Made by a program: the position numbers and the translations under genes. From Hesseltinella vesiculosa (Eukaryota; Mucoromycota; Mucoromycetes; Mucorales; Cunninghamellaceae): a DNA stretch of 64,000 nt. The DNA lies in NCBI GenBank assembly GCA_002104935.1, contig MCGT01000020.1, positions 310,001 through 374,000 on the forward strand, written 5' to 3'. Under the pieces are notes generated by a model. That model did no database searches and was not told where the DNA came from. It saw only the letters and a program-made list of their open reading frames with translations. Below, piece by piece: positions 1 to 64,000 of this stretch (positions within the stretch are counted from its first letter, which is position 1; each line of letters opens with the position of its first letter).

Positions 1-610
1 GTTTGCCAGGTATTGCTCGCACTCCATCCCCAGCTGTGGGCGATCAAGTGATTGCGGTAGGCTCGGTTGATAACACAATCAAACTCTCCCACATTGTCCA
101 TCTTTTCCAGGAGGGGCATGAGATTGCAAATTTTGGTAACGTGAATATGAGGCACAGCATCCAACTGAGCTGGCCATTCACTCTTCTCTCTCCAAAAAAA
201 AAGAATATGTTTCTGGGGATGGGCCAGGGTTCAAGCTAGGTGGCCAACCGCAAGGCCTGGTTATCCTGGAAAAAGAGACTGCGTGTGATCCAATTTTACA
301 AAATGTGCATGACCAAGTTGTTGCTGTCAAACGCGGGGAATGTGATTTTGGGCAAAAAGCTATGCAAGTTCAAAATGCCGGGGGCACTGGTGTCCTTGTC
401 TACAGCACTGGTGCAGACGATGCTGTCTCCATTGATCTCCATCGGTACACACGTATCACTATTCCAGTTGCCTCTGTCAGTGGTGAAGATGGTGTCGCCC
501 TTCTCGATGCCTACCATGAATCAAAAATCACAAACAGCCCTCTATCAGCCAAATTCATTTCAGAACTCACCGAGGTGAAAACAGGTGGCCTGCTGTCGGT
601 GTATGACCAG

Positions 611-641
<31 letters not shown>

Positions 642-2228
642 GTTCCGCTCTAGCTTACCATCCTTGATGTTAGGTTTTCGACCTGGGGACCTGACCCAGA
701 GGTAATGTTGACACATGGTATATGACAGACATGGCTCATTTTTGCCTTTTCTACGTCAAACAGCTACACTTCAAACCTGATATCGTCGGTGTTGGTGGCC
801 ATTTGTACTCTACCTACCCCAGCACCCTCGGTAAACAACAAACATTTTGCAACCTTTCATGTTTACATTCTTTTCTTTTTGTCAAGGCTGGTATCGGAGC
901 ATGAGTGGTACTAGCATGGCCACGGTAATTAAGAATTATTCCCCCAAGCAAATGCCACCAAGTCACTCATATCTTTTTTCTGTGCGCAGCCTTATATCAG
1001 TGGCTGTCTTGCACTCTACATGGAAGCTACCGGGGAAAGAGACCCTAGGATTATCATTGACAATCTCATGAACTATGCCGTGCCTCTCCCTCTGCTCAAT
1101 GACAGTAACCACTTGGACTCTGTGGCCAGGCAAGGCCCTGGCTTGATCCAAGTACGCCGAGCCACTGCTGATTCATTTGCATCATTGAAAGCTGATTCAC
1201 TTTTTTTTTTTTTACTCGTAGGTGTACGATGCTATTCTGGCCACAACCCAAGTGTACCCTCCAAAAATCGCATTGAATGACACTGAACATTTCAATGGAA
1301 AGGCAACCTTGTTCATTGAGAATTTCTCGGACGATCACAAAATCTACGAAGTAGATCATTTGCCTACCATGGGCGTGAATGGTAAAAAAAAAAAAAAAAG
1401 GGCTTGTGTCCATGGCTCATATGTTTGTTCAGGCTACGACTTTAATAAGAGTGCAGTGCCTATGGAAAAAGCAGAGTACAAACAAGCCAGTGCGCTTGTT
1501 GCGTTTGAACAGGAAGTTATTGAGGTGAATGGGAAAGGCAGCAAGTCTCTCAATATAAAGTTTGCACCTCCCAGGTGGATCGAAGAGCTTGACCATGTCA
1601 TCTACGGAGGCTACATCCGCCTGAGACAGGTCGATAAACAAGGCGAAATGATTGACAGCAAAGCGATTCACGTTCCATACTATGGTGTCCTCGGCAGTCA
1701 GTATGAGCTTCCGATTTTTGATTACAAGGTAAGCTAAAAAAAAAAAAAAAAAAAGGCACGAGCAGCTCTCCAACCCTTTCTATTTATTTTCGGTAATGAC
1801 CCTTCAAGCAAGGATACCCCTACATTGGCATGGCCAACGGCAAACCCATTCATTCTGGAACTAGGTCAAGAAGACGACCAGCCTATAATTTCCAAGACGG
1901 GGATGTCTTGAATCTGTTTATGCGTCTCGGTAACCCGTCGACAGTCGTGAAATGCGAAGTGATCAGCGGTGACGGCATGTGGGCTGGATATATTCCTCAT
2001 TATGACAATATATGGGTAGCCAGGAATGATCACAGCGACGAATTCTTCGACTACGCAATCCACTGGCATGGACACTTGACAATGGATCTATATTCAAACA
2101 CAGCCCCCGTGGAAACACAACCAGGCACTTACCATATTATCTTGTCGGCTCTAAAAATATTCGGCAATGCAAGTGTGCCAAGGGATTGGGAAACTTGGAC
2201 ATCCTTTGACTTTGACATTATTTCATAA
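1..2228 (+). CDS. Subtilisin-like serine protease (S8), 5' end outside window
   Basis: Secreted or vacuolar subtilase; only the C-terminal part lies here. In order one sees the tail of the catalytic domain (VIAVGSVDNT), an inserted PA domain around 240-590 (VHDQVVAVKRGECDFGQ), the return to the catalytic fold (FSTWGPDPE joined by splicing to LHFKPDIVGVGG), and the serine motif GTSMAT at about 910-930. That motif is completed by PYISGCLALYMEATG after an intron at about 930-990. An Fn3-like C-terminal domain ends at TAA 2226-2228. At least six introns are inferred, several with long A or T runs (611-637, 1200-1213, 1384-1398, 1738-1755). The catalytic Asp and His lie upstream of the window. Near 190-210 the frame changes at an A9 run, so a very short intron or a one-base indel must be assumed. 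Family assignment is secure; exact exon ends are not. Confidence 0.88.
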
Positions 2229-2414
2229 CCTCTCTTTTTTTTTTATTTGTAAACTTAAACCTTTCATTTTATTCAATAACCATGTGAAATAAAAAAAAAT
2301 AAGTTACAAACCTGATTAGGGTGGCCAGACTGTCACGCTTTGACAGCATCTGGCTGGATTGTCGGATATTGAATGGAGACTTTGGCTGAACATTTTTGGC
2401 CCTTTGCAAGCCTC

Positions 2415-3403
2415 CTAACTCTTCTCTTCGCTGTCTGAGAGAGATGTGGTGATAAGCAATGACGTTTCTCATCATGCTGTACTCTTATGTAAAGTATGGG
2501 GCGAATGGACTTGGAGCAATTTTGCACCGTGATTTTTGATCAGATCGCATGAGGGACCCATGGGGAAAATGGCCAGATTTTCTTTTTTTTTTTTGCTGAA
2601 GGATCGGAGGAGTGAAAGCGAAACTGATCAAACGTTGGCTGGGCGATCTTCACTAATTGATCTGATTTTTTCAACACTATCATCATTCATGCAGTTGAGT
2701 ATTCACTCAAAATTATACATCGATCTGAACCCTCAAAAGTGCTGTGCGGGTTTGCTTTTTTTTTTTCGAAAAGAGAAAAAGAATTTGGATGGTCATATTC
2801 AGTCTCCGCACAGTGCCTTCGATTCCTTGCCGGTGCAAACAACGCAAGTGTACTGTAATCAGCGCGTACCTGTGCAGCCTGACATCAAATAGTAAACCAA
2901 AAGGCCAGTGACGTCCAAGGACAACCCTTTTCCAAAACTACAAATATGCTCCAAATAAGCCCTGATTTGGTGGAGAAGCGTCAACGTTGCACTTGATAAA
3001 GTCCCGATTTGATGAAGAAATGCACCTTGACCTATGTCGTACTTGACGACGGCGGTCCAACTTGCCCAAGAGTACACCTCTTTCGCTAATCGCCAATTGC
3101 GCTGTTTGCACCGGCAAGGAATCGAAGGCACTGTGCGGAGACTGAATATGACCATCCAAATTCTTTTTCTCTATTCGAAAAAGGCAGCCATCTGGTCAGC
3201 CCACTGGCGCCACGTTTACGATGACATCCCCTTTTCCGTTTCCAATGTCCTCATTTCAGTGAACAAGTCCATCCAGCTCCTGCGTGATGAATCCCGTCTC
3301 CTTTACCCCGCTACCCTTTAAACATACTCCTCGCCCCATCTTTGCCTTGACCTCTTACATAGTTACGTCACTGCCAAATAAAATTTCTGATCGCCTCGAT
3401 CTC

Positions 3404-3458
<55 letters not shown>

Positions 3459-3820
3459 ATTCGAAAAAAAAAAAGCAAACCCGCACAGCACTTTTGAGGG
3501 TTCAGATCGATGTATAATTTTGAGTGAATACTCAACTGCATGAATGATGATAGTGTTGAAAAAATCAGATCAATTAGTGAAGATCGCCCAGCCAACGTTT
3601 GATCAGTTTCGCTTTCACTCCTCCGATCCTTCAGCAAAAAAAAAATGAAAATCTGGCCATTTTCCCCATGGGTCCCTCATGCGACCTGATCAAAAATCAC
3701 GGTGCAAAATTGCTCCAAGTCCATTCACCCCATATTTTTCATAAGAGTACAACATGATGAGAAACGGCATTGCTTATAACCACATCTCTCTTAATCAGCG
3801 AAGGGAAGAGCTGAGAGACG
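2415..3820. mobile_element. Foldback (large inverted-repeat) element, copy 1
   Basis: The left arm (about 2415-2848) and right arm (about 3095-3820) are near-perfect reverse complements once a 286 bp insertion in the right arm is discounted. An example is CTCCGCACAGTGCCTTCGAT at about 2805-2824 and its complement at about 3119-3138. The loop of about 245 bp carries no convincing gene. A second, diverged copy with the same arm motifs and related loop sequence lies at about 30.8-31.5 kb, so this is a repeat family and not a local hairpin. Open frames inside are incidental. It is probably a non-autonomous element moved by a transposase encoded elsewhere; terminal repeats and target duplications could not be fixed by eye. 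Confidence 0.8.
3183..3454 (+). mobile_element. 5'-truncated non-LTR (LINE-like) retroposon with poly(A) tail and target duplication
   Basis: The insert sits in the right arm of the foldback element and is flanked by a direct 14-base repeat, CTCTATTCGAAAAA, at 3169-3182 and 3455-3468. It ends in a run of 50 A (3405-3454), preceded by an AATAAA signal at 3377-3382. The left arm gives the empty site: removing the insert plus one repeat restores the palindrome. An open frame at its start (AAIWSAHWRHVYDDIPFS..., stop 3319-3321) resembles the very C-terminus of a LINE reverse transcriptase ORF, but this is recalled similarity only. The structure is that expected from target-primed reverse transcription of a polyadenylated mRNA. 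Confidence 0.88.
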
Positions 3821-5236
3821 CGAAAACATGTCCAAAGATTATAGCGCAACACTTGAATTTACAGTCCATTTTTGTTCCCTTGAAATTGATTTAGCGATTT
3901 ATCCGATGGTTGACGCATTTATTCACAGCTGGCCGAACACCGGTAAAAATATTGACGTCGTTCGAGCTTCCCCATTCCCCGTTCCCATTACAGCACTGCA
4001 ACATTGGTTTGCTGGGAACAATGAGCTGGTTGGCGGAGATCGAATCGTGGCTGGCTATGAGGCGTCAAAGTGAATGTTGTTGGCGTTGAATGACCTGTTT
4101 TTTTTTTAGCAGCACTGCGTGCGTACCCATGAATTATCCACATCAAACTGTTAGCTCAAAAGTGCAACATGGCATTTCTTTTTAAGCCAAAAATCATTAG
4201 ACAGTCTTAAAAATTTGGTTAACATTGCCCATAACTGGTAACATAGACGCCTGGACCATCACGGCGACAAATTAGAAGCATAGTAATAAGTTACGTCCTC
4301 TTGGCTTAAAGGGAACTCCCGCAGGGACGGTATAATTTTGACTTAATTGTAGATCACAGATGTGGTACTCAAAAAAAAAAACGGTAAAAAAAAAAAAAAC
4401 CTCGACCAACAGTGAATGTGATTCGCTCGGGTAATTCAGGTGAGCAGCTTGGGAAGATTCGGGTGGCGGTAAACTTCAAACTTTAATGCTGACGCCTAAA
4501 TGAAGCCTCACCTGCTTTGTGCTTGGCTCTTTGCTATGGTTTAACATGTTTCATTGACCTCGAACTGAAAAAAAAAGCCTGATGGGGCAAACCTTCTCCC
4601 ACTCTGTCACTCTTAAACCGTTCAATTTTATTCTTCATGCTGTAGATATGATATTTGCAGTTCCAGCCCAATCACTTCATCAGAGTGACCTCTCTGCGGC
4701 CAATTTTGGTTCTTTTTTCATCCCCGCCAACCTGCCAAAAAAAGGCGCTGATTTTGAAAAAATATTGTGCCTTGTTCCCCTGGCGACGGTCCAGTTCAGG
4801 GGTCCGTGAGATTTTCAGAGACAAATTTTGTAATAACTTGCAAAGAAAAAACTGGAAGAAGGAAAAATAGAATGATGTATATGCTGTATTTGCATATCCA
4901 CCCCAGTAGAACATTTAATATTCAGGTAAAAGCCAAATTGCACCATGTGTGCTACCTGGCGGAGAACTAAAAACAGCAGATGACCAACCACTCCCGAAGC
5001 CCCTCTCTTTTTTTTTTCTTTTCGTTGTTATCTTTGCACCCCCGCATCTCCATTTTATTTTTATTTTTTCGTTGAACTTCTACTTCACTAACAATCGGCA
5101 TACGCTAGCATCATCCGAATCATAACGAAATCCAGAGAGCACTCAAACACAGCGATACGGATTCTTTCTAGCAGGTTGATTACGCCCCTTTTTGTACTTT
5201 TACTGCCTCCACGTTTATTTATTGTGTTCCAACAAT
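3821..5236. other. Intergenic, no supported gene
   Basis: Outside the foldback element this stretch is AT-rich with several A or T runs (4370-4400, 4566-4575, 5010-5020). An open frame at 3828-4073 and another at 4582-4809 have no recognisable domain or splice-supported extension and are not called. The last 200 bases are presumably promoter for the membrane protein starting at 5237. The short stretch 2229-2414, before the foldback element, holds only the protease 3' end and the element flank. Confidence 0.6.
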
Positions 5237-6844
5237 ATGGCACAGCTCACAGAATATGGTGACCGAGTAATGGATCGAATCAATATGATCGGCATGTGGC
5301 TATCTGTCTTGATTTGTTGCAGAAATTTCGTGGTGTGCTACCGGCAATACAAACGAACCCGAGGGCGCATGTAAGTTGGAGAATACATTTAGCAAGGAGC
5401 TGGTGGCAGCCAATGGAATTCACACAATCTTTCTTTGTAGCCATCTTTTCAACATTGCTCAAGTTGTTGTATTTTTAGTCTATCGAATCTTATACGGCAT
5501 CATCCCATTGTTCGAAATAGCAACATGTGCGTATTACCCTCTCCTAGTTTCGTAAGTCCAGGCACAGACCGTTTTCATTACTTCTTTTTCACTCATATCC
5601 CTCTTCCTGCAGCTTATGGCACTTGGATTATTTATTATTTTACACAGGCAAGTTGTCTATGCTTATACTGTTTTACCACGTAGTAACCTTCTTTTTCTAT
5701 CCAGTGATGTTTATGCGTCTGTTGATCTTGGAATCAGACAAAAATTCAAGATGGATCAAGGTTGTTGGTCTCATCTTTATTTTGATCCGCTTTGCTGATT
5801 GGCCGTATGAACTGGCCTTTTTACCCGAGGAGCAAACATATCAAGATTCCCAACTTTCAGTGGCTGGTACAACTTGCTGGGCAATGTGGTATGCTACGAT
5901 TAAGATGTGAAGCTCTCTTACTTACGCCTTCCTTTTTCATGCAGGGCAAGTGGGGTCATTATTTTGAATTTTATCGGGGATTGCTTATCCAACCTCTTTC
6001 TCAGCGGCATGTTTGTCAAAAGGTAACCCGTCACCTGCATTGAAGCGACCCTGACACCTCTTCCTGTTCGATTTCAGGCTGTACTCCCACATCCGCCGCT
6101 CACGAAGAGTGATGAGCCATCACAACTGTGTCATCGAACACATCGCAAGAAAATCCTTGATCTTTTTGGCCCTGACATTTGTTGTCAATTTGATGATGAA
6201 CATTTTCAAAATCACTATGTTTCTGGGTGATCGCTCCGACGTAAATCATGGCTCTTTTCTTGCGCCACGAAAATATCAAAACTGATCTCCTTGTTTCCTC
6301 TCCTCTCTAGGTCTTCACGGTGTACTTTGCAATCATTGAGTCGACTCTCTTGGTAGAAGCGTTACGGGTGGATCATCCTGGCATCAGAGATCAAGGCTCC
6401 TGTCAACAATGCGCGAACTCCAACTTCCCTGAAATTTCGATGGATCCTCGAAAAAGGAAACCAAGTAGACAAGAACCCGATGAGGAAAGCGATATCAGCA
6501 ACATTGTGCTCACCAACCCCAATATCTCGGCCAAAGTCAACTTTGACTCCATTCAGCTCAAACACACAGGCTTGTCAAAAACAATATCTCTCGTCAACAA
6601 GAACGTCCCTTTTTATTCACAAAACTCCAGCTTCCAGCAAACCTGCACTGTTCCTCATTACCATCTTAAATCTGCAGCCACTGTTCAGCAAACATCGTCT
6701 GCACCTCCCTTTACAGCCCCTACTCCTGTCCGGCCTGTCGTTCGTTCAAGTGGTGATATTGAAGTCGTACCAACTGTGTCTCTCGGATCCATTGAGCTTG
6801 TTGATCAATCGAAATGGGATCCCCCCAAAGACAAGAATTTGTGA
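5237..6844 (+). CDS. Seven-pass membrane protein, fungal, function unknown
   Basis: Spliced protein beginning MAQLTEYGDRVMD. Joined exons read ICCRNFVVCYRQYKR, then HLFNIAQVVVFLVYRILYG, then SLWHLDYLLFYTGKLSMLI, TFFFYPVMFMRLLILE, VVGLIFILIRFADW, WASGVIILNFIGDCLSN, KSLIFLALTFVVNLMMN and VFTVYFAIIESTLLVEAL, giving about seven hydrophobic helices. A soluble Ser/Pro-rich tail follows and ends at TAA 6842-6844. Clean GT-AG introns occur at about 5371-5440, 5551-5612, 5889-5944, 6022-6078 and 6241-6310, with phases that join in frame. The topology resembles GPCR-like proteins expanded in Mucoromycota, but no ligand or G-protein motif is visible, so the role is unassigned. Exon 1 could start upstream. 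Confidence 0.75.
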
Positions 6845-7586
6845 TCGTGGAAACCGCGGATTTGCTGGCACTTCCCACCCTCTTTTTTTTTTTTTTTTTT
6901 TGCTTTTTGTACCGCTTACATCATATACCTGCTGTATTTTACTTGTAGATATCTTTTTTTTCTCTCTATTCCTGCCGCCACGCTCTCTCCTCTGGTTCCC
7001 TTCGTTTGTCAAATGTGGATTGTATGCATTTCTTTAACCAACCATCTTGTTGTACTATTATTCAATTGCTAGATTTTCTTTCTTCGGGTAGCTCTTAATA
7101 AACTGATATGATAGCACTTCTTTAAACTGGAATGGATTTGGAAGCAATGTGGACAATGGCAGGGTGGCAGGGTCTCGGTTCAGAACTCAGGCGACACACC
7201 AATTTGATTTTCCATCGAGGAATCTGGGGATGAGCGATGCTCTTTATCTTGATGCTGCTCTTCGCATTCAGATTGCACCTCGACGATATGCACCATGCTA
7301 CCGATCTGATATTTTTGGTGATCAAAGTGGGCTTGTTTCCGTCCCACAGAATCCTCCTTACAGCCCCTTTTACTCTCCCTTTTTTTTTTTTTGTTTTTGT
7401 TCTTCCGCCCGGTGCCCACATGCATAATTTAATGACATGGCTACCCTTCAGTGAAGCACGACTTTCTATTTCTTTGTCACCTTTCCTTTTTTCTTGTCAT
7501 TGCCAATCACTTTTGGAGGCTTGTCACTCCAAGTTGTTGATCCGAGGGTTCATTTTTTTTGTATCACTTAAACAAGGACGAAATCA
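6845..7586. other. Intergenic, no supported gene
   Basis: Holds the 3' flank of the seven-pass protein, with a T18 run at about 6883-6901, and the promoter of the LEA-2-like gene. Open frames on both strands at 7120-7430 are low in complexity, overlap each other and show no domain. Confidence 0.5.
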
Positions 7587-8623
7587 ATGGCCAGCCCACC
7601 TTGCCTTCGTATAGCTGATCAATTTACAAAAAGAACAGACGGATCCTATGCCGGGATCCAAACAGAAAACGTCGTGATCGAAGGTAAGTGGCTTTCTTTA
7701 TATCACAAATCCTTATAGCCTATCTCCATTTTTACATGTGTGTATTTGCTGTCAGACAGGAAGATAGATGACCTAAAAATATCCGTTTGTTCATATACAA
7801 CTGACAGCTTTCAAAGTAAAGATGAAGCTCCAGAGGAATTTGATTTTGGTCACCGTCAGCCAACAATGAACAAAAGATCACCTTATCAGGAAACGTGCCT
7901 ACGCTGCCGATCTAAACCCCATCCAACTTGGCGCAGATATTTGCCCAGTGCACGCCGATGCATCCTATTTTGTGCATTTTTTTTTATCGCATTGGCCGCT
8001 TTGATTTTATTCTTCCTTTGGCCTCGCGTGCCGTTGCTCCGCTTGGATCACGCCACGGCGATTCAACCTGCGGTCTTGCAGAACCAAACCAATATCCATG
8101 GCAACCTTTGGCTCGAAAATTTCATCTTCTCCACACAATGGCTGATCAACGTGACAGCTGATAACCGTGGTAATTATCTCCCAACATGCATCAACCAAGT
8201 CAGCGTCATAGCAAAGGATGCCTTGACTGGTGCGCTGATCGGCAAAGGTCAGGCGGTGTCCATGGAAACACAAGACGTTCCTGCGAAGCTGGTCCTTCAG
8301 CCAATTTCATTTTTAAACTTGCCCCTGGCTGTCCGCATCAATTATGAATCTAGAACGGTGCAAGACCAAACAATGTGGAACCTTGTCCAAGCTTGTCAAT
8401 CAACGAATGCTAACACAACCATCACTTACCCGTTGCAATTGATTGTTACCGTTCATTTCTGTCTCATTGATTGGCTGGGAATCCACCCTTCTGTATTAAT
8501 TACCCCTGCCACAGGTGGCTTTCTTTGTCCACACGCATAACCTCATTAACCTGCATGTCATTTCATTTGTCAGTGTTTACCATGTCTAAGCTCCTGCCAA
8601 CAATAATAAAAAATATGATCTAA
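7587..8623 (+). CDS. LEA-2-type single-pass membrane protein
   Basis: Exon 1 (7587-7683, MASPPCLRIADQ...) splices in phase 1 to exon 2 at 7756 (DRKIDDLK). A cytosolic N-terminus with a CLRCRSKPHPTWRR basic stretch precedes one transmembrane helix (about CILFCAFFFIALAALILFFL). An extracytosolic domain with several N-glycosylation sequons follows and has the pattern of the LEA-2 superfamily (NIHGNLWLENFIFS, DVPAKLVLQPISFLNLPL, FCLIDWLGIHPSV). Fungal LEA-2 membrane proteins of this layout include vacuolar Tag1-like proteins; function is not established here. The C-terminus is uncertain: unspliced the frame stops at 8540, whereas a GT-AG intron at about 8513-8571 extends it to TAA 8621-8623. A second LEA-2-type gene lies at 61056-61997. 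Confidence 0.7.
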
Positions 8624-8697
8624 TACGCTGTTTTTTTTTGGACCTTTGTTCTTTATTTCTCTTAGCTCATTCTCGGGCAATTTATTCTTTTGCCTTC

Positions 8698-9174
8698 ATG
8701 TTTGTTTGGCAGTGGTCTCTCATAGCCTTGGCCATTGTCTTGATTTGTCTTTGGTGCTGTTACTCTATATGGCGTGGATCGCTGTGTCGTCTCTGCACTA
8801 ACTTGTGTCCTAAAAAAAATCTACTACCTCTCTCATCTGTCCCCAAGCAAAAATCAAACGTTCACATGAAAGAAGACGATAGCCAACCTAGATCATCCTC
8901 TGACATGATGAGATCTATCTCTCCACATATTCTGGTGATTCCTTCTCCGTCACCTCCACCACCTTCGTACACACCCTGCATCACAGTTTTGTCCGCACCA
9001 CCTCCAACAAAACTGGCACCAACCAAGGCAACCGCGCCCACGCCTGATCAAAACTCAACCATCATGCAGGTTTGTTACACAGACGCCCGTTCATTTGCCC
9101 ACATTGTAGATCGTAATCTCTCCCTGTCCCCATTCCTAGGCGGTCGTTCACCAGGCACTATTAAAAAAAAGTGA
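8698..9174 (+). CDS. Small single-pass membrane protein with proline-rich tail
   Basis: The first in-frame ATG is at 8698 (MFVWQWSLIALAIVLICLW). One hydrophobic helix at residues 6-25 is followed by a cysteine-containing juxtamembrane segment (SLCRLCTNLCPKK) and a soluble Ser/Thr/Pro-rich tail with SPSPPPPSYTP. No enzyme domain is seen. It begins 75 bases after the preceding LEA-2-like gene on the same strand, so it could be a 3' exon block of that gene; a candidate acceptor lies at about 8661-8665. I keep it separate because it brings its own membrane helix. Confidence 0.5.
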   Translation: MFVWQWSLIALAIVLICLWCCYSIWRGSLCRLCTNLCPKKNLLPLSSVPKQKSNVHMKEDDSQPRSSSDMMRSISPHILVIPSPSPPPPSYTPCITVLSAPPPTKLAPTKATAPTPDQNSTIMQVCYTDARSFAHIVDRNLSLSPFLGGRSPGTIKKK

Positions 9175-9333
9175 AGCTCTGGTGCCTTGTTTGTTCCTTG
9201 CGCCGCTGAGTTTTTTTTTTTTTTTTCACTGTGAAACAACCTTCGTGTTTGACTCAGTTTCACCATGCTGAAATAATTGTAACAAAGTTTCCAAAACCCT
9301 TTTTAATTTTATCTTTTTTTTTTTTTTCACCGT

Positions 9334-10012
<679 letters not shown>

Positions 10013-10483
10013 ACGATCACCACCAAAATTTGCTCAATTTTAATTTTTTAGTGGTTGGTGAGAACAAGATGCGCGATTTACCATTGCTTTGGGGTTTTGT
10101 TCATTCTGCTGGTGAATTTGAGACGGGGTACTTCAAGTCAGGGGACGAAATAGCTGCTCATCAATCATGCCAACTCTCTGTCAAATTGACATCCAATATC
10201 AAATTGATCACCAAGAACCCCGTCACTCGTATCGAAGCAAGATCCAAAGATGGGGAAATGCCTGATGGTTATTCTGATGTATGTCGTTAAAGTTGAACTG
10301 TGGCAATACAGTAAAACTGTCCGCGTGTCTTTTTTTTTTTTTTTTGCTTGGCAACCTAAAATGGATAGATTATTAGCGAGAGCCCCTCCTCCGTATTTTT
10401 TTTTTATATATCATGTCTTTCCAATATGCCCTGAGCATTTCTCTTTATTTTATATCTCGTCTGCAAATTTCCTTGTCAACAGC

Positions 10484-12850
10484 ATGATTCGAGGAGCTCC
10501 GCTGCTTGTGAAACGAGGCAAATACCGATGGCTCTTCATGGTTTTCATAGCCGTGTTCACCTTTACCATACTGTCGTCCTCGTCATCGTCGCCTATTAAG
10601 ATCCCCATCAGCAGGCACCCAGATATTCACAACACCCTGCATTTTTTTTCCACGCTGAACGCGACTGGTCGAATCAACATGACGAATCCAACAGAGAGAT
10701 GGTATCCAATTGAAAGTGCGCTCCTGAAATATTTTCCAAAAGAAGCCGCACCCGCGCTGGAGCGGGTGCGGCAACATAAACCCGTTTCGCTTTGGAACCG
10801 CCTACGCAGCCTTTTTTTCCTCTCTTCTCTTCACTCTCCATTTGATTGGTCCCATTTTTATCTTGATGACGATTACCATACCGATACCAATGCAGACACG
10901 ATCTTGCCGACCGAAGACAGCTCATCTCCATATAGCTGCAAAAATATCCCGCTACCTTACCCCATCACTCGCCACATCGTTAAACAAGCCCTAGGTTTTT
11001 ATGAAACAGACCATTCGGATCCCCTTGGCAAGCTCATGTCATCTGCTCCGATCGGGCACTATGCTAGCCATACATATGTTTCTGCACCACTGGATCTGTC
11101 CAAGCCATTTGTCCTTTTGCCGTTTGATCCAACACGAGCTCGTCCTGAAGCCATGCGTGATTCCGTTTGTGTCCGCATCATGGTTCCTCCTAGCATATTG
11201 AATCCATACCCAACCTCTGAATTCCACTATCGCTACGAACCTTACCCCCCAGCTATCCCAGTCTCGCACATCCATGACAACGGCACCTCCAACTTCCATC
11301 CAGCTGCTTGGTGGGATATGCTGCAGGTTTCGTCCCGCCATTTAGTTACAAATGCCTCCGTTCCTATCAATATGCGGCCTTGGGCTGGTTACCCCGTCCT
11401 CGACGATGCTTTCCGCGATATTTGGTTTAGCAACAATGCCGATAGTCTCCCTGACTGGTCCCGCCGAACAATGAAGATGATGGTTGAACGCCAATGGGTG
11501 CATGTGTACGAAGCCGACGTTGTTTTCCCAGACGACGGCCCTTACGCTTTGGAAGCCAACCTCGAATTCCAGGACGCGTACTGGAATGTGGAACACGGCC
11601 CTGTCCAACCTTATAGTGCCGTGTCCTTACCGGTCAAACCCAGCGCCATCTTACACGTGCGTGACGAAAACAAGAACTCGGATATCATTCGAATCGTAGA
11701 AGACCATCTGGCTCTGCCCTTGTGTCGCCTGAAATCACGCAACATCCGTGGCCGCTGGCTCCCATGGCCCTTTGAAGATGACGACCCCCGCCTGGCTAAA
11801 ATCACTGGCCTTGATCGACATGGCAAATTTTGGGCTCCCTACGCTTGCCGTTATCGCCATATCGAGCACAACGAGTTCTTCACTTGCCTTGCCAACAGAT
11901 ACGAAGGAAAGATCGCCATCTATGGTGATTCCAACATTCGCAGGTCTGTCAAAAGCTTCATGACAAATGGGCAATGGTGCCAAGGCTATCATCACCACAA
12001 CGTCGCGCCCGAGCCATCAAACCGCAAAAGTAGTCGCCATGCCTGGCCCGCCAAGCTTTTTGACGATGCCAGCCTGCAACCAATGCCCCATCAAACACAA
12101 CGACCTGCTTCGCCGTCACCTTCATCCGTGAATACCGACGACATGAAGGATGCTTCAAACTATGCTGCCAGCCCACAACAATGGTCATTCTCACCCACGA
12201 CACCCCAGCTCCGATCCTGTCGATGCGAAGACTATCGCGAGGAATCGTGGGACCCTCAATGGTTCAACGCGTCTGCTCGCCGCCAGGATATCGTTTTTGG
12301 GGATCAGGTCCTGGCCAGCAGCTATAAATGGGATGGCCTGACGTTTATCAATGACCCCTACTGGACTTCTGGGTTTGATGAAAGCAGCAACTTGACAATG
12401 CCTCGTGATTCACGGGTTGTGATTGTCTCCTTGGGCAACTGGGACATGGCCTACTCGCAATTAACAGAATACAGGGATTCCTTGCTCAAGCTTGTCTCAT
12501 TGATCAACGCTCATTATGATCACCATACTCTCATTGTGTATCGCTCTCCTCAGTTCTACTGCTGCCGCGTTGACATGTCAGAGCGTTTCCGCCAAACCAA
12601 CTCGCAAAGACTGTACGTGTTCGACAATTTAGCTCGTCACATATTGGAATCTGAATTCAATGGACGTTTGGTCCACTGGGATACCATGCACATGGGTGAG
12701 GCAAGAACCTGGGAAGAGAAATTTCAAATTGCCAGTACCTGTCCATCCAACCATGCTCAAGCAGACGTTGTGCACTTGGAGAATCAAGTATTAATGAATA
12801 CGCTATGCAATGATATTGAAGTCAACGAAAATGGTGAATTGATTACATGA
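10484..12850 (+). CDS. Type II membrane protein with PC-esterase/SGNH-like domain
   Basis: A single exon of 788 codons if started at ATG 10484, where a basic N-terminus (MIRGAPLLVKRGKYR) and a hydrophobic signal-anchor (WLFMVFIAVFTFTIL) begin. The frame is open upstream from 10250 but that part is low-complexity. The long luminal domain contains IAIYGDSNIRRSVKSF (GDS block, near residue 480) and GRLVHWDTMHMGEA (near residue 730, candidate Asp/His block). That pair of blocks is the layout of the PC-esterase families NXPE and TBL/Cas1-type O-acetyltransferases. It probably modifies glycans in the Golgi; substrate unknown. It contains several N-glycosylation sequons. An AATAAA lies 10 bases after the stop. 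Confidence 0.72.
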   Translation: MIRGAPLLVKRGKYRWLFMVFIAVFTFTILSSSSSSPIKIPISRHPDIHNTLHFFSTLNATGRINMTNPTERWYPIESALLKYFPKEAAPALERVRQHKPVSLWNRLRSLFFLSSLHSPFDWSHFYLDDDYHTDTNADTILPTEDSSSPYSCKNIPLPYPITRHIVKQALGFYETDHSDPLGKLMSSAPIGHYASHTYVSAPLDLSKPFVLLPFDPTRARPEAMRDSVCVRIMVPPSILNPYPTSEFHYRYEPYPPAIPVSHIHDNGTSNFHPAAWWDMLQVSSRHLVTNASVPINMRPWAGYPVLDDAFRDIWFSNNADSLPDWSRRTMKMMVERQWVHVYEADVVFPDDGPYALEANLEFQDAYWNVEHGPVQPYSAVSLPVKPSAILHVRDENKNSDIIRIVEDHLALPLCRLKSRNIRGRWLPWPFEDDDPRLAKITGLDRHGKFWAPYACRYRHIEHNEFFTCLANRYEGKIAIYGDSNIRRSVKSFMTNGQWCQGYHHHNVAPEPSNRKSSRHAWPAKLFDDASLQPMPHQTQRPASPSPSSVNTDDMKDASNYAASPQQWSFSPTTPQLRSCRCEDYREESWDPQWFNASARRQDIVFGDQVLASSYKWDGLTFINDPYWTSGFDESSNLTMPRDSRVVIVSLGNWDMAYSQLTEYRDSLLKLVSLINAHYDHHTLIVYRSPQFYCCRVDMSERFRQTNSQRLYVFDNLARHILESEFNGRLVHWDTMHMGEARTWEEKFQIASTCPSNHAQADVVHLENQVLMNTLCNDIEVNENGELIT

Positions 12851-12860
12851 TCTTCATGAA

Positions 12861-12866
12861 AATAAA
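12861..12866 (+). terminator. Poly(A) signal AATAAA
   Basis: Canonical AATAAA immediately downstream of the PC-esterase-like stop codon, followed by a T-rich run. Confidence 0.5.
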
Positions 12867-13213
12867 TAGCTCTTTTTTTTTTTAACCTGCTTGATCACAA
12901 AAACCGTTTGTTAGAGAGCTGGAGGGGAGGCAGGCGCTGGCATGGCCAGCGATGGTTGCTGCATCGCCATGCTCTCATTTTTTTTTTTTTTTTTTTAAAA
13001 AAAAACAGAGTCTGCTGCCAGCCTTGCATACCCAGGCCCGCTTGGCTTCAGCCGCCTGGCGGGCATTGCGATGGGCATCCCCTTTTTTTTTGGATTGTTT
13101 ATTTAATGCAATGTAGAATACATTCGAGGTATGCCGGAAGGTAAAGAGAGAAGAGAATGGTTCGATGATATGAAAGTAATATAGGAGGACAAGCAAACGT
13201 AGATGTGTCTGCT
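12867..13213. other. Convergent intergenic spacer
   Basis: This lies between the + strand PC-esterase gene and the - strand pseudokinase gene. It contains a T18-A9 block at about 12978-13006 and nothing else recognisable; short open frames on both strands are built from the homopolymers. Confidence 0.5.
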
Positions 13214-15605
13214 TCATTGAAGCTGATCTAACTCGTTGACACGGATCCATCGTTTGTACACGCTAGAGACAGCAGCCCGTTCCTCTGGGACGGGTTGGAG
13301 TAATTGCTGGAGTATTGGTGGGAAATCGGCAAGGAGAGGATGAGTAAGGGCTTCAGCCAAGTGTTGCTGCAATCCAGGGGATGTCTCGGGGTCACTGCCG
13401 CAAAGCACGCGCAGCTGCATGACGTCCTTGAAAAGAGGCTTGCCTGTGAGGATCTCGTAGAGAAGGCACCCAGTGGACCAGGCATCCATTTCGAATTGAG
13501 CACGGAATCGGTAGCATTGGAATAAGCCATCATCAGCGGCCACAGCGGCCACAATCAATTCAGGTGCGCTGTAGATATCCAATTTTAGAGGGTGACCATC
13601 GTTTTGGCCGACGACATAAGATTGGTAAAAGCCTGTCAGTAGCCAATCAGTGATAGTGCTTGCTTGCTCGTAGAAAAAGTATCGTGGCGAGAGACTCAGG
13701 TGGCAATAATCAGCTGTATGAATCTTGGTCACAGCTCTCAGGATGGATTGGATGGACAATACCAAAAACGTGTGCTCACGTATATCGACGACGACGTTGT
13801 CGTGGTGAAGTAGGTAATACAAGGAGTTACGTGACGATGCCAGCGACGAGATCCAATAGTACTGATGGCCGGAGGGTAAGGGCGACGGAAGAGCAGCAGC
13901 ACGGTGATGACGGACGATCCAGCGGGTACGACGCATAACCATGGATGTGTTGACGTTGCGGATGAATGCATCCCTTGAATGGCTTGGAAAATAATGCAGG
14001 GTGCGCAGGGTGCCGGAGCTGACTTGCATGATAGTGCGGGTGGTATAGCCAGGCAGGTGAGGGTCTTCATCATTTTGGATAGCCTCGTCTACGAGTTGAA
14101 ATTTGCCGCTGAAAATCAAGGTGTCGTTCTTGTCGACCACCATTGGGTCAAGGAAGGTCATGTTGGTCTGGTTCATCTGCAAGGTACGGACCTTTTGGAA
14201 CTGGTCTTCCACGGGCACAGGAGAGAAGGAGAAAGAATTGGGCGAGAGGGGGATGATGGTTGAACGCAAAGATGACATGCGATCCAAGAAGTTGTCGATG
14301 CGCTGGCGGAAGCTGTTACCACGGCTAGGCAAGATGGAGGAGCTATTGCTAGATGGCAAAGGGCCCAGGCGATCAATCGAGGTATCGATAGGAGGGGGGA
14401 AGGCTTCGTCATCTTCGACACCAAAATCTTCGTCACCAACATCATCGATCATTGGCTGCTTCTGCATCCCACTTTCCAGTTGATCTTGTCCATCGTCCCT
14501 GTATAAGCCGTTCAAGTCATCGTGGCTTGGTAGTCGATGGCCTTTGTTTGACCCTCGGTATTTTGTGTTTCGACGGCGGTAGCATACGTACAGACAGGCA
14601 AGGAGGAGACCGACAACGACACCACCACCGACAGCAGCACCAATGACAACAGGAAGATTTATATTGTTACCAGTTTGACCAAGGACTGTGCCGGGGTCTC
14701 TTGGTGTGATGGAGGTATTAGAAGGGGTAGGGAGGTCCAGGAAAGAGTAGCCATTGGGTGCTGTTTTGACGCTGTAGAGTGTAGGGAAATCAGATTCATT
14801 GCCAAAGTCGGAGACAGCTAACACATTGTCCATGCCGGGATAGGACCGAGAAACGACAGAGGCAGTGCTGGAAGAGGGGTCCTAGATCGCCAAAAAAAAA
14901 AAAAAAAAAAAGCCGTGTTGGAACCCATTTTTCTTTTTTTTTAGAGTCAGTTACCATTTTGATGGCATAAAGATTATGGTTGTTATCATAGATGACGAGA
15001 TGGTTGCCGTATTGGTTGATGGACTGGACAAAGCCGGATGCCGGCAAGGTGTCATTACAGGCGAAGGTCAGGGTGGGCTTGTCGGGATTTGCCAAAGCCG
15101 AAGCAGAAGTTTCAAAATAGGAAATGGAGGAGTTGCTGGGATAGCCAAGGAGGAAGAGGGATGTGAGGGAAGGGTCGGTGGCCAGTAATGGAGGAGTGTT
15201 GTGAGGATTATTTGTCAACACGGTTTTTTGCAAAGTGGCGTTGTTGCTGAAAATAGATTGCAGGTAAGCCTGCCCTGAATCCGCTGATCTGACAGAAGCG
15301 GTTACACCAGCGGATTCTGAAGCCACAACGGATACGATTTGGTCATTCGCTGATGTTGGCGTGAAGTTGAGGCTGAACCATGGTGTTTCAGTTGATGCCG
15401 TTGTGTTAAAGACAGTGACGTTGCTTTGATATGTGGCATTTGACATAGTAATGATGGACCCAAATGAACCACAGAGCTGCGTTATTGCAGGTGACGGTGA
15501 CTCGGCGTGGCCGGTGGCATTTGTGGCGAGGTGATGGCTAGTGACAGAGCCGTTGCCGTAGATGAAGATGGTATCATTGTCATATCCCAAGCACCGCTGT
15601 GACAT
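13214..15605 (-). CDS. Receptor-like transmembrane pseudokinase
   Basis: Two exons are seen. The N-terminal ectodomain (15605 down to about 14954; MSQRCLGYDNDTIFIYGNGS) is dense in N-glycosylation sequons and has a beta-rich, possibly kelch/propeller-like pattern. An intron with an A18-20 run on the + strand separates it from DPSSSTASVVSRSYPGMDNV. One membrane helix (LPVVIGAAVGGGVVVGLLLA) and basic stop-transfer (CYRRRNTK) follow, then an acidic/Ser-rich linker and a kinase-like domain. The HRD block reads CHLSLSPRYFFY, the DFG block ITDWLLTG and the APE block YSAPELIV, so catalytic Asp, metal-binding Asp and a clear VAIK lysine are missing. DAWSTGCLLYEILTGKPLF is the intact subdomain IX. A signal-peptide exon may lie above 15605. 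It is probably a wall or stress sensor acting as a scaffold; that is inference. Confidence 0.75.
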
Positions 15606-16182
15606 GGCAATTATAAAACGGCAATAAGGGGAATAGGGAAGAAGAAAAAATGAATGACTGAAAGAGAAAAGAGAAGCTTTCCAAAATTAAAATCTGGGCT
15701 TTTTTAAATTTATTCCCAACCGTGAACACCCAGAAAGTGAGATTTGCAGCATGAGGCTTGGAAAATGATAATCAACTCTAAAAAGCGAGCCTTTCCGTCA
15801 TTCGCATTTTGCTCATTTGCCTGACACTCGTATCAATAAAGAAGCAACGTAAAGCCCAAGACAGAACCGAGAATAAAAAGAGATTTTTCCTCATAGAAAA
15901 AATGAACACGTCTTGACGATGGATGACGTCCAAAAGGATTCAGCCATCTACTTTTTTTTTTCCGTTTTGAAGACTGGCATGGAAGGTAAGCTCGTTTCTT
16001 TGGCCATACTTGTGCAAATGTCATTCCTTTTTTTTCATCTCGTGTGGCTGTTTCGCTCTTCCACTTTTTTTTTTTTTGGCTGAGACAAGGCTACAAGAAG
16101 AAAATGGGGCTAGTGCTGCCAAAAAAGTGGGTGACACGAAAGCTTAAAATAAGGAGATGGGTTATCGTTTTATTTGCTCGGT
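15606..16182. other. Intergenic, no supported gene
   Basis: Promoter side of the - strand pseudokinase and 3' side of the F-box gene. A 63-codon - strand frame at 15833-16024 is not supported by domain or splice evidence. Confidence 0.5.
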
Positions 16183-16848
16183 TCACACTAATAAATGCAA
16201 ATAGGTCAAGGATGGCAAGTACTGGCCTAAGAGCAACCTTTCAGAATGAGTGCATGGATACTGAATGGGCAAGGTAAGAGACTCGATCCTGGATTGGATA
16301 GGGTTTGTTTGCAGAGCTTTGATGACAGACTGAATGGACTTGATTGGCATGAGACACTGCTGGATGTCGAGACAGGTGATTAAGGGGCACATTTCCAATA
16401 GCCTGACAAGAGCTGGGGCATCGAGAGCGAGGAATGGGTCTTTGTTGCCACCAACAAGCACCAATTGCCTGATATGACCATATTTGAAGAGGCGAAAAGA
16501 GTGATGGGTGAGAGTGGTCCATTGTGTGACACAGAGGTATTCTAAAGCAGGGTAGTCAGTGAGAACATGCCGTAACATTTCGTCCTTGACTTGATGCAGA
16601 GTCAATCGATGAATGAAGGGTCGGTGGGCATGCATATATCTCTTTAATTGCTGGACAGACAGGGGTCTATTCATAAAAATCACTTGCCAACGACTTGGGA
16701 TGTCGATCACTTGTTGCCACTGTCTGCACACCTGTCGCAGAGTGTTCAACGTAGTGAAATCCTGGATATCTTGAAAATAAGAGAAGATTTCATTGAGAAT
16801 CTCTGTCGGCAAATTTTCTGTGAGCCCCATGTGATCTGATGCTGGCAT
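16183..16848 (-). CDS. F-box protein
   Basis: Starts at 16848 (MPASDHMGLTENLPTEIL), giving 222 residues. An F-box occupies about residues 8-55 (LPTEILNEIFSYF, LRQVCRQWQQVIDIPSRW). Leucine-rich segments (HRLTLHQVK, LEYLCVTQWTTL, IRQLVLVGG, ITCLDIQQC) follow. This is the usual Skp1-binding adaptor architecture for an SCF ubiquitin ligase; the substrate is unknown. The single exon ends at 16183 after LTYLHLLV, so the LRR part is short compared with most fungal F-box/LRR proteins. An alternative start is the Met at 16830, seven codons downstream. Confidence 0.8.
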   Translation of the reverse strand: MPASDHMGLTENLPTEILNEIFSYFQDIQDFTTLNTLRQVCRQWQQVIDIPSRWQVIFMNRPLSVQQLKRYMHAHRPFIHRLTLHQVKDEMLRHVLTDYPALEYLCVTQWTTLTHHSFRLFKYGHIRQLVLVGGNKDPFLALDAPALVRLLEMCPLITCLDIQQCLMPIKSIQSVIKALQTNPIQSRIESLTLPIQYPCTHSERLLLGQYLPSLTYLHLLV

Positions 16849-17159
16849 CCTTCCCGAAAAAAAAAAAAAAACCGAACAACCAAAAAAAAAAAAATGCAAA
16901 AGATCGAGGGTGCAAAGAAAAAAAAAAAAGGAGGCAAGGACACTTGATATAATTTTTTTTTATTGTCAACTTCATGGGGAACAGCAAATGAAAAATATTA
17001 AATTAAAAGTGAACGTAGTGAGCCAATGGGCACAGATCGATTCTGTTTTCGCCATCCATAACCGTCCTGATAACAAAAAAAAACTTCGACCAACCCATGT
17101 CCAAGCGTGCATCCGTTTATTTCTCCGCAGCAGCGATGGAATGCTGTTCCATGGCAGGT
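16849..17159. other. Short intergenic spacer between two - strand genes
   Basis: AT-rich, with three A runs (16857-16871, 16882-16893, 16917-16929). No gene is seen. Confidence 0.5.
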
Positions 17160-18535
17160 TTAGCTCCAACAACCAGGGCAATTATGCAATACTTCATGAA
17201 TGAATAAATCGCAATCGGCACAGAACTCTTTTTTACATTTGGGACAAGTGAATTGACCAGCCAAATCGTTCTTGTCAAAATAAGCCAAGCATGAATAGCA
17301 ATGGGTGGTATGGCTTAAAAAAAGTGTCAGTGGATCAAACCTGTCCTTCCTTCTTCCCCCCCCCTTTTTACCCAGGCTGCCGAATTTCATCAAAGTTATC
17401 CACAGGGAATAAATGGTGGTATGATCTTGCCAGATGAGGAGATGAAACTAGAGTCAAGCCACAAATATCGCAATCGCTTGGTAATTCACACACCTTTGAT
17501 TTACATCGAGGACAAATATAGCCACCAGAGGTGAGTTTGGCATGGCTGTCGAAGATCCAAAAAATCAGCGCCTCATTTTTTTTTTCTTCTCATCGCTCTC
17601 CACCTTACCAAACACAGAGAGACGTATGATGTTCCATGAGGCGTTTAGGAAATCCCATGGTGACTAAGCTGGCTGTGCTTTTGTTGGGAGCCACAGGGGG
17701 TGGAGGCACGGCTTCAAACAGTAGATCCTTGAAATGGGCTTCGTTTAAGATGACCCCATAGGAGCCTTTGGTGGCATGACTGATAACCTTGCAGATCTGG
17801 ACCTCAGCAGCCAAGCCCACGATACTGACTCGGACCATTTCTCGCTGTAGACTGTCGATCGTTTCGTGGATGTCGCCGGGGTCACAGGTCGTCAGAGAGC
17901 CAAATACCATGATGATTTCTTTGGATCCGTGATTTGGCACACCTACCATACTTGCCCGAGCGAGCTGTAGGGCATTTTGAAGGGATGGTTCACCGCTTGT
18001 CTCGATGTTGGATTTGTTTTGCAGTGCTCGGGTATGATCGCTGGGGTTGCCGCTGAGCTCCGTCAACTTTTCTGCGATACCATCGTGAGTGACAATGATA
18101 CCAAGCTGGGAGATTGGGTTCTGATCGAAAAACTCGGTGATGAATTGCTGTGCATACATGATCGTCAGTTCAATTCGACTAGGTCGTAAGTCTTTGTCGT
18201 TCATGGCTTCAGAGAGATCCACCACCAAAAAGACATGGCGAATAATCCCGCGCTGAATCACATCGGTGTCTTTCAAGTGTCTAACCAATGGAAAAGGAAG
18301 GCATGAGCATTGTATTCGTATTGATCTTGGTTGGCTACCTTCGACGTTTACGTTGTTGCTGTAATTGAGCCACCACGCTGCTTAATCGGCCTTCAGCATC
18401 TTCTTGTAAAACATCCCAACTTCGCTTGTATTCTTCTTCCCAGGAGTAGCCTCCTTTTCCCACATCATCCTGTGTATTATCAAGGGTATCGTCAATGTCA
18501 ACATAGTCTTCATCCATAGGGCGTCGTCGTGACAT
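17160..18535 (-). CDS. SSL1: TFIIH subunit Ssl1 / p44 (GTF2H2)
   Basis: Core TFIIH subunit that stimulates the XPD/Rad3 helicase in transcription initiation and nucleotide excision repair. Reading on the - strand: [16 protein letters not shown] and [19 protein letters not shown], an intron near 18285-18335, then the von Willebrand A-like domain ([52 protein letters not shown]). After that come a C4 zinc motif ([18 protein letters not shown]) and the C-terminal RING-like C4C4 domain ([29 protein letters not shown]) ending CPGCWS. At least three introns. The start at 18535 is chosen because upstream codons are low-complexity. It lies head-to-head, about 100 bp away, with the alpha/beta-hydrolase-like gene. 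Confidence 0.93.
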
Positions 18536-18635
18536 TGTTAAAAAAAAAATAAAGGGAAAAAAGAAACCGAAACGTACTCTCGCTTCCGCCCTTTCAACCT
18601 CCACTCTCTTTCACTTTTCTTTAAAGCTCGATCCA
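18536..18635. promoter_or_regulatory. Divergent promoter of SSL1 and the hydrolase-like gene
   Basis: Only 100 bases separate the two start codons, so both transcripts must start in or very near this stretch. It contains an A9 run just upstream of the SSL1 ATG and a CT-rich stretch (CTCTCTTTCACTTTTCTTT) before the other ATG. No TATA box is evident. Confidence 0.6.
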
Positions 18636-19308
18636 ATGCTTCATCGGATAATACGACGAGCATCACTCTTTGGACATAGCTGGAAACGAACTAAAGTAAC
18701 GCTCACTCACCATGACGCCACTGGATCAGTGAAGCGACCATTGCCAGTTGTCATCGTTCAGAGCAGTGACGACAAGGAGACAGCGTAACCCAGTTCTTTT
18801 ACGTCTTGCCTTTGACTCAAGTCTTTTTCTTACAACACTAGTTGGCCAGAACACTGGCAGCGAAAATTAGGACACCTTGGCTATCGTTCAACGTTGGTGA
18901 AACTTGAAGAAAATGAAAAAACGATGGACGTGTGGTATCGAGGCAAGTACGAAAAAAAAAAAAAAAAAAAAGTCTGTGGCACTGATGGGGTTTGAAACAG
19001 ACCTGTGTCAAGTCATGAAAGCCCATTCGTATTTCCCACCCTTGCTTGTTGGTTATGGCTTACAAGCCTGGCGGGTCAATCAAAAGTTTGTGTGCAACAA
19101 TCCCGTATCTGGCTTGGCATTGGTGCATGGGCAAGGTGAAGACAATGGGCTTCGCAGTATGGAATTTGAGCCCACTTTTCCTGTGCTGGTAGTGAGTCCG
19201 ACGGCCAACGTTCCCGCATTTTTACAAGACGAGCAAGTTGACCTTGTGAATACCTCTGTGGACTATCTATCTCACACACTGTCTTGGATGGATGAAAATG
19301 GAATGTGA
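18636..19308 (+). CDS. Mitochondrial alpha/beta-hydrolase-like protein lacking nucleophile serine
   Basis: Exon 1 (MLHRIIRRASLFGHSWKR) has the basic amphipathic look of a mitochondrial presequence, followed by LPVVIVQSSDDKET. Splicing at about 18786-18840 gives AWPEHWQRKLGHLGYRSTLV. The next intron (about 18949-19001) starts with GC (GCAAGT), a minor donor class, and contains a run of about 19 A. The last exon reads DLCQVMKAHSYFPPLLVGYG, then SGLALVHG, FPVLVVSPTANVPAFL and HTLSWMDENGM to TGA 19306-19308. The strand order resembles a compact alpha/beta-hydrolase, but the elbow is GYGLQ instead of G-x-S-x-G, so activity is doubtful. Family assignment is inference; the gene structure is well supported. 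Confidence 0.6.
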
Positions 19309-19460
19309 CGTCTTTAAAAATACCTTTGTATTAAAAATCCTTGACCTGATGTCAACTTTTTTTTACCGTTTTGCAACGGCTGCAGCTCATTTTTAAAAAA
19401 ATAAAAATAAGCTTTTTTTTTTTTTTTCTTGGGCTTTTTCTTTGTTCAAGGAATAATCGA

Positions 19461-20785
19461 ATGGCATCCATTTTCAACAAACAGCAGAATGTCACGGGTT
19501 ATTGGGGCCCTATCACGAGCTCTGTAGACTGGTATACATGATCATTGAAAAAAATAAAAGAAGACGAAACACTTTTTGACGCTGTTTTCCTTCTTGGCAG
19601 GTGCGAAGAAAACTATGCGCATTCATTTTACATTGCAGAATTTTGGAATACGGTATCTGTAAGTTTAACAAGAGCATCATAATAAGAAAGCATGGTGATG
19701 ACGCGTGGCGATTGTCTCGGCCTGACACTGAAGCCCCACTTGCTCTGTTTAGAGCTTTGCCATGGTTGCACTCGGTCTCCTGGGTATTGTGGCTCATCAT
19801 CGGTCTATGGGATGGCGACTATCTAATGGATACCTTATGATTGTTGTGGTTGGGGTTGGGAGGTAGACACCGTGTTATTTTCTGTTGGTTTGCTAGACAT
19901 TCACTCTGTCCTTCACAGCGTCCTTTTCCATGCCACTTTACAATACGAGCACCAAATGTGGGATGAGGTAAAGAGGCTGGAGAGTGAAGAATGTCAAGGA
20001 CAGAACAGAATGCACATGAAAATCCCTTCTTTGCAGGTGCCAATGGTTTGGACAGCCTGTTACTTGTTATGGGTAATGCTGGTGGAAAATGGCTATAGCG
20101 CCAGCCTCTTTGGTGTAGCCATCAGTTCGTATTGTGCATTGGCCACTTATGTTACGAGCCAGTCAAAAGGATCCACTCAATTTTTTATGTTTCAAACGTC
20201 GTAAGCTCCTAAATATGTCGATTGAGACGTGGAGAAATGAGTACAAAAAAAAACAGGGGATGACAAAATGTGGATGTGGGGAATGCGGGAAGATAACATG
20301 ATACACTTACTCTTATTTTTGTGCTGTGCCAGGTTTGGTCTTGTCATGTGGAGTTGTTTATGGTTCGTTTGGAAACTGTACAAAGGAGTGACAAACAGGG
20401 AGGTGATCCATCTTTTCCACCAAGGCGCCAAATTCCTATTGTTGGCGATTGGCGTGTGGCTTTTTGATTCCAACATGTGCTTTGTCTATGACTATCTTCC
20501 CAACTTTCAGCTTCATGCTTGGTAAGTCATTTGAGTTGTTTACTAAAAGGATGGAAAAGTTTCACACTCTGCTTTGTTTTATAGGTGGCATGTTTTGGTA
20601 AAAATAGTCTCAGTTCTTTGCTACGCAGTGCTGATGCCCTCTTTTCACGGTAGATGTGTGTGAGTCTCCATTTTTTCTTTGTAGCTACAGGCTACGAAAT
20701 GCTAAGAACCAAGGCACATGAAATTCGATATGTTGGTTGGTTTCCATATGTGTATTTGAATCAGGAGATCAAGAAGGCAGAATAG
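19461..20785 (+). CDS. YPC1: Alkaline ceramidase
   Basis: ER or Golgi membrane hydrolase that cleaves ceramide to sphingoid base and fatty acid. Spliced exons read MASIFNKQQNVTGYWGPITS, SSVDWCEENYAHSFYIAEFW, then SVLFHATLQYEHQMWDE, VPMVWTACYLLWVMLVENGY, FGLVMWSCLWFVWKLYKGV, FDSNMCFVYDYLPNFQLHAW joined to WHVLVKIVS, and GYEMLRTKAHEIRYVGWFPY. The conserved metal and catalytic ligands are visible: His and Ser in SVLFHATL, Asp in MWDE, and the His pair in LHAWWH. Multiple hydrophobic helices match the seven-pass fold. Stop TAG is at 20783-20785, with AATAAA about 40 bases later. Typical family length is about 270-300 residues, consistent here. The yeast paralogues YPC1 and YDC1 cannot be told apart. 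Confidence 0.93.
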
Positions 20786-21862
20786 ACTTTCATGGGCATC
20801 CGTAACAAACATGCAAGCAAAAATAAATATAAAAAATAAAAATACACACACAACCCCATCCATTCATCCCAAATATGGAAATTTTAACCGCACGATAAAC
20901 GCGGACAGTGACGTTGTGGGCGAAAAAAAAAAAAAGACAAAGGAGCCTTGTGACAGCCAGATTGTCAGTTTTTTCTATTCAAGCTTTTCATAAACCTGTG
21001 CCAGCATTTTAGGTCAGCGACCAGTTCTTCCTTGGAAATTCATTGTGTACCATGTGAAGTGGGAAGTACACAATACCGGATGACCCTTCGTTTATTATTT
21101 TTTTAAATGGATCTTTTAAACTTTTGTTAAGAGGTCTAGACTTTTTATTTATATTCATTTGTGAAAAAAGGCAAGTGATAGTATGACTCTATAATTCTCT
21201 CTCCCAAAAACCCATTCTCTTTTTTTGGTCCATTTTGTGTGTCATGACAGCAAGCCATGAAAAAAGATAGCTGCATTTATGGAAAGGGACCAATGAATGA
21301 GCTTCGGAGTGCTTGGCGGCTGCCACCAAGAACCTAAATACAATCAAGATCCAAAAGTGTAATTTCTGGGCGCCATTTTTTTTTTTAGGGTATGATCAAG
21401 TGGACAATATCTACTAAAAAGACTTTTCTACATCCCCATTTCTGTCGCTCTTTTTATATTACATGTTTATTTTGATTCCCACCATACTCAGACAGGGTCT
21501 TTTTTTTTTTTTTTTTAAATGGTGAGGGTATTGTTTGCTACAGCGTTGAGATCCATTCATTGGTTGCCATTTTTCCAAAAAGCTTATTTTTTTACTCGGA
21601 TTTTGCTCCGACTTCGCACCCCCCCTTTTTTTATATGCAATTTTTTCACCTCGTCCCCCCCTCTCATGCTTTCATGATGTGGCTACAAAAAACCGCTTTG
21701 TTTTTTTCCCTCTCTCATTTCCCTCCCTCTTTTCTTCTTCCCCCACTTTCTCGTTTTCTTCTACCTATTGAACCAAGCTAAAAAAAAAACCTCGTGCGTG
21801 CCTCAACCAGAAGAAAAATTCACCACCAAGCTGCGATCAGCCAACTTTTTCTTTATTTTACT
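20786..21862. other. Long regulatory-type intergenic region upstream of the WOPR gene
   Basis: No gene is seen. It contains AATAAA at about 20822 for the ceramidase and a CT-rich tract at about 21655-21760, a common fungal promoter feature, immediately before the WOPR start. An unusually long upstream region is common for developmental regulators; binding sites could not be assigned. Confidence 0.5.
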
Positions 21863-22702
21863 ATGGAAACATTCATTGGACACATCAAGACCACCAAAGA
21901 TGCGTTGATTTTATTTGAAAGCTGCCGACTTGGCGAATTGCGACGAGTCAAGCGACGACTATGTTCTCGAGAGCGGAGCAAGATCAAGTCGGGTTCCATA
22001 TTTGCATTTGACGAGAGTGAATCAGGGATGTGCCGTTGGACAGATGGGCGCACCTGGTCACCAAGCAGGGTCCTGGGCAGCTTTTTAACCTACCGTGAGT
22101 TGGACACCAAGCGTCGTCCCAGGAAAGATGGCAAGGACAGCTGCTCTTACAAGCCCAACGGTCTCATCAAGCAAAGCTTCTCCATTTGCACGAGCAACAA
22201 TCAAAAAATGCACCTTATTTCTTATTATTCGAAAGCTGACATTGCACGTGGTCACCTGCGCACACCCTCTGAAGATCCTGCCTTTGCACACATCACCATC
22301 CCAAAGGGCATTTACCCAGAACTCAACCCGTTGGATACCAGCGGTGGTCACTCCGCAACGCTACATTTACTCATGAGCGCCACTTCCTCGGCCTCATCGC
22401 CACCTATCACCCCCACTACCTCAAAGCCATACTTTCCATCCACCGCCAAGCCTACCTCTCACCAACAACACCCGCCCTCTTTGTCATCCTCCCCTGTGTC
22501 CATTTGCTCCGACGACGACCTTTTCTCTCCAGCCTCCTCCTCCTCCTCCACGCCTAGTTCTCACACCATTTCACCGTCACCGTCACCTCAACATTACCTT
22601 CCTTCTCTAAACATGGCCAAAGCTCCCTTACCTCCTTTGTATATATTACAATCTGAAGATTATCGTCAACTGGCAGCTCTCAGACAGCAATTAAAGATCT
22701 AG
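21863..22702 (+). CDS. WOPR-domain (Gti1/Pac2) transcription factor
   Basis: DNA-binding regulator of the Wor1/Ryp1/Sge1/Pac2 family, which controls morphology and development in fungi. Start METFIGHIKTTKDALILFES at 21863. WOPRa block: CRLGELRRVKRRLCSRERSK, SGSIFAFDESESGMCRWTDG, RTWSPSRVLGSFLTYREL. WOPRb block: LIKQSFSI, KMHLISYYSKADIARGHLR, TPSEDPAF. After the domain (about residues 1-160) comes a Ser/Pro/Thr-rich low-complexity activation-type tail with SSSSSSTPSS and SPSPSPQHYL. Single exon, 279 residues. The frame is open upstream to 21794 but the METFIGHI start matches the family. The Pac2 and Wor1 subclasses cannot be separated by eye. Confidence 0.93.
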   Translation: METFIGHIKTTKDALILFESCRLGELRRVKRRLCSRERSKIKSGSIFAFDESESGMCRWTDGRTWSPSRVLGSFLTYRELDTKRRPRKDGKDSCSYKPNGLIKQSFSICTSNNQKMHLISYYSKADIARGHLRTPSEDPAFAHITIPKGIYPELNPLDTSGGHSATLHLLMSATSSASSPPITPTTSKPYFPSTAKPTSHQQHPPSLSSSPVSICSDDDLFSPASSSSSTPSSHTISPSPSPQHYLPSLNMAKAPLPPLYILQSEDYRQLAALRQQLKI

Positions 22703-25579
22703 AATGCCACTGTGATCTAGCTCCATTTTTTCATGCCCTCTCCCACTCTCTCCTCCTGTTTCCCCATGCATGGCCACTCGTTATTATGATTTATTATTGG
22801 TTTTTTTTTTCTGCTTATCATACCATCGTTTCTCGTATGATTCTCGGTCGTATTCCATGATATTGTAGCGTTCCATCCCCCCCCCATCTCTAAATGCCCC
22901 TCACATCACCCCCACCCTCATCCCTTTGCTTAGGTTTTTTTAAGCTTACCATGTATCCTTTTATTACGTTGCGTGCGTTTAGGGCATTTACCCCTTACAC
23001 TATGCCCATGGTCCCATGCCCGCCCATGCTCACAGTAACAGAAAAATTCCTTTCCTTTTTGATTAAGTTTGACCGCCATGTTTGTCTCCTTCCCGTCGCC
23101 CTGTACACACACCAAACACATTTTCGTTTCTCTTTTTTAATTTGTCCATGCTAAATCTCGCCCATTCTTTTTTTTATTATTGCCTTTGTCTTTGCCCAAC
23201 ATTGGGTTAGTTCTTATTTGCTATAAAAGAGTTTTATGGCTGGAACTCTCATTGTCGTGAGAATGAAACTTTTTTTTTCCTGGAATTGGTCGGTCGTCTT
23301 GTTTTGCTATTGTCAAATCATACGATCCATGCTCTGTGCCCCTGAAAACTAAACCTTATCCATTGCCTATGGCCGTTTCCGATATTTTATTGATCAAACA
23401 TACTCGTTGATCATCCTCAGCATCTTGAGCATTGCCATAAATTAAGCCCGGGCAGTGGACTGTTTTTTATTGAACAAAGTTCAATGTCACAAAATGATGG
23501 TGGGAAACGATATATTTCTTTTTCTACAATTTTCAATGGCAGTTCTGCCTTCAGGGACTTCTTCCGACACCAATGAGAAAAAATAAAAAAAAAAAAAAAA
23601 AACTCCTCCATATTTGGCCATGCCCTCGTGTCACCTTCTTTACAATGGCATTTCGTCCTTGATCCCTGAATTCGAATTTTTGAAACCTAAAAAGAGAAAA
23701 ATGAAAAACATCCCTCTCAGCATAGACGCGGGTCACTTGATTCATAGCACCAAGCGTTCTTGAAAGCCAAAAGCAGCATGGTGAGCTTGTCATGGGTTCT
23801 GGTAGCTATGTCTGCGTGCCTTGGAGATTGTTTAGCTCAGCAATAATCATGCTACCAAAGCACATAAAAAAAAATATTATTTTAAAAAATAAAAAAAACG
23901 CCACAGTGCTTTCGCCACGTTGTGGTATTTTACTCTCTTGTGGCCTTTCAGGAACCTCCTCAATCACACCTGTTCCTTCCGATATAACATACAAGAGTAA
24001 TCATGGTTGGCCATTTTTTGACGGCATGACGAATGAGCCTTTCCGATGACTGGATGGGCAAGTGTAGCGACTTTCTATTTTTAAGGAAAAAAAGAACCAC
24101 TGAAAACGCCCGATTGCTTTTCTTGACGTCATGATGAATGAAATCTCCAAAGCATATCTTACGGAATCTGGAGCTGAACTCAGAGGTGTCATGGGCTTTG
24201 CACATTTTCTTCAGCGATTCACAGCTTTGTGCTACATTTTTTTGTTACCCGCGCTGATAAAGTTCCTGTTGTGCCATCGTCATGTTATCGCTCCTCAGTG
24301 TCCACAAAGCTTAACATATATGCCCCATGTATCGGATCGTCTTGTTTGAATTCAGCAAGCTAAAAACAAAATAGGGAGGGCTCCACATTTCCGGAATCAG
24401 TCTGGACCTGGTGCAACCTGGGGGTCCTGCTACTTGCATAAATACCTCATGATGACTATGGCCACGGAGAAAAGCACGTCACCGTAAAGCGAAACACGAG
24501 AATCACAAGGTGGACTTGCAGTCAACACCACCGGAGCACAGTTTTATTCAAGAATGGAGGAAAGCTGAGTTTTCGATGGAGAAGGAGAAACACAGGAGTC
24601 ACGTTGTTTCAAGGAGTGAAACGTCAGCGTGAATATTCTATTCATCTGAATGCCGCCATTGAATAAGGTACAACCAGACGCATCATCGGCACCTGATCTT
24701 CCCAAGCATTGGGCCGATCCACAATATAAATTGCCAACTTTTTTTTTGTCCCAATCGTAAGGTACAGCCAACAGCATTTCATTTCGACCCAAAGCTTAAT
24801 TTAGACCAACGGATGAGATTCATGCACGCCATTTTCACAGCCGTGAAACCCCTAGGCAAGATTAGGCTGACAGGTTTGAAAAACAAACCGAAGCTACATT
24901 GAAACTGGAAACTCGAAATACGCGGCTCTTGCGCGTCATGTCTGCACTCAGCATTCATCAGGAAAATTCAGTAGGAACTATAGCGGAGAACCAATGAACT
25001 TTGGCTCTCTTTTTCTTATTTTGCCAGTGATGGAGCGGTTCCGTAACTGCGCACAACGTCGGATGTATGCTTTGGACCTCGGTATTTTTTTTTTGTACCT
25101 TCCATGTGCGGACATAGCGATTCAACAGAATAATAAAGTTAATGCGCATAAGCTGAGATGGGGGCTTTTTTTTTTTTTTGCTCATGGGGCCCAAGACTTT
25201 GCAGGCACGGGTACTGGAGTTTGAAAATCTCATCAAATTTGGTTACACTGCTCTCTGCAGCGCTTCAAACATGCAAAAGCATGCAATGATCAACAGCCTT
25301 TTATGCAAAAAAAAAGAAGAAAAAAAAGTGGGCAATTAGAAAGGTCTTGGAGACGAGGCTGCAGCTGGACTTGAAATCGTCCAATAAAATGCATCTTTTC
25401 GTTGACTTCGCCCAGATGCAAAAAAAAAAAAAATAAGAGGGGAGGCTCATCCTTTTTCTGTTTGCTTTACAGTCTTTCTTTTTTTAATGTCGCATTGTCT
25501 GGTGTTGAGTCGCCTCCCGGAGTTACAAATTGCTGGGTAAGTTTAGTATGCGATGACGAACTGAACCATACTTCCTTGA
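22703..25579. other. 2.9 kb with no firmly supported gene
   Basis: AT-rich, with C-rich patches after the WOPR gene (22876-22886) and poly(A) at 23587-23601. Two - strand frames, 24544-24792 and 24958-25236, could be exons of one unidentified - strand gene, since a TTTATT (reverse AATAAA) lies at about 24542. Their peptides match nothing I recognise. A + strand frame at 24131-24349 is hydrophobic but lacks support. The region may be decayed transposon sequence. Confidence 0.4.
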
Positions 25580-25745
25580 TATGACAATGGAGCAAAAATT
25601 CGCTTCCGTCTTTCAATTGTTGATGGGGAACGACACCGCCAACAAGAAGAATGTGACAGAGAATGACGGCAAGGCCTCGAAGCAGCTTTTACGAGCAGCC
25701 TATGATCCTCCAAGAAGTAACTCGCTGGGGTCTAGAAAAGACAAC
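25580..25745 (+). pseudogene. Fanzor fragment (central domain only)
   Basis: The peptide QKFASVFQLLMGNDTANKKN followed by KQLLRAAYDPPRSN aligns by eye with FFTSVFQLLMGKAVTNTR and FRTEYGPPGNQP in the Fanzor copy 1 kb downstream. It is a fragment with no knuckle or RuvC part around it. Frame stays open to 25859 but similarity fades after about 25745. Best read as a decayed remnant of an older insertion of the same family. Confidence 0.55.
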
Positions 25746-26219
25746 AGGTTAAAAAAAGAGACATGGGGTCAAACGAAAAGAATTAAACAATTAGTTGAAA
25801 ATAAGAGGAGGGTGACAAGTACTTTTACAGTAGGAGTGAACGAAAGGACTAAGATATGAACAAGGAACGTAAAGAGGATATAGAAAAAGCGTCTTTGCTG
25901 AACTAAAATAGCTACTGAATAAAAACCATCTGATTACCAATGCTGTACGCGTGTAGCTGGCTGCTTTACTTTTTTTCTCACTCCGATGTTCCTTTCTATA
26001 TTTTTCTTTTTCACTTTTCATTCATCCCTTTTTCCCAAGCTTTCAAGATTTGTTTGAAATGACGATTGAAACGCACAACTTTAAACAAAGAATGTTTAGG
26101 AAAAGAAGGATAAGACTAGAACTTCAAGAAGCAAGCGAAGCGCAAAGCGCAACGCGTAAGCTATTCAAGATAAACAATACAAAGATCTGATTCACATGAG
26201 GTTGTCTAGATTCAGGATC

Positions 26220-29200
26220 AAAACGTCAAAGAACAGGAAGATCAAGAAGCACTGTAAAACGAAAGCAAAGTGCTGACGAAAAGAAAGCCAAGCAAGATGC
26301 CAGAGCTGAGTTTTCCGCCCATCTTCCAAAATTTGGCGACCAACGACCCTGTCCAACATGTATGAAAGAAGTGGATAGACTGGAAAAGCTAGGTGATGAA
26401 GCCTCCTTGGCAGCCGCCGAAATCCGACGCCGGACCGCACAAACGCATTCCAGAGCCTCCAGCCACCGCTGCCCCTCGCACAAGTCCACCAAACGTGTGT
26501 TGACAAAGAGAAAGCTTGGCGGGACCACGCGCCAGCACACTCTGAAGCATGGTCTTGCAAATCTCATAAAGCATCCAGCCAATGATGCCCTTGACTCCAC
26601 CGCGCCATCTACGTTCATCTCTGCCGTCAGGTCGCTGGCGTCTCACAACCGAGACATCGTCATCCTCTCACACTTGTTCCTTCGCCATTTTGTGACGACA
26701 CTGTTGCGTCGACCAAATGATAGCCTCCCACCTGCCTTGTTCGACCAAGTTTTCTTCACCTCTGTCTTCCAGCTGCTAATGGGAAAAGCTGTGACGAACA
26801 CAAGAACCTTGTCGCAAGAATTACGGGCAGACCTGACCTCGGCATTTGCTACATTTCGCACAGAGTATGGTCCACCTGGAAACCAGCCATGGTGCCCACC
26901 CGTCGGGTCCCCTGTTGGCCGTCGCCCAGTGACGTTTTCCGGTGCACTCTCATCGACAGCTATGCAATGCGCAAAGGATTGGAAGAACCATATTGTGGAA
27001 GGAATGTCACAATGTCTTGTGACTTTCATGTCAGCAAAGCTACTGCGTTTTAGTCCCAGTAATGACGTTTTATAGTGGAGGCAGAAAAAGAAAACGCGGT
27101 TCTGATTTTTTTTTTGTGAGCAGGAACTGAAAAGTGGACAGGCCCGAGCTTATGCTTTATACATCTATGATCGCATTGCCCAAGACCCAAAATTCGAACC
27201 CGAATTACCTGACTATGCCTCAATGGATTCACGTTTGAAGGAAAAAGTCCAAAGCAAATTTAACCTGATCATCAATGACTGCCATGCGCTACTGGAGCCG
27301 GCCATTCGGCAAATTCAAGAAGATCTACGAGAACGGCAAGCGCTGGCCGAAGAGCGCCAACGAAAGCAAACGTTTGAGCAAGCAAGCTGGGAAGCTACTG
27401 CATCCACCCAACCTGCCACAGCCTCCTCCTCGCACAACACGCCTACTGCCCCTTGGATCCCGCTTGAACCGGTGGCGTCTGATGATCTAGACGGTGATGA
27501 CGACATGATGTCCCTTGATACAGCATTGTCAGTCTCAGCAACAATCCGATTTGGTGGCTTGAACTTGCAATCTGTAGCTGCTTCTGACTCTGATGTTAGT
27601 AGCAATGCTGGCAGTGCCCCGGACGACCAACCTGCCCTCTGCATTGCTGATGGTGACAACAATGTTATGCTGACGACTGCCACGTATGCTGGATGGCCAC
27701 ATTTATTTTTACCCGTCATGGCAAAGATATTAGGCACGCTTGAGATGTGGAACTAAGCCGACGAAGAGCAGCCAGCAAACAACCAGAAGGAAGCATCGCT
27801 CAGTTGGGTACGGCATGAATTATCACAAATACCTGGTTGGGCAAAACTTGGACACCAGAAACGAACGCGACTTGTCTCGGCCATTGCAAAGTTAATCAAC
27901 AGCCAGTCGGCCCGTTTTGATGCCAACAAACTCCCGCCTGCTTTTGACGCCAATTCTCGTACCATGGTGAAAGACACTGTGGAAACTGCAAAGCAGCAAT
28001 TGGCCCAAGACTGCTTCAAGCCGCCCGCTTGCCTCTTCAGTCCCCCGTGCCGCATGTTTGCCTTGCTTCCTGTTCCTAGCTTCCGACTTCGCTATGTCCG
28101 CATCAACGCTTCCACAATGGGGACCCTTTTGCATCATTTTGGCCTCCACCACCTGCTTCCACAGTCATCGTCAAGCAATGAAAACCAGCCTGGAGCTCTT
28201 GACGCTCCTCACAAGAACTTCGGCCTGCTTGACATGACAAAGTTTAAAAAGTAAGTAGGGGTGGGAAGGGAAAGATGGTACTCATTCTTAATTCTTCTAT
28301 TTAGCCAAGGGGTGTTCGAAGACTCTCTGATGTCTGACGGGTGCACAGTCTCAGCAACATTTAAAAAACTGAAGCCTGTTAATCAAGAAGCGCCCCTCAC
28401 TTTGGAAGATATCGATACCGACGACCTGTCTGAGTGCAGAGTATGAGGTGTTGACCCTGGTGTTGGACAAGTATACGTTGCTGTTGACGGTTCCGATACA
28501 TCGATCTACGACAATGAAGGAGCTATAGCCTCTGACCCCCGGCACGAAATACGCCGCTACTCCTCCAAGGAATACTTCCACGACGCAGGCTTCCACAGGA
28601 CCAACCAACGGATCCGTGACCTCAAGTCTCAGCATGGCATCGACACCTTGGAAAGCGCGATCCCCTCCCCCTGCACCATGGACCTATCAAAGTTGGATCT
28701 GTATACGAAGGCTGTCCTGGAACGAGCTCAGCTACTGAAAGATTTTTACGCTGAACATCTGCCACCTCTTCGATTCCTGAACTACAGAGGCCGCCAGAAA
28801 GCTGATGGGGAACTCGTCAATATCTTCTTGACGGGCGGTAACAAGTATGGACGACAGAGCGACCGCGAACTGGTAGATCTTACTGTGCCAGAAGGAAATG
28901 TGTCAATGCAATCTCCTCAAGAAGAGCAAGTTGATATGGACGCCTATGAGCATGATGGCCCACATGCTACTGCTACGTCAGAATCCGCACCCCCTTTGGC
29001 CTTGTCACCTGTCCTCTCCGCTCCACTGCATGCAACATCACAACCAAGCGTGGGCACCAACCCAACAAGTCGCGCCACTGCCAGTGCCACTGCACATGGC
29101 GCTATCGCTATCGCTATTGCGGAAGGCTACGCCCCTTCGATCAGAATTTCTATCGATAATCCCCAGCCCCAAGAGCCAATGCAAACCGGGACCCGAGCGA

Positions 29201-30179
29201 CAACAACCTTGCAGCAAGTTACTCCTGCGATGCCATTGATCTCTACCCAGCCTTCAGTCCAAATGGGCCGTGGAAGTGCCACTAGCATTGCAGCTTCACA
29301 AAACGCGATTGCCATTGCCATTGCTGGCAACCGTGCTCCCTCGATCAACATATCCTCTGGTAGCAGCACGTCACAAGTCTCTTTACCGATTGAAAATGAC
29401 AATCCTTCGGTGTCAATCATTGGCACGTCTTCTGAGCCCAGTGTTGCTGTAGATGTGGGTGACACTGCATTCGCCTTGGCCTCGACCTCACCGCTGTTCT
29501 TACAGTCAATGATCGATTCGTCCTCCCGCCGGCGTAGCGAAACTGCTCCAAGCCCAGGTGCACCTCAGAGTTTCGCAAATGATCCTGATGTCTTGACCAA
29601 CGTGAATACCCCACCACCCCTTCCTCGGTATGTTTTGATGTAGTGCAGCCTTGAACGATAACTGATATATTTTATAGACAAAAATGGAGGAAGCAGGAAT
29701 TTGTTGCAACACCAAAGAGCAAGGTAACCCTGGTTTGCTTGGGTGATGGCAAATTTGGTCGTCGTTCGTTTCGAGGCCATCCCAGCGGCCTGGCCGCCCG
29801 CTTGAAGAAGCTGCTCCAAAGAGCAGATCGAGAAGATCGACTGGTGTTGTTGTCCACGGACGAAAAGTGGACATCTCAAGTGTGCAGCAAGTGTGGCCGT
29901 CAAGGTTGCAAGCCCATTGAAATTGCTGGATCAAACCTGCACTCTGTCACTGTGTGCCAACACTGTGGACAGATGTGGCAGCGCGACTGCAATGCTGCGA
30001 GGAACATCCTGTCTGTTGCGCGTCTTGCCATCGAAGGTGCCTCCCGTCCCCAAGTCCTTTCTCAGAAGGTAACCGATCAAGACGGTGACGTCCAAGGTGC
30101 ACCCAATGACCCCGACCCGATGGACAACCCTCCTCCTACCGCTTCCCCCATTGTACATAATGAAAATGTACAAGTTTAG
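26220..30179 (+). pseudogene. Fanzor (eukaryotic TnpB-like nuclease), nonsense-mutated copy A
   Basis: Long homologous reading in several exons. A basic N-terminus leads to the zinc knuckle RPCPTCMKEVD...HSRASSHRCPSHKS (about 26345-26485), the helical domain with FFTSVFQLLMGKAVTNTRTL, an intron near 27062-27123, and further helical sequence. FALLPVPSFRLRYVRINAST and an intron at 28252-28305 follow. The RuvC-I block is GVDPGVGQVYVAVDG (Asp codon 28453-28455). After FLNYRGRQKADGELVNIFL comes a low-complexity insert of more than 250 residues, then LVCLGDGKFGRRSFRGH, STDEKWTSQVCSKCG, a second CQHC pair, and QRDCNAARNIL carrying the last catalytic Asp. Two in-frame stops break it: TAA at 27754-27756 and TGA at 28444-28446, directly before RuvC-I. 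Homology of the frames on both sides of each stop is clear. RNA-guided DNA cleavage is the family activity; this copy looks dead. Confidence 0.82.
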
Positions 30180-30780
30180 GGCTTTCCCGTAAGTGTGTGT
30201 GTTCTTTTTTTTGGACGAACGACTCACCATCCTCTCACTCTTTTCTCCACCTATCTGGTGCTATCCCATTACTTGGTGAGTGCAATATCTAATTGGCCGT
30301 CCTTTCTAAGCTGACTCGGTTTATTCCTTCTTTTGTAGCCCCCTGTACACTTTTCGCTTTTTTGAATTGTGTCTTTCTTTTTGGAAATACAGTACTATGT
30401 ATACCAGATCATCAAACGAGTGGCATATGTGTTCAGTCGTGCATTTCATTCCAAAAGTATAAAAGGCGTCTTCCACCCGCTTTCCTGATTGCAAGACCCA
30501 TTTTTTCGTGCCACCCATTTGACAGCTGCCAGGTATTATTTGAGCTATGAATAAATACAGGTGAACCAATCAGACGAATTTCTAAATCATTTTCATGTGC
30601 GCTAGAAAGTAAAATCAAAGGCGCGAAAAACCAAACTCAATGCAAATGCATGATAGCCAGCTTTCCAGCCTTCCATCTGCTATCTGTGAGAGCTTCAGTT
30701 TTACCTGAAGTTTATTTCTCACCATTTTGTGCTGGCATGCAAAAATTGGGGTGAATTTACTTTGAGCTTTTTTGTACTGT
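30180..30780. other. Downstream flank of Fanzor copy A
   Basis: Non-coding on present evidence. In related systems the guide (omega) RNA is encoded at or beyond the 3' end of the nuclease gene, so this is where a guide RNA would be sought. No stem-loop was confidently found by eye. Confidence 0.3.
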
Positions 30781-31516
30781 GATTTTTGATCAGATCGCCT
30801 GGCGGTCCCCTGGCGAAAATGGCCGATTTTTCATGTTTTTAAGCTGAGGAAGCGGATGTGTCAAAACGAACTTGATCAAAAGTTGGCTTAGCAACCTTCA
30901 CCAATCGACATGATTTTTTCAGTATCATTATCATTCATGAATTTACATATTCTCCAAAACTCTCGTAATGATTGAATTACTCAAAAGTGCTGTGTAGCGT
31001 TGCTTTTTTTTTTTCAAAGTGAGGAAAAAAAAGTAGATCACCATATTCAGTCTCCGCACAGCTCCTTCGATTTCTGGCTGGTGCCAACCTTCTCCAAGAC
31101 AATCCAAAAATCCAAAATACCGACTTTATGAATAAACACCATCAGTGCCATAATCATGCCGTACTTGGTGGCGCGATCCAACTTGTACAAGAGAACATCT
31201 ATTTTCCCTGATCATCAATCTTCCACCTGCATGCAAGCCCAGGAATCGAAGGCTCTGTGCGGAGACTGAATAGGGAACCTACTTTTTTGTCCTCACTTTG
31301 AAAAAAAAAAAAAAAAGCATCGCTACACAGCACTTTTGAGTGGTTTGATCGTTGTGACATTTTGAGAGAGTGTGCAAATTTATGAATGATGATGGTATGA
31401 AAAAAATCAGATCGATTGGTGAAGGGTGCTCAGCCAACTTTTGACAAGTTTCGTTCTGACACATTCGATTCCTCAGCTAAAAAACATGAAAAATCGGCCA
31501 TTTTCGCCAGGGGACC
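30780..31516. mobile_element. Foldback element, copy 2
   Basis: The left arm at about 30804-31090 and right arm at about 31233-31516 are reverse complements (left CCTGGCGAAAATGGCCGATT, right AATCGGCCATTTTCGCCAGG). They carry the same markers as copy 1: CAGTCTCCGCACAG, CAGCACTTTTGAG, and a T/A run in each arm. The loop is about 140 bp and contains GTACTTGGTGGCGCGATCCAACTTG, related to the copy 1 loop in shortened form. The outer segment TGATTTTTGATCAGATCGC is present left of the arm in both copies but missing to the right of copy 2, so the right end is probably truncated. Confidence 0.78.
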
Positions 31517-32415
31517 CTCTTTTGCAATTGTTTAAAAAAAAGAAAATGTTCTGCAGTACTTTCTAGCTAATGAAACAAGGTAGAATGTTGCATGGGATCA
31601 TGTTTTCATAAAATCTATTGCTAGTGAAAAAATCGTGCCGACCGGTGATGGTTTCCCCGCCAACATGGCACCAACACATTTACGATAGACGAAAAAAAAA
31701 AAAAAAAGAAGCCCTTGGCCCACCCTATTTCAATACCCGCTTCCGCCAAAATGTGAGCATACAGTGAACTTTTTGTTCTATTTTTCTACTTCTCTTCTTT
31801 GGTTTCTACCTGTCCTCTTTCGTCCCCTTTCGCCCTTTGTAGTTACCCTGCCTACTGCTCACTTTATTTTTTTTTATTTCATTTGATTGCCTTTCCACCC
31901 CCCCCACCACTCTCTCTCCATAAGATCATGATCTCAGTGACCAACGCACACCTCAACTTCAGCAAAATCACCGCGAACAGGAAATTTATTTTGTTCAGAT
32001 GGCTATTTCGGTATGAAACGGATGATGATGATGTACAAATGAAACCGGGGCATGCGCTGTTTACGGGGGTTATGATGAGAGATCCAATCTCAAGTAGGGC
32101 GAGTCTGGCCAAACCTCAATATTAATGTGGAGAGGCACTCACAAGCTTGCATTCTGATTTGCTTGTTTTTATTTGAATAGAAAGTCTAGTTGAGGGTTAC
32201 CCAACCCTCCAACAGCGAGAATGAATGACTACACTGGTACTGTAGATTACAAGAAAATCCAGGGCGGAGAAAATGTTCTGTCATGTTTCAACGGCACAAA
32301 CTGAGCATGGGGTCGGCTTGATTTGCATGTTTCACAATGGCCTCCGCTCTAGCCAAAAAAAGAAAAAAAGCGAAAGTCCACTTTTTTTTTTCTTTTCCTT
32401 TGACTTTCTATCATC
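31517..32415. other. Intergenic, promoter side of the BAG gene
   Basis: Contains an A15 run at about 31691 and a C-rich patch at about 31899. The + strand frame 31799-32125 has no recognisable domain and is not called. Confidence 0.45.
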
Positions 32416-34452
32416 ATGAATATGGAAACTGATCAGTACACGACACATATTGTTATTCGGCCTCTACCTCGACGCCTTCAGCAGCAACTGACGTTGGACG
32501 ACTACGTGCAGGTTCAGAGCCTAGTTGAATATACACTTGATCAGCAACAAAAGACTACTTCTGACAATACCCTTGCTCAACAGCGACTCCTCCATGCCTT
32601 GCACTTGATTCGCATGTTGAAACTTGAATATCGACGCCAACGTGCTTGCCAAGTGGACCGCATCTTTCGACACCATCAGCAGCAGTGCCACACTATTGAT
32701 CGTGTATGCATGATCTCAGCCTGGGAACAGCGACGCGCTCAGCATGCATTCAACACGTTTGTGGAGCAGCACCGCCAATCACTTTCTGATGCCACCCCCC
32801 AGGCTATTGCTCATGAATCGAAGCGCGTCCAACTCAGCAATCAACAGCATGCTGTCTCTTCCGGTGAGGTTGACGCTCACATCACGACGCCTCCTCAAGT
32901 GGAACGAAGCGAACAGGCTCAGCCTCTTCCAGTGACCGACCAGGCTGCCGACGACGAATATGACGACTATCAGAGTGAACAGCTTGGCGACTTTCTCAGG
33001 ACGATCTTTGACCGGCAAAACGAACATGCTCAACAGGAGCAAGCCGAAGAATTGTATGAGCCCATCTATCGCCAGGCAACCCCTCACCAGGCAGACGACG
33101 ACAGAAAAACGTTGGAAGACATCCTTCCTTTGCTTCATGATGTCCCCCGGGAATCAGCCAATGGTATCGGGAATGTAGCCACCGAGGATGCCAATGCGTC
33201 AACCGCCGAGGCAAAGAAAGGCGAAGAGGCCGAACGAAAGCGCCGTCTCCATGAACAGCAAGAGTCTGACCGTCAGCGCCGCCTGCTTGAACAGCAAGAA
33301 GCTGAACGTCAACACCGTTTCCAAGAGCAGCAAGAAGCTCAGCGCCAACGCCAGCTGCAGGAGGAAGCTGAGCGCCAGAGCCGCCTGCAGGAAAAACAAG
33401 AAGCCGAGCGCCTTCGTCAAATCAAGGAAGAGCAAGAAGCCAAACACCAGCGTCGGATGCAACAGCAACAAGAAGAGGAACGCCAGAGCCGCCTGCAAGC
33501 CGAACGCCTTCGTCAAATCAAGGAAGAGCAAGAAGCCGAACGCCAGCGCCAGTTCCAAGAGCAGCAAGAAGCCGAGCGCCAGCGCCAGATGCAACGGCAA
33601 CAAGAAGCCGAACGTCAGCGGCTAATCCAGGAACAGCAAGAAGCTGAACATCGACGACAGGTCGAGGAGCAACACGAAGCTGACCGGCAACGTCGACTTC
33701 ATGAAAAGAAGGAGGCCGAGCGACATCGCCGGTTCCAGGAACAGCAAGATGCCGAGCTCCAGCGCCAGCTTCAGCAAGAAAAGGCCGCCGCCATGGGTGA
33801 AGACAGTGACGATGATGGGCCCTATCTTCCCGACCACGTACTTTCGCTGGAAGACATGCTGAAGAATCTGGCCGAGGATCCTAGTCCAATCCCGAAATCT
33901 GCCCACCCCAACCATGCCAAGCCCTCATCCGCTCATAAAAAGGAAGACACCTGCCCCACCCCTCCTGTCGTTCCGCCTCCCAAATCAGCTCAAGACCAGC
34001 CGAATGACCAGCGCGTGGTGGAGCTCAACAAGATTGAGCAGCAATTGGATCGCCTGGAACGAGAAACCCATCAATTGGCCCTGCAAACCCCATTGGAGTT
34101 CCAGGTCAATGACCAAGGTCATCTATTTTTGGACGGTAACACACACAACAACAGGCTGTTCCTCAAGTATGAGGATGATATCACGCGTCTCATGCTACAG
34201 TTGGACAACATCCTGTCAGATGGAAATCCTGTCATTCGCACCCGTCGACGCACCATTGTTCAAAAGGCCGAGCATCTTCTGGATCAGCTCGATCGCCACC
34301 GTCAACAAGAATGGGAAAAGGAAACCAGGCGTCAGGCTGCCCTCAAGGAATCCATGGGTGGTGCTATGAATCATCAAAAATTGGCCAAGACTCCTCTAGG
34401 CAAAAAGCATCGACAAAAGAAGCGAAAGCAACGGGTCCCGATCACTGCATAA
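32416..34452 (+). CDS. BAG-domain co-chaperone with long charged coiled coil
   Basis: A single exon of 678 residues. The N-terminal third is Gln/Arg/His-rich and helical. From about residue 270 to 455 it is a near-continuous array of a 13-residue motif of the form RQRRLLEQQEAER, predicted to be one long coiled coil. A short acidic linker (GEDSDDDGPYLPD) and Pro-rich hinge follow. The C-terminal BAG domain is at about residues 535-640: ELNKIEQQLDRLERETHQL, LFLKYEDDITRLMLQLDNIL, IRTRRRTIVQKAEHLLDQLD. BAG domains bind the Hsp70 ATPase domain and act as nucleotide-exchange factors. The tail is Lys/Arg-rich (KKHRQKKRKQR), possibly nuclear. The repeated DNA causes leucine-rich shadow frames on the - strand. 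Confidence 0.85.
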   Translation: MNMETDQYTTHIVIRPLPRRLQQQLTLDDYVQVQSLVEYTLDQQQKTTSDNTLAQQRLLHALHLIRMLKLEYRRQRACQVDRIFRHHQQQCHTIDRVCMISAWEQRRAQHAFNTFVEQHRQSLSDATPQAIAHESKRVQLSNQQHAVSSGEVDAHITTPPQVERSEQAQPLPVTDQAADDEYDDYQSEQLGDFLRTIFDRQNEHAQQEQAEELYEPIYRQATPHQADDDRKTLEDILPLLHDVPRESANGIGNVATEDANASTAEAKKGEEAERKRRLHEQQESDRQRRLLEQQEAERQHRFQEQQEAQRQRQLQEEAERQSRLQEKQEAERLRQIKEEQEAKHQRRMQQQQEEERQSRLQAERLRQIKEEQEAERQRQFQEQQEAERQRQMQRQQEAERQRLIQEQQEAEHRRQVEEQHEADRQRRLHEKKEAERHRRFQEQQDAELQRQLQQEKAAAMGEDSDDDGPYLPDHVLSLEDMLKNLAEDPSPIPKSAHPNHAKPSSAHKKEDTCPTPPVVPPPKSAQDQPNDQRVVELNKIEQQLDRLERETHQLALQTPLEFQVNDQGHLFLDGNTHNNRLFLKYEDDITRLMLQLDNILSDGNPVIRTRRRTIVQKAEHLLDQLDRHRQQEWEKETRRQAALKESMGGAMNHQKLAKTPLGKKHRQKKRKQRVPITA

Positions 34453-34958
34453 GTTCACATTTTTTTTTTTTTTTTTTGCAAATAAAAATGCATGTTTCTC
34501 CTTTTTGAACGTTCAGCAAGGGTATTGGCTAGGATGTAAAATTTTTTTTTTCACAGCAGCCCTTTATTTTTTTAATTGCTTTGTCAACAAGTCGAGTGGA
34601 TAGCACGAAGCAAGGCGTCGCAAATACATGCTCACTTTTTTTTTAAGGTCTTCACCGAGTCAATGTAGGACAAAGAAGGCTGGAAATGATACCATTCTCC
34701 TCGAAATTCTTATTCATCAATTGCTTTCATTCGTAACTGGTCGATCAAATGTGAGCTCCGCAGGAAAAATATTTTGCTTTGCTTGGGGGGGGGTCGCAAA
34801 CTTTCCCATCTTCTTTCTCCATTTTTCCACTCAGTATCTTATCTCGACCGATTCTCTCCTCCTTTTGCAAAAAAAAATCTAATCAAATCTCATACTTTGG
34901 CACGATCAAGAGGTCGCGATATACCCTTTTTGGCACACAAGAAAAAAAAAAGAGAGCC
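34453..34958. other. Intergenic
   Basis: T runs at 34460-34477 and 34542-34550; G8 at about 34785. Nothing coding is supported; serves as 3' flank of the BAG gene and promoter of the HPP gene. Confidence 0.5.
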
Positions 34959-35961
34959 ATGCACAAATCCAGCTCTACCTTGTCAAAATTACCAACCATC
35001 TTCACAAGGTGGCTGGGCTATCGACCAGCGAATTGGGCACCAACCTCGCTTCCAACATGGCGAGTATGCCTCTGGTCATTTCTAGGCGCTTGGATCGGTA
35101 TTGCCCTGCTGGAAATCATTGGCCTCTATAGCCCCCAGCTGCAGCAGTATCACTCGCCAGTCGTTATTGCCAGTTTTGTAAGTTGAAACAGATATGCATG
35201 ATGGCATGTCAGATTGAAATAACAAACAAACAGAAAAAAACCAGGAACTCAACTTGAAATTTTTAAAGGGAGCCTCGGCCGTTTTAATCTATGGCACCAT
35301 CGATGCTCCTTTGGCTCAACCTAGAAATTTCTTTTTTGGACACATCATTGGGGCGCTCGTAGGTGTGATCTTCAGTGTTCTCTTCACCGAATTGCCAACA
35401 GCCTGGAGCTCACCTGAACAAGAAACAGCCGTGCGCTGGGTAACTGGTGCTACAGCCATGGCCACCTCTTTGGTACTGATGCAGCTGACCGTCACTGTCC
35501 ACCCTCCTGGTGGAGCAACAGCATTGATAGCCGTAGTGGATAACACAGTGCGCGGGATGCGTTGGTATTACATTGGCATCGTCGCTATGTCTGCTGCTGT
35601 CCAGTTGGTGGTGGCTTGCCTGGTAAACAACGTTGAGAAAAAATACCCAAGCTACTGGTGGGCGCCTGCCAAGCTACCTGTGCACATGCAGTCTTCGACC
35701 CTGGCAACCATGGTGCCTTTGCCTTCTCATCATGGCGAGCTTCATGCGGATGAGGTCGTCGTTGATGTGGAAAATTCTGACAAAGGCACTTCATCCTCCT
35801 CGACGGCCACCATTGATGAATATGATGCTCCGCCGAAAAAACCCGTCATTGTCTTGGATGGCTCTCGTTACTTTGCCATGCCTGAAGATTTATCGCTGAC
35901 CCAAGAAGAAACCGACATGCTTTATGCTATCAATGCCAAGCTGGCTGGCATGCGTCAATAG
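34959..35961 (+). CDS. HPP-family integral membrane protein
   Basis: Exon 1 34959-35177 (MHKSSSTLSKLPTIF...SPVVIASF) joins exon 2 at 35269 (GASAVLIYGTIDAPLAQPRN) in phase 0. There are four hydrophobic helices and the signature VTVHPPGGATALIAV. The soluble C-terminus is Ser/Asp-rich and ends with a short basic-to-acidic helix (LTQEETDMLYAINAKLAG). HPP proteins in bacteria and plant plastids transport nitrite; the function of the fungal members is not established. About 303 residues, in line with fungal members. The intron is 91 bp with a purine-rich 3' end (TTTTTAAAG), an unusually weak polypyrimidine tract. Confidence 0.88.
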
Positions 35962-36085
35962 ACTTTAAATTTTGTTACATTATTTTACGAATACCGTCCT
36001 CCTCTCTCTCTTCATAAATTCCCAGTTCTTTTTTTTTTTTTTGTTTGTTCTTGCCCACTTTCTTTTCTACCGCTTTTTTCTGAAT

Positions 36086-37670
36086 ATGGAACAACTCGTC
36101 ACAGGCTCATCGGCCAGGGATCGTAAAGCCGAAATCGATCGATGTCTTCAAATGATTGCACCAAACGTATCCGATGAATCCAAATTTGTTGGCATGTTGC
36201 TTTTGCCTCGATTGCTGCCACACGACGATCATGCCATGATCAAACACGTCTTCCAGGGCATGAACTTCAAGTTCATAGAGCGTTTACTCCGTACAAGTAA
36301 GTGGCACTGATCCAACAAGCAGCGTCTGACCGATGATCTCTACATATTTTGCAAGATCACCAAATTGATCAAGAAGTGCCCGACCATGTTTTGAAAGAGA
36401 TAGCAATCAATGTTCTTGCCTGCTTTGCTCACTTTGATGATCTGGCGCCTACAACAAACATGGTCGACCGCCTGCCTGCATTATCCACTACCCTGTCAGC
36501 AAGGTAAAAAAAAAAATAATGTCACCCAGCCAGGCGAGATCAACTGACAGCTTTCCTCCTCTTCAAAAAAAGTGACGACACCGACAACACCAAAGAGGCG
36601 CTAAACATATTTATTCAAGTGGCTACGACAAAAGAAGGGCTCGTGCGTATGTTAGATCCTGATGTCCTGAAAAATATCTTGGAAGTGTATTCTGGCACCA
36701 AGGATGGTATGAACAAGGCAGGGAGAAATCCTGAACGAGTGGCTCACTTTCCTATTTTATATTTTCTTATTCTTGCTTAGACGACTTACGACTCCTTTGT
36801 TCCCAAGTGCTCAGTTTGGTGTTCACCCGCACATCTGAAATGTACGATCAGCACCAAAGCAAACCATCATCGATTGCCAGTTTGACTTCAGCAGCCGTCT
36901 ATGCCCTGGAAACGACGATGCTACCGATCCTGACGTCGATACTTCATCACGGCCAAGACAAACTCCGTATCACCACCCTGACACTTCTCTACCATATCCT
37001 TGCATCCGTCCCTTACGACCTCATGGTCAAGGTGAAGCAACAATGGACCGATACGAAGCGTGACAAGGCGCTAGACAACCTCTACAAAGGGCTCCGACAG
37101 ATCCTGGCGAGCAAGGTGGGAGACAAGATGCGAGACGAAGCGCTGACGGTGGCGTCATGTTCACTACGTGCTTTTGGTCCTGACTGGCTGTTTTCCTGGC
37201 TGAAAAAAACATCCACCATTAAAGCCACCGACAACCCTGACTACGTCAATGCCCGCTTCCCTGTATTGCTGATTGCCCTTGTATCAGTGGAATCACGTGT
37301 GCTACTAGACCAAGTGCACGACCAATGGATTGCCAATCATGGAGGAGACGGTACCGACCGCGTTATTGTCGTCAACCAACAGCAACAAGAGCGTCACCAC
37401 GCCATGGTGCCGGTGTATTTCAACATTCTCGAAGATACCATCGAATACCTAGCCAGTCAGTATGACGAGGAAAAGGACGTGGGGATGGATCCCGATGCCC
37501 TGTTAAAGATCCGCAAGTCTCTGACCGAGGTAATGGATGTGGTCATGGAACTGACGCGTTTCATGCAAGACACTGCAGATGACCAACAAGAACTGGACGA
37601 CAACCTCTTGACCCAAGCGTGTATGCGGATTGTCTCGCTCTGGTTAGCCGAGGAAGGTTTTGAATTGTAG
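36086..37670 (+). CDS. Neurochondrin family protein
   Basis: Four exons join in frame. They read MEQLVTGSSARDRKAEIDRC and SKFVGMLLLPRLLPHDDHAM; then DQEVPDHVLKEIAINVLACF; then EALNIFIQVATTKEGLVRML; then a long last exon with DLRLLCSQVLSLVFTRTSEM, RITTLTLLYHILASVPYDL, AFGPDWLFSW and RFPVLLIALVSVESRVLLD. The pattern is the all-helical, ARM-like neurochondrin domain across the whole protein. In animals neurochondrin acts in neuronal signalling and binds Rab and SMN; fungal function is unknown. It ends IVSLWLAEEGFEL at TAG 37668-37670, with AATAAA at 37721. Introns are about 50-80 bp and T-rich. Confidence 0.85.
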
Positions 37671-37720
37671 AAACATTGACGTCAAGAGCTACGTCATCGG
37701 TTGCTTCCCTTTGCTTGTGA

Positions 37721-37726
37721 AATAAA
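37721..37726 (+). terminator. Poly(A) signal AATAAA
   Basis: Canonical signal about 50 bases after the neurochondrin stop codon. Confidence 0.5.
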
Positions 37727-37985
37727 TTGAGAGGATAGGAACAATGGTGTTTCTTTTGCGCCCCAAGGTCACGTTTTATTACAACTGGCGATCAATGACG
37801 CAAAGGGGGCCTTGGGTGAAATTTCATAAAGCTTACTGATAAATATAGGCACCACTGATTTGAGACGAGTACGAGTTGTTGTTCTTCTCTTTTCTTCCAT
37901 TTTTCCCACCCTACGAAGCGTCGACGGTGTAGCAATTAAAAAGCCATTTTGACGCCTCGACTTTTTTGATATCAACAAATACGAA

Positions 37986-38448
37986 ATGAGCTCTTTTGAA
38001 AATAGTAAGCAGCCTCCGCCTGCAAACTACGAAGTTGGTGATCATGTGCTCTACCGCCCTCTGCCCAGTAGGTTACCGAGTACAAAGAGTAGCTTTCTCT
38101 TATTGACCGTTGTCCTTCCCAAAATCAGTGGAGCAGAGTTTATCAACCGGTGTTATCCAACAGATCTTTACATCCACTCCTCCGCAGGTACAGGCTAAAG
38201 AAAAAAAAAAAAAAAAGACGCTCCCTCAACGGTCGCCCAAAATGTCTTTAGCTGGCAAACAGGCGCTCCCCAAATGCAAGCCCAGCCAACCCAGTCTATG
38301 CCATCTACAATGACAATACGAAAAAAGTCACATGCAAGTATTAGAGAAAATTAACACCGGTTCAGCACCTCATGGTTTCCAAATAGATTACCTCCGTCAG
38401 TCGATTGTTGGACTCGTGGAAGAGGACGACAGTGAAAGTGATCAATAG
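37986..38448 (+). CDS. Small protein, HVA1/Tudor-like
   Basis: Exon 1 gives MSSFENSKQPPPANYEVGDH then VLYRPLP, a beta-strand start typical of small Tudor-like (HVA1-type) fungal proteins. Later exons contain STGVIQQIFTSTPPQ, ASPANPVYAIYNDNTKKVT and DYLRQSIVGLVEEDDSESDQ, the acidic C-terminus to TAG 38446-38448. Introns at about 38069-38130 and 38188-38250 (the latter with an A18 run) and about 38336-38387 are inferred. Their exact joints do not all fall into one frame by eye, so splice sites are approximate. Assignment to the hypervirulence-associated Tudor family is a recalled pattern match only. Confidence 0.45.
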
Positions 38449-39553
38449 CAAGAATCATACCTTTTCATGCACCTCCTTCCTTTTTCTAGTCACCACGGTT
38501 TTGCTTCCGCGCAGAAAATAAAATGGCTTTCTCACAGCCTCAGCAATCGTTGAAATAAAGATGAGTACGAATTTTTTTTTTTTTTTTGGCAACGTGTTCT
38601 TACACTGATGATTATTCAGCCAGGCCCTGCCCAAAGATAAGCAAGGGGACTTGTGCTTTGATGAACCATGGTTAAAAGTGATCAAACACTGTGTCTTCTG
38701 GAAGATCATTGGCGATACAATTTCACGTCAAGCGTAATGTATCGATGTCTGAGGGCGATGTGCCTTTAACTATAACCTTCTCTTGCTCTATCCATAGGAA
38801 ATGGACACGGATTTTTTTTTTGGCAGAGTCGCCAGGGTCCTTCAGGAGAACACGACCAAAGCATATACTCTCAGCACTCTGAACGAATGGACCGATGCAT
38901 ACTGTGTTTCCACGAAATGCTGAAAAGTCCAAAAAATTGCCAGCCAACATTCGATCTCCGCAGTCCTGGCCAAAAGTAAACGGCCACTTGCTTTTGGTTA
39001 GGAAGACGGCCCGATGGGTGTCTATCTATGCGAAAAACTAGCGTATGGTGATAAATGACGAGTCTAATTAAAAGAATGACATCATAGCGTTGCAGAACGG
39101 AAAGGGTGTTGTTTGGTCCAAAAAACCCCCAGCCAAAATCCGAGAGTTCGCTTTGACATCGACATGGGCAACAGGTCCCCAATTTCCTCTTAATTTAGCT
39201 CTGGGTAGGCTGGGTTTTTAGTTTTTTTTACATTTAATCAAGCTCGAAGGCAAAGTAATGTAAAGGCATGTTTGGAAAATAGGCGTAATGGACATTACTT
39301 GGCATGCGGTTGTGGGTTGATGGATATGCTTTCTCGTGTTCAAAGCAGAGTCCAGGGACAATGGTCAGATATCGCATTTTCGGTGTCGTGATCTGACAGG
39401 AGGCAAGGTCACGCTTTTTTTTTTTTCATGTAAACCATTACCCCTGACCTCTTTTTCCAGCCTTTTTATTTTTTCCATGGCCAATGCGCTAAAAGTTTCC
39501 ACTGATTGGCTGGACGAGTGGTGGAAGAAGGTCGATGCTTTTATTTTCGTGCG
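38449..39553. other. Intergenic, no supported gene
   Basis: Two - strand frames (38723-38950 and 38871-39182) and one + frame (39336-39572) are open but without domain, codon or splice support. Possibly decayed repeats. Confidence 0.4.
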
Positions 39554-39817
39554 TCACTCGTCTTCCTCCTGAATGGTTTCCAATGAGCTAGCGACCGTTG
39601 GCGACCAAGACCATCTTTTTTTAAAGCTCTGAGTCGGTGGTGACGGCATTTTTGAATGTGCTTGGCTTTGCTCAGAGGAGTAGCGTGGGATATGGAAGTG
39701 ACGATTTAACAATTCATCGATATGGACTGTGTGGCGTTTTTTCTCGCTTTTAAAAGTAACAAGCTGTTTAGGATAGATCTCGGTGAATTGGTCAAACGTA
39801 AGCCAAGCAGACTCCAT
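39554..39817 (-). CDS. Small hypothetical protein
   Basis: An 87-codon frame starting MESAWLTFDQFTEIYPKQLV and ending SLETIQEEDE. The N-terminal half is well balanced in composition with an alternating pattern (KRHTVHIDELLNRHFHIPRY); the C-terminal half is Ser/Pro-rich then acidic. Not recognised. It is head-to-head with RBX1, 320 bp apart, which fits a real divergent gene. Confidence 0.45.
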   Translation of the reverse strand: MESAWLTFDQFTEIYPKQLVTFKSEKKRHTVHIDELLNRHFHIPRYSSEQSQAHSKMPSPPTQSFKKRWSWSPTVASSLETIQEEDE

Positions 39818-40137
39818 TTTTGTTTTTACAATGGGAAAACGAGGCTGCCAAAAGGAAAAGAATGCAAAAAATAAACAAGAAGAGAAGAGTGGCTATTTTG
39901 AAAAGTTTTCTGTGAGTTTTCTATAGTTTTTTTTTTTTTTTTCACTTGGATCAAGTGACCAGATTTGGAATGCAAACTGAAAAAAGAGTAGGAACTGCGC
40001 CTGCTGAAAGTCAACAATCGGCTTTGATTGGCTCTCACGGAGAAGGTGGAAAGAAAAGAAAAAAGCAGTCGGGTTATTTTTTTGTTGTGCCATTCTTCCC
40101 GTTTACTTTTTTCTTTAGAACCAACGCGTCATCCAAT
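39818..40137. promoter_or_regulatory. Divergent promoter between small gene and RBX1
   Basis: 320 bp between two outward-facing start codons, with a T16 run at about 39926-39942 and CT-rich sequence just before the RBX1 ATG. No specific binding site is assigned. Confidence 0.4.
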
Positions 40138-40758
<621 letters not shown>

Positions 40759-41199
40759 GTTGCTGGAAGTTGGGTCAAGAGGTGCTGATTTTTTTTTTTA
40801 TTTCCAAGGTATGGACGATAAATCTTTTTGCACTTCTTTTTTTTTTCTTTTGTAAAACTTCAAGTATTCCCCCCCACATACACACAACGCCCCTCATCGT
40901 CACCGCTTCCACGTCTCCTATTTTTTTTTCTTCACTGACAATGACATCCACAACATTGTTCGCTGTCGATAGTGTTGTGTTTTCCTTGGCTACGAATAAA
41001 TTCGATGTCAACGAAGGACAAAACCTGTCAATCCCAAATCAGGGAGGACCTTTGGACAATGTACAGACAAGTGAAAAAAAAGGGGCGAAGGTCATGGCGA
41101 TGGGCCTCGGTTTTTTTTTATTTTTGCATGAATGGGTTCAACCTTGTCTTACGTCAGTCAGTGTTCACATGTTTGTCCAGGTTAAAAAAAGGACGCCCT

Positions 41200-41848
41200 T
41201 CAACCCCAACCGCCAGCGTGATCCCAGCCAATATCGATGGGAGGGGGTTGTAACGAAGGAGGAAGGTCGCTGGATTGCCAGCCCGGTGGCAACTGATAAA
41301 CTTTAGATCTGCCTGCTTGTTTGTTGTGGGGCTGCTTCTTGCGTTTCTTTTGTGATGAGGGCTTGGGTAAATTTGCCATGGAACGTGCGTGCAGCCACTC
41401 TGTCAATTCCGGCGGGTATATAGGTTCACCTGTAAAATAAAAAGAGTGGTCAAATGACGTTCTACTTCGAATAAACTAGTAAGTTGACTTCAAACCTTGG
41501 GGACCAAATAGAACATGGCTGTAAATGCAGTTGAGGCCAAAGTCGCAGGCTCTGGTTTGACGGAATCTTCGGCAGGGTGGTTTTTGCAAATGCTCTTGGA
41601 TCACCAGCTGCGGATCTTGAAGCGCAAAAACGGATTAGCCAAGATCAGCAACGGTACATGAAAGCAGACACAAGCAATTACCTCGATACCAATCGTAATG
41701 GTTTTTCTTGTTCTGAATATGAGTGAGGCCACGGTTGTGTTTTTTGCGATTGTTGATGTTGTCGGGAAACGAGCATTGACAAAAGTCACAGTAATCTACA
41801 ATAGGGAGCACCTTTGAGAGAGAAGCAGCAAGTGATTCACTTACACAT
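41200..41848 (-). CDS. ZMAT5: U11/U12 snRNP 20 kDa protein (ZMAT5)
   Basis: Zinc-finger protein of the minor (U12-type) spliceosome. The reading starts with a four-base first exon (ATGT, 41848-41845), then an intron beginning GTAAGT. Exon 2 gives M-YYCDFCQCSFPDNINNRKKH and GLTHIQNKKNHYDWYR (matrin/U1-C-type C2H2 finger). Exon 3 reads DPQLVIQEHLQKPPCRRFRQ then TRACDFGLNCIYSHVLFGPQ (CCCH finger). The last exon reads EPIYPPELTEWLHARSMANL with a basic KKRKKQPHNKQ patch and LPPSLQPPPIDIGWDHAGGW at the end. Finger order and spacing match ZMAT5/U11-U12-20K. A + strand open frame overlapping the last exon is taken as a shadow. Confidence 0.85.
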
Positions 41849-42497
41849 TAGAAACGGACATGCAAAGAGCAAGTTTGGCAAGTGTGCACGATGCTCTGCT
41901 CAGCTGAAGACAAAGAAAGAAAGAAAAAAAAAAACTTTCAAAGCCCGGGGCAAAAGGGTGAGGGCACGACTGGCAGCAGCGCCGAGACCAAAGCTGCCAT
42001 TTCCTTTCTTGCTGCCAACCATTGATCCTGAAACGCCATGCGTCGGGTAGATGCTAATAAGAGAGGAGGTGGCCTTGGTAAGTACTTTAAGATCTATCTA
42101 TTGTCCAGATCAAGAAAGGAGCTGGCGACGCGTCGGAGCAGACTGACACGACAAGGGGAACGACGATGAAGCGATATCGATTCTGATGACATCGTCAAAG
42201 TCTTAAAGTGTGAGAAAAAAGACCCTGGCATGCGCAAGGTGTTGGGACGACTGGACACTGGTTTTGCCATTGACACGTGCAACACCAGTCAAAACAACGA
42301 TGACCAGAATCGGCTGCCCTGGGATGGCGTCGTTCTAACTCGGTTTTATTCATCTGGTTTTATTTTATCCAGACATTTGAAAGCTTGTGATGCGATCAAC
42401 AGTGGGCACCTCCTATTATAGTGTTCTATCTCATCGATGATGACTGTCATCCACTCTATTTTTTTTCCTCATTTAGAACTGATAGATGTGGGAGCGA
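41849..42497. other. Possible unidentified small + strand gene, unresolved
   Basis: Peptides KELATRRSRLTRQGERR (about 42114-42165) and DDIVKVLKCEKKDPGMRKVL, GRLDTGFAIDTCNTSQ (about 42186-42290) look protein-like and are joined by plausible frames, but no clean start, stop and splice set could be built. A donor-acceptor pair at about 42078-42108 is possible. Head-to-head with ZMAT5. Not recognised. Confidence 0.3.
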
Positions 42498-42507
42498 CTT
42501 TCACATG
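42498..42507 (-). promoter_or_regulatory. Candidate UAS-INO (Ino2/Ino4-type) site upstream of OPI1
   Basis: The - strand reads CATGTGAAAG, nine of ten matches to the yeast inositol-responsive element CATGTGAAAT, about 105 bases before the OPI1 start. A single short site can occur by chance, and the partner bHLH factors are not in this window. Confidence 0.3.
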
Positions 42508-42611
42508 GTTTTTTTTTTTTTTTTTTGAATGAACCCAGCCCAGTCATTTTTTTTTCACCTGTCTTTCTTTCTTTTTTTTTCGCTTTTTCTTTTTTTCCCC
42601 GCATCTTCAAC

Positions 42612-44109
42612 ATGACAGAAACGCATACCTTAATGTCGATCACTCAACTTATCAATGAAGAACCTCCTAACCACGACAAGGATATTCAAATTGCAGCCCA
42701 AGCGCTGGGCAGCCTGGCAGGTTCATACCAGCACCACGACAAGATCACACTGCCGCCCCTGGCCGCCCCCTCTACCCCCAGCTCTCCTGGTGTATCCGAC
42801 GTCCCGCGATTTTCCTTCTCCAGCGACGTCTCATCCTACACTATGGACGATAACTCCACCATCACCTCCTCGTCTTCCACTTCTTTGTCCCAACAGGACT
42901 CCCATCTACTCTCAGCTGGTTCTCGTCGCTACAGCCAGAGTACTGTATCACCACTGATGCACCGAGTCTCCAACATACCTTTTGTCAACTCGGCCCTTCG
43001 TGCTTATGAGCAGTCCAATGTAGCCAGGTATGGCGCTGATATGGTGGGATCCATCTACGACCACTTTGGGAAGTCCGCCACCACTGACCCAGAACAAGAG
43101 GATGATACCATGGCTGCCGTCCATGCTCTTGCCCGTACCACACTCTCTGATGATCTGGACAATGCCAGCCTTCGCCGGCGTCGTCTTCATCCTGACGAAG
43201 AACGTAGGTGCTCAGACCAAAAAAATAAAACTCCTTGGGAAATTCACACTCTTTTTCTCTTCTTGACAGGTAAAATCAGATCTCGGCCGCATTCTCGCTC
43301 CACTTCACCAAATCGCCCCTATGGAAGTCCCCGCTTACACCATCATGGCTCTTCTCATCTCCAACATCGATCTGCCTCAAACAAAAGCAAATGGCATCAA
43401 ATTGTCATGCACGCTGGCTCCACTGCTGCTGTGGTCAGTGAAGAATCCATGAAATGTCTCCGCTACTGTTTGCAATGGCTTGAGGTAATCACCATCGGCG
43501 AAAGTCTTCCATGCTCTAACCACTTATTTTCTTTTCCAGTATGCTAAAAAACACATTCAGCAGCAAATGCAGGTGCTTCGTGCTTTCCTCGTGTCTCTGG
43601 CAACATCGAAACATAGTGACCAGCAGCAGCGAACAGTTGCATCTCACCAAAACAGCGCTGACACTTTAAACAATATCCAAAAAGAAATTGTGACAACCTT
43701 GCGCAAGGTCGTCGACGTCATTAGCCGCTATGCAGGTGCAGGACTGCCAAGCCATGCCAAAGCCAACGTACGTTCCTTCATTCTGCAATTGCCCAGTCGT
43801 TGGGCAACCCTCAACACGCAACCCGAGCCTTGCGCCTCCATCGACCCTGCAAGTGACCCCAACAACGTGCAAGAACATGTGCGTGAATCATCAGCAAAAC
43901 TCTTAAACTTTGGTGGTGAATCCATCGAAATGCTGGACTCTGTCTCCTCGGTGTTCTCAGACTCCATTTACCGTGCTGAGGTCTGGCTCGACCGCCTCAA
44001 CGTCATCGGTGTCTCGCCTGCTTCTCGCCGTTCTTCCTTGCATACCATCAACCCCAACCCGGCCCCCGCGGACCCCCACTTGAAACCAATGGACATTGAC
44101 TGCAATTGA
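42612..44109 (+). CDS. OPI1: Opi1-like transcriptional repressor of phospholipid synthesis
   Basis: In yeast Opi1 senses phosphatidic acid at the ER and represses INO1-type genes. Exon 1 (MTETHTLMSITQLINEEPPN; IQIAAQALGSLAGS) carries the N-terminal interaction block, a Ser/Pro-rich linker and FVNSALRAYEQSNVARYGAD then MVGSIYDHF, the region matching the Opi1 core. Exon 2 is basic and His/Ser-rich with SMKCLRYCLQWLE. Exon 3 reads YAKKHIQQQMQVLRAFLVSL, IVTTLRKVVDVISRYAGAGL, FILQLPSRWATL and KLLNFGGESIEMLDSVSSVF. The stop is at 44107-44109. Introns are at about 43205-43269 and 43483-43540. An FFAT motif for VAP binding was not seen. A CT-rich stretch precedes the ATG. Confidence 0.85.
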
Positions 44110-45233
44110 ATTTTTTTTTTTTTTTTTCGTCTTCCCCCACTCTTTTGTTTTTTTTTAGCGCATTGACCTATCCCCCGCTTTATTTTCATCTTTGAAAATT
44201 TGACTCCTTGATCCCTGATTATGATTATACCAGCTTTTGAGCCGTGCTCGTCACATCTGCTTATTTTTTTTTTTTAGTTGTTCTTCCTAATTCTCCTCCC
44301 GTCATTCTCGAAATAAACATGACACGATGAAGAATCTCCTGTCTTGTCACATGTGTTCGTGTCACCGTGCGCGATCCATCCTCAAAAGAAAACGCCGATC
44401 CCCAAACTTTGTTGTTGTCAGTGCGCCTTCTCACGATGCCTCTTTCTTCTTTCATTAAAATCCAGTATCCGATCAAACTTCAATTTTCTACCATCAAACT
44501 TTATCAAGGACGAATGTCATTCTCACGTGATGCAGGTGAACAATGACATCTTTCGCTTGTCACCGACAAGACCTCCATTTTCTTGCGTAGACGAGTTTCG
44601 TCCTTGGGGTAAAATCTGACCACCATGGGGTATAAACTGGTGGTAGTGACATTATTTTATAGTCTATATATTTTGGCTGAGACCTGGGAGACAGGGCGTG
44701 TCCAACGTTACTCACCATGCCCTTTTCCGCAACGTCATAGCATTGGGTAAAAACCAACCAAGCAAAATCTCACGCTCACCTTGGCTCAAAATTGTTTTTT
44801 CACAAGGCCCATTTCTTCATAAAAGTTGCGAATGAGTGAAATCACAAGCCAAAATGTGGCACCCTGAAAATGGTGACGCATGCGCGTATCAGCATCGCCC
44901 TTGCCCATCCGTGTCTGGGAGCCTGAATTTTTTTTTTTTTTGGGAGGGTGACTGTCTTTGATCTAAATAATCACGAAATGACCACACCTCCATGAAACGA
45001 TTCTCATCGACGCTGCGGTAGTAACGTAAGTATTAAAAGAATGTGTAGTGTAGGATTAGGCAAAACGTCTAGGCAGCCTCGACTTCGATCTATCCTCTTT
45101 GCCTGTGCTTATCACACGTGCAGTTGGGCCACTCAAAACATAATGGTATCAAATGATCACGAATTCATTTCTTTATTTATATTTCTTTTGTCAAACGAAA
45201 AAAAAACATGGCAGTGAAGGAGGGGCATCAGCT
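44110..45233. other. Convergent intergenic region
   Basis: 3' flanks of OPI1 (+) and RPL7 (-). A TTTATT at 45172-45177 is the reverse-strand AATAAA for RPL7. T runs at 44112-44127 and 44929-44942. A 44344-44619 + frame has no support. Confidence 0.5.
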
Positions 45234-46616
45234 TTAGTTCATGGATTGAACCAAGTTGTTGATGAAGTGGTCACGGTCACCAGCGGCACCACCAATGATG
45301 AAGTGCTTGAACTTACGCTTGGGCCCAGCACCGTTGGCGTTGGAGAGCTTGAAGGTCCACAAGAAGTTGTTGGCTTCCTTGAAGTGGGGACCAACAGTGG
45401 CAATTTCGTGGATCAAGTCTTCCATACAGATGATACCATACTTGCCGAGGGAAGCTTCGATGACAGAGTTGTCATGGAGAGGAATGCGTTGGCCGTTGAC
45501 CTTGGCGAACCCACGCTTGTAGATCAATTCACGGATGGTCTTCAAGTTAGGTTCACCATAGGTGACGTAGGGTTCGATCAATTGCAACATTTGGGAGGTA
45601 GCCTTGTTCAAACGGATGAAGACACCGTTGTTGATTTGCAAAAGACGGAACAATTGGAGGACCTTGCGAGGCTTGGGGGCAATGTTGTTGATACCGCGAA
45701 TACGGACAACGAACACCAACTTGCGTTGGGCAGGCACATAGAAGTTACCAGCAGCCTTGGCTTGACGACGAAGACGGATTTCATTGCGTTCAGCAGCAGC
45801 ATATTCCTGGTGGTACTTGGCAGCACGTTGGAAAATGTCACGACGCTTTTGAATCTTAGCCTGTTGAAGTAAAAAAAAAAAAAAATTAGCAATCAGAGAT
45901 TTCCAAATCATTGTCAAAGGGCTCGATCCAAAAGTAGCCAGATGGAATGCAAGAAATCAGACCCGAAAGATGGTTAACTATACATGACATCATTGCGTGC
46001 AAGCTAGTCTAACATGGGCTATGCCCGTTTCATCATATGCTGCAATCCAAAAGCCCAAGCCATCTTTTGAATCGAGACCCCTCAAAAAAGGTGGCTTACC
46101 TTGCGAAGTTCAGCCTTGGAGGCAGCCTTCTTGGCATCAGCTTGAGCTTGGGAAGCTTGCTTCTTCAACAAGGTTTCAGGGACCAAGACTTGTTCAGAGG
46201 TGGGAACAGAGCTACAAAAAGATCAAGAACAAACAAAAAATTCCAAGATTAGTATGACCCCACGTCAACAAGATGAATGAAAAAGATGATCCAGCAATGA
46301 TAGCATTGCTTGAATTTCACCTGATGCTCATCAAATGAGACATCAGGCACTGAACTTGTGTGATACAATTTCCTTGGAGAAATATATCATTGACAAAGCC
46401 CATGGTTCTTGCTCCAACATTGTTTCCCTCAGGGCAGAGAAGAACAAAAATTGGAGCAAATGTCTGTCAGATGACGAGAAGCTGTCAAATACTGCATGCG
46501 AGTACCCAAAAATCTCCTGCGATACCGAGACAGTAATGACCACACTTCAAGTGGGGTCCATCCAACAAACACAAAAGCCAAAAAAAAAATAAAAACCCAA
46601 ACACTTACAAAGACAT
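45234..46616 (-). CDS. RPL7: 60S ribosomal protein L7 (uL30)
   Basis: Three exons: 46616-46609 (ATGTCTTT), 46211-46100 ([20 protein letters not shown], then [14 protein letters not shown]) and 45860-45234. Exon 3 reads [100 protein letters not shown] and [15 protein letters not shown]. About 248 residues, normal for the family, with the whole uL30 domain intact. Codons are strongly biased to C-ending forms, as in a highly expressed gene. Intron 2 hosts a C/D snoRNA as in yeast RPL7A/RPL7B; intron 1 is nearly 400 bp, long for this genome. Confidence 0.97.
45948..46044 (-). ncRNA. snR39: Intronic box C/D snoRNA, snR39/snR59-like (25S Am807 guide)
   Basis: In RPL7 intron 2, sense strand. Box C ATGATGA is at 46036-46030, a C'-like ATGATGT about 40 bases on, and box D CTGA at 45960-45957. 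A short terminal stem (TGCAG with TTGCA, one G-U) closes it. The guide upstream of box D is complementary to CCGAAAGATGGTTAACTAT, which matches the 25S/28S rRNA stretch CCGAAAGATGGTGAACTAT with one mismatch. Yeast snR39 and snR59, also in RPL7 introns, guide methylation in this stretch (A807). The second guide, before a weak D', is complementary to AGTCTAACATG, matching a GTCTAACAT stretch of 25S rRNA. rRNA sequences are recalled, not searched. Confidence 0.82.
46320..46347. other. Near-perfect 28-base hairpin in RPL7 intron 1
   Basis: CCTGATG and CATCAGG (46320-46326, 46341-46347) enclose CTCAT-CAA-ATGAG plus one unpaired base, making a 12 bp stem with a one-base bulge and a three-base loop. 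It sits in the long first intron of RPL7. It has no clear C/D or H/ACA boxes placed for a second snoRNA. Confidence 0.5.
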
Positions 46617-46847
46617 AATGTTTGACAAAAATAAAGGAAGGAGAGAAAAAGGGAAAAGCCAGCGAAAAAACTTTTTTTTCTCTTAAGAATGGCCGAGGTT
46701 GAAAAAGCCACAAATTTTTCTTTTGACCACAGTCAGGTCCACACGTAGCCAATCAGAAGTGGCCTGTCCAGATTTGGCAATGGCACTTTTTTTTTTTTGG
46801 ATGTTGCATTTCCCTTTTTTCTTGACTGAACGAAAAAAAAAAAAAAA

Positions 46848-48316
46848 ATGCCAGTGACCGTAGACGCGTTGGAAAACAAGGGCTGGTATATCAATCAGGA
46901 TGGCCTTGACCTTGTAAATGAGCAAGCCTCACCAAACTGTACCATGGATGAATGGGTGGACATGGCCAAAGATGTAAGGTCGGCCGCTTTTTTTTTCCCT
47001 TTTTTATCGTTCTCTACTTTGCATTATTCACTCTGGGATCCCCTTTTTTTGTCTAGATGGACCTTCGGGAACTGGCAGACAAGGGATTTCGCAAGGATGA
47101 TTTAACCAAGGTCGAAACTATACCTTCGCCTTTAGTACTGCAGGTCCTTCAAGTCCAGAATGTCACGGTGCCAAGCATCCACCAGTACATGGAAACCCCA
47201 CGCCTGCTTCGATTCACTTTCACCGACGGCAGCAAAAAGAAATGGGTTGGTGCTGAAATTTTGGGCCGCGTCGAGGGCCTGTCATCGAAAACCCCCCCAG
47301 GCACGAAAGTCTTGGTCACACAGCCCATTGCGATACGCGAACAAGTCATGATCCTCGGACCAGGAATGCTGAAGCCGCTGGGTGGCCAAGTGCACGAGCT
47401 GATTCAGGCTTGGAAAGCTGGTAAGCAGTTCATCCAGCGTTCAAAAACAACCGCAGAAACCGATGACTGTCCGCCTCCATTTATTCCATTCAAAATCAAA
47501 GTAAAGGCTACGAAGAATAGCTTGACATGCCTCGATGCTCACTTTTTTTTCTAATAGACAGCACCGCCTGCCATGAAAAAGACATTCAGCAACGATCCGA
47601 GCGACAAACCTGCTAGCACCAAGGATAAAAAAGACAAGGGCAGGAAGCAGAAGGAGGCTCAGCCTGCTGCCGACAAGGACGATAAACGGGGCAGCGACAA
47701 ATCCAAGAAAGACAGCAAGGCAAAGGGCACGCCCAGCGACACCAAACCTAGTACCGGCAAACCATCCAAAGGCAAGAAGCAAGACAAGCCAGCCAAGGAC
47801 AAGCAGGACAAGCCAGCCAAGGACAGGCAGGAAAAGCCAGCCAAGGACAGGCAGGAAAAGCCAGCCAAGGACAGGCAGGACAAGCCAGTCAAGGACAAGC
47901 CAGCCAAGGACAATAAGTTGAAGAACACACCTGACAAGAGAGAAGCTACATCCAATAGTAAGAGACGCCAGCAACAAGCCCCTTCGAAACAGCACCACGG
48001 CGATACCTCGTCAGCCGAATCAACAAAAAAGCCATCAACGCCTCGTAGCAACGACAACGATAAGACGAGACAACAGCGGCGGGACCAACCCAAGGAAAAG
48101 CTCCCACCTTCGACCTCCTCCATAGATCGTGCCATTCAATCCATTGAACGAGCTTTCCATTCCACCCAGCAGCCTACCTCTGACCAAGGCCAGCATCCAC
48201 AGCAAGAGACAAATAATCGTGGACGCGGTCGAGGGCGCGGTCGCGGACGTGGTACTAGTCGTGGCCGTGGCCGTGGTCAGGGCCAGAGCGATTTACCACC
48301 TTCCCTATCAGCTTAA
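46848..48316 (+). CDS. RMI1/TDRD3-type OB-fold protein with Lys-rich repeats and RG tail
   Basis: Three exons. N-terminal DUF1767/OB part: NKGWYINQDGLDLVNEQASP, WVDMAKD-MDLRELADKGFR, SPLVLQVLQVQNVTVPSIHQ, PRLLRFTFTDGSKKKWVGAE, SKTPPGTKVLVTQPIAIREQ and ILGPGMLKPLGGQVHELIQA. This is the fold used by RMI1 and TDRD3 to bind topoisomerase III. A disordered tail follows with tandem KPAKDRQE/D repeats (about 47786-47910). The end is an arginine-glycine block (NNRGRGRGRGRGRGTSRGRG). The RG block points to an RNA-linked, TDRD3-like role with TOP3B more than to RMI1; no Tudor domain is seen. Introns at about 46977-47056 and 47502-47557. Stop 48314-48316; AATAAA at 48418. Confidence 0.8.
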
Positions 48317-48823
48317 CCTGGATCGTTACCTCCCTCCATTTTTTTTTTTTTCGTTGAACCAAGATTCTGTTTTCCACTTTCTTCCGTTCAATCTTAAAAC
48401 CCGATGAATAGAAGATCAATAAAAGACATAATCGAATGATACTCATCATTTTTGGTCGCGATGCACTGACAACATGGCGTTTGAGCCGGGGCTGGGCTGG
48501 CATGTTTAGTGTTGGAGCGCGTTCAACGTCACAATGATACCTCTAGGTCGAGATGGCCGCCTATACAATGGACAGCGATTTACTCATCAGGCAATGGCCA
48601 TGGCTTTTTCCAAAAACTGAAGAGTGAAAATTCGATGCGCACGGCTGACGATCGATACCATAAAGAGACCTTGCCTTTCCTATGCCATTGGCAAAGATTG
48701 CCCTTAGCCTTCTTTTATTTATGAATGGTCATGAAAGCTTTATTGAAATAATACACGCACGGGGGAGAATAGCACTAAATAGGATGAGTATGCAAGGTAT
48801 TTGTTGGCGTAGGTAAGCAGGCT
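48317..48823. other. Convergent intergenic region
   Basis: Holds AATAAA at 48418-48423 for the + strand OB-fold gene and TTTATT at 48739-48744, the reverse-strand signal for the kinase gene. No gene is seen. Confidence 0.55.
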
Positions 48824-51146
48824 CTAAGATGGGTGATTTCGCTTTTTCAAGAGACTTGCTTGGTCAAGACTCAGCTTGAAAGCATGCTTCTTGCGATGGG
48901 AGGCGGGAGTGTTCAGCGTTTGGGAATGCTGGGCATCACCTAAGGACAGTGAATGACCATGCCTGGACTTGGATGTCGATGAGCGGGGTGAGGTGGCATG
49001 GGCATACCCTTTTCCACTTAATGCAAGCTTTTCGGCACGGGCAATCAATTCGTCGGTGAAACCGTCAGTGCGAGGCATACTGGTGCTAAGGATCGAGGCG
49101 GCGCTGGAGGGCTCGCCTCGGTTCTGGGTGCTGGTGCTAGTGCTACGAGTGCGCCGACTGCAGCTGCTGGCATTGTCGTCGGTCAGGATGCTGTCGTCGT
49201 CATCCCCAAGGTTACTCTCTGTATCGATTTCTAGATGCTGCGGAGATTCCTCGCCCATACGCTGAACAGCATAGGTGATGTCCAGAATTTCCTTGAGCGT
49301 GGCAAAGCCAGGTGTAAAGAGGTCCTGCCGTTTAGCGCCTCCAGATGGGGTTTGCAGTGGTAGGATATCGTCGATGTTGCTTTGCTCGTCCTCTTGCTCC
49401 TGAGCATCCTTGACCGTCTCAGCAGCTGGCTCTTGCGTCGCCACCGCGGTGGCGTCAGCAAGGCCTTTATGCGATTCATGCTGAGGTGTAATATTAGGGC
49501 TGGAAGCGACGGATGAGGCTGGTGTGCTGGTGATGCTGGGTGGCGACCCATTCTGGTGTCGGGCTTTGCGTGCGGCGTTTTGCATGGCCATTTCACGAGT
49601 GTCTCTTGTCCTTGGTTTCCTATGGCCAACATGATCTGATGACCGTGAAGAGGCAGAGGAGCTAGGAGGCGAGTGGTGTGACTTGATCCATGGATGCTCA
49701 AAGAATTCGTCGATTGTGTATCGTTCGTTGGGATCTACACAGAGCAAGTGCGTGACCAGGTTCTTGGCTGGCTTGGAAACAGGGTCCCACCATGGGCTCA
49801 AAAAGGTATATTGACCCTTGATCACTTTGGATGTCAAGGCACGGATCGATTCGTCGTAAAATGGGGGGAAGCCACAGAGCATTGTATAAAGGACACAGCC
49901 AATGGCCCACATATCCACACTCTTGCTGTATGTCTGAGTTGTAACGATTTCTGGTGCTGTGTAACCTATGATGGTGGGGAGAAAAGTCAGTGCACGAAAA
50001 AAAGGAGACGCTGTGTCATCCCTTACCTGCCGTGCCAACGGGCGTCTTCGTATTTGTGTCCCAAATAACCTTGGATAAACCAAAATCTGCTAACTTGACT
50101 TGGCCGATGCCACCACCTCCCTTGCCAAAGATGAATTCGCCTTCGTCTTCTTTCTCTTCGTCCATGAAAACGATCTTGGGTTTCTTGGAAGGGATGATGG
50201 GGATGGTTTCGAAGAGAATGTTTTCCGGTTTGATGTCGCTTTAGGCAATTAAGAAGAAAGTTAGTGAGCACTGACACCATGATACACATTTCTCTTATCT
50301 ATACCGATGCACAACACCACATTCTTCATGCAAATAGCGGACAGCAGAGGCCACTTGGTAGATCACATGCCTTGATAGATCTTCACTAAAGTACGTCATC
50401 TTGACGATCTGTTGGAATAGTTCCCCACCACTACAGAGCTCCAGCACCATGTAATAGTAGTCTTTCGATTCTGAGCAGTCAACCAGTTTAACGATGTTGG
50501 GGTGGTTGACGCCTCGCATGATCTGCACTTCCTTCATGATATTTGCCCGCTAAAAGAAAGGGAAAATCAGTCCAAGTTCCTGATGTTTCTCCTCTTTTTG
50601 TATGCTGGTGTACCTCCGTCACTTTGGTGCGTTTCTTCACATTAGGATGCAAGTGGAGATTGTTTTTCTGTACTCCCCATAATAAAACAATCTTGGTCAG
50701 CCAACGATGGAAACGTCAAATAAGAATTACCTCGCTTAATTCATGTTTGACAGCTATTTTGACGGCTACTAGTTGATCGCTCTTCTTGTCATGAGCTTCA
50801 TACACCACTGAGAAGGCTCCACTATTATTTAAGAAGACACAAAAAAAAAAAAAAAAGGAGGTTGAGTATACTTTTTATGCAAGGTCACGTCAAACTGACT
50901 CGCCGACTTTGGTTATCAATTCATAACGATCGAGGTTGGGGTAGTTTGGTAATTGTGTTTTTTTCGATAATCGTTGCTTCACAAATAAACTTGCAGCTTC
51001 ATTGACTTCCTTTTTTTCTTCACCTATAACAATGAGAAAAGAGGTGAGTCTCACCAGCAACCATTCACCTCGTTGACATTGTCTTTCTCTTTACCTGAAA
51101 GCTTAAACACCTTTTTGTTCTTAAAGATGTTGCGCAAGATGTCCAT
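48824..51146 (-). CDS. RCK2: CaMK-group protein kinase, Srk1/Rck2-like (MAPK-activated)
   Basis: Start MDILRNIFKNKKVFKLSGKE at 51146, then about seven exons: EAASLFVKQRLSKKTQLPN, YPNLDRYELITKVGE, an ATP-binding part ending GAFSVVYEAHDKKSDQLVAV then KIAVKHEL, MKEVQIMRGVNHPNIVKLVD, LELCSGGELFQQIVK, EECGVVHRDIKPENILFETI, KLADFGLSKVIWD, YTAPEIVTTQTYSKSVDMWA and ERYTIDEFFEHPWIK. HRD, DFG and APE motifs are intact. The insert between catalytic loop and DFG (EEKEDEGEFIFGKGGGG) is a hallmark of the Srk1/Rck1/Rck2 group, kinases activated by the Hog1/Sty1 stress MAPK. A 330-residue Ser/Thr-rich tail with KRQDLFTPGFATLKEIL and a basic end follows. About 720 residues. One intron has A16 on the + strand (50839-50854). 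Confidence 0.87.
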
Positions 51147-51458
51147 GACTAATCGATGCGATTTGGGCACACTTGATAAAAAAAAGTATAACTCTTGAAG
51201 ATAAAAAATGAAATGAAAAAAAAATAAACCGAGAAAAAGTAGAACAAGAACAAGCGGAAAAAAAAATAAGAAAAAGAGCGAATCTTGCCATTTTTCCATT
51301 TGCGTGCAGTGTTCCGCAATCTTTTGCTGGGTTGAAAGGGCTGCGCAAAAAAAAAAAAAAAAAAAAAAAAAAGTCTCACTTTTTGGCATTTATTGTTTGA
51401 CGCAGGAATTGATCAAGAACAGAAAAGGTGATGACATGCGTGCGTTGAAAAAATAAAG
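51147..51458. other. Spacer between two - strand genes
   Basis: Promoter side of the kinase and 3' flank of ASK1. It is dominated by A-rich runs (51345-51372 is essentially continuous A). Shadow frames only. Confidence 0.55.
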
Positions 51459-52134
51459 CTATTGCCAGGTATGGCCGTCGTGATTGCTTGGCACAATGTC
51501 ACTGAGGCTGCTTGCGCTACTCTCGCCAGTGGTATCGTTCATCAGGTTGAATGTTGGTAAAGGAACAGGAGAGTCTGCTGTGCTGACTTCGCTGGAGTGT
51601 TGCAGTATTTCATTGCCAATTTGGCGTGCGACGGTGAGATCATCATGCATGGTAGCGGGCTGGGTAGGGCGTATTTGTCCAGGACGAAGAAGCCCTTTGC
51701 TGACGATGGAGGTCATGTCAGTGGTGCCCATGGTCTCGTACAGATCTCGTTGCAGACGCATCCACGGCGAGCGATGGCCATAGAGTTTGCTGATGGCTTC
51801 AAACGTAAACGGCGACGGCTTGGGTACATTGTCGTGAAGGCTCGATGTATCTGGTAATTGATCAAGTGACTGGAAGAAGCAGAGCCATAACTAGAAAGAT
51901 CACCCATGAACATGAGCATTCTTTCTCTCTCTTTTATATTTCTTTACCGACCTTGCTGCTGTTCCATATCTCTTTAACGGCCAAGCGGTAGCGCTCCAAT
52001 TCAGGGAGTAAACTTGATGTCACGATATGATTGCACTTTGCAAAGTTTTGATCAATTTCTTGTAGGGTTAATGTGATGTTCTGCTGCAGTTTCTCCAGCT
52101 TTTCTGCTGCCTCTTCTTCGGTCATTGAGTTCAT
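51459..52134 (-). CDS. ASK1: DASH/Dam1 complex subunit Ask1
   Basis: The DASH ring couples kinetochores to microtubules in fungi. Exon 1 (52134 down to about 51948) reads MNSMTEEEAAEKLEKLQQNI, TLTLQEIDQNFAKCNHIVTS and LLPELERYRLAVKEIWNSSK, the conserved Ask1 helical block that binds the other DASH subunits. After an intron to about 51870, exon 2 reads SLDQLPDTSSLHDNVPKPSP and WMRLQRDLYETMGTTDM, with a Ser/Thr-rich tail ending NHDGHTWQ. About 200 residues, within the short range of early-diverging fungi compared with nearly 300 in yeast. The C-terminal S/TP sites regulated by Cdk in yeast are few here. Confidence 0.87.
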
Positions 52135-53139
52135 AATAGCTGGATTGTTTGCAGAAAAAAAAAAGAAAAAAAAATGGAGCAGCTACTTTCCAGCGTAATC
52201 GGACTGCGAAATGCTTTTGGCTGGAGGTCGGAGGCGCCAAAGCCGAACCTTTATCGGTCGACGCGAGTTTTATCAGCTTTTCCACTTTCAAATGTCGTAT
52301 GTTTCAGGATAAATGTGTCGTCTGGGGAAATGAATGCCAAGAGGTGAGGATAGAAAGTCAACGGAGACATAGCCAATAGACCACATTCAAGCTTTTTCAC
52401 CCTGCATGTTTTCAGAACCTGAGCTTTCCTTGATTGACTAAAGGGAAAGAGATTTGGTACTTGGAAGAATATCACTGCACCTCCCTCCATTTGCTGAAGG
52501 ACAAACGCTTTCCGCCCTTGATTTCCAAAAACATTTCATTCCGTGCCCACTCTCAAACTCTCGTTTTCACGTCGATTGAAACTCATCACTTCATCCCTGT
52601 TCTTTTTTCTGTTTTTCGCGTTTTTTTTTCCTTTGTACTTTCGTCCTGATGGGTAAGCGTCGTGCTCAGCAATTATAGGATCAAAAACCTCTGCTAAGCA
52701 TTAACGATGAAACGGAGGCCAAGGAGGCCCCCATTCTTGAAATCCAACGGCACATTAAGGCGAAACTGTAGAATGCCAAGGACCACAGCAAGACCAAGAC
52801 GGAGCTGGACAATGTTTTACGGCTACCATAGCTCGATGGCTAATATCCAAACGAGGGGTTCCATGGGGAAATTTTCAATCAACAACCGTAATACAAAACG
52901 CTGTTGTTTGATAGGAAGATGGTGAAGGTTGTCAAGCATATCTCTGACGTGTTCTGCACCTGCAGAAATACCAGGAAGAGGCGGCCGAACAGATGGGTAG
53001 TTAGTTTGTAACATCAAGCAAAGTTGTTTGACGGAGAAAAAAAAATTATGCAGGACTAGCGGAAGGAAAAGCGTCGTGCTTTTTTTCCCTCTCTTATTCT
53101 CGTTTTTCTTTTATTTCATCATTCCCTATTATTGTATTC
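52135..53139. other. Degenerate sequence upstream of Fanzor copy B
   Basis: A + strand reading at about 52640-52850 (MGKRRAQQL, stop, DQKPLLSINDETEAKEAP, HIKAKL, stop, NAKDHSKTKTELDNVL, stop) stays in one frame across three TAG codons, so it looks like a decayed coding segment. Its family is not recognised. A - strand frame 52823-53017 overlaps it. The ASK1 upstream region occupies the first few hundred bases. Confidence 0.4.
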
Positions 53140-54820
53140 ATGGAACAACAACATCTACCGTTAGGAGCCAGCAAAAATATCATGCAATGTTGGTTTTTGA
53201 TCCATATTAATGTACCAACAGCAAAGCTGATTGAAATGATACGTGATGTAGACCGCTTCGCTACAACTCATCTACTGACACGCCAGCAAGCCATGATCCT
53301 GCTAACGTGGGTGCGGAAGCACCGGAGTGGTAATATGCAATGAGAGTACAACGTCGGCATTGGTATTGACTTCGTTTTTATAACTAGGATTACGTGTTTG
53401 CGAGGCTTGTGGCTCACCTCATCATCAAACATGCCGATCTCGACAATGTCCATTGGATGTCCCTCCATCACATCGTAAATGCAGCTTCTTTTCAGCTTTT
53501 GCATGCTATTTACCTTTTATTTTTGATAGCGATCGTGGCCACAACAAGTTCTGATCGGGATATGATGAACGAGATCAACGATCTTCAGCGTCTTGGCGAT
53601 GAGCAGCTGCGAGAGGCAGCACGAAATCAACACCCGCCTGAAACATGCCCAACCTGCGGTCTTCCTGGCCACTCGCGATCGTCCAACCCTGCCTGCCCAT
53701 TCAGAGCTTTAAGAAAGAAGCAATTCATGGCATCACGTTTGCCTGCCTCTGAAGATTACACTCGCATCCGTAGCTTGGATGCCATTGTCCGACCAACCTA
53801 TCGCAACGTCCTGATCACCAACATTCGCGCCAAGTCCGATTATCTGCGTAGGACAATGACACGGCTACAACTTTTCCTGCTGGATTATGCCACCCATCAC
53901 CCCGATCAAGTCCAGCCTTTTTGTTTACACAGAACGGCTTTTACTTAATGACTCAATTAACACATGGTCACTTGAATGCATTCCTGGAACGGTCCGATGA
54001 ATGTGTGCCAGATCCTGTTCTAACTCACTGGCATGAATTCAACCAAGATTTGATCAACGTCGCCACATATGACACCCCTGGTCATACCACCGTGCTGTCC
54101 ATGGCCTGTAAGCTTCAGGCTTCTGCAAACCGTAATCACATTACGGAGAACTTTGAAGGCCGAATCAAGAAGTTCGTGAAATTTCGCTTTGCTGTTGACG
54201 GTGAGGTAGGAAGCAGATAGAAAAAAAAAGGGACTTGTCCAAACTTGACTGACATCCATATTTTTTTTTTCATTTCTTTGTAGGCACCTCCTTCCAGAAG
54301 CCTTGCTACCATCAAGGATTACGTCTACCAAAACTTTGCCATGGTTACCCGAAATATGGAACCCTTACCTGTGGAAATACCAGAACGACATAGGCCGCTT
54401 ACGGTGCTTGTTTTGAACGAACTATGGGCGATGAAACCTCCACAGTTACCAATGATTACCCAAGAGACGCTGCGTGCGGACCCAGGCCGACATCTACCAA
54501 TTTTACGAAGAGTACTCGACGTATATGATCATTACCGTGCAACTAATGATGATGAAAACGATGTCGAAGTGCCCTCATTCACACTCTTGCCGCTTCCTTC
54601 ATCCAAACCTCGGTTCGTGGACGTCACACCTGAAAACGTCATATCACTCACAGGCTCTCGGCAATCACCAAACATCCAAGTGACAAGATTGCCCCCCTTT
54701 TTGCCCAAGTTACACGTCTTTTGGCAAGTGTTTGCTTTTGAAAAGCTTGGATACCCGAGGTACATGGATAGATGCAGGAGGGATAATGTGGAAAGAAAAA
54801 AACGAGCATTAGGTCGCTAA
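53140..54820 (+). pseudogene. Fanzor family copy B, lacking the RuvC half
   Basis: N-terminal exon MEQQHLPLGASKNIMQCWFL with FATTHLLTRQQAMILLTWVR, then knuckle exon HPPETCPTCGLPGHSRSSNP then ACPFRALRKKQFMA (about 53640-53730). The helical domain follows (RPTYRNVLITNIRAKSDYLR, NGFYLMTQLTHGHLNAFLER, NFEGRIKKFVKFRF), an intron with T10 at about 54210-54285, and VPSFTLLPLPSSKPRFVDVT, matching the segment preceding RuvC in copies A and C. The frame ends at 54820 (KKRALGR) before any GVDPG block. No intact RuvC or C4 finger follows; only scattered decayed reading is seen to 55.6 kb. A one-base frame change near 53935-53950 (...VQPF / NGFYLM) is bridged by either an indel or a tiny intron. It is either a truncated pseudogene or a domesticated N-terminal half. 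Confidence 0.65.
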
Positions 54821-57379
54821 CCTATATCCTTAAGTGAATCTTCACCGGGCATGGTTCGTGGCCATTTTTTTCTGGTGTGTTGAACGGTGTCTTTGTTTGT
54901 TTATTGTGTGATTTTTCTTATTTTCACCAACCCGACCTGGGCCACCAAGGACGTCGCTGGCGTTCACTCTCTGTGGTATTGATTCGCTGGGACGGCGTCG
55001 CAGAGAACTGACCACCTCCTTTGGACAAGGCCATGAATCCTCATGCGGTACCGCCGAATGTCGGGATGAAAGAGTATTGCACCACCAGTCAAGGAGTCAC
55101 CAATTCAACCAGATCTGAATCGTCGCAAGATCCAGGCCCTGCCATCGGTGCCCTGAGCAATATGCCATGCCTATGAGCACAATGGCGGAACATTGGGAGG
55201 GACGAACACGCCAATGACCAAAACCGCCTGATCCGTTGCCATTCGGCAGACTGGTGCACAACAAACTACCAATAATTTTACTTCCGAGTCACCTTTGCTT
55301 TTTACAACACATATCCATGCGATCTCCAAACTTCGAATTATGTCAAAGGCAAACATAGCGAGCAATTGCACAGCTGTCAATATCATCACCAGCTGGATCT
55401 CGGCAAGTACACCCGACGTTGCCGAGACAAGCGTTAAGGACCAAGGAAAAATCGGAAGCAACCGAAAGCGACAGATGCAACGAAAATGGCATAGCCTCGG
55501 TTTGTTGCAAATCAAGGATGAGTATAGGCAACGACGAAATCACGCTTGGGAAAATCTTCGGCGCTTAGCGAACGGACATGCATGAGTTGATGGACCAGAT
55601 TGAAGCGCAAACTTTGGGACCAGTCCACTTGGTATGCACCCTGAAACTCGACCCGAAGAAGACCAGCACCAATGTTGCTCGAGAAATAGAAGCCATGCCA
55701 CTAGTATCGACATGGCAACAGCGCCATGATCATTGCTACAGCTGCCTGTAACTCCGAAAATTGGGCTTGGGAACACCCATCTCGTGTCACTCCAACAAAA
55801 TACCTCGACCCCCTCAGCAGACCAACGTAATACAAAATATGGGCTATTTGCATTATCTCACGCTCTCCTTTTTATGTTATACTCTGCCGCATGCGAGGCC
55901 AGCAAGTTGCCATGTGATTCACGGCTCCCAACAAACAGTGGATGGCCTGCCACTGATTTCGTTCGGTAGATGCCACTGGTTGGTCGAGGATGCCCAACAT
56001 TTTGCGTGGGCACCGCATGTTGGGGCAGAACGAACAACATCAGGACAGGCACTTGTCAACGGACAGCATCCAGCGTTGTGCATGGTTGCCCACAGCCAAC
56101 GAGTTCTGGACCAGCCAGGTATACGGATGGCCCAAAAAATAAAGTAAGAGCTGTGGGTGGGCATATCTATTTGCTATATCCGGAAACTAGAACTGCAGCC
56201 TGTGGTGGGCAACTGTTCGGCCCGTGCGCACGCAAGAGCCAGTCGTCGATCTTTGCCTTGAAGTTCTGCACACTTGCAAATGGTGTGGGATCGAGACTGT
56301 CCGCCGCTGCCAACATGTTCTGGATTCGTTAGGACTGTAAAAGTCGATTACGTCGAGCCCATAATGCGTGAGGTGTTTCGACTTTCGGAGCACCGGTAGG
56401 GACGACTTCGCATGAGATCTTCTAGGGGCGGATATATCCGGTTCTCGCCATCGCGAGAAGCACTCGTGAAGTCACTTAATGGCGTGTCGTGTAGTCTGAC
56501 GAGAATGTTATGGCGTAGCATGACAATATATCTTATCGTGCACCGCGCGATTCTTGAGGGACACTCGGCCCCACCGCTCTTGCGCGCCGCCCCCCAGCTC
56601 TCCCTGCCGCTTCCCTACCTTCTCGCCCCCCCCCACCCCCCCTCCCGAATCACCGCGCACCCATGGCGAAACCCCCCCCCACCACCCCGTGCTAGGTGGG
56701 GACCTCGGTCTGCCGCGGGGCGAGCCCAATTCGTTCGGGCTGCGAGGCCAATACTCGTCGAGACGCTCGCTCAAACATCTGCTACGGTAAGCATATGAGG
56801 CAGGCGATTGCGCTTCGCGTGCTGCGACCCTTATTTTCTATATAATTTTTCTAGGAGCATGGCTGATCGCCGTACTATCACCTCGGACTTATTGGGGTAA
56901 CGTGAGACCATCGCCAGTCTTGCACATACGCCACAATGCAGGGCCCCATCCTTCTATTTTTTTTGTTTTTCGTCTTTGTTTGCGGGCAACCACGTTTCTG
57001 GGGACTCTGGATTTTTGACTTGTGTTAGGCGCGTCGAGTGGCCTGACGTTTGCCCAATCGGCATGCTCTAGCGAAGATCGGGAGTTCGGTCCGAGCTCAC
57101 CCGTCTAATGAATTTCAGAATGGTCGAACTAAATAATATCAACGACGGTTCGTGTCCACCGCTTCGTAAAAAGGGATGCAGAGGAAACAGCCCATGGGCA
57201 GCAAAAAAAAAGTGAAATATCAACAAACCCACGCCTCGCCCATTTCTGAGTTAGTTTTTTTTTTTTTGTTTCACGTTTTCCTCTTCTTTCACCTTTTTTT
57301 TCCACTTCCCAATCCCTGTCATCTCTGCTAGTACTTTTTCGATTTTTACTATTCCTCATCTTACCCTCTACTGTTGAAT
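54821..57379. other. Decayed repeats with a C-rich island
   Basis: No intact gene. At about 54.9-55.6 kb + strand fragments may be the eroded RuvC half of copy B. At 56330 down to 56190 the - strand reads NMLAAADSLDPTPFASVQNF then KAKIDDWLLRA, protein-like but isolated, possibly a gag-type fragment. 56507-57000 begins TGTTATGGCGTAGC and could be a solo LTR, but ends were not established. 56590-56700 is extremely C-rich and is reported separately. Confidence 0.35.
56590..56700. other. C-rich island, G-quadruplex-prone on the - strand
   Basis: C9-A-C7 at about 56626-56642 and C10 at about 56672-56680 lie among GC-rich bases, in sharp contrast to the AT-rich surroundings. The - strand has at least four closely spaced G runs, enough for a quadruplex. 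Confidence 0.6.
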
Positions 57380-57616
57380 ATGGACACCGTACAGGAGCAG
57401 CGAATATACTTGGAAAGTTTGAAAAGAAGGAAAATACAACGACGCGAAGAAGAAGAGCAAAGAGGTAATAAGCGCAGTAAAACAACAAAACTAGATGAGC
57501 TGAACAAATGCTTCATTTCAAAACATACAGGAAGAGTACCTTGCCCAAGATGCGGTGGATCAAACCATAATAATGCAAGATCTCGTCTCTGTCCTTTCAA
57601 TCGAAAGTCAATCTGA
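57380..57616 (+). pseudogene. Zinc-knuckle N-terminal fragment of the Fanzor family
   Basis: The frame MDTVQEQRIYLESLKRRKIQ continues through a basic stretch to PCPRCGGSNHNNARSRLCPF NRKSI and stops at 57614-57616. The C-x2-C...H...S-R-CPF pattern is the knuckle of copies A, B and D. It might be the 5' exon of copy C, but the only GT before the stop (57607) does not join copy C in frame, and copy C has its own knuckle-like block. I therefore list it as a separate remnant. Confidence 0.5.
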
Positions 57617-57688
57617 AGAGTGCCTGGTCTAATTTTTTTTTTTTTTTTTTTTTTTACTGCAGGCTATTTCGGGGTTCCAACGGCAGCC

Positions 57689-60527
57689 ATGGTTCGGCAG
57701 CAGAATAGACAAGGTAGGGCCGCTGGACAAGAGCGGCTTCGTTTGGAGCAAGCCAACCTTGATGTTCCACGCTGTCAACGCTGTATCCTTCCCGATGGCA
57801 CCAATGATGGCTGTCTGCACCATGGCAACACGGCAAGCCACCTGTGCCATGCACACAAGACCAGCATGGATGATATTGTCAGTAACGTCCTTGGTCCAAG
57901 GCACCATAGCTTTGTGCGACGATGTACGTTGAAGCGAACGCTGACTTGTTTTGGTCGAACCCGGCGCCAGCGGCTTTCCGCAAAAATCAAGGTTATCCGG
58001 GAGGTTGAACGCGTAGTCGATCATGTGCGCAACGTGTCAATCAAGGCCATGCTCTTTGTCCAACACCATGTGCTCAAGATGCTCAGTGCCGGCGAACCAA
58101 TCCCTCCAACGCTTGGCATGCAAGGGTACGTGTACGGGGTGATGCAACTTGTCATCGGCAAGCAGGTCACGAACACCAACCCCAACTTGCCTCAGGACAC
58201 CGCGAATGCTTTCCAAGCCTATGTGGAACAATTCGACGCTTCCGGTCTTCCAACTGTTGACCCCCTTCCCGGGTACTCGCAATGCTATGCGCATATGGCC
58301 AAGACTCTGGCAACAACAATTAAGAACTGCCTTACCGAGGCATTTGAGCCTCGCTGCAAGGCATACATAGCATTTAAATTGCGTACCTTGATCTCTCGGA
58401 CTGTAAGTGGGAAAAAAGAGGAGTACAGGAGTGACGATCTCTAATATACTTGTATATATATATGGATGATGCAGGACAAACCAAAAAAGAAGGAGCTCAA
58501 GAAATTGGTGAACTATGTCTATTCCAAGCTATCTGGTGAAGACCCCGCCAATGAGCCAGCCTATGCTCGCCAATCTTGGGAGCGAGCTGTAGCCACAGTT
58601 CTGGAGACAACTTCCCTTGGTCCACAACCAGTAACTTTTGAAAACTTGACAGCCAAGTTTTATGAATACGTCCCAGTGATGTACAAGTTCCTAGGTAAAT
58701 ATACATAGAGCCTAGTCTGCAAGAAGATGACTCATTTTTTTTTAAAAGAGGAAATGGAAGCACACAGCACAGCACAAACTGACCAGCCATCCGAATGGGT
58801 CATTGTTGACGAAGCTGATTCCCAATACTGTCGTGAACTGTTGAGCGCAGTGGATGGATTTGACGATCTTGGACGACGACAAAAAGCACAGGTTCAGCGT
58901 GCCACGCATAAATTCATGAATAGCCCGGCCCTCCCACTGAACTTTGGTCCCCGTATGGAAGACGATATGCGCCAAGCCATCACAGCCTTGATTAGGACGA
59001 CACGCTTTCAACTATCGATGTCCCACCAATACCTGCAAGGCAATGACATGATCGACCCGTCGCTCTGTTTCAAATCCCAGTCAGCCTCGCTCTGTCAAAC
59101 CACAAAAATGTACACCCTCCTTCCAACCCTCCGCTTTACACGCAAGTTCATCACTATGGATCATCAATGCTGGTCCCGAGTATTCTCTCAAGCCGGCCGG
59201 GGTGCAACCACGGCTAGTTGACGACCAGCTGTTTTTAACCCAGCTTGGAGAACACACTCAGCAAGAATCTGACCTCCAGCAAGTCGGGAAGAAGTTCTTA
59301 GTGTTTTGGAAGACGCTCAACTTCAAAAAAGCGAACCTTAGCAAAGTGTAAGTTTGGAAGTGGCAAGGAAAAAAAAAAGTGGTTAGTGCAGACTTTTTAC
59401 TCCGTTTTGTCGATAGCTTTGACACACTAGGCACTTACAACACAGATCTCCCTCCTGAAGAAACCGATATCGCGTTCACCAACTTGATTCGAACGGACGG
59501 TCATACAGTTGAATTCATTTGTTCGAAGAAAGCTGCCGAATTACTCCCTGACTTGGTGATGAGCGATCTGGATGATGAAGACATGGAAGTTTTTAAGCCT
59601 ATGGGTGTGGACCCTGGACACTCGGTGCTTTTTACGTCAATGGATACCAATCGCCAATGCCTCCGACTCACAAATCCTGAATTTTACCATCGCATCGGGC
59701 ACATGCGCCGACGATACACACGCCAGAACAACGCCGAGCAACTTGGCATCAATCCTATCATTTCAAGCCTACCGACCAAGAAAACCGTCTCTGTTTCAAG
59801 GTGGATGGCCTATTGCCGTCAACTATGCCTTTGCCTGCCTTCCCTGACAAATTTCTACGGAAGTGCATTTACCAACGATCGCTTTCTTGCGTATGTCAGC
59901 AAGCAGAAGATACTGGATGAAGCTGTGAACATCTTTGTATCAGACGGTAGGAAATACAGGAAAAGCAAGGCTAGGTAAGCTAGAGGTGTGGCGGTGCGTA
60001 AGTGCAATGGAGCAATATTGCTCATTTTTATTTTTAGGAGGGGTGTGGATGTGGACGACGACGAGAACGACGAGGGCGACGAAGACGGCGAGGATGAGCG
60101 TCCAAATATACCATTGCTTATGCTTGGATCAGGTGTCTTTGGTTTCACTCGCCAAGGGAAAAAAACCCGTATGTCGATCATCCCGAAACTGAAGGCAGCC
60201 GAAAAGGAGGGCCGTCTGCTTGTTTGTGTGGTGAACGAAGCGTACACCAGCCAGGTAATAGTGGCAAGACATGGACGGTAAAAAAAAACGTGGGCTCACA
60301 ATTATCTCTGGTTGTAGGTTTGCTGCTTCTGCCATCACCGATCATTATCCACGAAAAGAGCACTGGATCCACTGACGAACGCTACCTTTGGTCTTTGGGC
60401 TGTCAAGTATTGCCGGGTGTGCAGGACAAACGTGAACCGAGATAAGTCAGCCGCCACCAACATCCTCCACTTGGGCTTGCGTGAACAAGAGCACCTGGAT
60501 CGGCCAGCTGTGTTTTGTCGCCATTGA
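57689..60527 (+). CDS. Fanzor (eukaryotic TnpB-like RNA-guided nuclease), copy C, nearly complete
   Basis: Exons in order: MVRQQNRQGRAAGQERLRLE; knuckle-like CQRCILPDGTNDGCLHHGNT with HLCHAHKTS; helical domain (VYGVMQLVIGKQVTNTN); intron 58405-58473; YVPVMYKFL; intron 58695-58749; KMYTLLPTLRFTRKFIT; VGKKFLVFWKTLNFKKANLS; intron 59350-59415. RuvC-I is FKPMGVDPGHSVLF (about 59602). An acidic linker (DVDDDENDEGDEDGEDE) precedes LLMLGSGVFGFTRQGKKTRM and VVNEAYTSQ joined over an intron (60255-60317) to VCCFCHHR. CRVC and NRDKSAATNIL follow, with stop 60525-60527. The two Asp of the RuvC site and the Glu in NEAYTS are present. One frame change between about 59150 and 59190 is not explained by a normal intron, so the copy may be a recent pseudogene or the read may hold an indel. 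Fanzors cut DNA guided by an omega RNA. Confidence 0.78.
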
Positions 60528-61055
60528 AACCCAAAAAGGTTTTGTGCTTACACTATCAACAGAGTAGATAGCAATGCTCCTGGTGATTATTGTTGGCCCT
60601 CTAGTAAGTCATGAAAAAGCGCGGAGTCAACAAAATACCCACTCATTTTTTATTATTCTATAGGGTATCTTCTCTCAACGCAAATCCATGAATACAGTGT
60701 GCTGACCAATTTCCTCTTTTTTTTTTGTTGCTTCATTCTCGGTATCCCTGCAACTTTTGCTTTTTTCGCGTCATCCCATATTTGACTTTGCGTTGGGATA
60801 TTTGGTAAGCGGTCTGGTATTCGCCACTCTATACTTACCCCTCGTATATCTATTTTTATCAGATCTTTTTGTGACATTTTGTTTCTGTCGCTTACGACAT
60901 TACGTTGTGAATAAAGTTTACACCTTGATCGTGTTATCTCCCTTCCTTTCCCATTCATTTTCATCATAGTTTCACTTTTTGAATTCATTTACAATGTTTA
61001 ATAATATTGCTACTTTTAATGAAAAGAAAAAAATAGGGTGGTTGGGTGGGGAGAC
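60528..61055. other. 3' flank of Fanzor copy C
   Basis: No gene. T10 at about 60718-60728. It is the place where an omega RNA linked to copy C would be expected. Also the 3' flank of the - strand LEA-2 gene. Confidence 0.35.
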
Positions 61056-61997
61056 TCAAGAGCGAAAAAGACAGGGGAATTGGACTTTGTTGACGATGGA
61101 TGGATGGGTAGTGACAAACAAGGCTGTAGCGTCCAGGAGGATATGATAATCAATGGTCAAATTTTGTGGCTGGGAAGAGCTGAAGCAGCTATCATCAATG
61201 CTTTTCAGAGCTTGCGGTGTCCTGGCCAACATGGTGTAGTTGATAAAAAATGGAACCTGGAAAGTGACATTGCCACTCGGTGGGACCCATTGGGCAGCTA
61301 GAAAACCTTGGCCAATCGCAATTTGACTGTCGGGAGGTCCGTAGTAGGCCTGCAATGTGGATGAGATTTCTTTCGTTAGGTAACCCAGTTTTTTTTATAT
61401 TTTTTTTAATACCGTTGAAGCCATGTTTGCAAGGTGGATGCCAAAAACGTTTCGGTTACTGATCTGGACTAGGAGATTGACTTGGCTGCCAGTCGTATTG
61501 TTGGTCTCAAAGCCCACCAATTGAAACGATGGCTGGCGGTAGCTGCCAAGCACACCAGCCAGAACAACAATCACTGCGGCCGCACTGATGATCACGATCC
61601 AAAGCATGTAACTGACCCATTTTGGCAAACAAGTACAGCACCAGAATTGGTAACAGCCGAGATTTGTTTTGGGCGTACAGAACCGGCATCGACGTTGCAC
61701 TTCGCAATCAAGGATATAACTTGGAATCGACAAGATTGGCTGGTCGGAACCAAGCGAAGGATAGGTGCTAGTCGATCGACAGTACCGCTGGCATAAATCT
61801 GAATGGCTAAGCCCACAGCCTTGGCTATGCACTAACAAAAAAAAAAAAAAATGAGCGGATGTGAAAATGTCAGCGTGATCATCGCTCTCTGGATTACTCC
61901 GTGTAAGCCCACTCTCTTTATTCAAATCGCATTTCTCGTTATATTTTTCGACCGTAATAATCTCGATATTGGGTTCTGGTGACTGCCTTGTTGTCAT
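61056..61997 (-). CDS. LEA-2-type single-pass membrane protein, second copy
   Basis: Start MTTRQSPEPNIEIITVEKYN at 61997. A possible intron lies at about 61870-61830, where a T14 run ends in TTAG. A cysteine-rich cytosolic segment (CEVQRRCRFCTPKTNLGC and FWCCTCLPKW) precedes one membrane helix (MLWIVIISAAAVIVVLAGVL). The LEA-2-like luminal domain reads FQLVGFETNNTTGSQVNLLV and QISNRNVFGIHLANMAST, then after an intron at about 61413-61352, AYYGPPDSQIAIGQGFLAAQ and NVTFQVPFFINYT. It ends CLFRS at 61056. Same domain order as the gene at 7587 but low residue identity by eye. Role unknown; LEA-2 domains often bind lipid or sit between membranes. Confidence 0.75.
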
Positions 61998-62363
61998 GCT
62001 ATGCTCTCAGCGAGAAAGTTTTTAAGAAGGAAAAAAAAGGTTGAACACTGACACTTTCTTTTGTGTTTTATTCCCCAGGTCAAACAAGTGTCATATCCGT
62101 GGCTATTTAAATTCATATTTGATTCTGCATTATTTTTATTTTTGGACAACCAGTTCATATCAGGATGGCTACTTTCTCCCTGAAAAAAAAAGGCATGAAT
62201 GATAACATGCCTCGGTCGGTGTTTGGACTGACAGCGGATCTTTTTTCTATGGCATAATGTCAACGTCACCATTGATTTTAACACATTTAACATTTTTTCT
62301 GCATTTTAGAAAACTCGGAGCGACTTACACTGCAGGTAAAGAAAAGAGAGGATTTATGCAGAT
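61998..62363. other. Upstream flank of the second LEA-2 gene
   Basis: AT-rich promoter-type sequence; no gene is seen. Confidence 0.5.
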
Positions 62364-62819
62364 CTACATGGGCTGAACAGGGTGAAGTACCACAAGTTTA
62401 TTTTGATGCCCCGTAAATAGAACCGGCTCGGAGTCACATTCTGCAACCACTTTTTCTATAAACTTCACATTACACAAAACATTTATCGCTAGTAGAGCCC
62501 CCATTATCCGTACACCATGGACAGCGGGGGCGGGACATGTAGAAGAAGACGCACATTTCCTTTGCGTCATTAAATGTGCTTGACAATCTTCGTTACCAGG
62601 GTTGTAGGCATGATGGCGCAGGGGTAAAAAAAAATTTTTTTTCACAAATTTGACAATGAAAAAATCACGGGCAAGGTTTCGGTGAAGAACCGTTTCATGC
62701 AATTGATGCTGCAAGCCGAGGCAAAATCTACAATAGGCACAATGCCTCCACCTGTCAAAAGAGATAGTGGGATCTCGAAGTAAGATTGTTAAGGCAGGAC
62801 AAGCTTCCATGCCATGCAC
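62364..62819 (-). CDS. Uncharacterised ORF, 151 codons
   Basis: Open frame with protein-like stretches: AYCRFCLGLQHQLHETVLHR, NLARDFFIVKFVKKN and RIMGALLAINVLCNVKFIEK. Start context and splice structure are not clear, and the block crosses an A9-T9 tract at about 62627-62642. I do not recognise the family. It sits in the repeat-rich end of the window, so a transposon remnant is as likely as a host gene. Confidence 0.3.
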   Translation of the reverse strand: MHGMEACPALTILLRDPTISFDRWRHCAYCRFCLGLQHQLHETVLHRNLARDFFIVKFVKKNFFLPLRHHAYNPGNEDCQAHLMTQRKCASSSTCPAPAVHGVRIMGALLAINVLCNVKFIEKVVAECDSEPVLFTGHQNKLVVLHPVQPM

Positions 62820-63482
62820 TTTTCTGGAATTTTTGACTTTTCATTTGCCTCGAAGCTGACTAGCAAGAATGGGCCAATCAGATGATGCGGGTTTTGTATT
62901 TCGCAATGATTGGTTATGGAAAATTTGAGAAGAAAAAAACAGCGCAACCAATCAAATAGCCAGCTGCATATGCGCTACTAAGCGCACTAACATGATCCGC
63001 TTGCAGAAAAGAATTTGTCGCATCTTTCTGCAAAGCATGTTATTTTTACCACCTTGGATTTATAGACCAAGCATGGTAAGGCATAGGGAGAGGCATGCGT
63101 GAAATAGACAGAATGATATGGATAGTCGCAACTTCTCCAATCTGGAGCATTTTTGTTTAACTGAGGATGACTCTGGGGCCTGAATTTTTTTTTTTCGTGG
63201 TTTGGTTTGCCAGGCAGTGTTAAGTTTTTATTTAAGAAGCACAGTAAAATGAGCAATAGAGATAGGCAAAGAGTGCAACCTATATCATTGATGGTACGCT
63301 ACTTCATTTTATATTTCAAAAAGAAAGGTACGTAGTAAAAAAAGGGCCAAGGATGTGATTGGCGGTCATTCTCGCTGGCATTGGAGGTTTGATCATCCGC
63401 AACACGCGATTCTTTTTTTTGTTTGTTTATCTAGGCTCTTCTATCTTTTTCTTTATTTCTGCTCAATTTCTATCTTTCCCTG
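62820..63482. other. Intergenic before Fanzor copy D
   Basis: AT-rich; the - strand frame 62987-63256 is unsupported. The last 80 bases (CT-rich, 63440-63480) are the likely promoter of copy D. Confidence 0.45.
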
Positions 63483-64000
63483 ATGCAATCGCTTCTTCAA
63501 TCCGTCTACGTAACTCTGTGCCACATCCCTGAAGAAGATTTCCGCCGGGCGTTGCCTGATCAGTTGGGCCAAGCTTGGATGACCACCGAACAATTCTACA
63601 CTGTTTGGTCACAAGCAAAAGTCTATCGTCAAAGTAAGTCATCCATCACTTCAATCATGTCTTTTTCTTTACCCATCTTCGTAGGACGGGAAACTGGGCC
63701 CACGCCACAACGACGTGCCCAACAACAGGAACAAAACGATCGCGCCGAGGGGAGACGGCAGCGCCAAGAAGATGAGCGAAATCCTGATGCTGTGGGACCG
63801 TGTGCCACATGCGGCCAAATGGGACACTGTTCGTCTGCCAGCCGCCTCTGTCCTTACCATCGCATGAACAAGAAGGATTACATCAACGAAATGATGCCAG
63901 GTGGTGAGCGCTACACGATAAAAAAAAGCTTTGAAGATGCCGTCCGGCAGCCTTTCAAGCTCGCTTTGAAGCGCAACATAGAATCGACCAGCGCCTGCAA
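63483..64000 (+). CDS. Fanzor family copy D, N-terminal part, runs off the window
   Basis: Exon 1 reads MQSLLQSVYVTLCHIPEEDF and RRALPDQLGQAWMTTEQFYT, splices at about 63634-63684 (GTAAGT...CGTAG), then gives an Arg/Gln/Glu-rich helix (RRAQQQEQNDRAEGRRQRQE). The knuckle GPCATCGQMGHCSSASRLCP with YHRMNKKDYINEM follows, then KKSFEDAVRQPFKLALKRNI. Exon layout matches copy B, but the family is better preserved here: no stop and a clean splice. The RuvC half lies beyond 64000. Function as for the other copies; whether intact cannot be judged. Confidence 0.7.
   Translation, partial: MQSLLQSVYVTLCHIPEEDFRRALPDQLGQAWMTTEQFYTVWSQAKVYRQSKSSITSIMSFSLPIFVGRETGPTPQRRAQQQEQNDRAEGRRQRQEDERNPDAVGPCATCGQMGHCSSASRLCPYHRMNKKDYINEMMPGGERYTIKKSFEDAVRQPFKLALKRNIESTSAC

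Follow-up and report, generated by a model that had tools for sequence, protein, structure and literature searches.

Among the closest described counterparts of the elements reported here are Fanzor1 elements such as PUl-4, whose ends are of the Tc/mariner type (PMC3627910, Bao and Jurka 2013) and which, in the part of that paper drawn upon, likewise combine a Fanzor1 gene without a transposase, TA duplications and, apparently in both cases, mariner-like ends. The present elements differ from them in their short, imperfect ends, in a composite with two Fanzor genes, in a terminal intron-like module and in a gene, A, whose product has 1,298 aa in two copies. According to the same excerpt, Fanzor1 also occurs within the same fungal order, Mucorales, in Rhizopus, Phycomyces and Mucor circinelloides (MCi-2, MCi-4 and MCi-5), and the 11 copies of MCi-2 are almost identical in their 3' part; those families are MuDR-like with a 9-bp target site duplication, or unclassified with duplications of 6 or 11-12 bp, whereas TA and GANN are found here (PMC3627910). 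SpuFz1 of Spizellomyces punctatus is the top PDB match of our family profile and uses an RNA from the right end with a flank-derived guide; as described in the sections consulted, this RNA is a contiguous 75-nt scaffold plus a 14-15-nt guide, whereas the right ends of A, B, BC and E carry splice-like signals (PMC10432273). IStrons, which unite an IS with a group I intron, are also mobile elements that join transposition with splicing, but their intron is bacterial and self-splicing, while the signals here are of the spliceosomal type and lie near one end (PMC4227781, in part). In the portions covered of the literature on Fanzor, introns and splicing, tandem transposons and IStrons, neither a two-Fanzor element nor a spliced Fanzor guide RNA was found described. 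As far as searched, both the recurrent two-Fanzor element BC and what appears to be an intron-like right-end module of A, B, BC and E are new.

The window, the whole stretch of 64,000 nucleotides of Hesseltinella vesiculosa that was analysed, contains between positions 25,470 and 64,000 three mobile elements, A, BC and D, each with one or more Fanzor genes, and all of its elements, genes and motifs located below lie on its plus strand. Taken jointly, the evidence makes it highly probable that they are Fanzor1-carrying transposons that operate by the mechanism proposed below. An earlier note had reported Fanzor genes in this region, and Fanzor-type genes are confirmed at 26.2-30.2, 53.1-56.4, 57.4-60.5 and 63.5 kb, together with their shared strand (genes A, B, C and D) and their description as repeated, intron-containing Fanzor genes, the type being Fanzor1; its count of five loci is not supported, as there are three elements. 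Its idea of local proliferation is not supported either, because other contigs carry near-identical copies of all three elements and the families are thus dispersed over the genome. Five families were compared, A, B, C and D from the window and E from elsewhere in the genome; 20 of the 46 PF07282 sites were retrieved with their flanks, and 2 fall within the window or L035.

Fanzors are distinguished from TnpB by DPG at RuvC-I (PMC10711439, in the part consulted) and by a catalytic glutamate six residues before the zinc finger. PF07282 matches the zinc exon of A (1.6e-11) and all 5 family proteins, and DPG, ExxxxxxCxxC and a C4 finger followed by RD are found in A, B, C, D and E. RuvC-I reads GVDPG in A (28447-28461) and C, GIDPG in B and E and AVDPG in D, with DPG invariant among the five aligned proteins; the deposited E protein P0003 has GKDPG at this place. 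The shifted glutamate lies in EKWTSQVCSKC, EFWTSQNCSTC, EAYTSQVCCFC, EFKTSKLCSIC and EAFSSKVCSKC, a reading that runs partly across inferred splice sites, and its alignment column (E1111) is invariant, as are C1118, C1121, C1142 and C1145 of the finger and R1151 and D1152; in gene A, this segment (EKWTSQVCSKC ... RDCNAARN) occupies 29811-30008. The Fanzor genes retain the D-E-D catalytic residues and the zinc finger. Homology of the loci was confirmed by BLASTP in a five-sequence database, with A-E at 1.7e-99, B-D at 3.6e-34, C-E at 1.8e-26 and A-C at 5.8e-19. Searched against 26 PDB sequences, the five-family profile scored best with SpuFz1 (1.3e-11) and GtFz1 (1.8e-10), and TnpB-like L79 followed at 2.3e-8, which by profile score puts the families nearer to eukaryotic Fanzor1 than to TnpB/Fanzor2. 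The shared C-x2-C knuckle noted earlier is seen by eye as an N-terminal C-x2-C...C-P in A, B, D and E and in a variant form in C, and the FQLLMG-type central block was recovered in A, C and E.

The dN/dS ratio between A and its relative L018 is 0.15 for the RuvC part and 0.25 for the zinc exon, that of E pairs is 0.16, 0.23, 0.25 and 0.58, and that of B is 0.30 and 0.22, which suggests purifying selection on these genes. Counted against it are further values for A: exon 2 gives 0.12, but at a dS of 2.7, near saturation, and exons 3-4 are saturated; the insert of A has a ratio of 1.5, and recent pairs of A copies yield 0.65, 0.50 and 0.28.

Element A spans 25470-30392 (4.92 kb), is bordered by TA on both sides (25,468-9 and 30,393-4) and has the ends CAGTCTTTC...GGAAATACAG. 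Six further near-full-length copies with abrupt ends are 96.9-98.3% identical to the window copy, and the relative L018 shares 89.6% identity along 2.06 kb in the 3' part. Gene A (26059-30179) is broken in the window, with in-frame stops at 27754-27756 and 28444-28446 and one extra base near 27050, and consists of five exons at approximately 26059-26155, 26210-27058, 27124-28250, 28305-29627 and 29678-30179, their splice sites being inferred. Three of the junctions match the deposited model P0001, which belongs to the C17 copy of A, while P0002 deviates at the exon 2-3 junction. A model of 1263 aa with an additional intron was dropped, since read-through as in P0001 gives 1298 aa, free of stops, in copies L011 and L015. 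Among 5.8 billion proteins, the gene A protein has 3 matches, all in Hesseltinella. The frame at 25.6 kb (25581-25859, 92 aa, with an FQLLMG motif), formerly taken for a separate locus, sits within the 5' part of A in 7/7 near-full-length copies and is open in 6 of them; 14/21 aa are identical to exon 2 of L018, and the frame may be what remains of a second Fanzor.

Only the 5' part of element D (62912-64000) lies in the window, the whole element extending over ~62,912-66,981 in window coordinates. The presumed loose knuckle exon at 63.5 kb proved to be the 5' part of the D gene, which starts at ~63,480, looks open as far as the window reaches and runs to ~66.8 kb. There are 22 further near-full-length copies of D (90-99%), and no match to its protein was obtained from 5.8 billion proteins among the 8000 candidates scored.

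The search for shared ends and target duplications yielded TA sites with seemingly mariner-like ends for A and BC and GANN duplications for D. Abrupt ends with exact TA on both sides are present in 4/7 copies of A; for B and BC, TA adjoins the left end at 5/6 and the right end at 6/6 sites, and for E the right end at 9/9 and the left end at 4/9 (L010, L019, L024 and L028). The remaining left sides of E could not be recognised, and in L019 and L028 the first bases are changed. D has no TA duplication; its 4-bp GANN, exact at 4/7 sites (one of those with a damaged left end), represents another end type. Judged by sequence, A, B, BC and E terminate at TA with what look like short Tc1/mariner-type ends. 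The supposition that mobility is not explained by any transposase may hold only within the window, as elsewhere an open DDE_3 frame of 439 aa adjoins an E copy. The element that carries it (L019:7362-9095) has the ends TACACTC(T/C)TTCC-ATGAATAAG, similar to those of A, B, BC and E; the shared core, of the form CA[GC]T[GC]TTTCC, covers only ~10 bp and is imperfect, with several ends deviating. The exact 12-mer TACAGTGTTTCC occurs at 8 places compared with 9 for its reversed control and so carries no weight as evidence alone. On C13, the contig of the window, none of the DDE_3 matches listed, of 164 (DDE_3 only, 150/202 candidates scored), was located.

In the mechanism proposed, a transposase acting in trans would move A, BC and D, and for A, B, BC and E this enzyme would be of the Tc1/mariner type, for example that of the open copy in L019. 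The Fanzor protein would bind an RNA transcribed from the right end of the element, whose last bases would come from the host flank, and would cut the matching empty site, so that the element would be restored by copying from a sister or homologous copy.

The right ends contain a feature that may bear on how such an RNA is made. The pattern GTRAGY + CTAARCTNAC + YAG within 62-69 nt has 20 matches in 291,660 bases on both strands, at 8 A-type, 10 E, 1 BC and 1 B right ends and nowhere else, and in the 18 with a recognised end it lies 44-56 nt before that end; five first-order Markov controls gave 0 matches. The pattern was written after these ends had been inspected, and the 20 matches represent four families. 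In its strict form, it is absent from D, L009, L014 and L026, and also from the window copy of BC, from C59 (L030) and from one B copy (L061). In element A, the module (GTGAGT ... CTAAGCTGAC ... TTTTGTAG) occupies 30276-30338, 54 nt before the end, and a GTAAGT at 30189-30194, 12 nt past the start of the stop codon, is spliced to the terminal ATACAG in P0001. Downstream of the stop, a GTRAGY is reached within 70 nt in 4/7 families and within ~80 nt in 6/7, compared with 196/4000 random 70-nt windows. A post-stop hairpin with an A-rich loop, by a rule fitted after the sequences were seen, is present in 6/7 families examined (B was not among them) against 100/4000 random windows, the exception being A.

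The module could be a mere 3' UTR intron, or could serve the splicing of host transcripts across the insertion as a form of damage control, with no part in making the guide RNA. In favour, the CAG|TA at the ends of A and E offers a possible acceptor right at the boundary, and P0001 reads on into the flank; against it, the module occupies the zone of Fanzor guide RNA production and is kept across four families. This is a serious possibility that still falls short of probable. A second reading, possible though rather unlikely, is that a right-end spliceosomal intron is removed, joining the scaffold behind the stop to a short terminal exon that enters the host flank, and that the guide RNA is thus spliced. 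It would agree with the confinement of the module to the 20 right ends, with the frequency of GTRAGY near the stop, and with the splicing in P0001 from the post-stop GTAAGT to ATACAG and on into host sequence; against it, the scan pattern derives from these same ends of four families only, the module is missing in D, L009, L014, L026 and some BC and B copies under the strict pattern, P0001 may be no more than a prediction, and the guide RNA of SpuFz1 is a contiguous species of 88-90 nt (PMC10432273, in part). The wider suggestion, that such an intron joins the scaffold to a terminal exon with a host-derived guide and that BC moves two lineages sharing one right end, must be called unlikely as a whole. 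It is more doubtful still that GGTAAGT...ACTTACC is a guide RNA hairpin rather than an intron: in B and BC the two motifs are complementary by eye, yet in L018 the facing arm is unlike that of A while the motifs GTGAGT, CTAAACTGAC and TTTTGTAG are retained. To our knowledge, it has been worked out in only a few cases how eukaryotes produce the guide RNA of Fanzors. Should the terminal intron prove real and in use, the spliceosome would take part in this process, and the timing of cutting by an element could depend on the intron.

Element BC (52274-60918, 8.6 kb) carries two Fanzor genes and has the right end GAATAAAGTT followed by TA; AT, not TA, precedes its left end in the window. The stretches at 53.1-54.8 and 57.7-60.5 kb, earlier counted as separate loci, are two genes of this one element. 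Genes B and C are distantly related and adjoin each other in one constant order at 8 places. Gene C (57380-60528; GVDPG, NEAYTSQVCCFC...NRDKSAATNIL) has open frames in C12a, and in the window it bears a private 4-nt insertion near 59,192, found in 1/8 matched copies. That B and C became adjacent through separate hot-spot insertions is very improbable: B does occur without C at four further places at 86% (C12, C35 and two on C23), of which C35 shows both ends and one C23 copy the right end, but the B-C order is constant, their spacing is ~0.35 kb at 7/8 places (0.68 kb in the window), a right end of B's own between B and C was not found by BLASTN in C12a, and a 17-nt deletion in B, ahead of RuvC-I, distinguishes the matched BC-type copies. 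BC would rather be a composite of two Fanzor lineages moving as a single unit, in which only C still seems functional. With the deletion in the B genes of the matched copies, it offers a natural test of two RNA-guided nucleases on one right end, and the multi-copy families, whose open and broken members are ~90-99% identical, provide material for such tests.

The window copy of gene B (53388-56330) is frame-shifted and its RuvC-zinc part is unreadable; a 1-nt gap near 53,920 shifts the first N-terminal exon, while the second (54284-54770) is open. In C12a the first exon is uninterrupted, and the stand-alone C35 copy has an open RuvC-zinc part, so that B as a relic decayed everywhere was rejected. 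A noisy stretch of the window (54821-57379, no strand assigned) has unusually many 1-nt indels: at 54,821-56,330, the window and C12a show 140 substitutions over 1405 compared sites, along with 68 gaps, against 0.0-1.9% in the B N-terminal and C exons. True decay is judged less likely than a local consensus error, which is probably what the noisy B region reflects: across 5.3 kb, C12a and C59 are 98.6% identical, with 10 gap openings between them.

Throughout the assembly (85 contigs, 27.05 Mb), scoring of 125 candidates gave 46 matches to PF07282, the TnpB/Fanzor zinc domain. All five family proteins compared, A, B, C and D from the window (C13:310,001-374,000) and E from elsewhere in the genome, matched it as well, and a profile built from the five ranked SpuFz1 (1.3e-11) and then GtFz1 (1.8e-10) first among 26 PDB sequences, which bears out the Fanzor identity proposed in the earlier note. 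DPG, E, four cysteines and RD are invariant in their alignment, in which the B row combines two copies; passages of PMC10711439 describe DPG and a shifted Glu as setting Fanzors apart from most TnpBs. The searched part of the A query (residues 690-1235) is 96-97% identical to two deposited Hesseltinella vesiculosa (order Mucorales) proteins and 41% identical to a third over 24% of that part. The window elements are of a known kind, Fanzor1 in DNA transposons, as outlined in part of PMC3627910. In the literature searched, no description was found of an element with two Fanzor lineages, nor of a terminal intron-like module shared by Fanzor elements.

DNA searches show a recurrent element, BC, that carries two Fanzor lineages. 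Gene C adjoins gene B in the same order at eight places (the window, two on C12, and C59, C41, C15, C7 and C62), several of which are cut by contig ends. Two of the ten matches of gene C at ≥94% lack B and form an inverted pair on contig C2 (379462-386292), head to head and fused near the gene start. Recent tandem duplication is ruled out as the origin of BC, since B and C are 23% identical over 230 aa and B resembles D more closely. The RuvC-zinc region of B is open in a stand-alone copy on C35. A 17-nt deletion before RuvC-I was present in four of the eight B copies matched by pattern (C7, two on C12, and C51, where a contig end cuts off the neighbour) and absent from four stand-alone copies (C12, C35, two on C23); copies in the window, C62, C26 and others had no pattern match and fall outside this count. 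A 4-nt insertion in gene C occurs only in the window, one of eight matched copies. A distant relative of gene C (65-66% DNA identity) lies at 13 places (C1, C11, C23, C46, C55, C72 and others), several of them no more than a few kb from a contig end, and is perhaps subtelomeric.

The window BC differs from C12a, a copy on C12, by 0.0-1.9% across 52,269-54,820 and the C exons, by 140 sites among 1405, plus 68 gaps, at 54,821-56,330, by 7.1% at 57,101-57,379 and by 5.1% at 60,529-60,920, while C12a and C59 are 98.6% identical, with 10 gap openings in the 5.3 kb compared. The simplest reading of the noisy stretch is that the consensus of the window contig has a local error; true decay of this copy is a possible alternative.

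Element A (25,470-30,392) has six further copies aligned over almost exactly the same span, 96.9-98.3% identical to the window. The 25.6 kb fragment, which the earlier note had counted as a separate locus, is a frame within this element. TA stands at both ends in four of seven copies; of the other three, L017 has a base change on the left, the normal left end is missing from L012, and L013 lacks both ends. Two stops (27,754 and 28,444) and one additional base near 27,050 break the window gene. The copies L011 and L015 have open frames of 1298 aa, and lesions of frame or stop type occur in each of L012, L013, L016 and L017. Against L018, an 89% relative of A, dN/dS was 0.15 for RuvC and 0.25 for the zinc exon; exon 2 gave 0.12 but with dS of 2.7, near saturation, and exons 3-4 were saturated. 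A low-complexity insert between the RuvC parts (28911-29630, repeated AIAIAIA..APSI motif) gave 1.5 in this comparison, with no sign of purifying selection. Recent pairs of A copies gave 0.65, 0.50 and 0.28, E pairs gave 0.16, 0.23, 0.25 and 0.58, and B on C35 compared with C12a gave 0.30 and 0.22. These ratios indicate that the Fanzor proteins were under constraint over a longer time scale, and that constraint among recent A copies is weak. In the relative (L018:2316-6820), divergence is much higher in the 5' half (dS 2.7) than in the 3' half (0.04-0.3), which suggests exchange between elements.

Elements A, B, BC and E mostly start TA-CAG and finish ..ACAG-TA or ..AAAGT(G/T)-TA, with TGTCGCA-like motifs near their ends. 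Directly adjoining an E copy (L019) is a mariner of 1,734 bp whose DDE_3 frame is open over 439 aa and whose end reads TACACTC(T/C)TTCC...; because the exact 12-mer end occurs at 8 places against 9 for a reversed control, with no excess, we can only infer a link to the Fanzor element ends.

Near the right ends of A, B, BC and E lies a common intron-like module of 62-69 nt, in which putative motifs for a 5' splice site, a branch point and an acceptor follow one another. A scan of 291,660 bases, its pattern written after these ends were seen, gave 20 matches, every one at a right end of these four families, and none in five Markov controls; in the 18 with a recognised end, the module lies 44-56 nt before it. 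Under this strict pattern it was not found in D, L009, L014 or L026, nor in the window BC, C59 and L061 copies. In the deposited gene model of the A copy on C17 (P0001), which may be a prediction, the GTAAGT behind the stop is joined by splicing to ATACAG at the terminus, and the model continues into the flank. The guide RNA of SpuFz1 is contiguous according to part of PMC10432273. GTRAGY follows the stop by ≤70 nt in four of seven families and by about 80 nt or less in six (all but D); of 4000 random 70-nt windows, 196 contain it. Seven families (A, C, D, E, L009, L014 and L026) were inspected for a post-stop hairpin whose loop is A-rich and whose stem has 5-7 pairs, under a loop rule written after the sequences were seen. 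All except A have one, with mostly different stems; it occurred in 100 of 4000 random and 56 of 4000 shuffled windows.

Element D has 22 further near-full-length copies (90-99%) in both orientations, with the ends CCACTATGGAAAA and GANN target duplications, exact at four of seven sites. In the window copy of D, one uninterrupted frame extends from about 63,480 across the RuvC part; the zinc exons follow beyond the window, with putative splice sites.

Behind element A stands a foldback element (30804-31516; 211-nt inverted arms, 84%), to which copies at 2.4-3.8 kb and others in several loci are related. The window also holds an inverted pair (2419-2775 and 3455-3810; copies of 357 bp with 96% identity, separated by about 680 bp) and coding tandem repeats at 47779-47939 (K/D/P-rich) and 33227-33772 (Q/E-rich).
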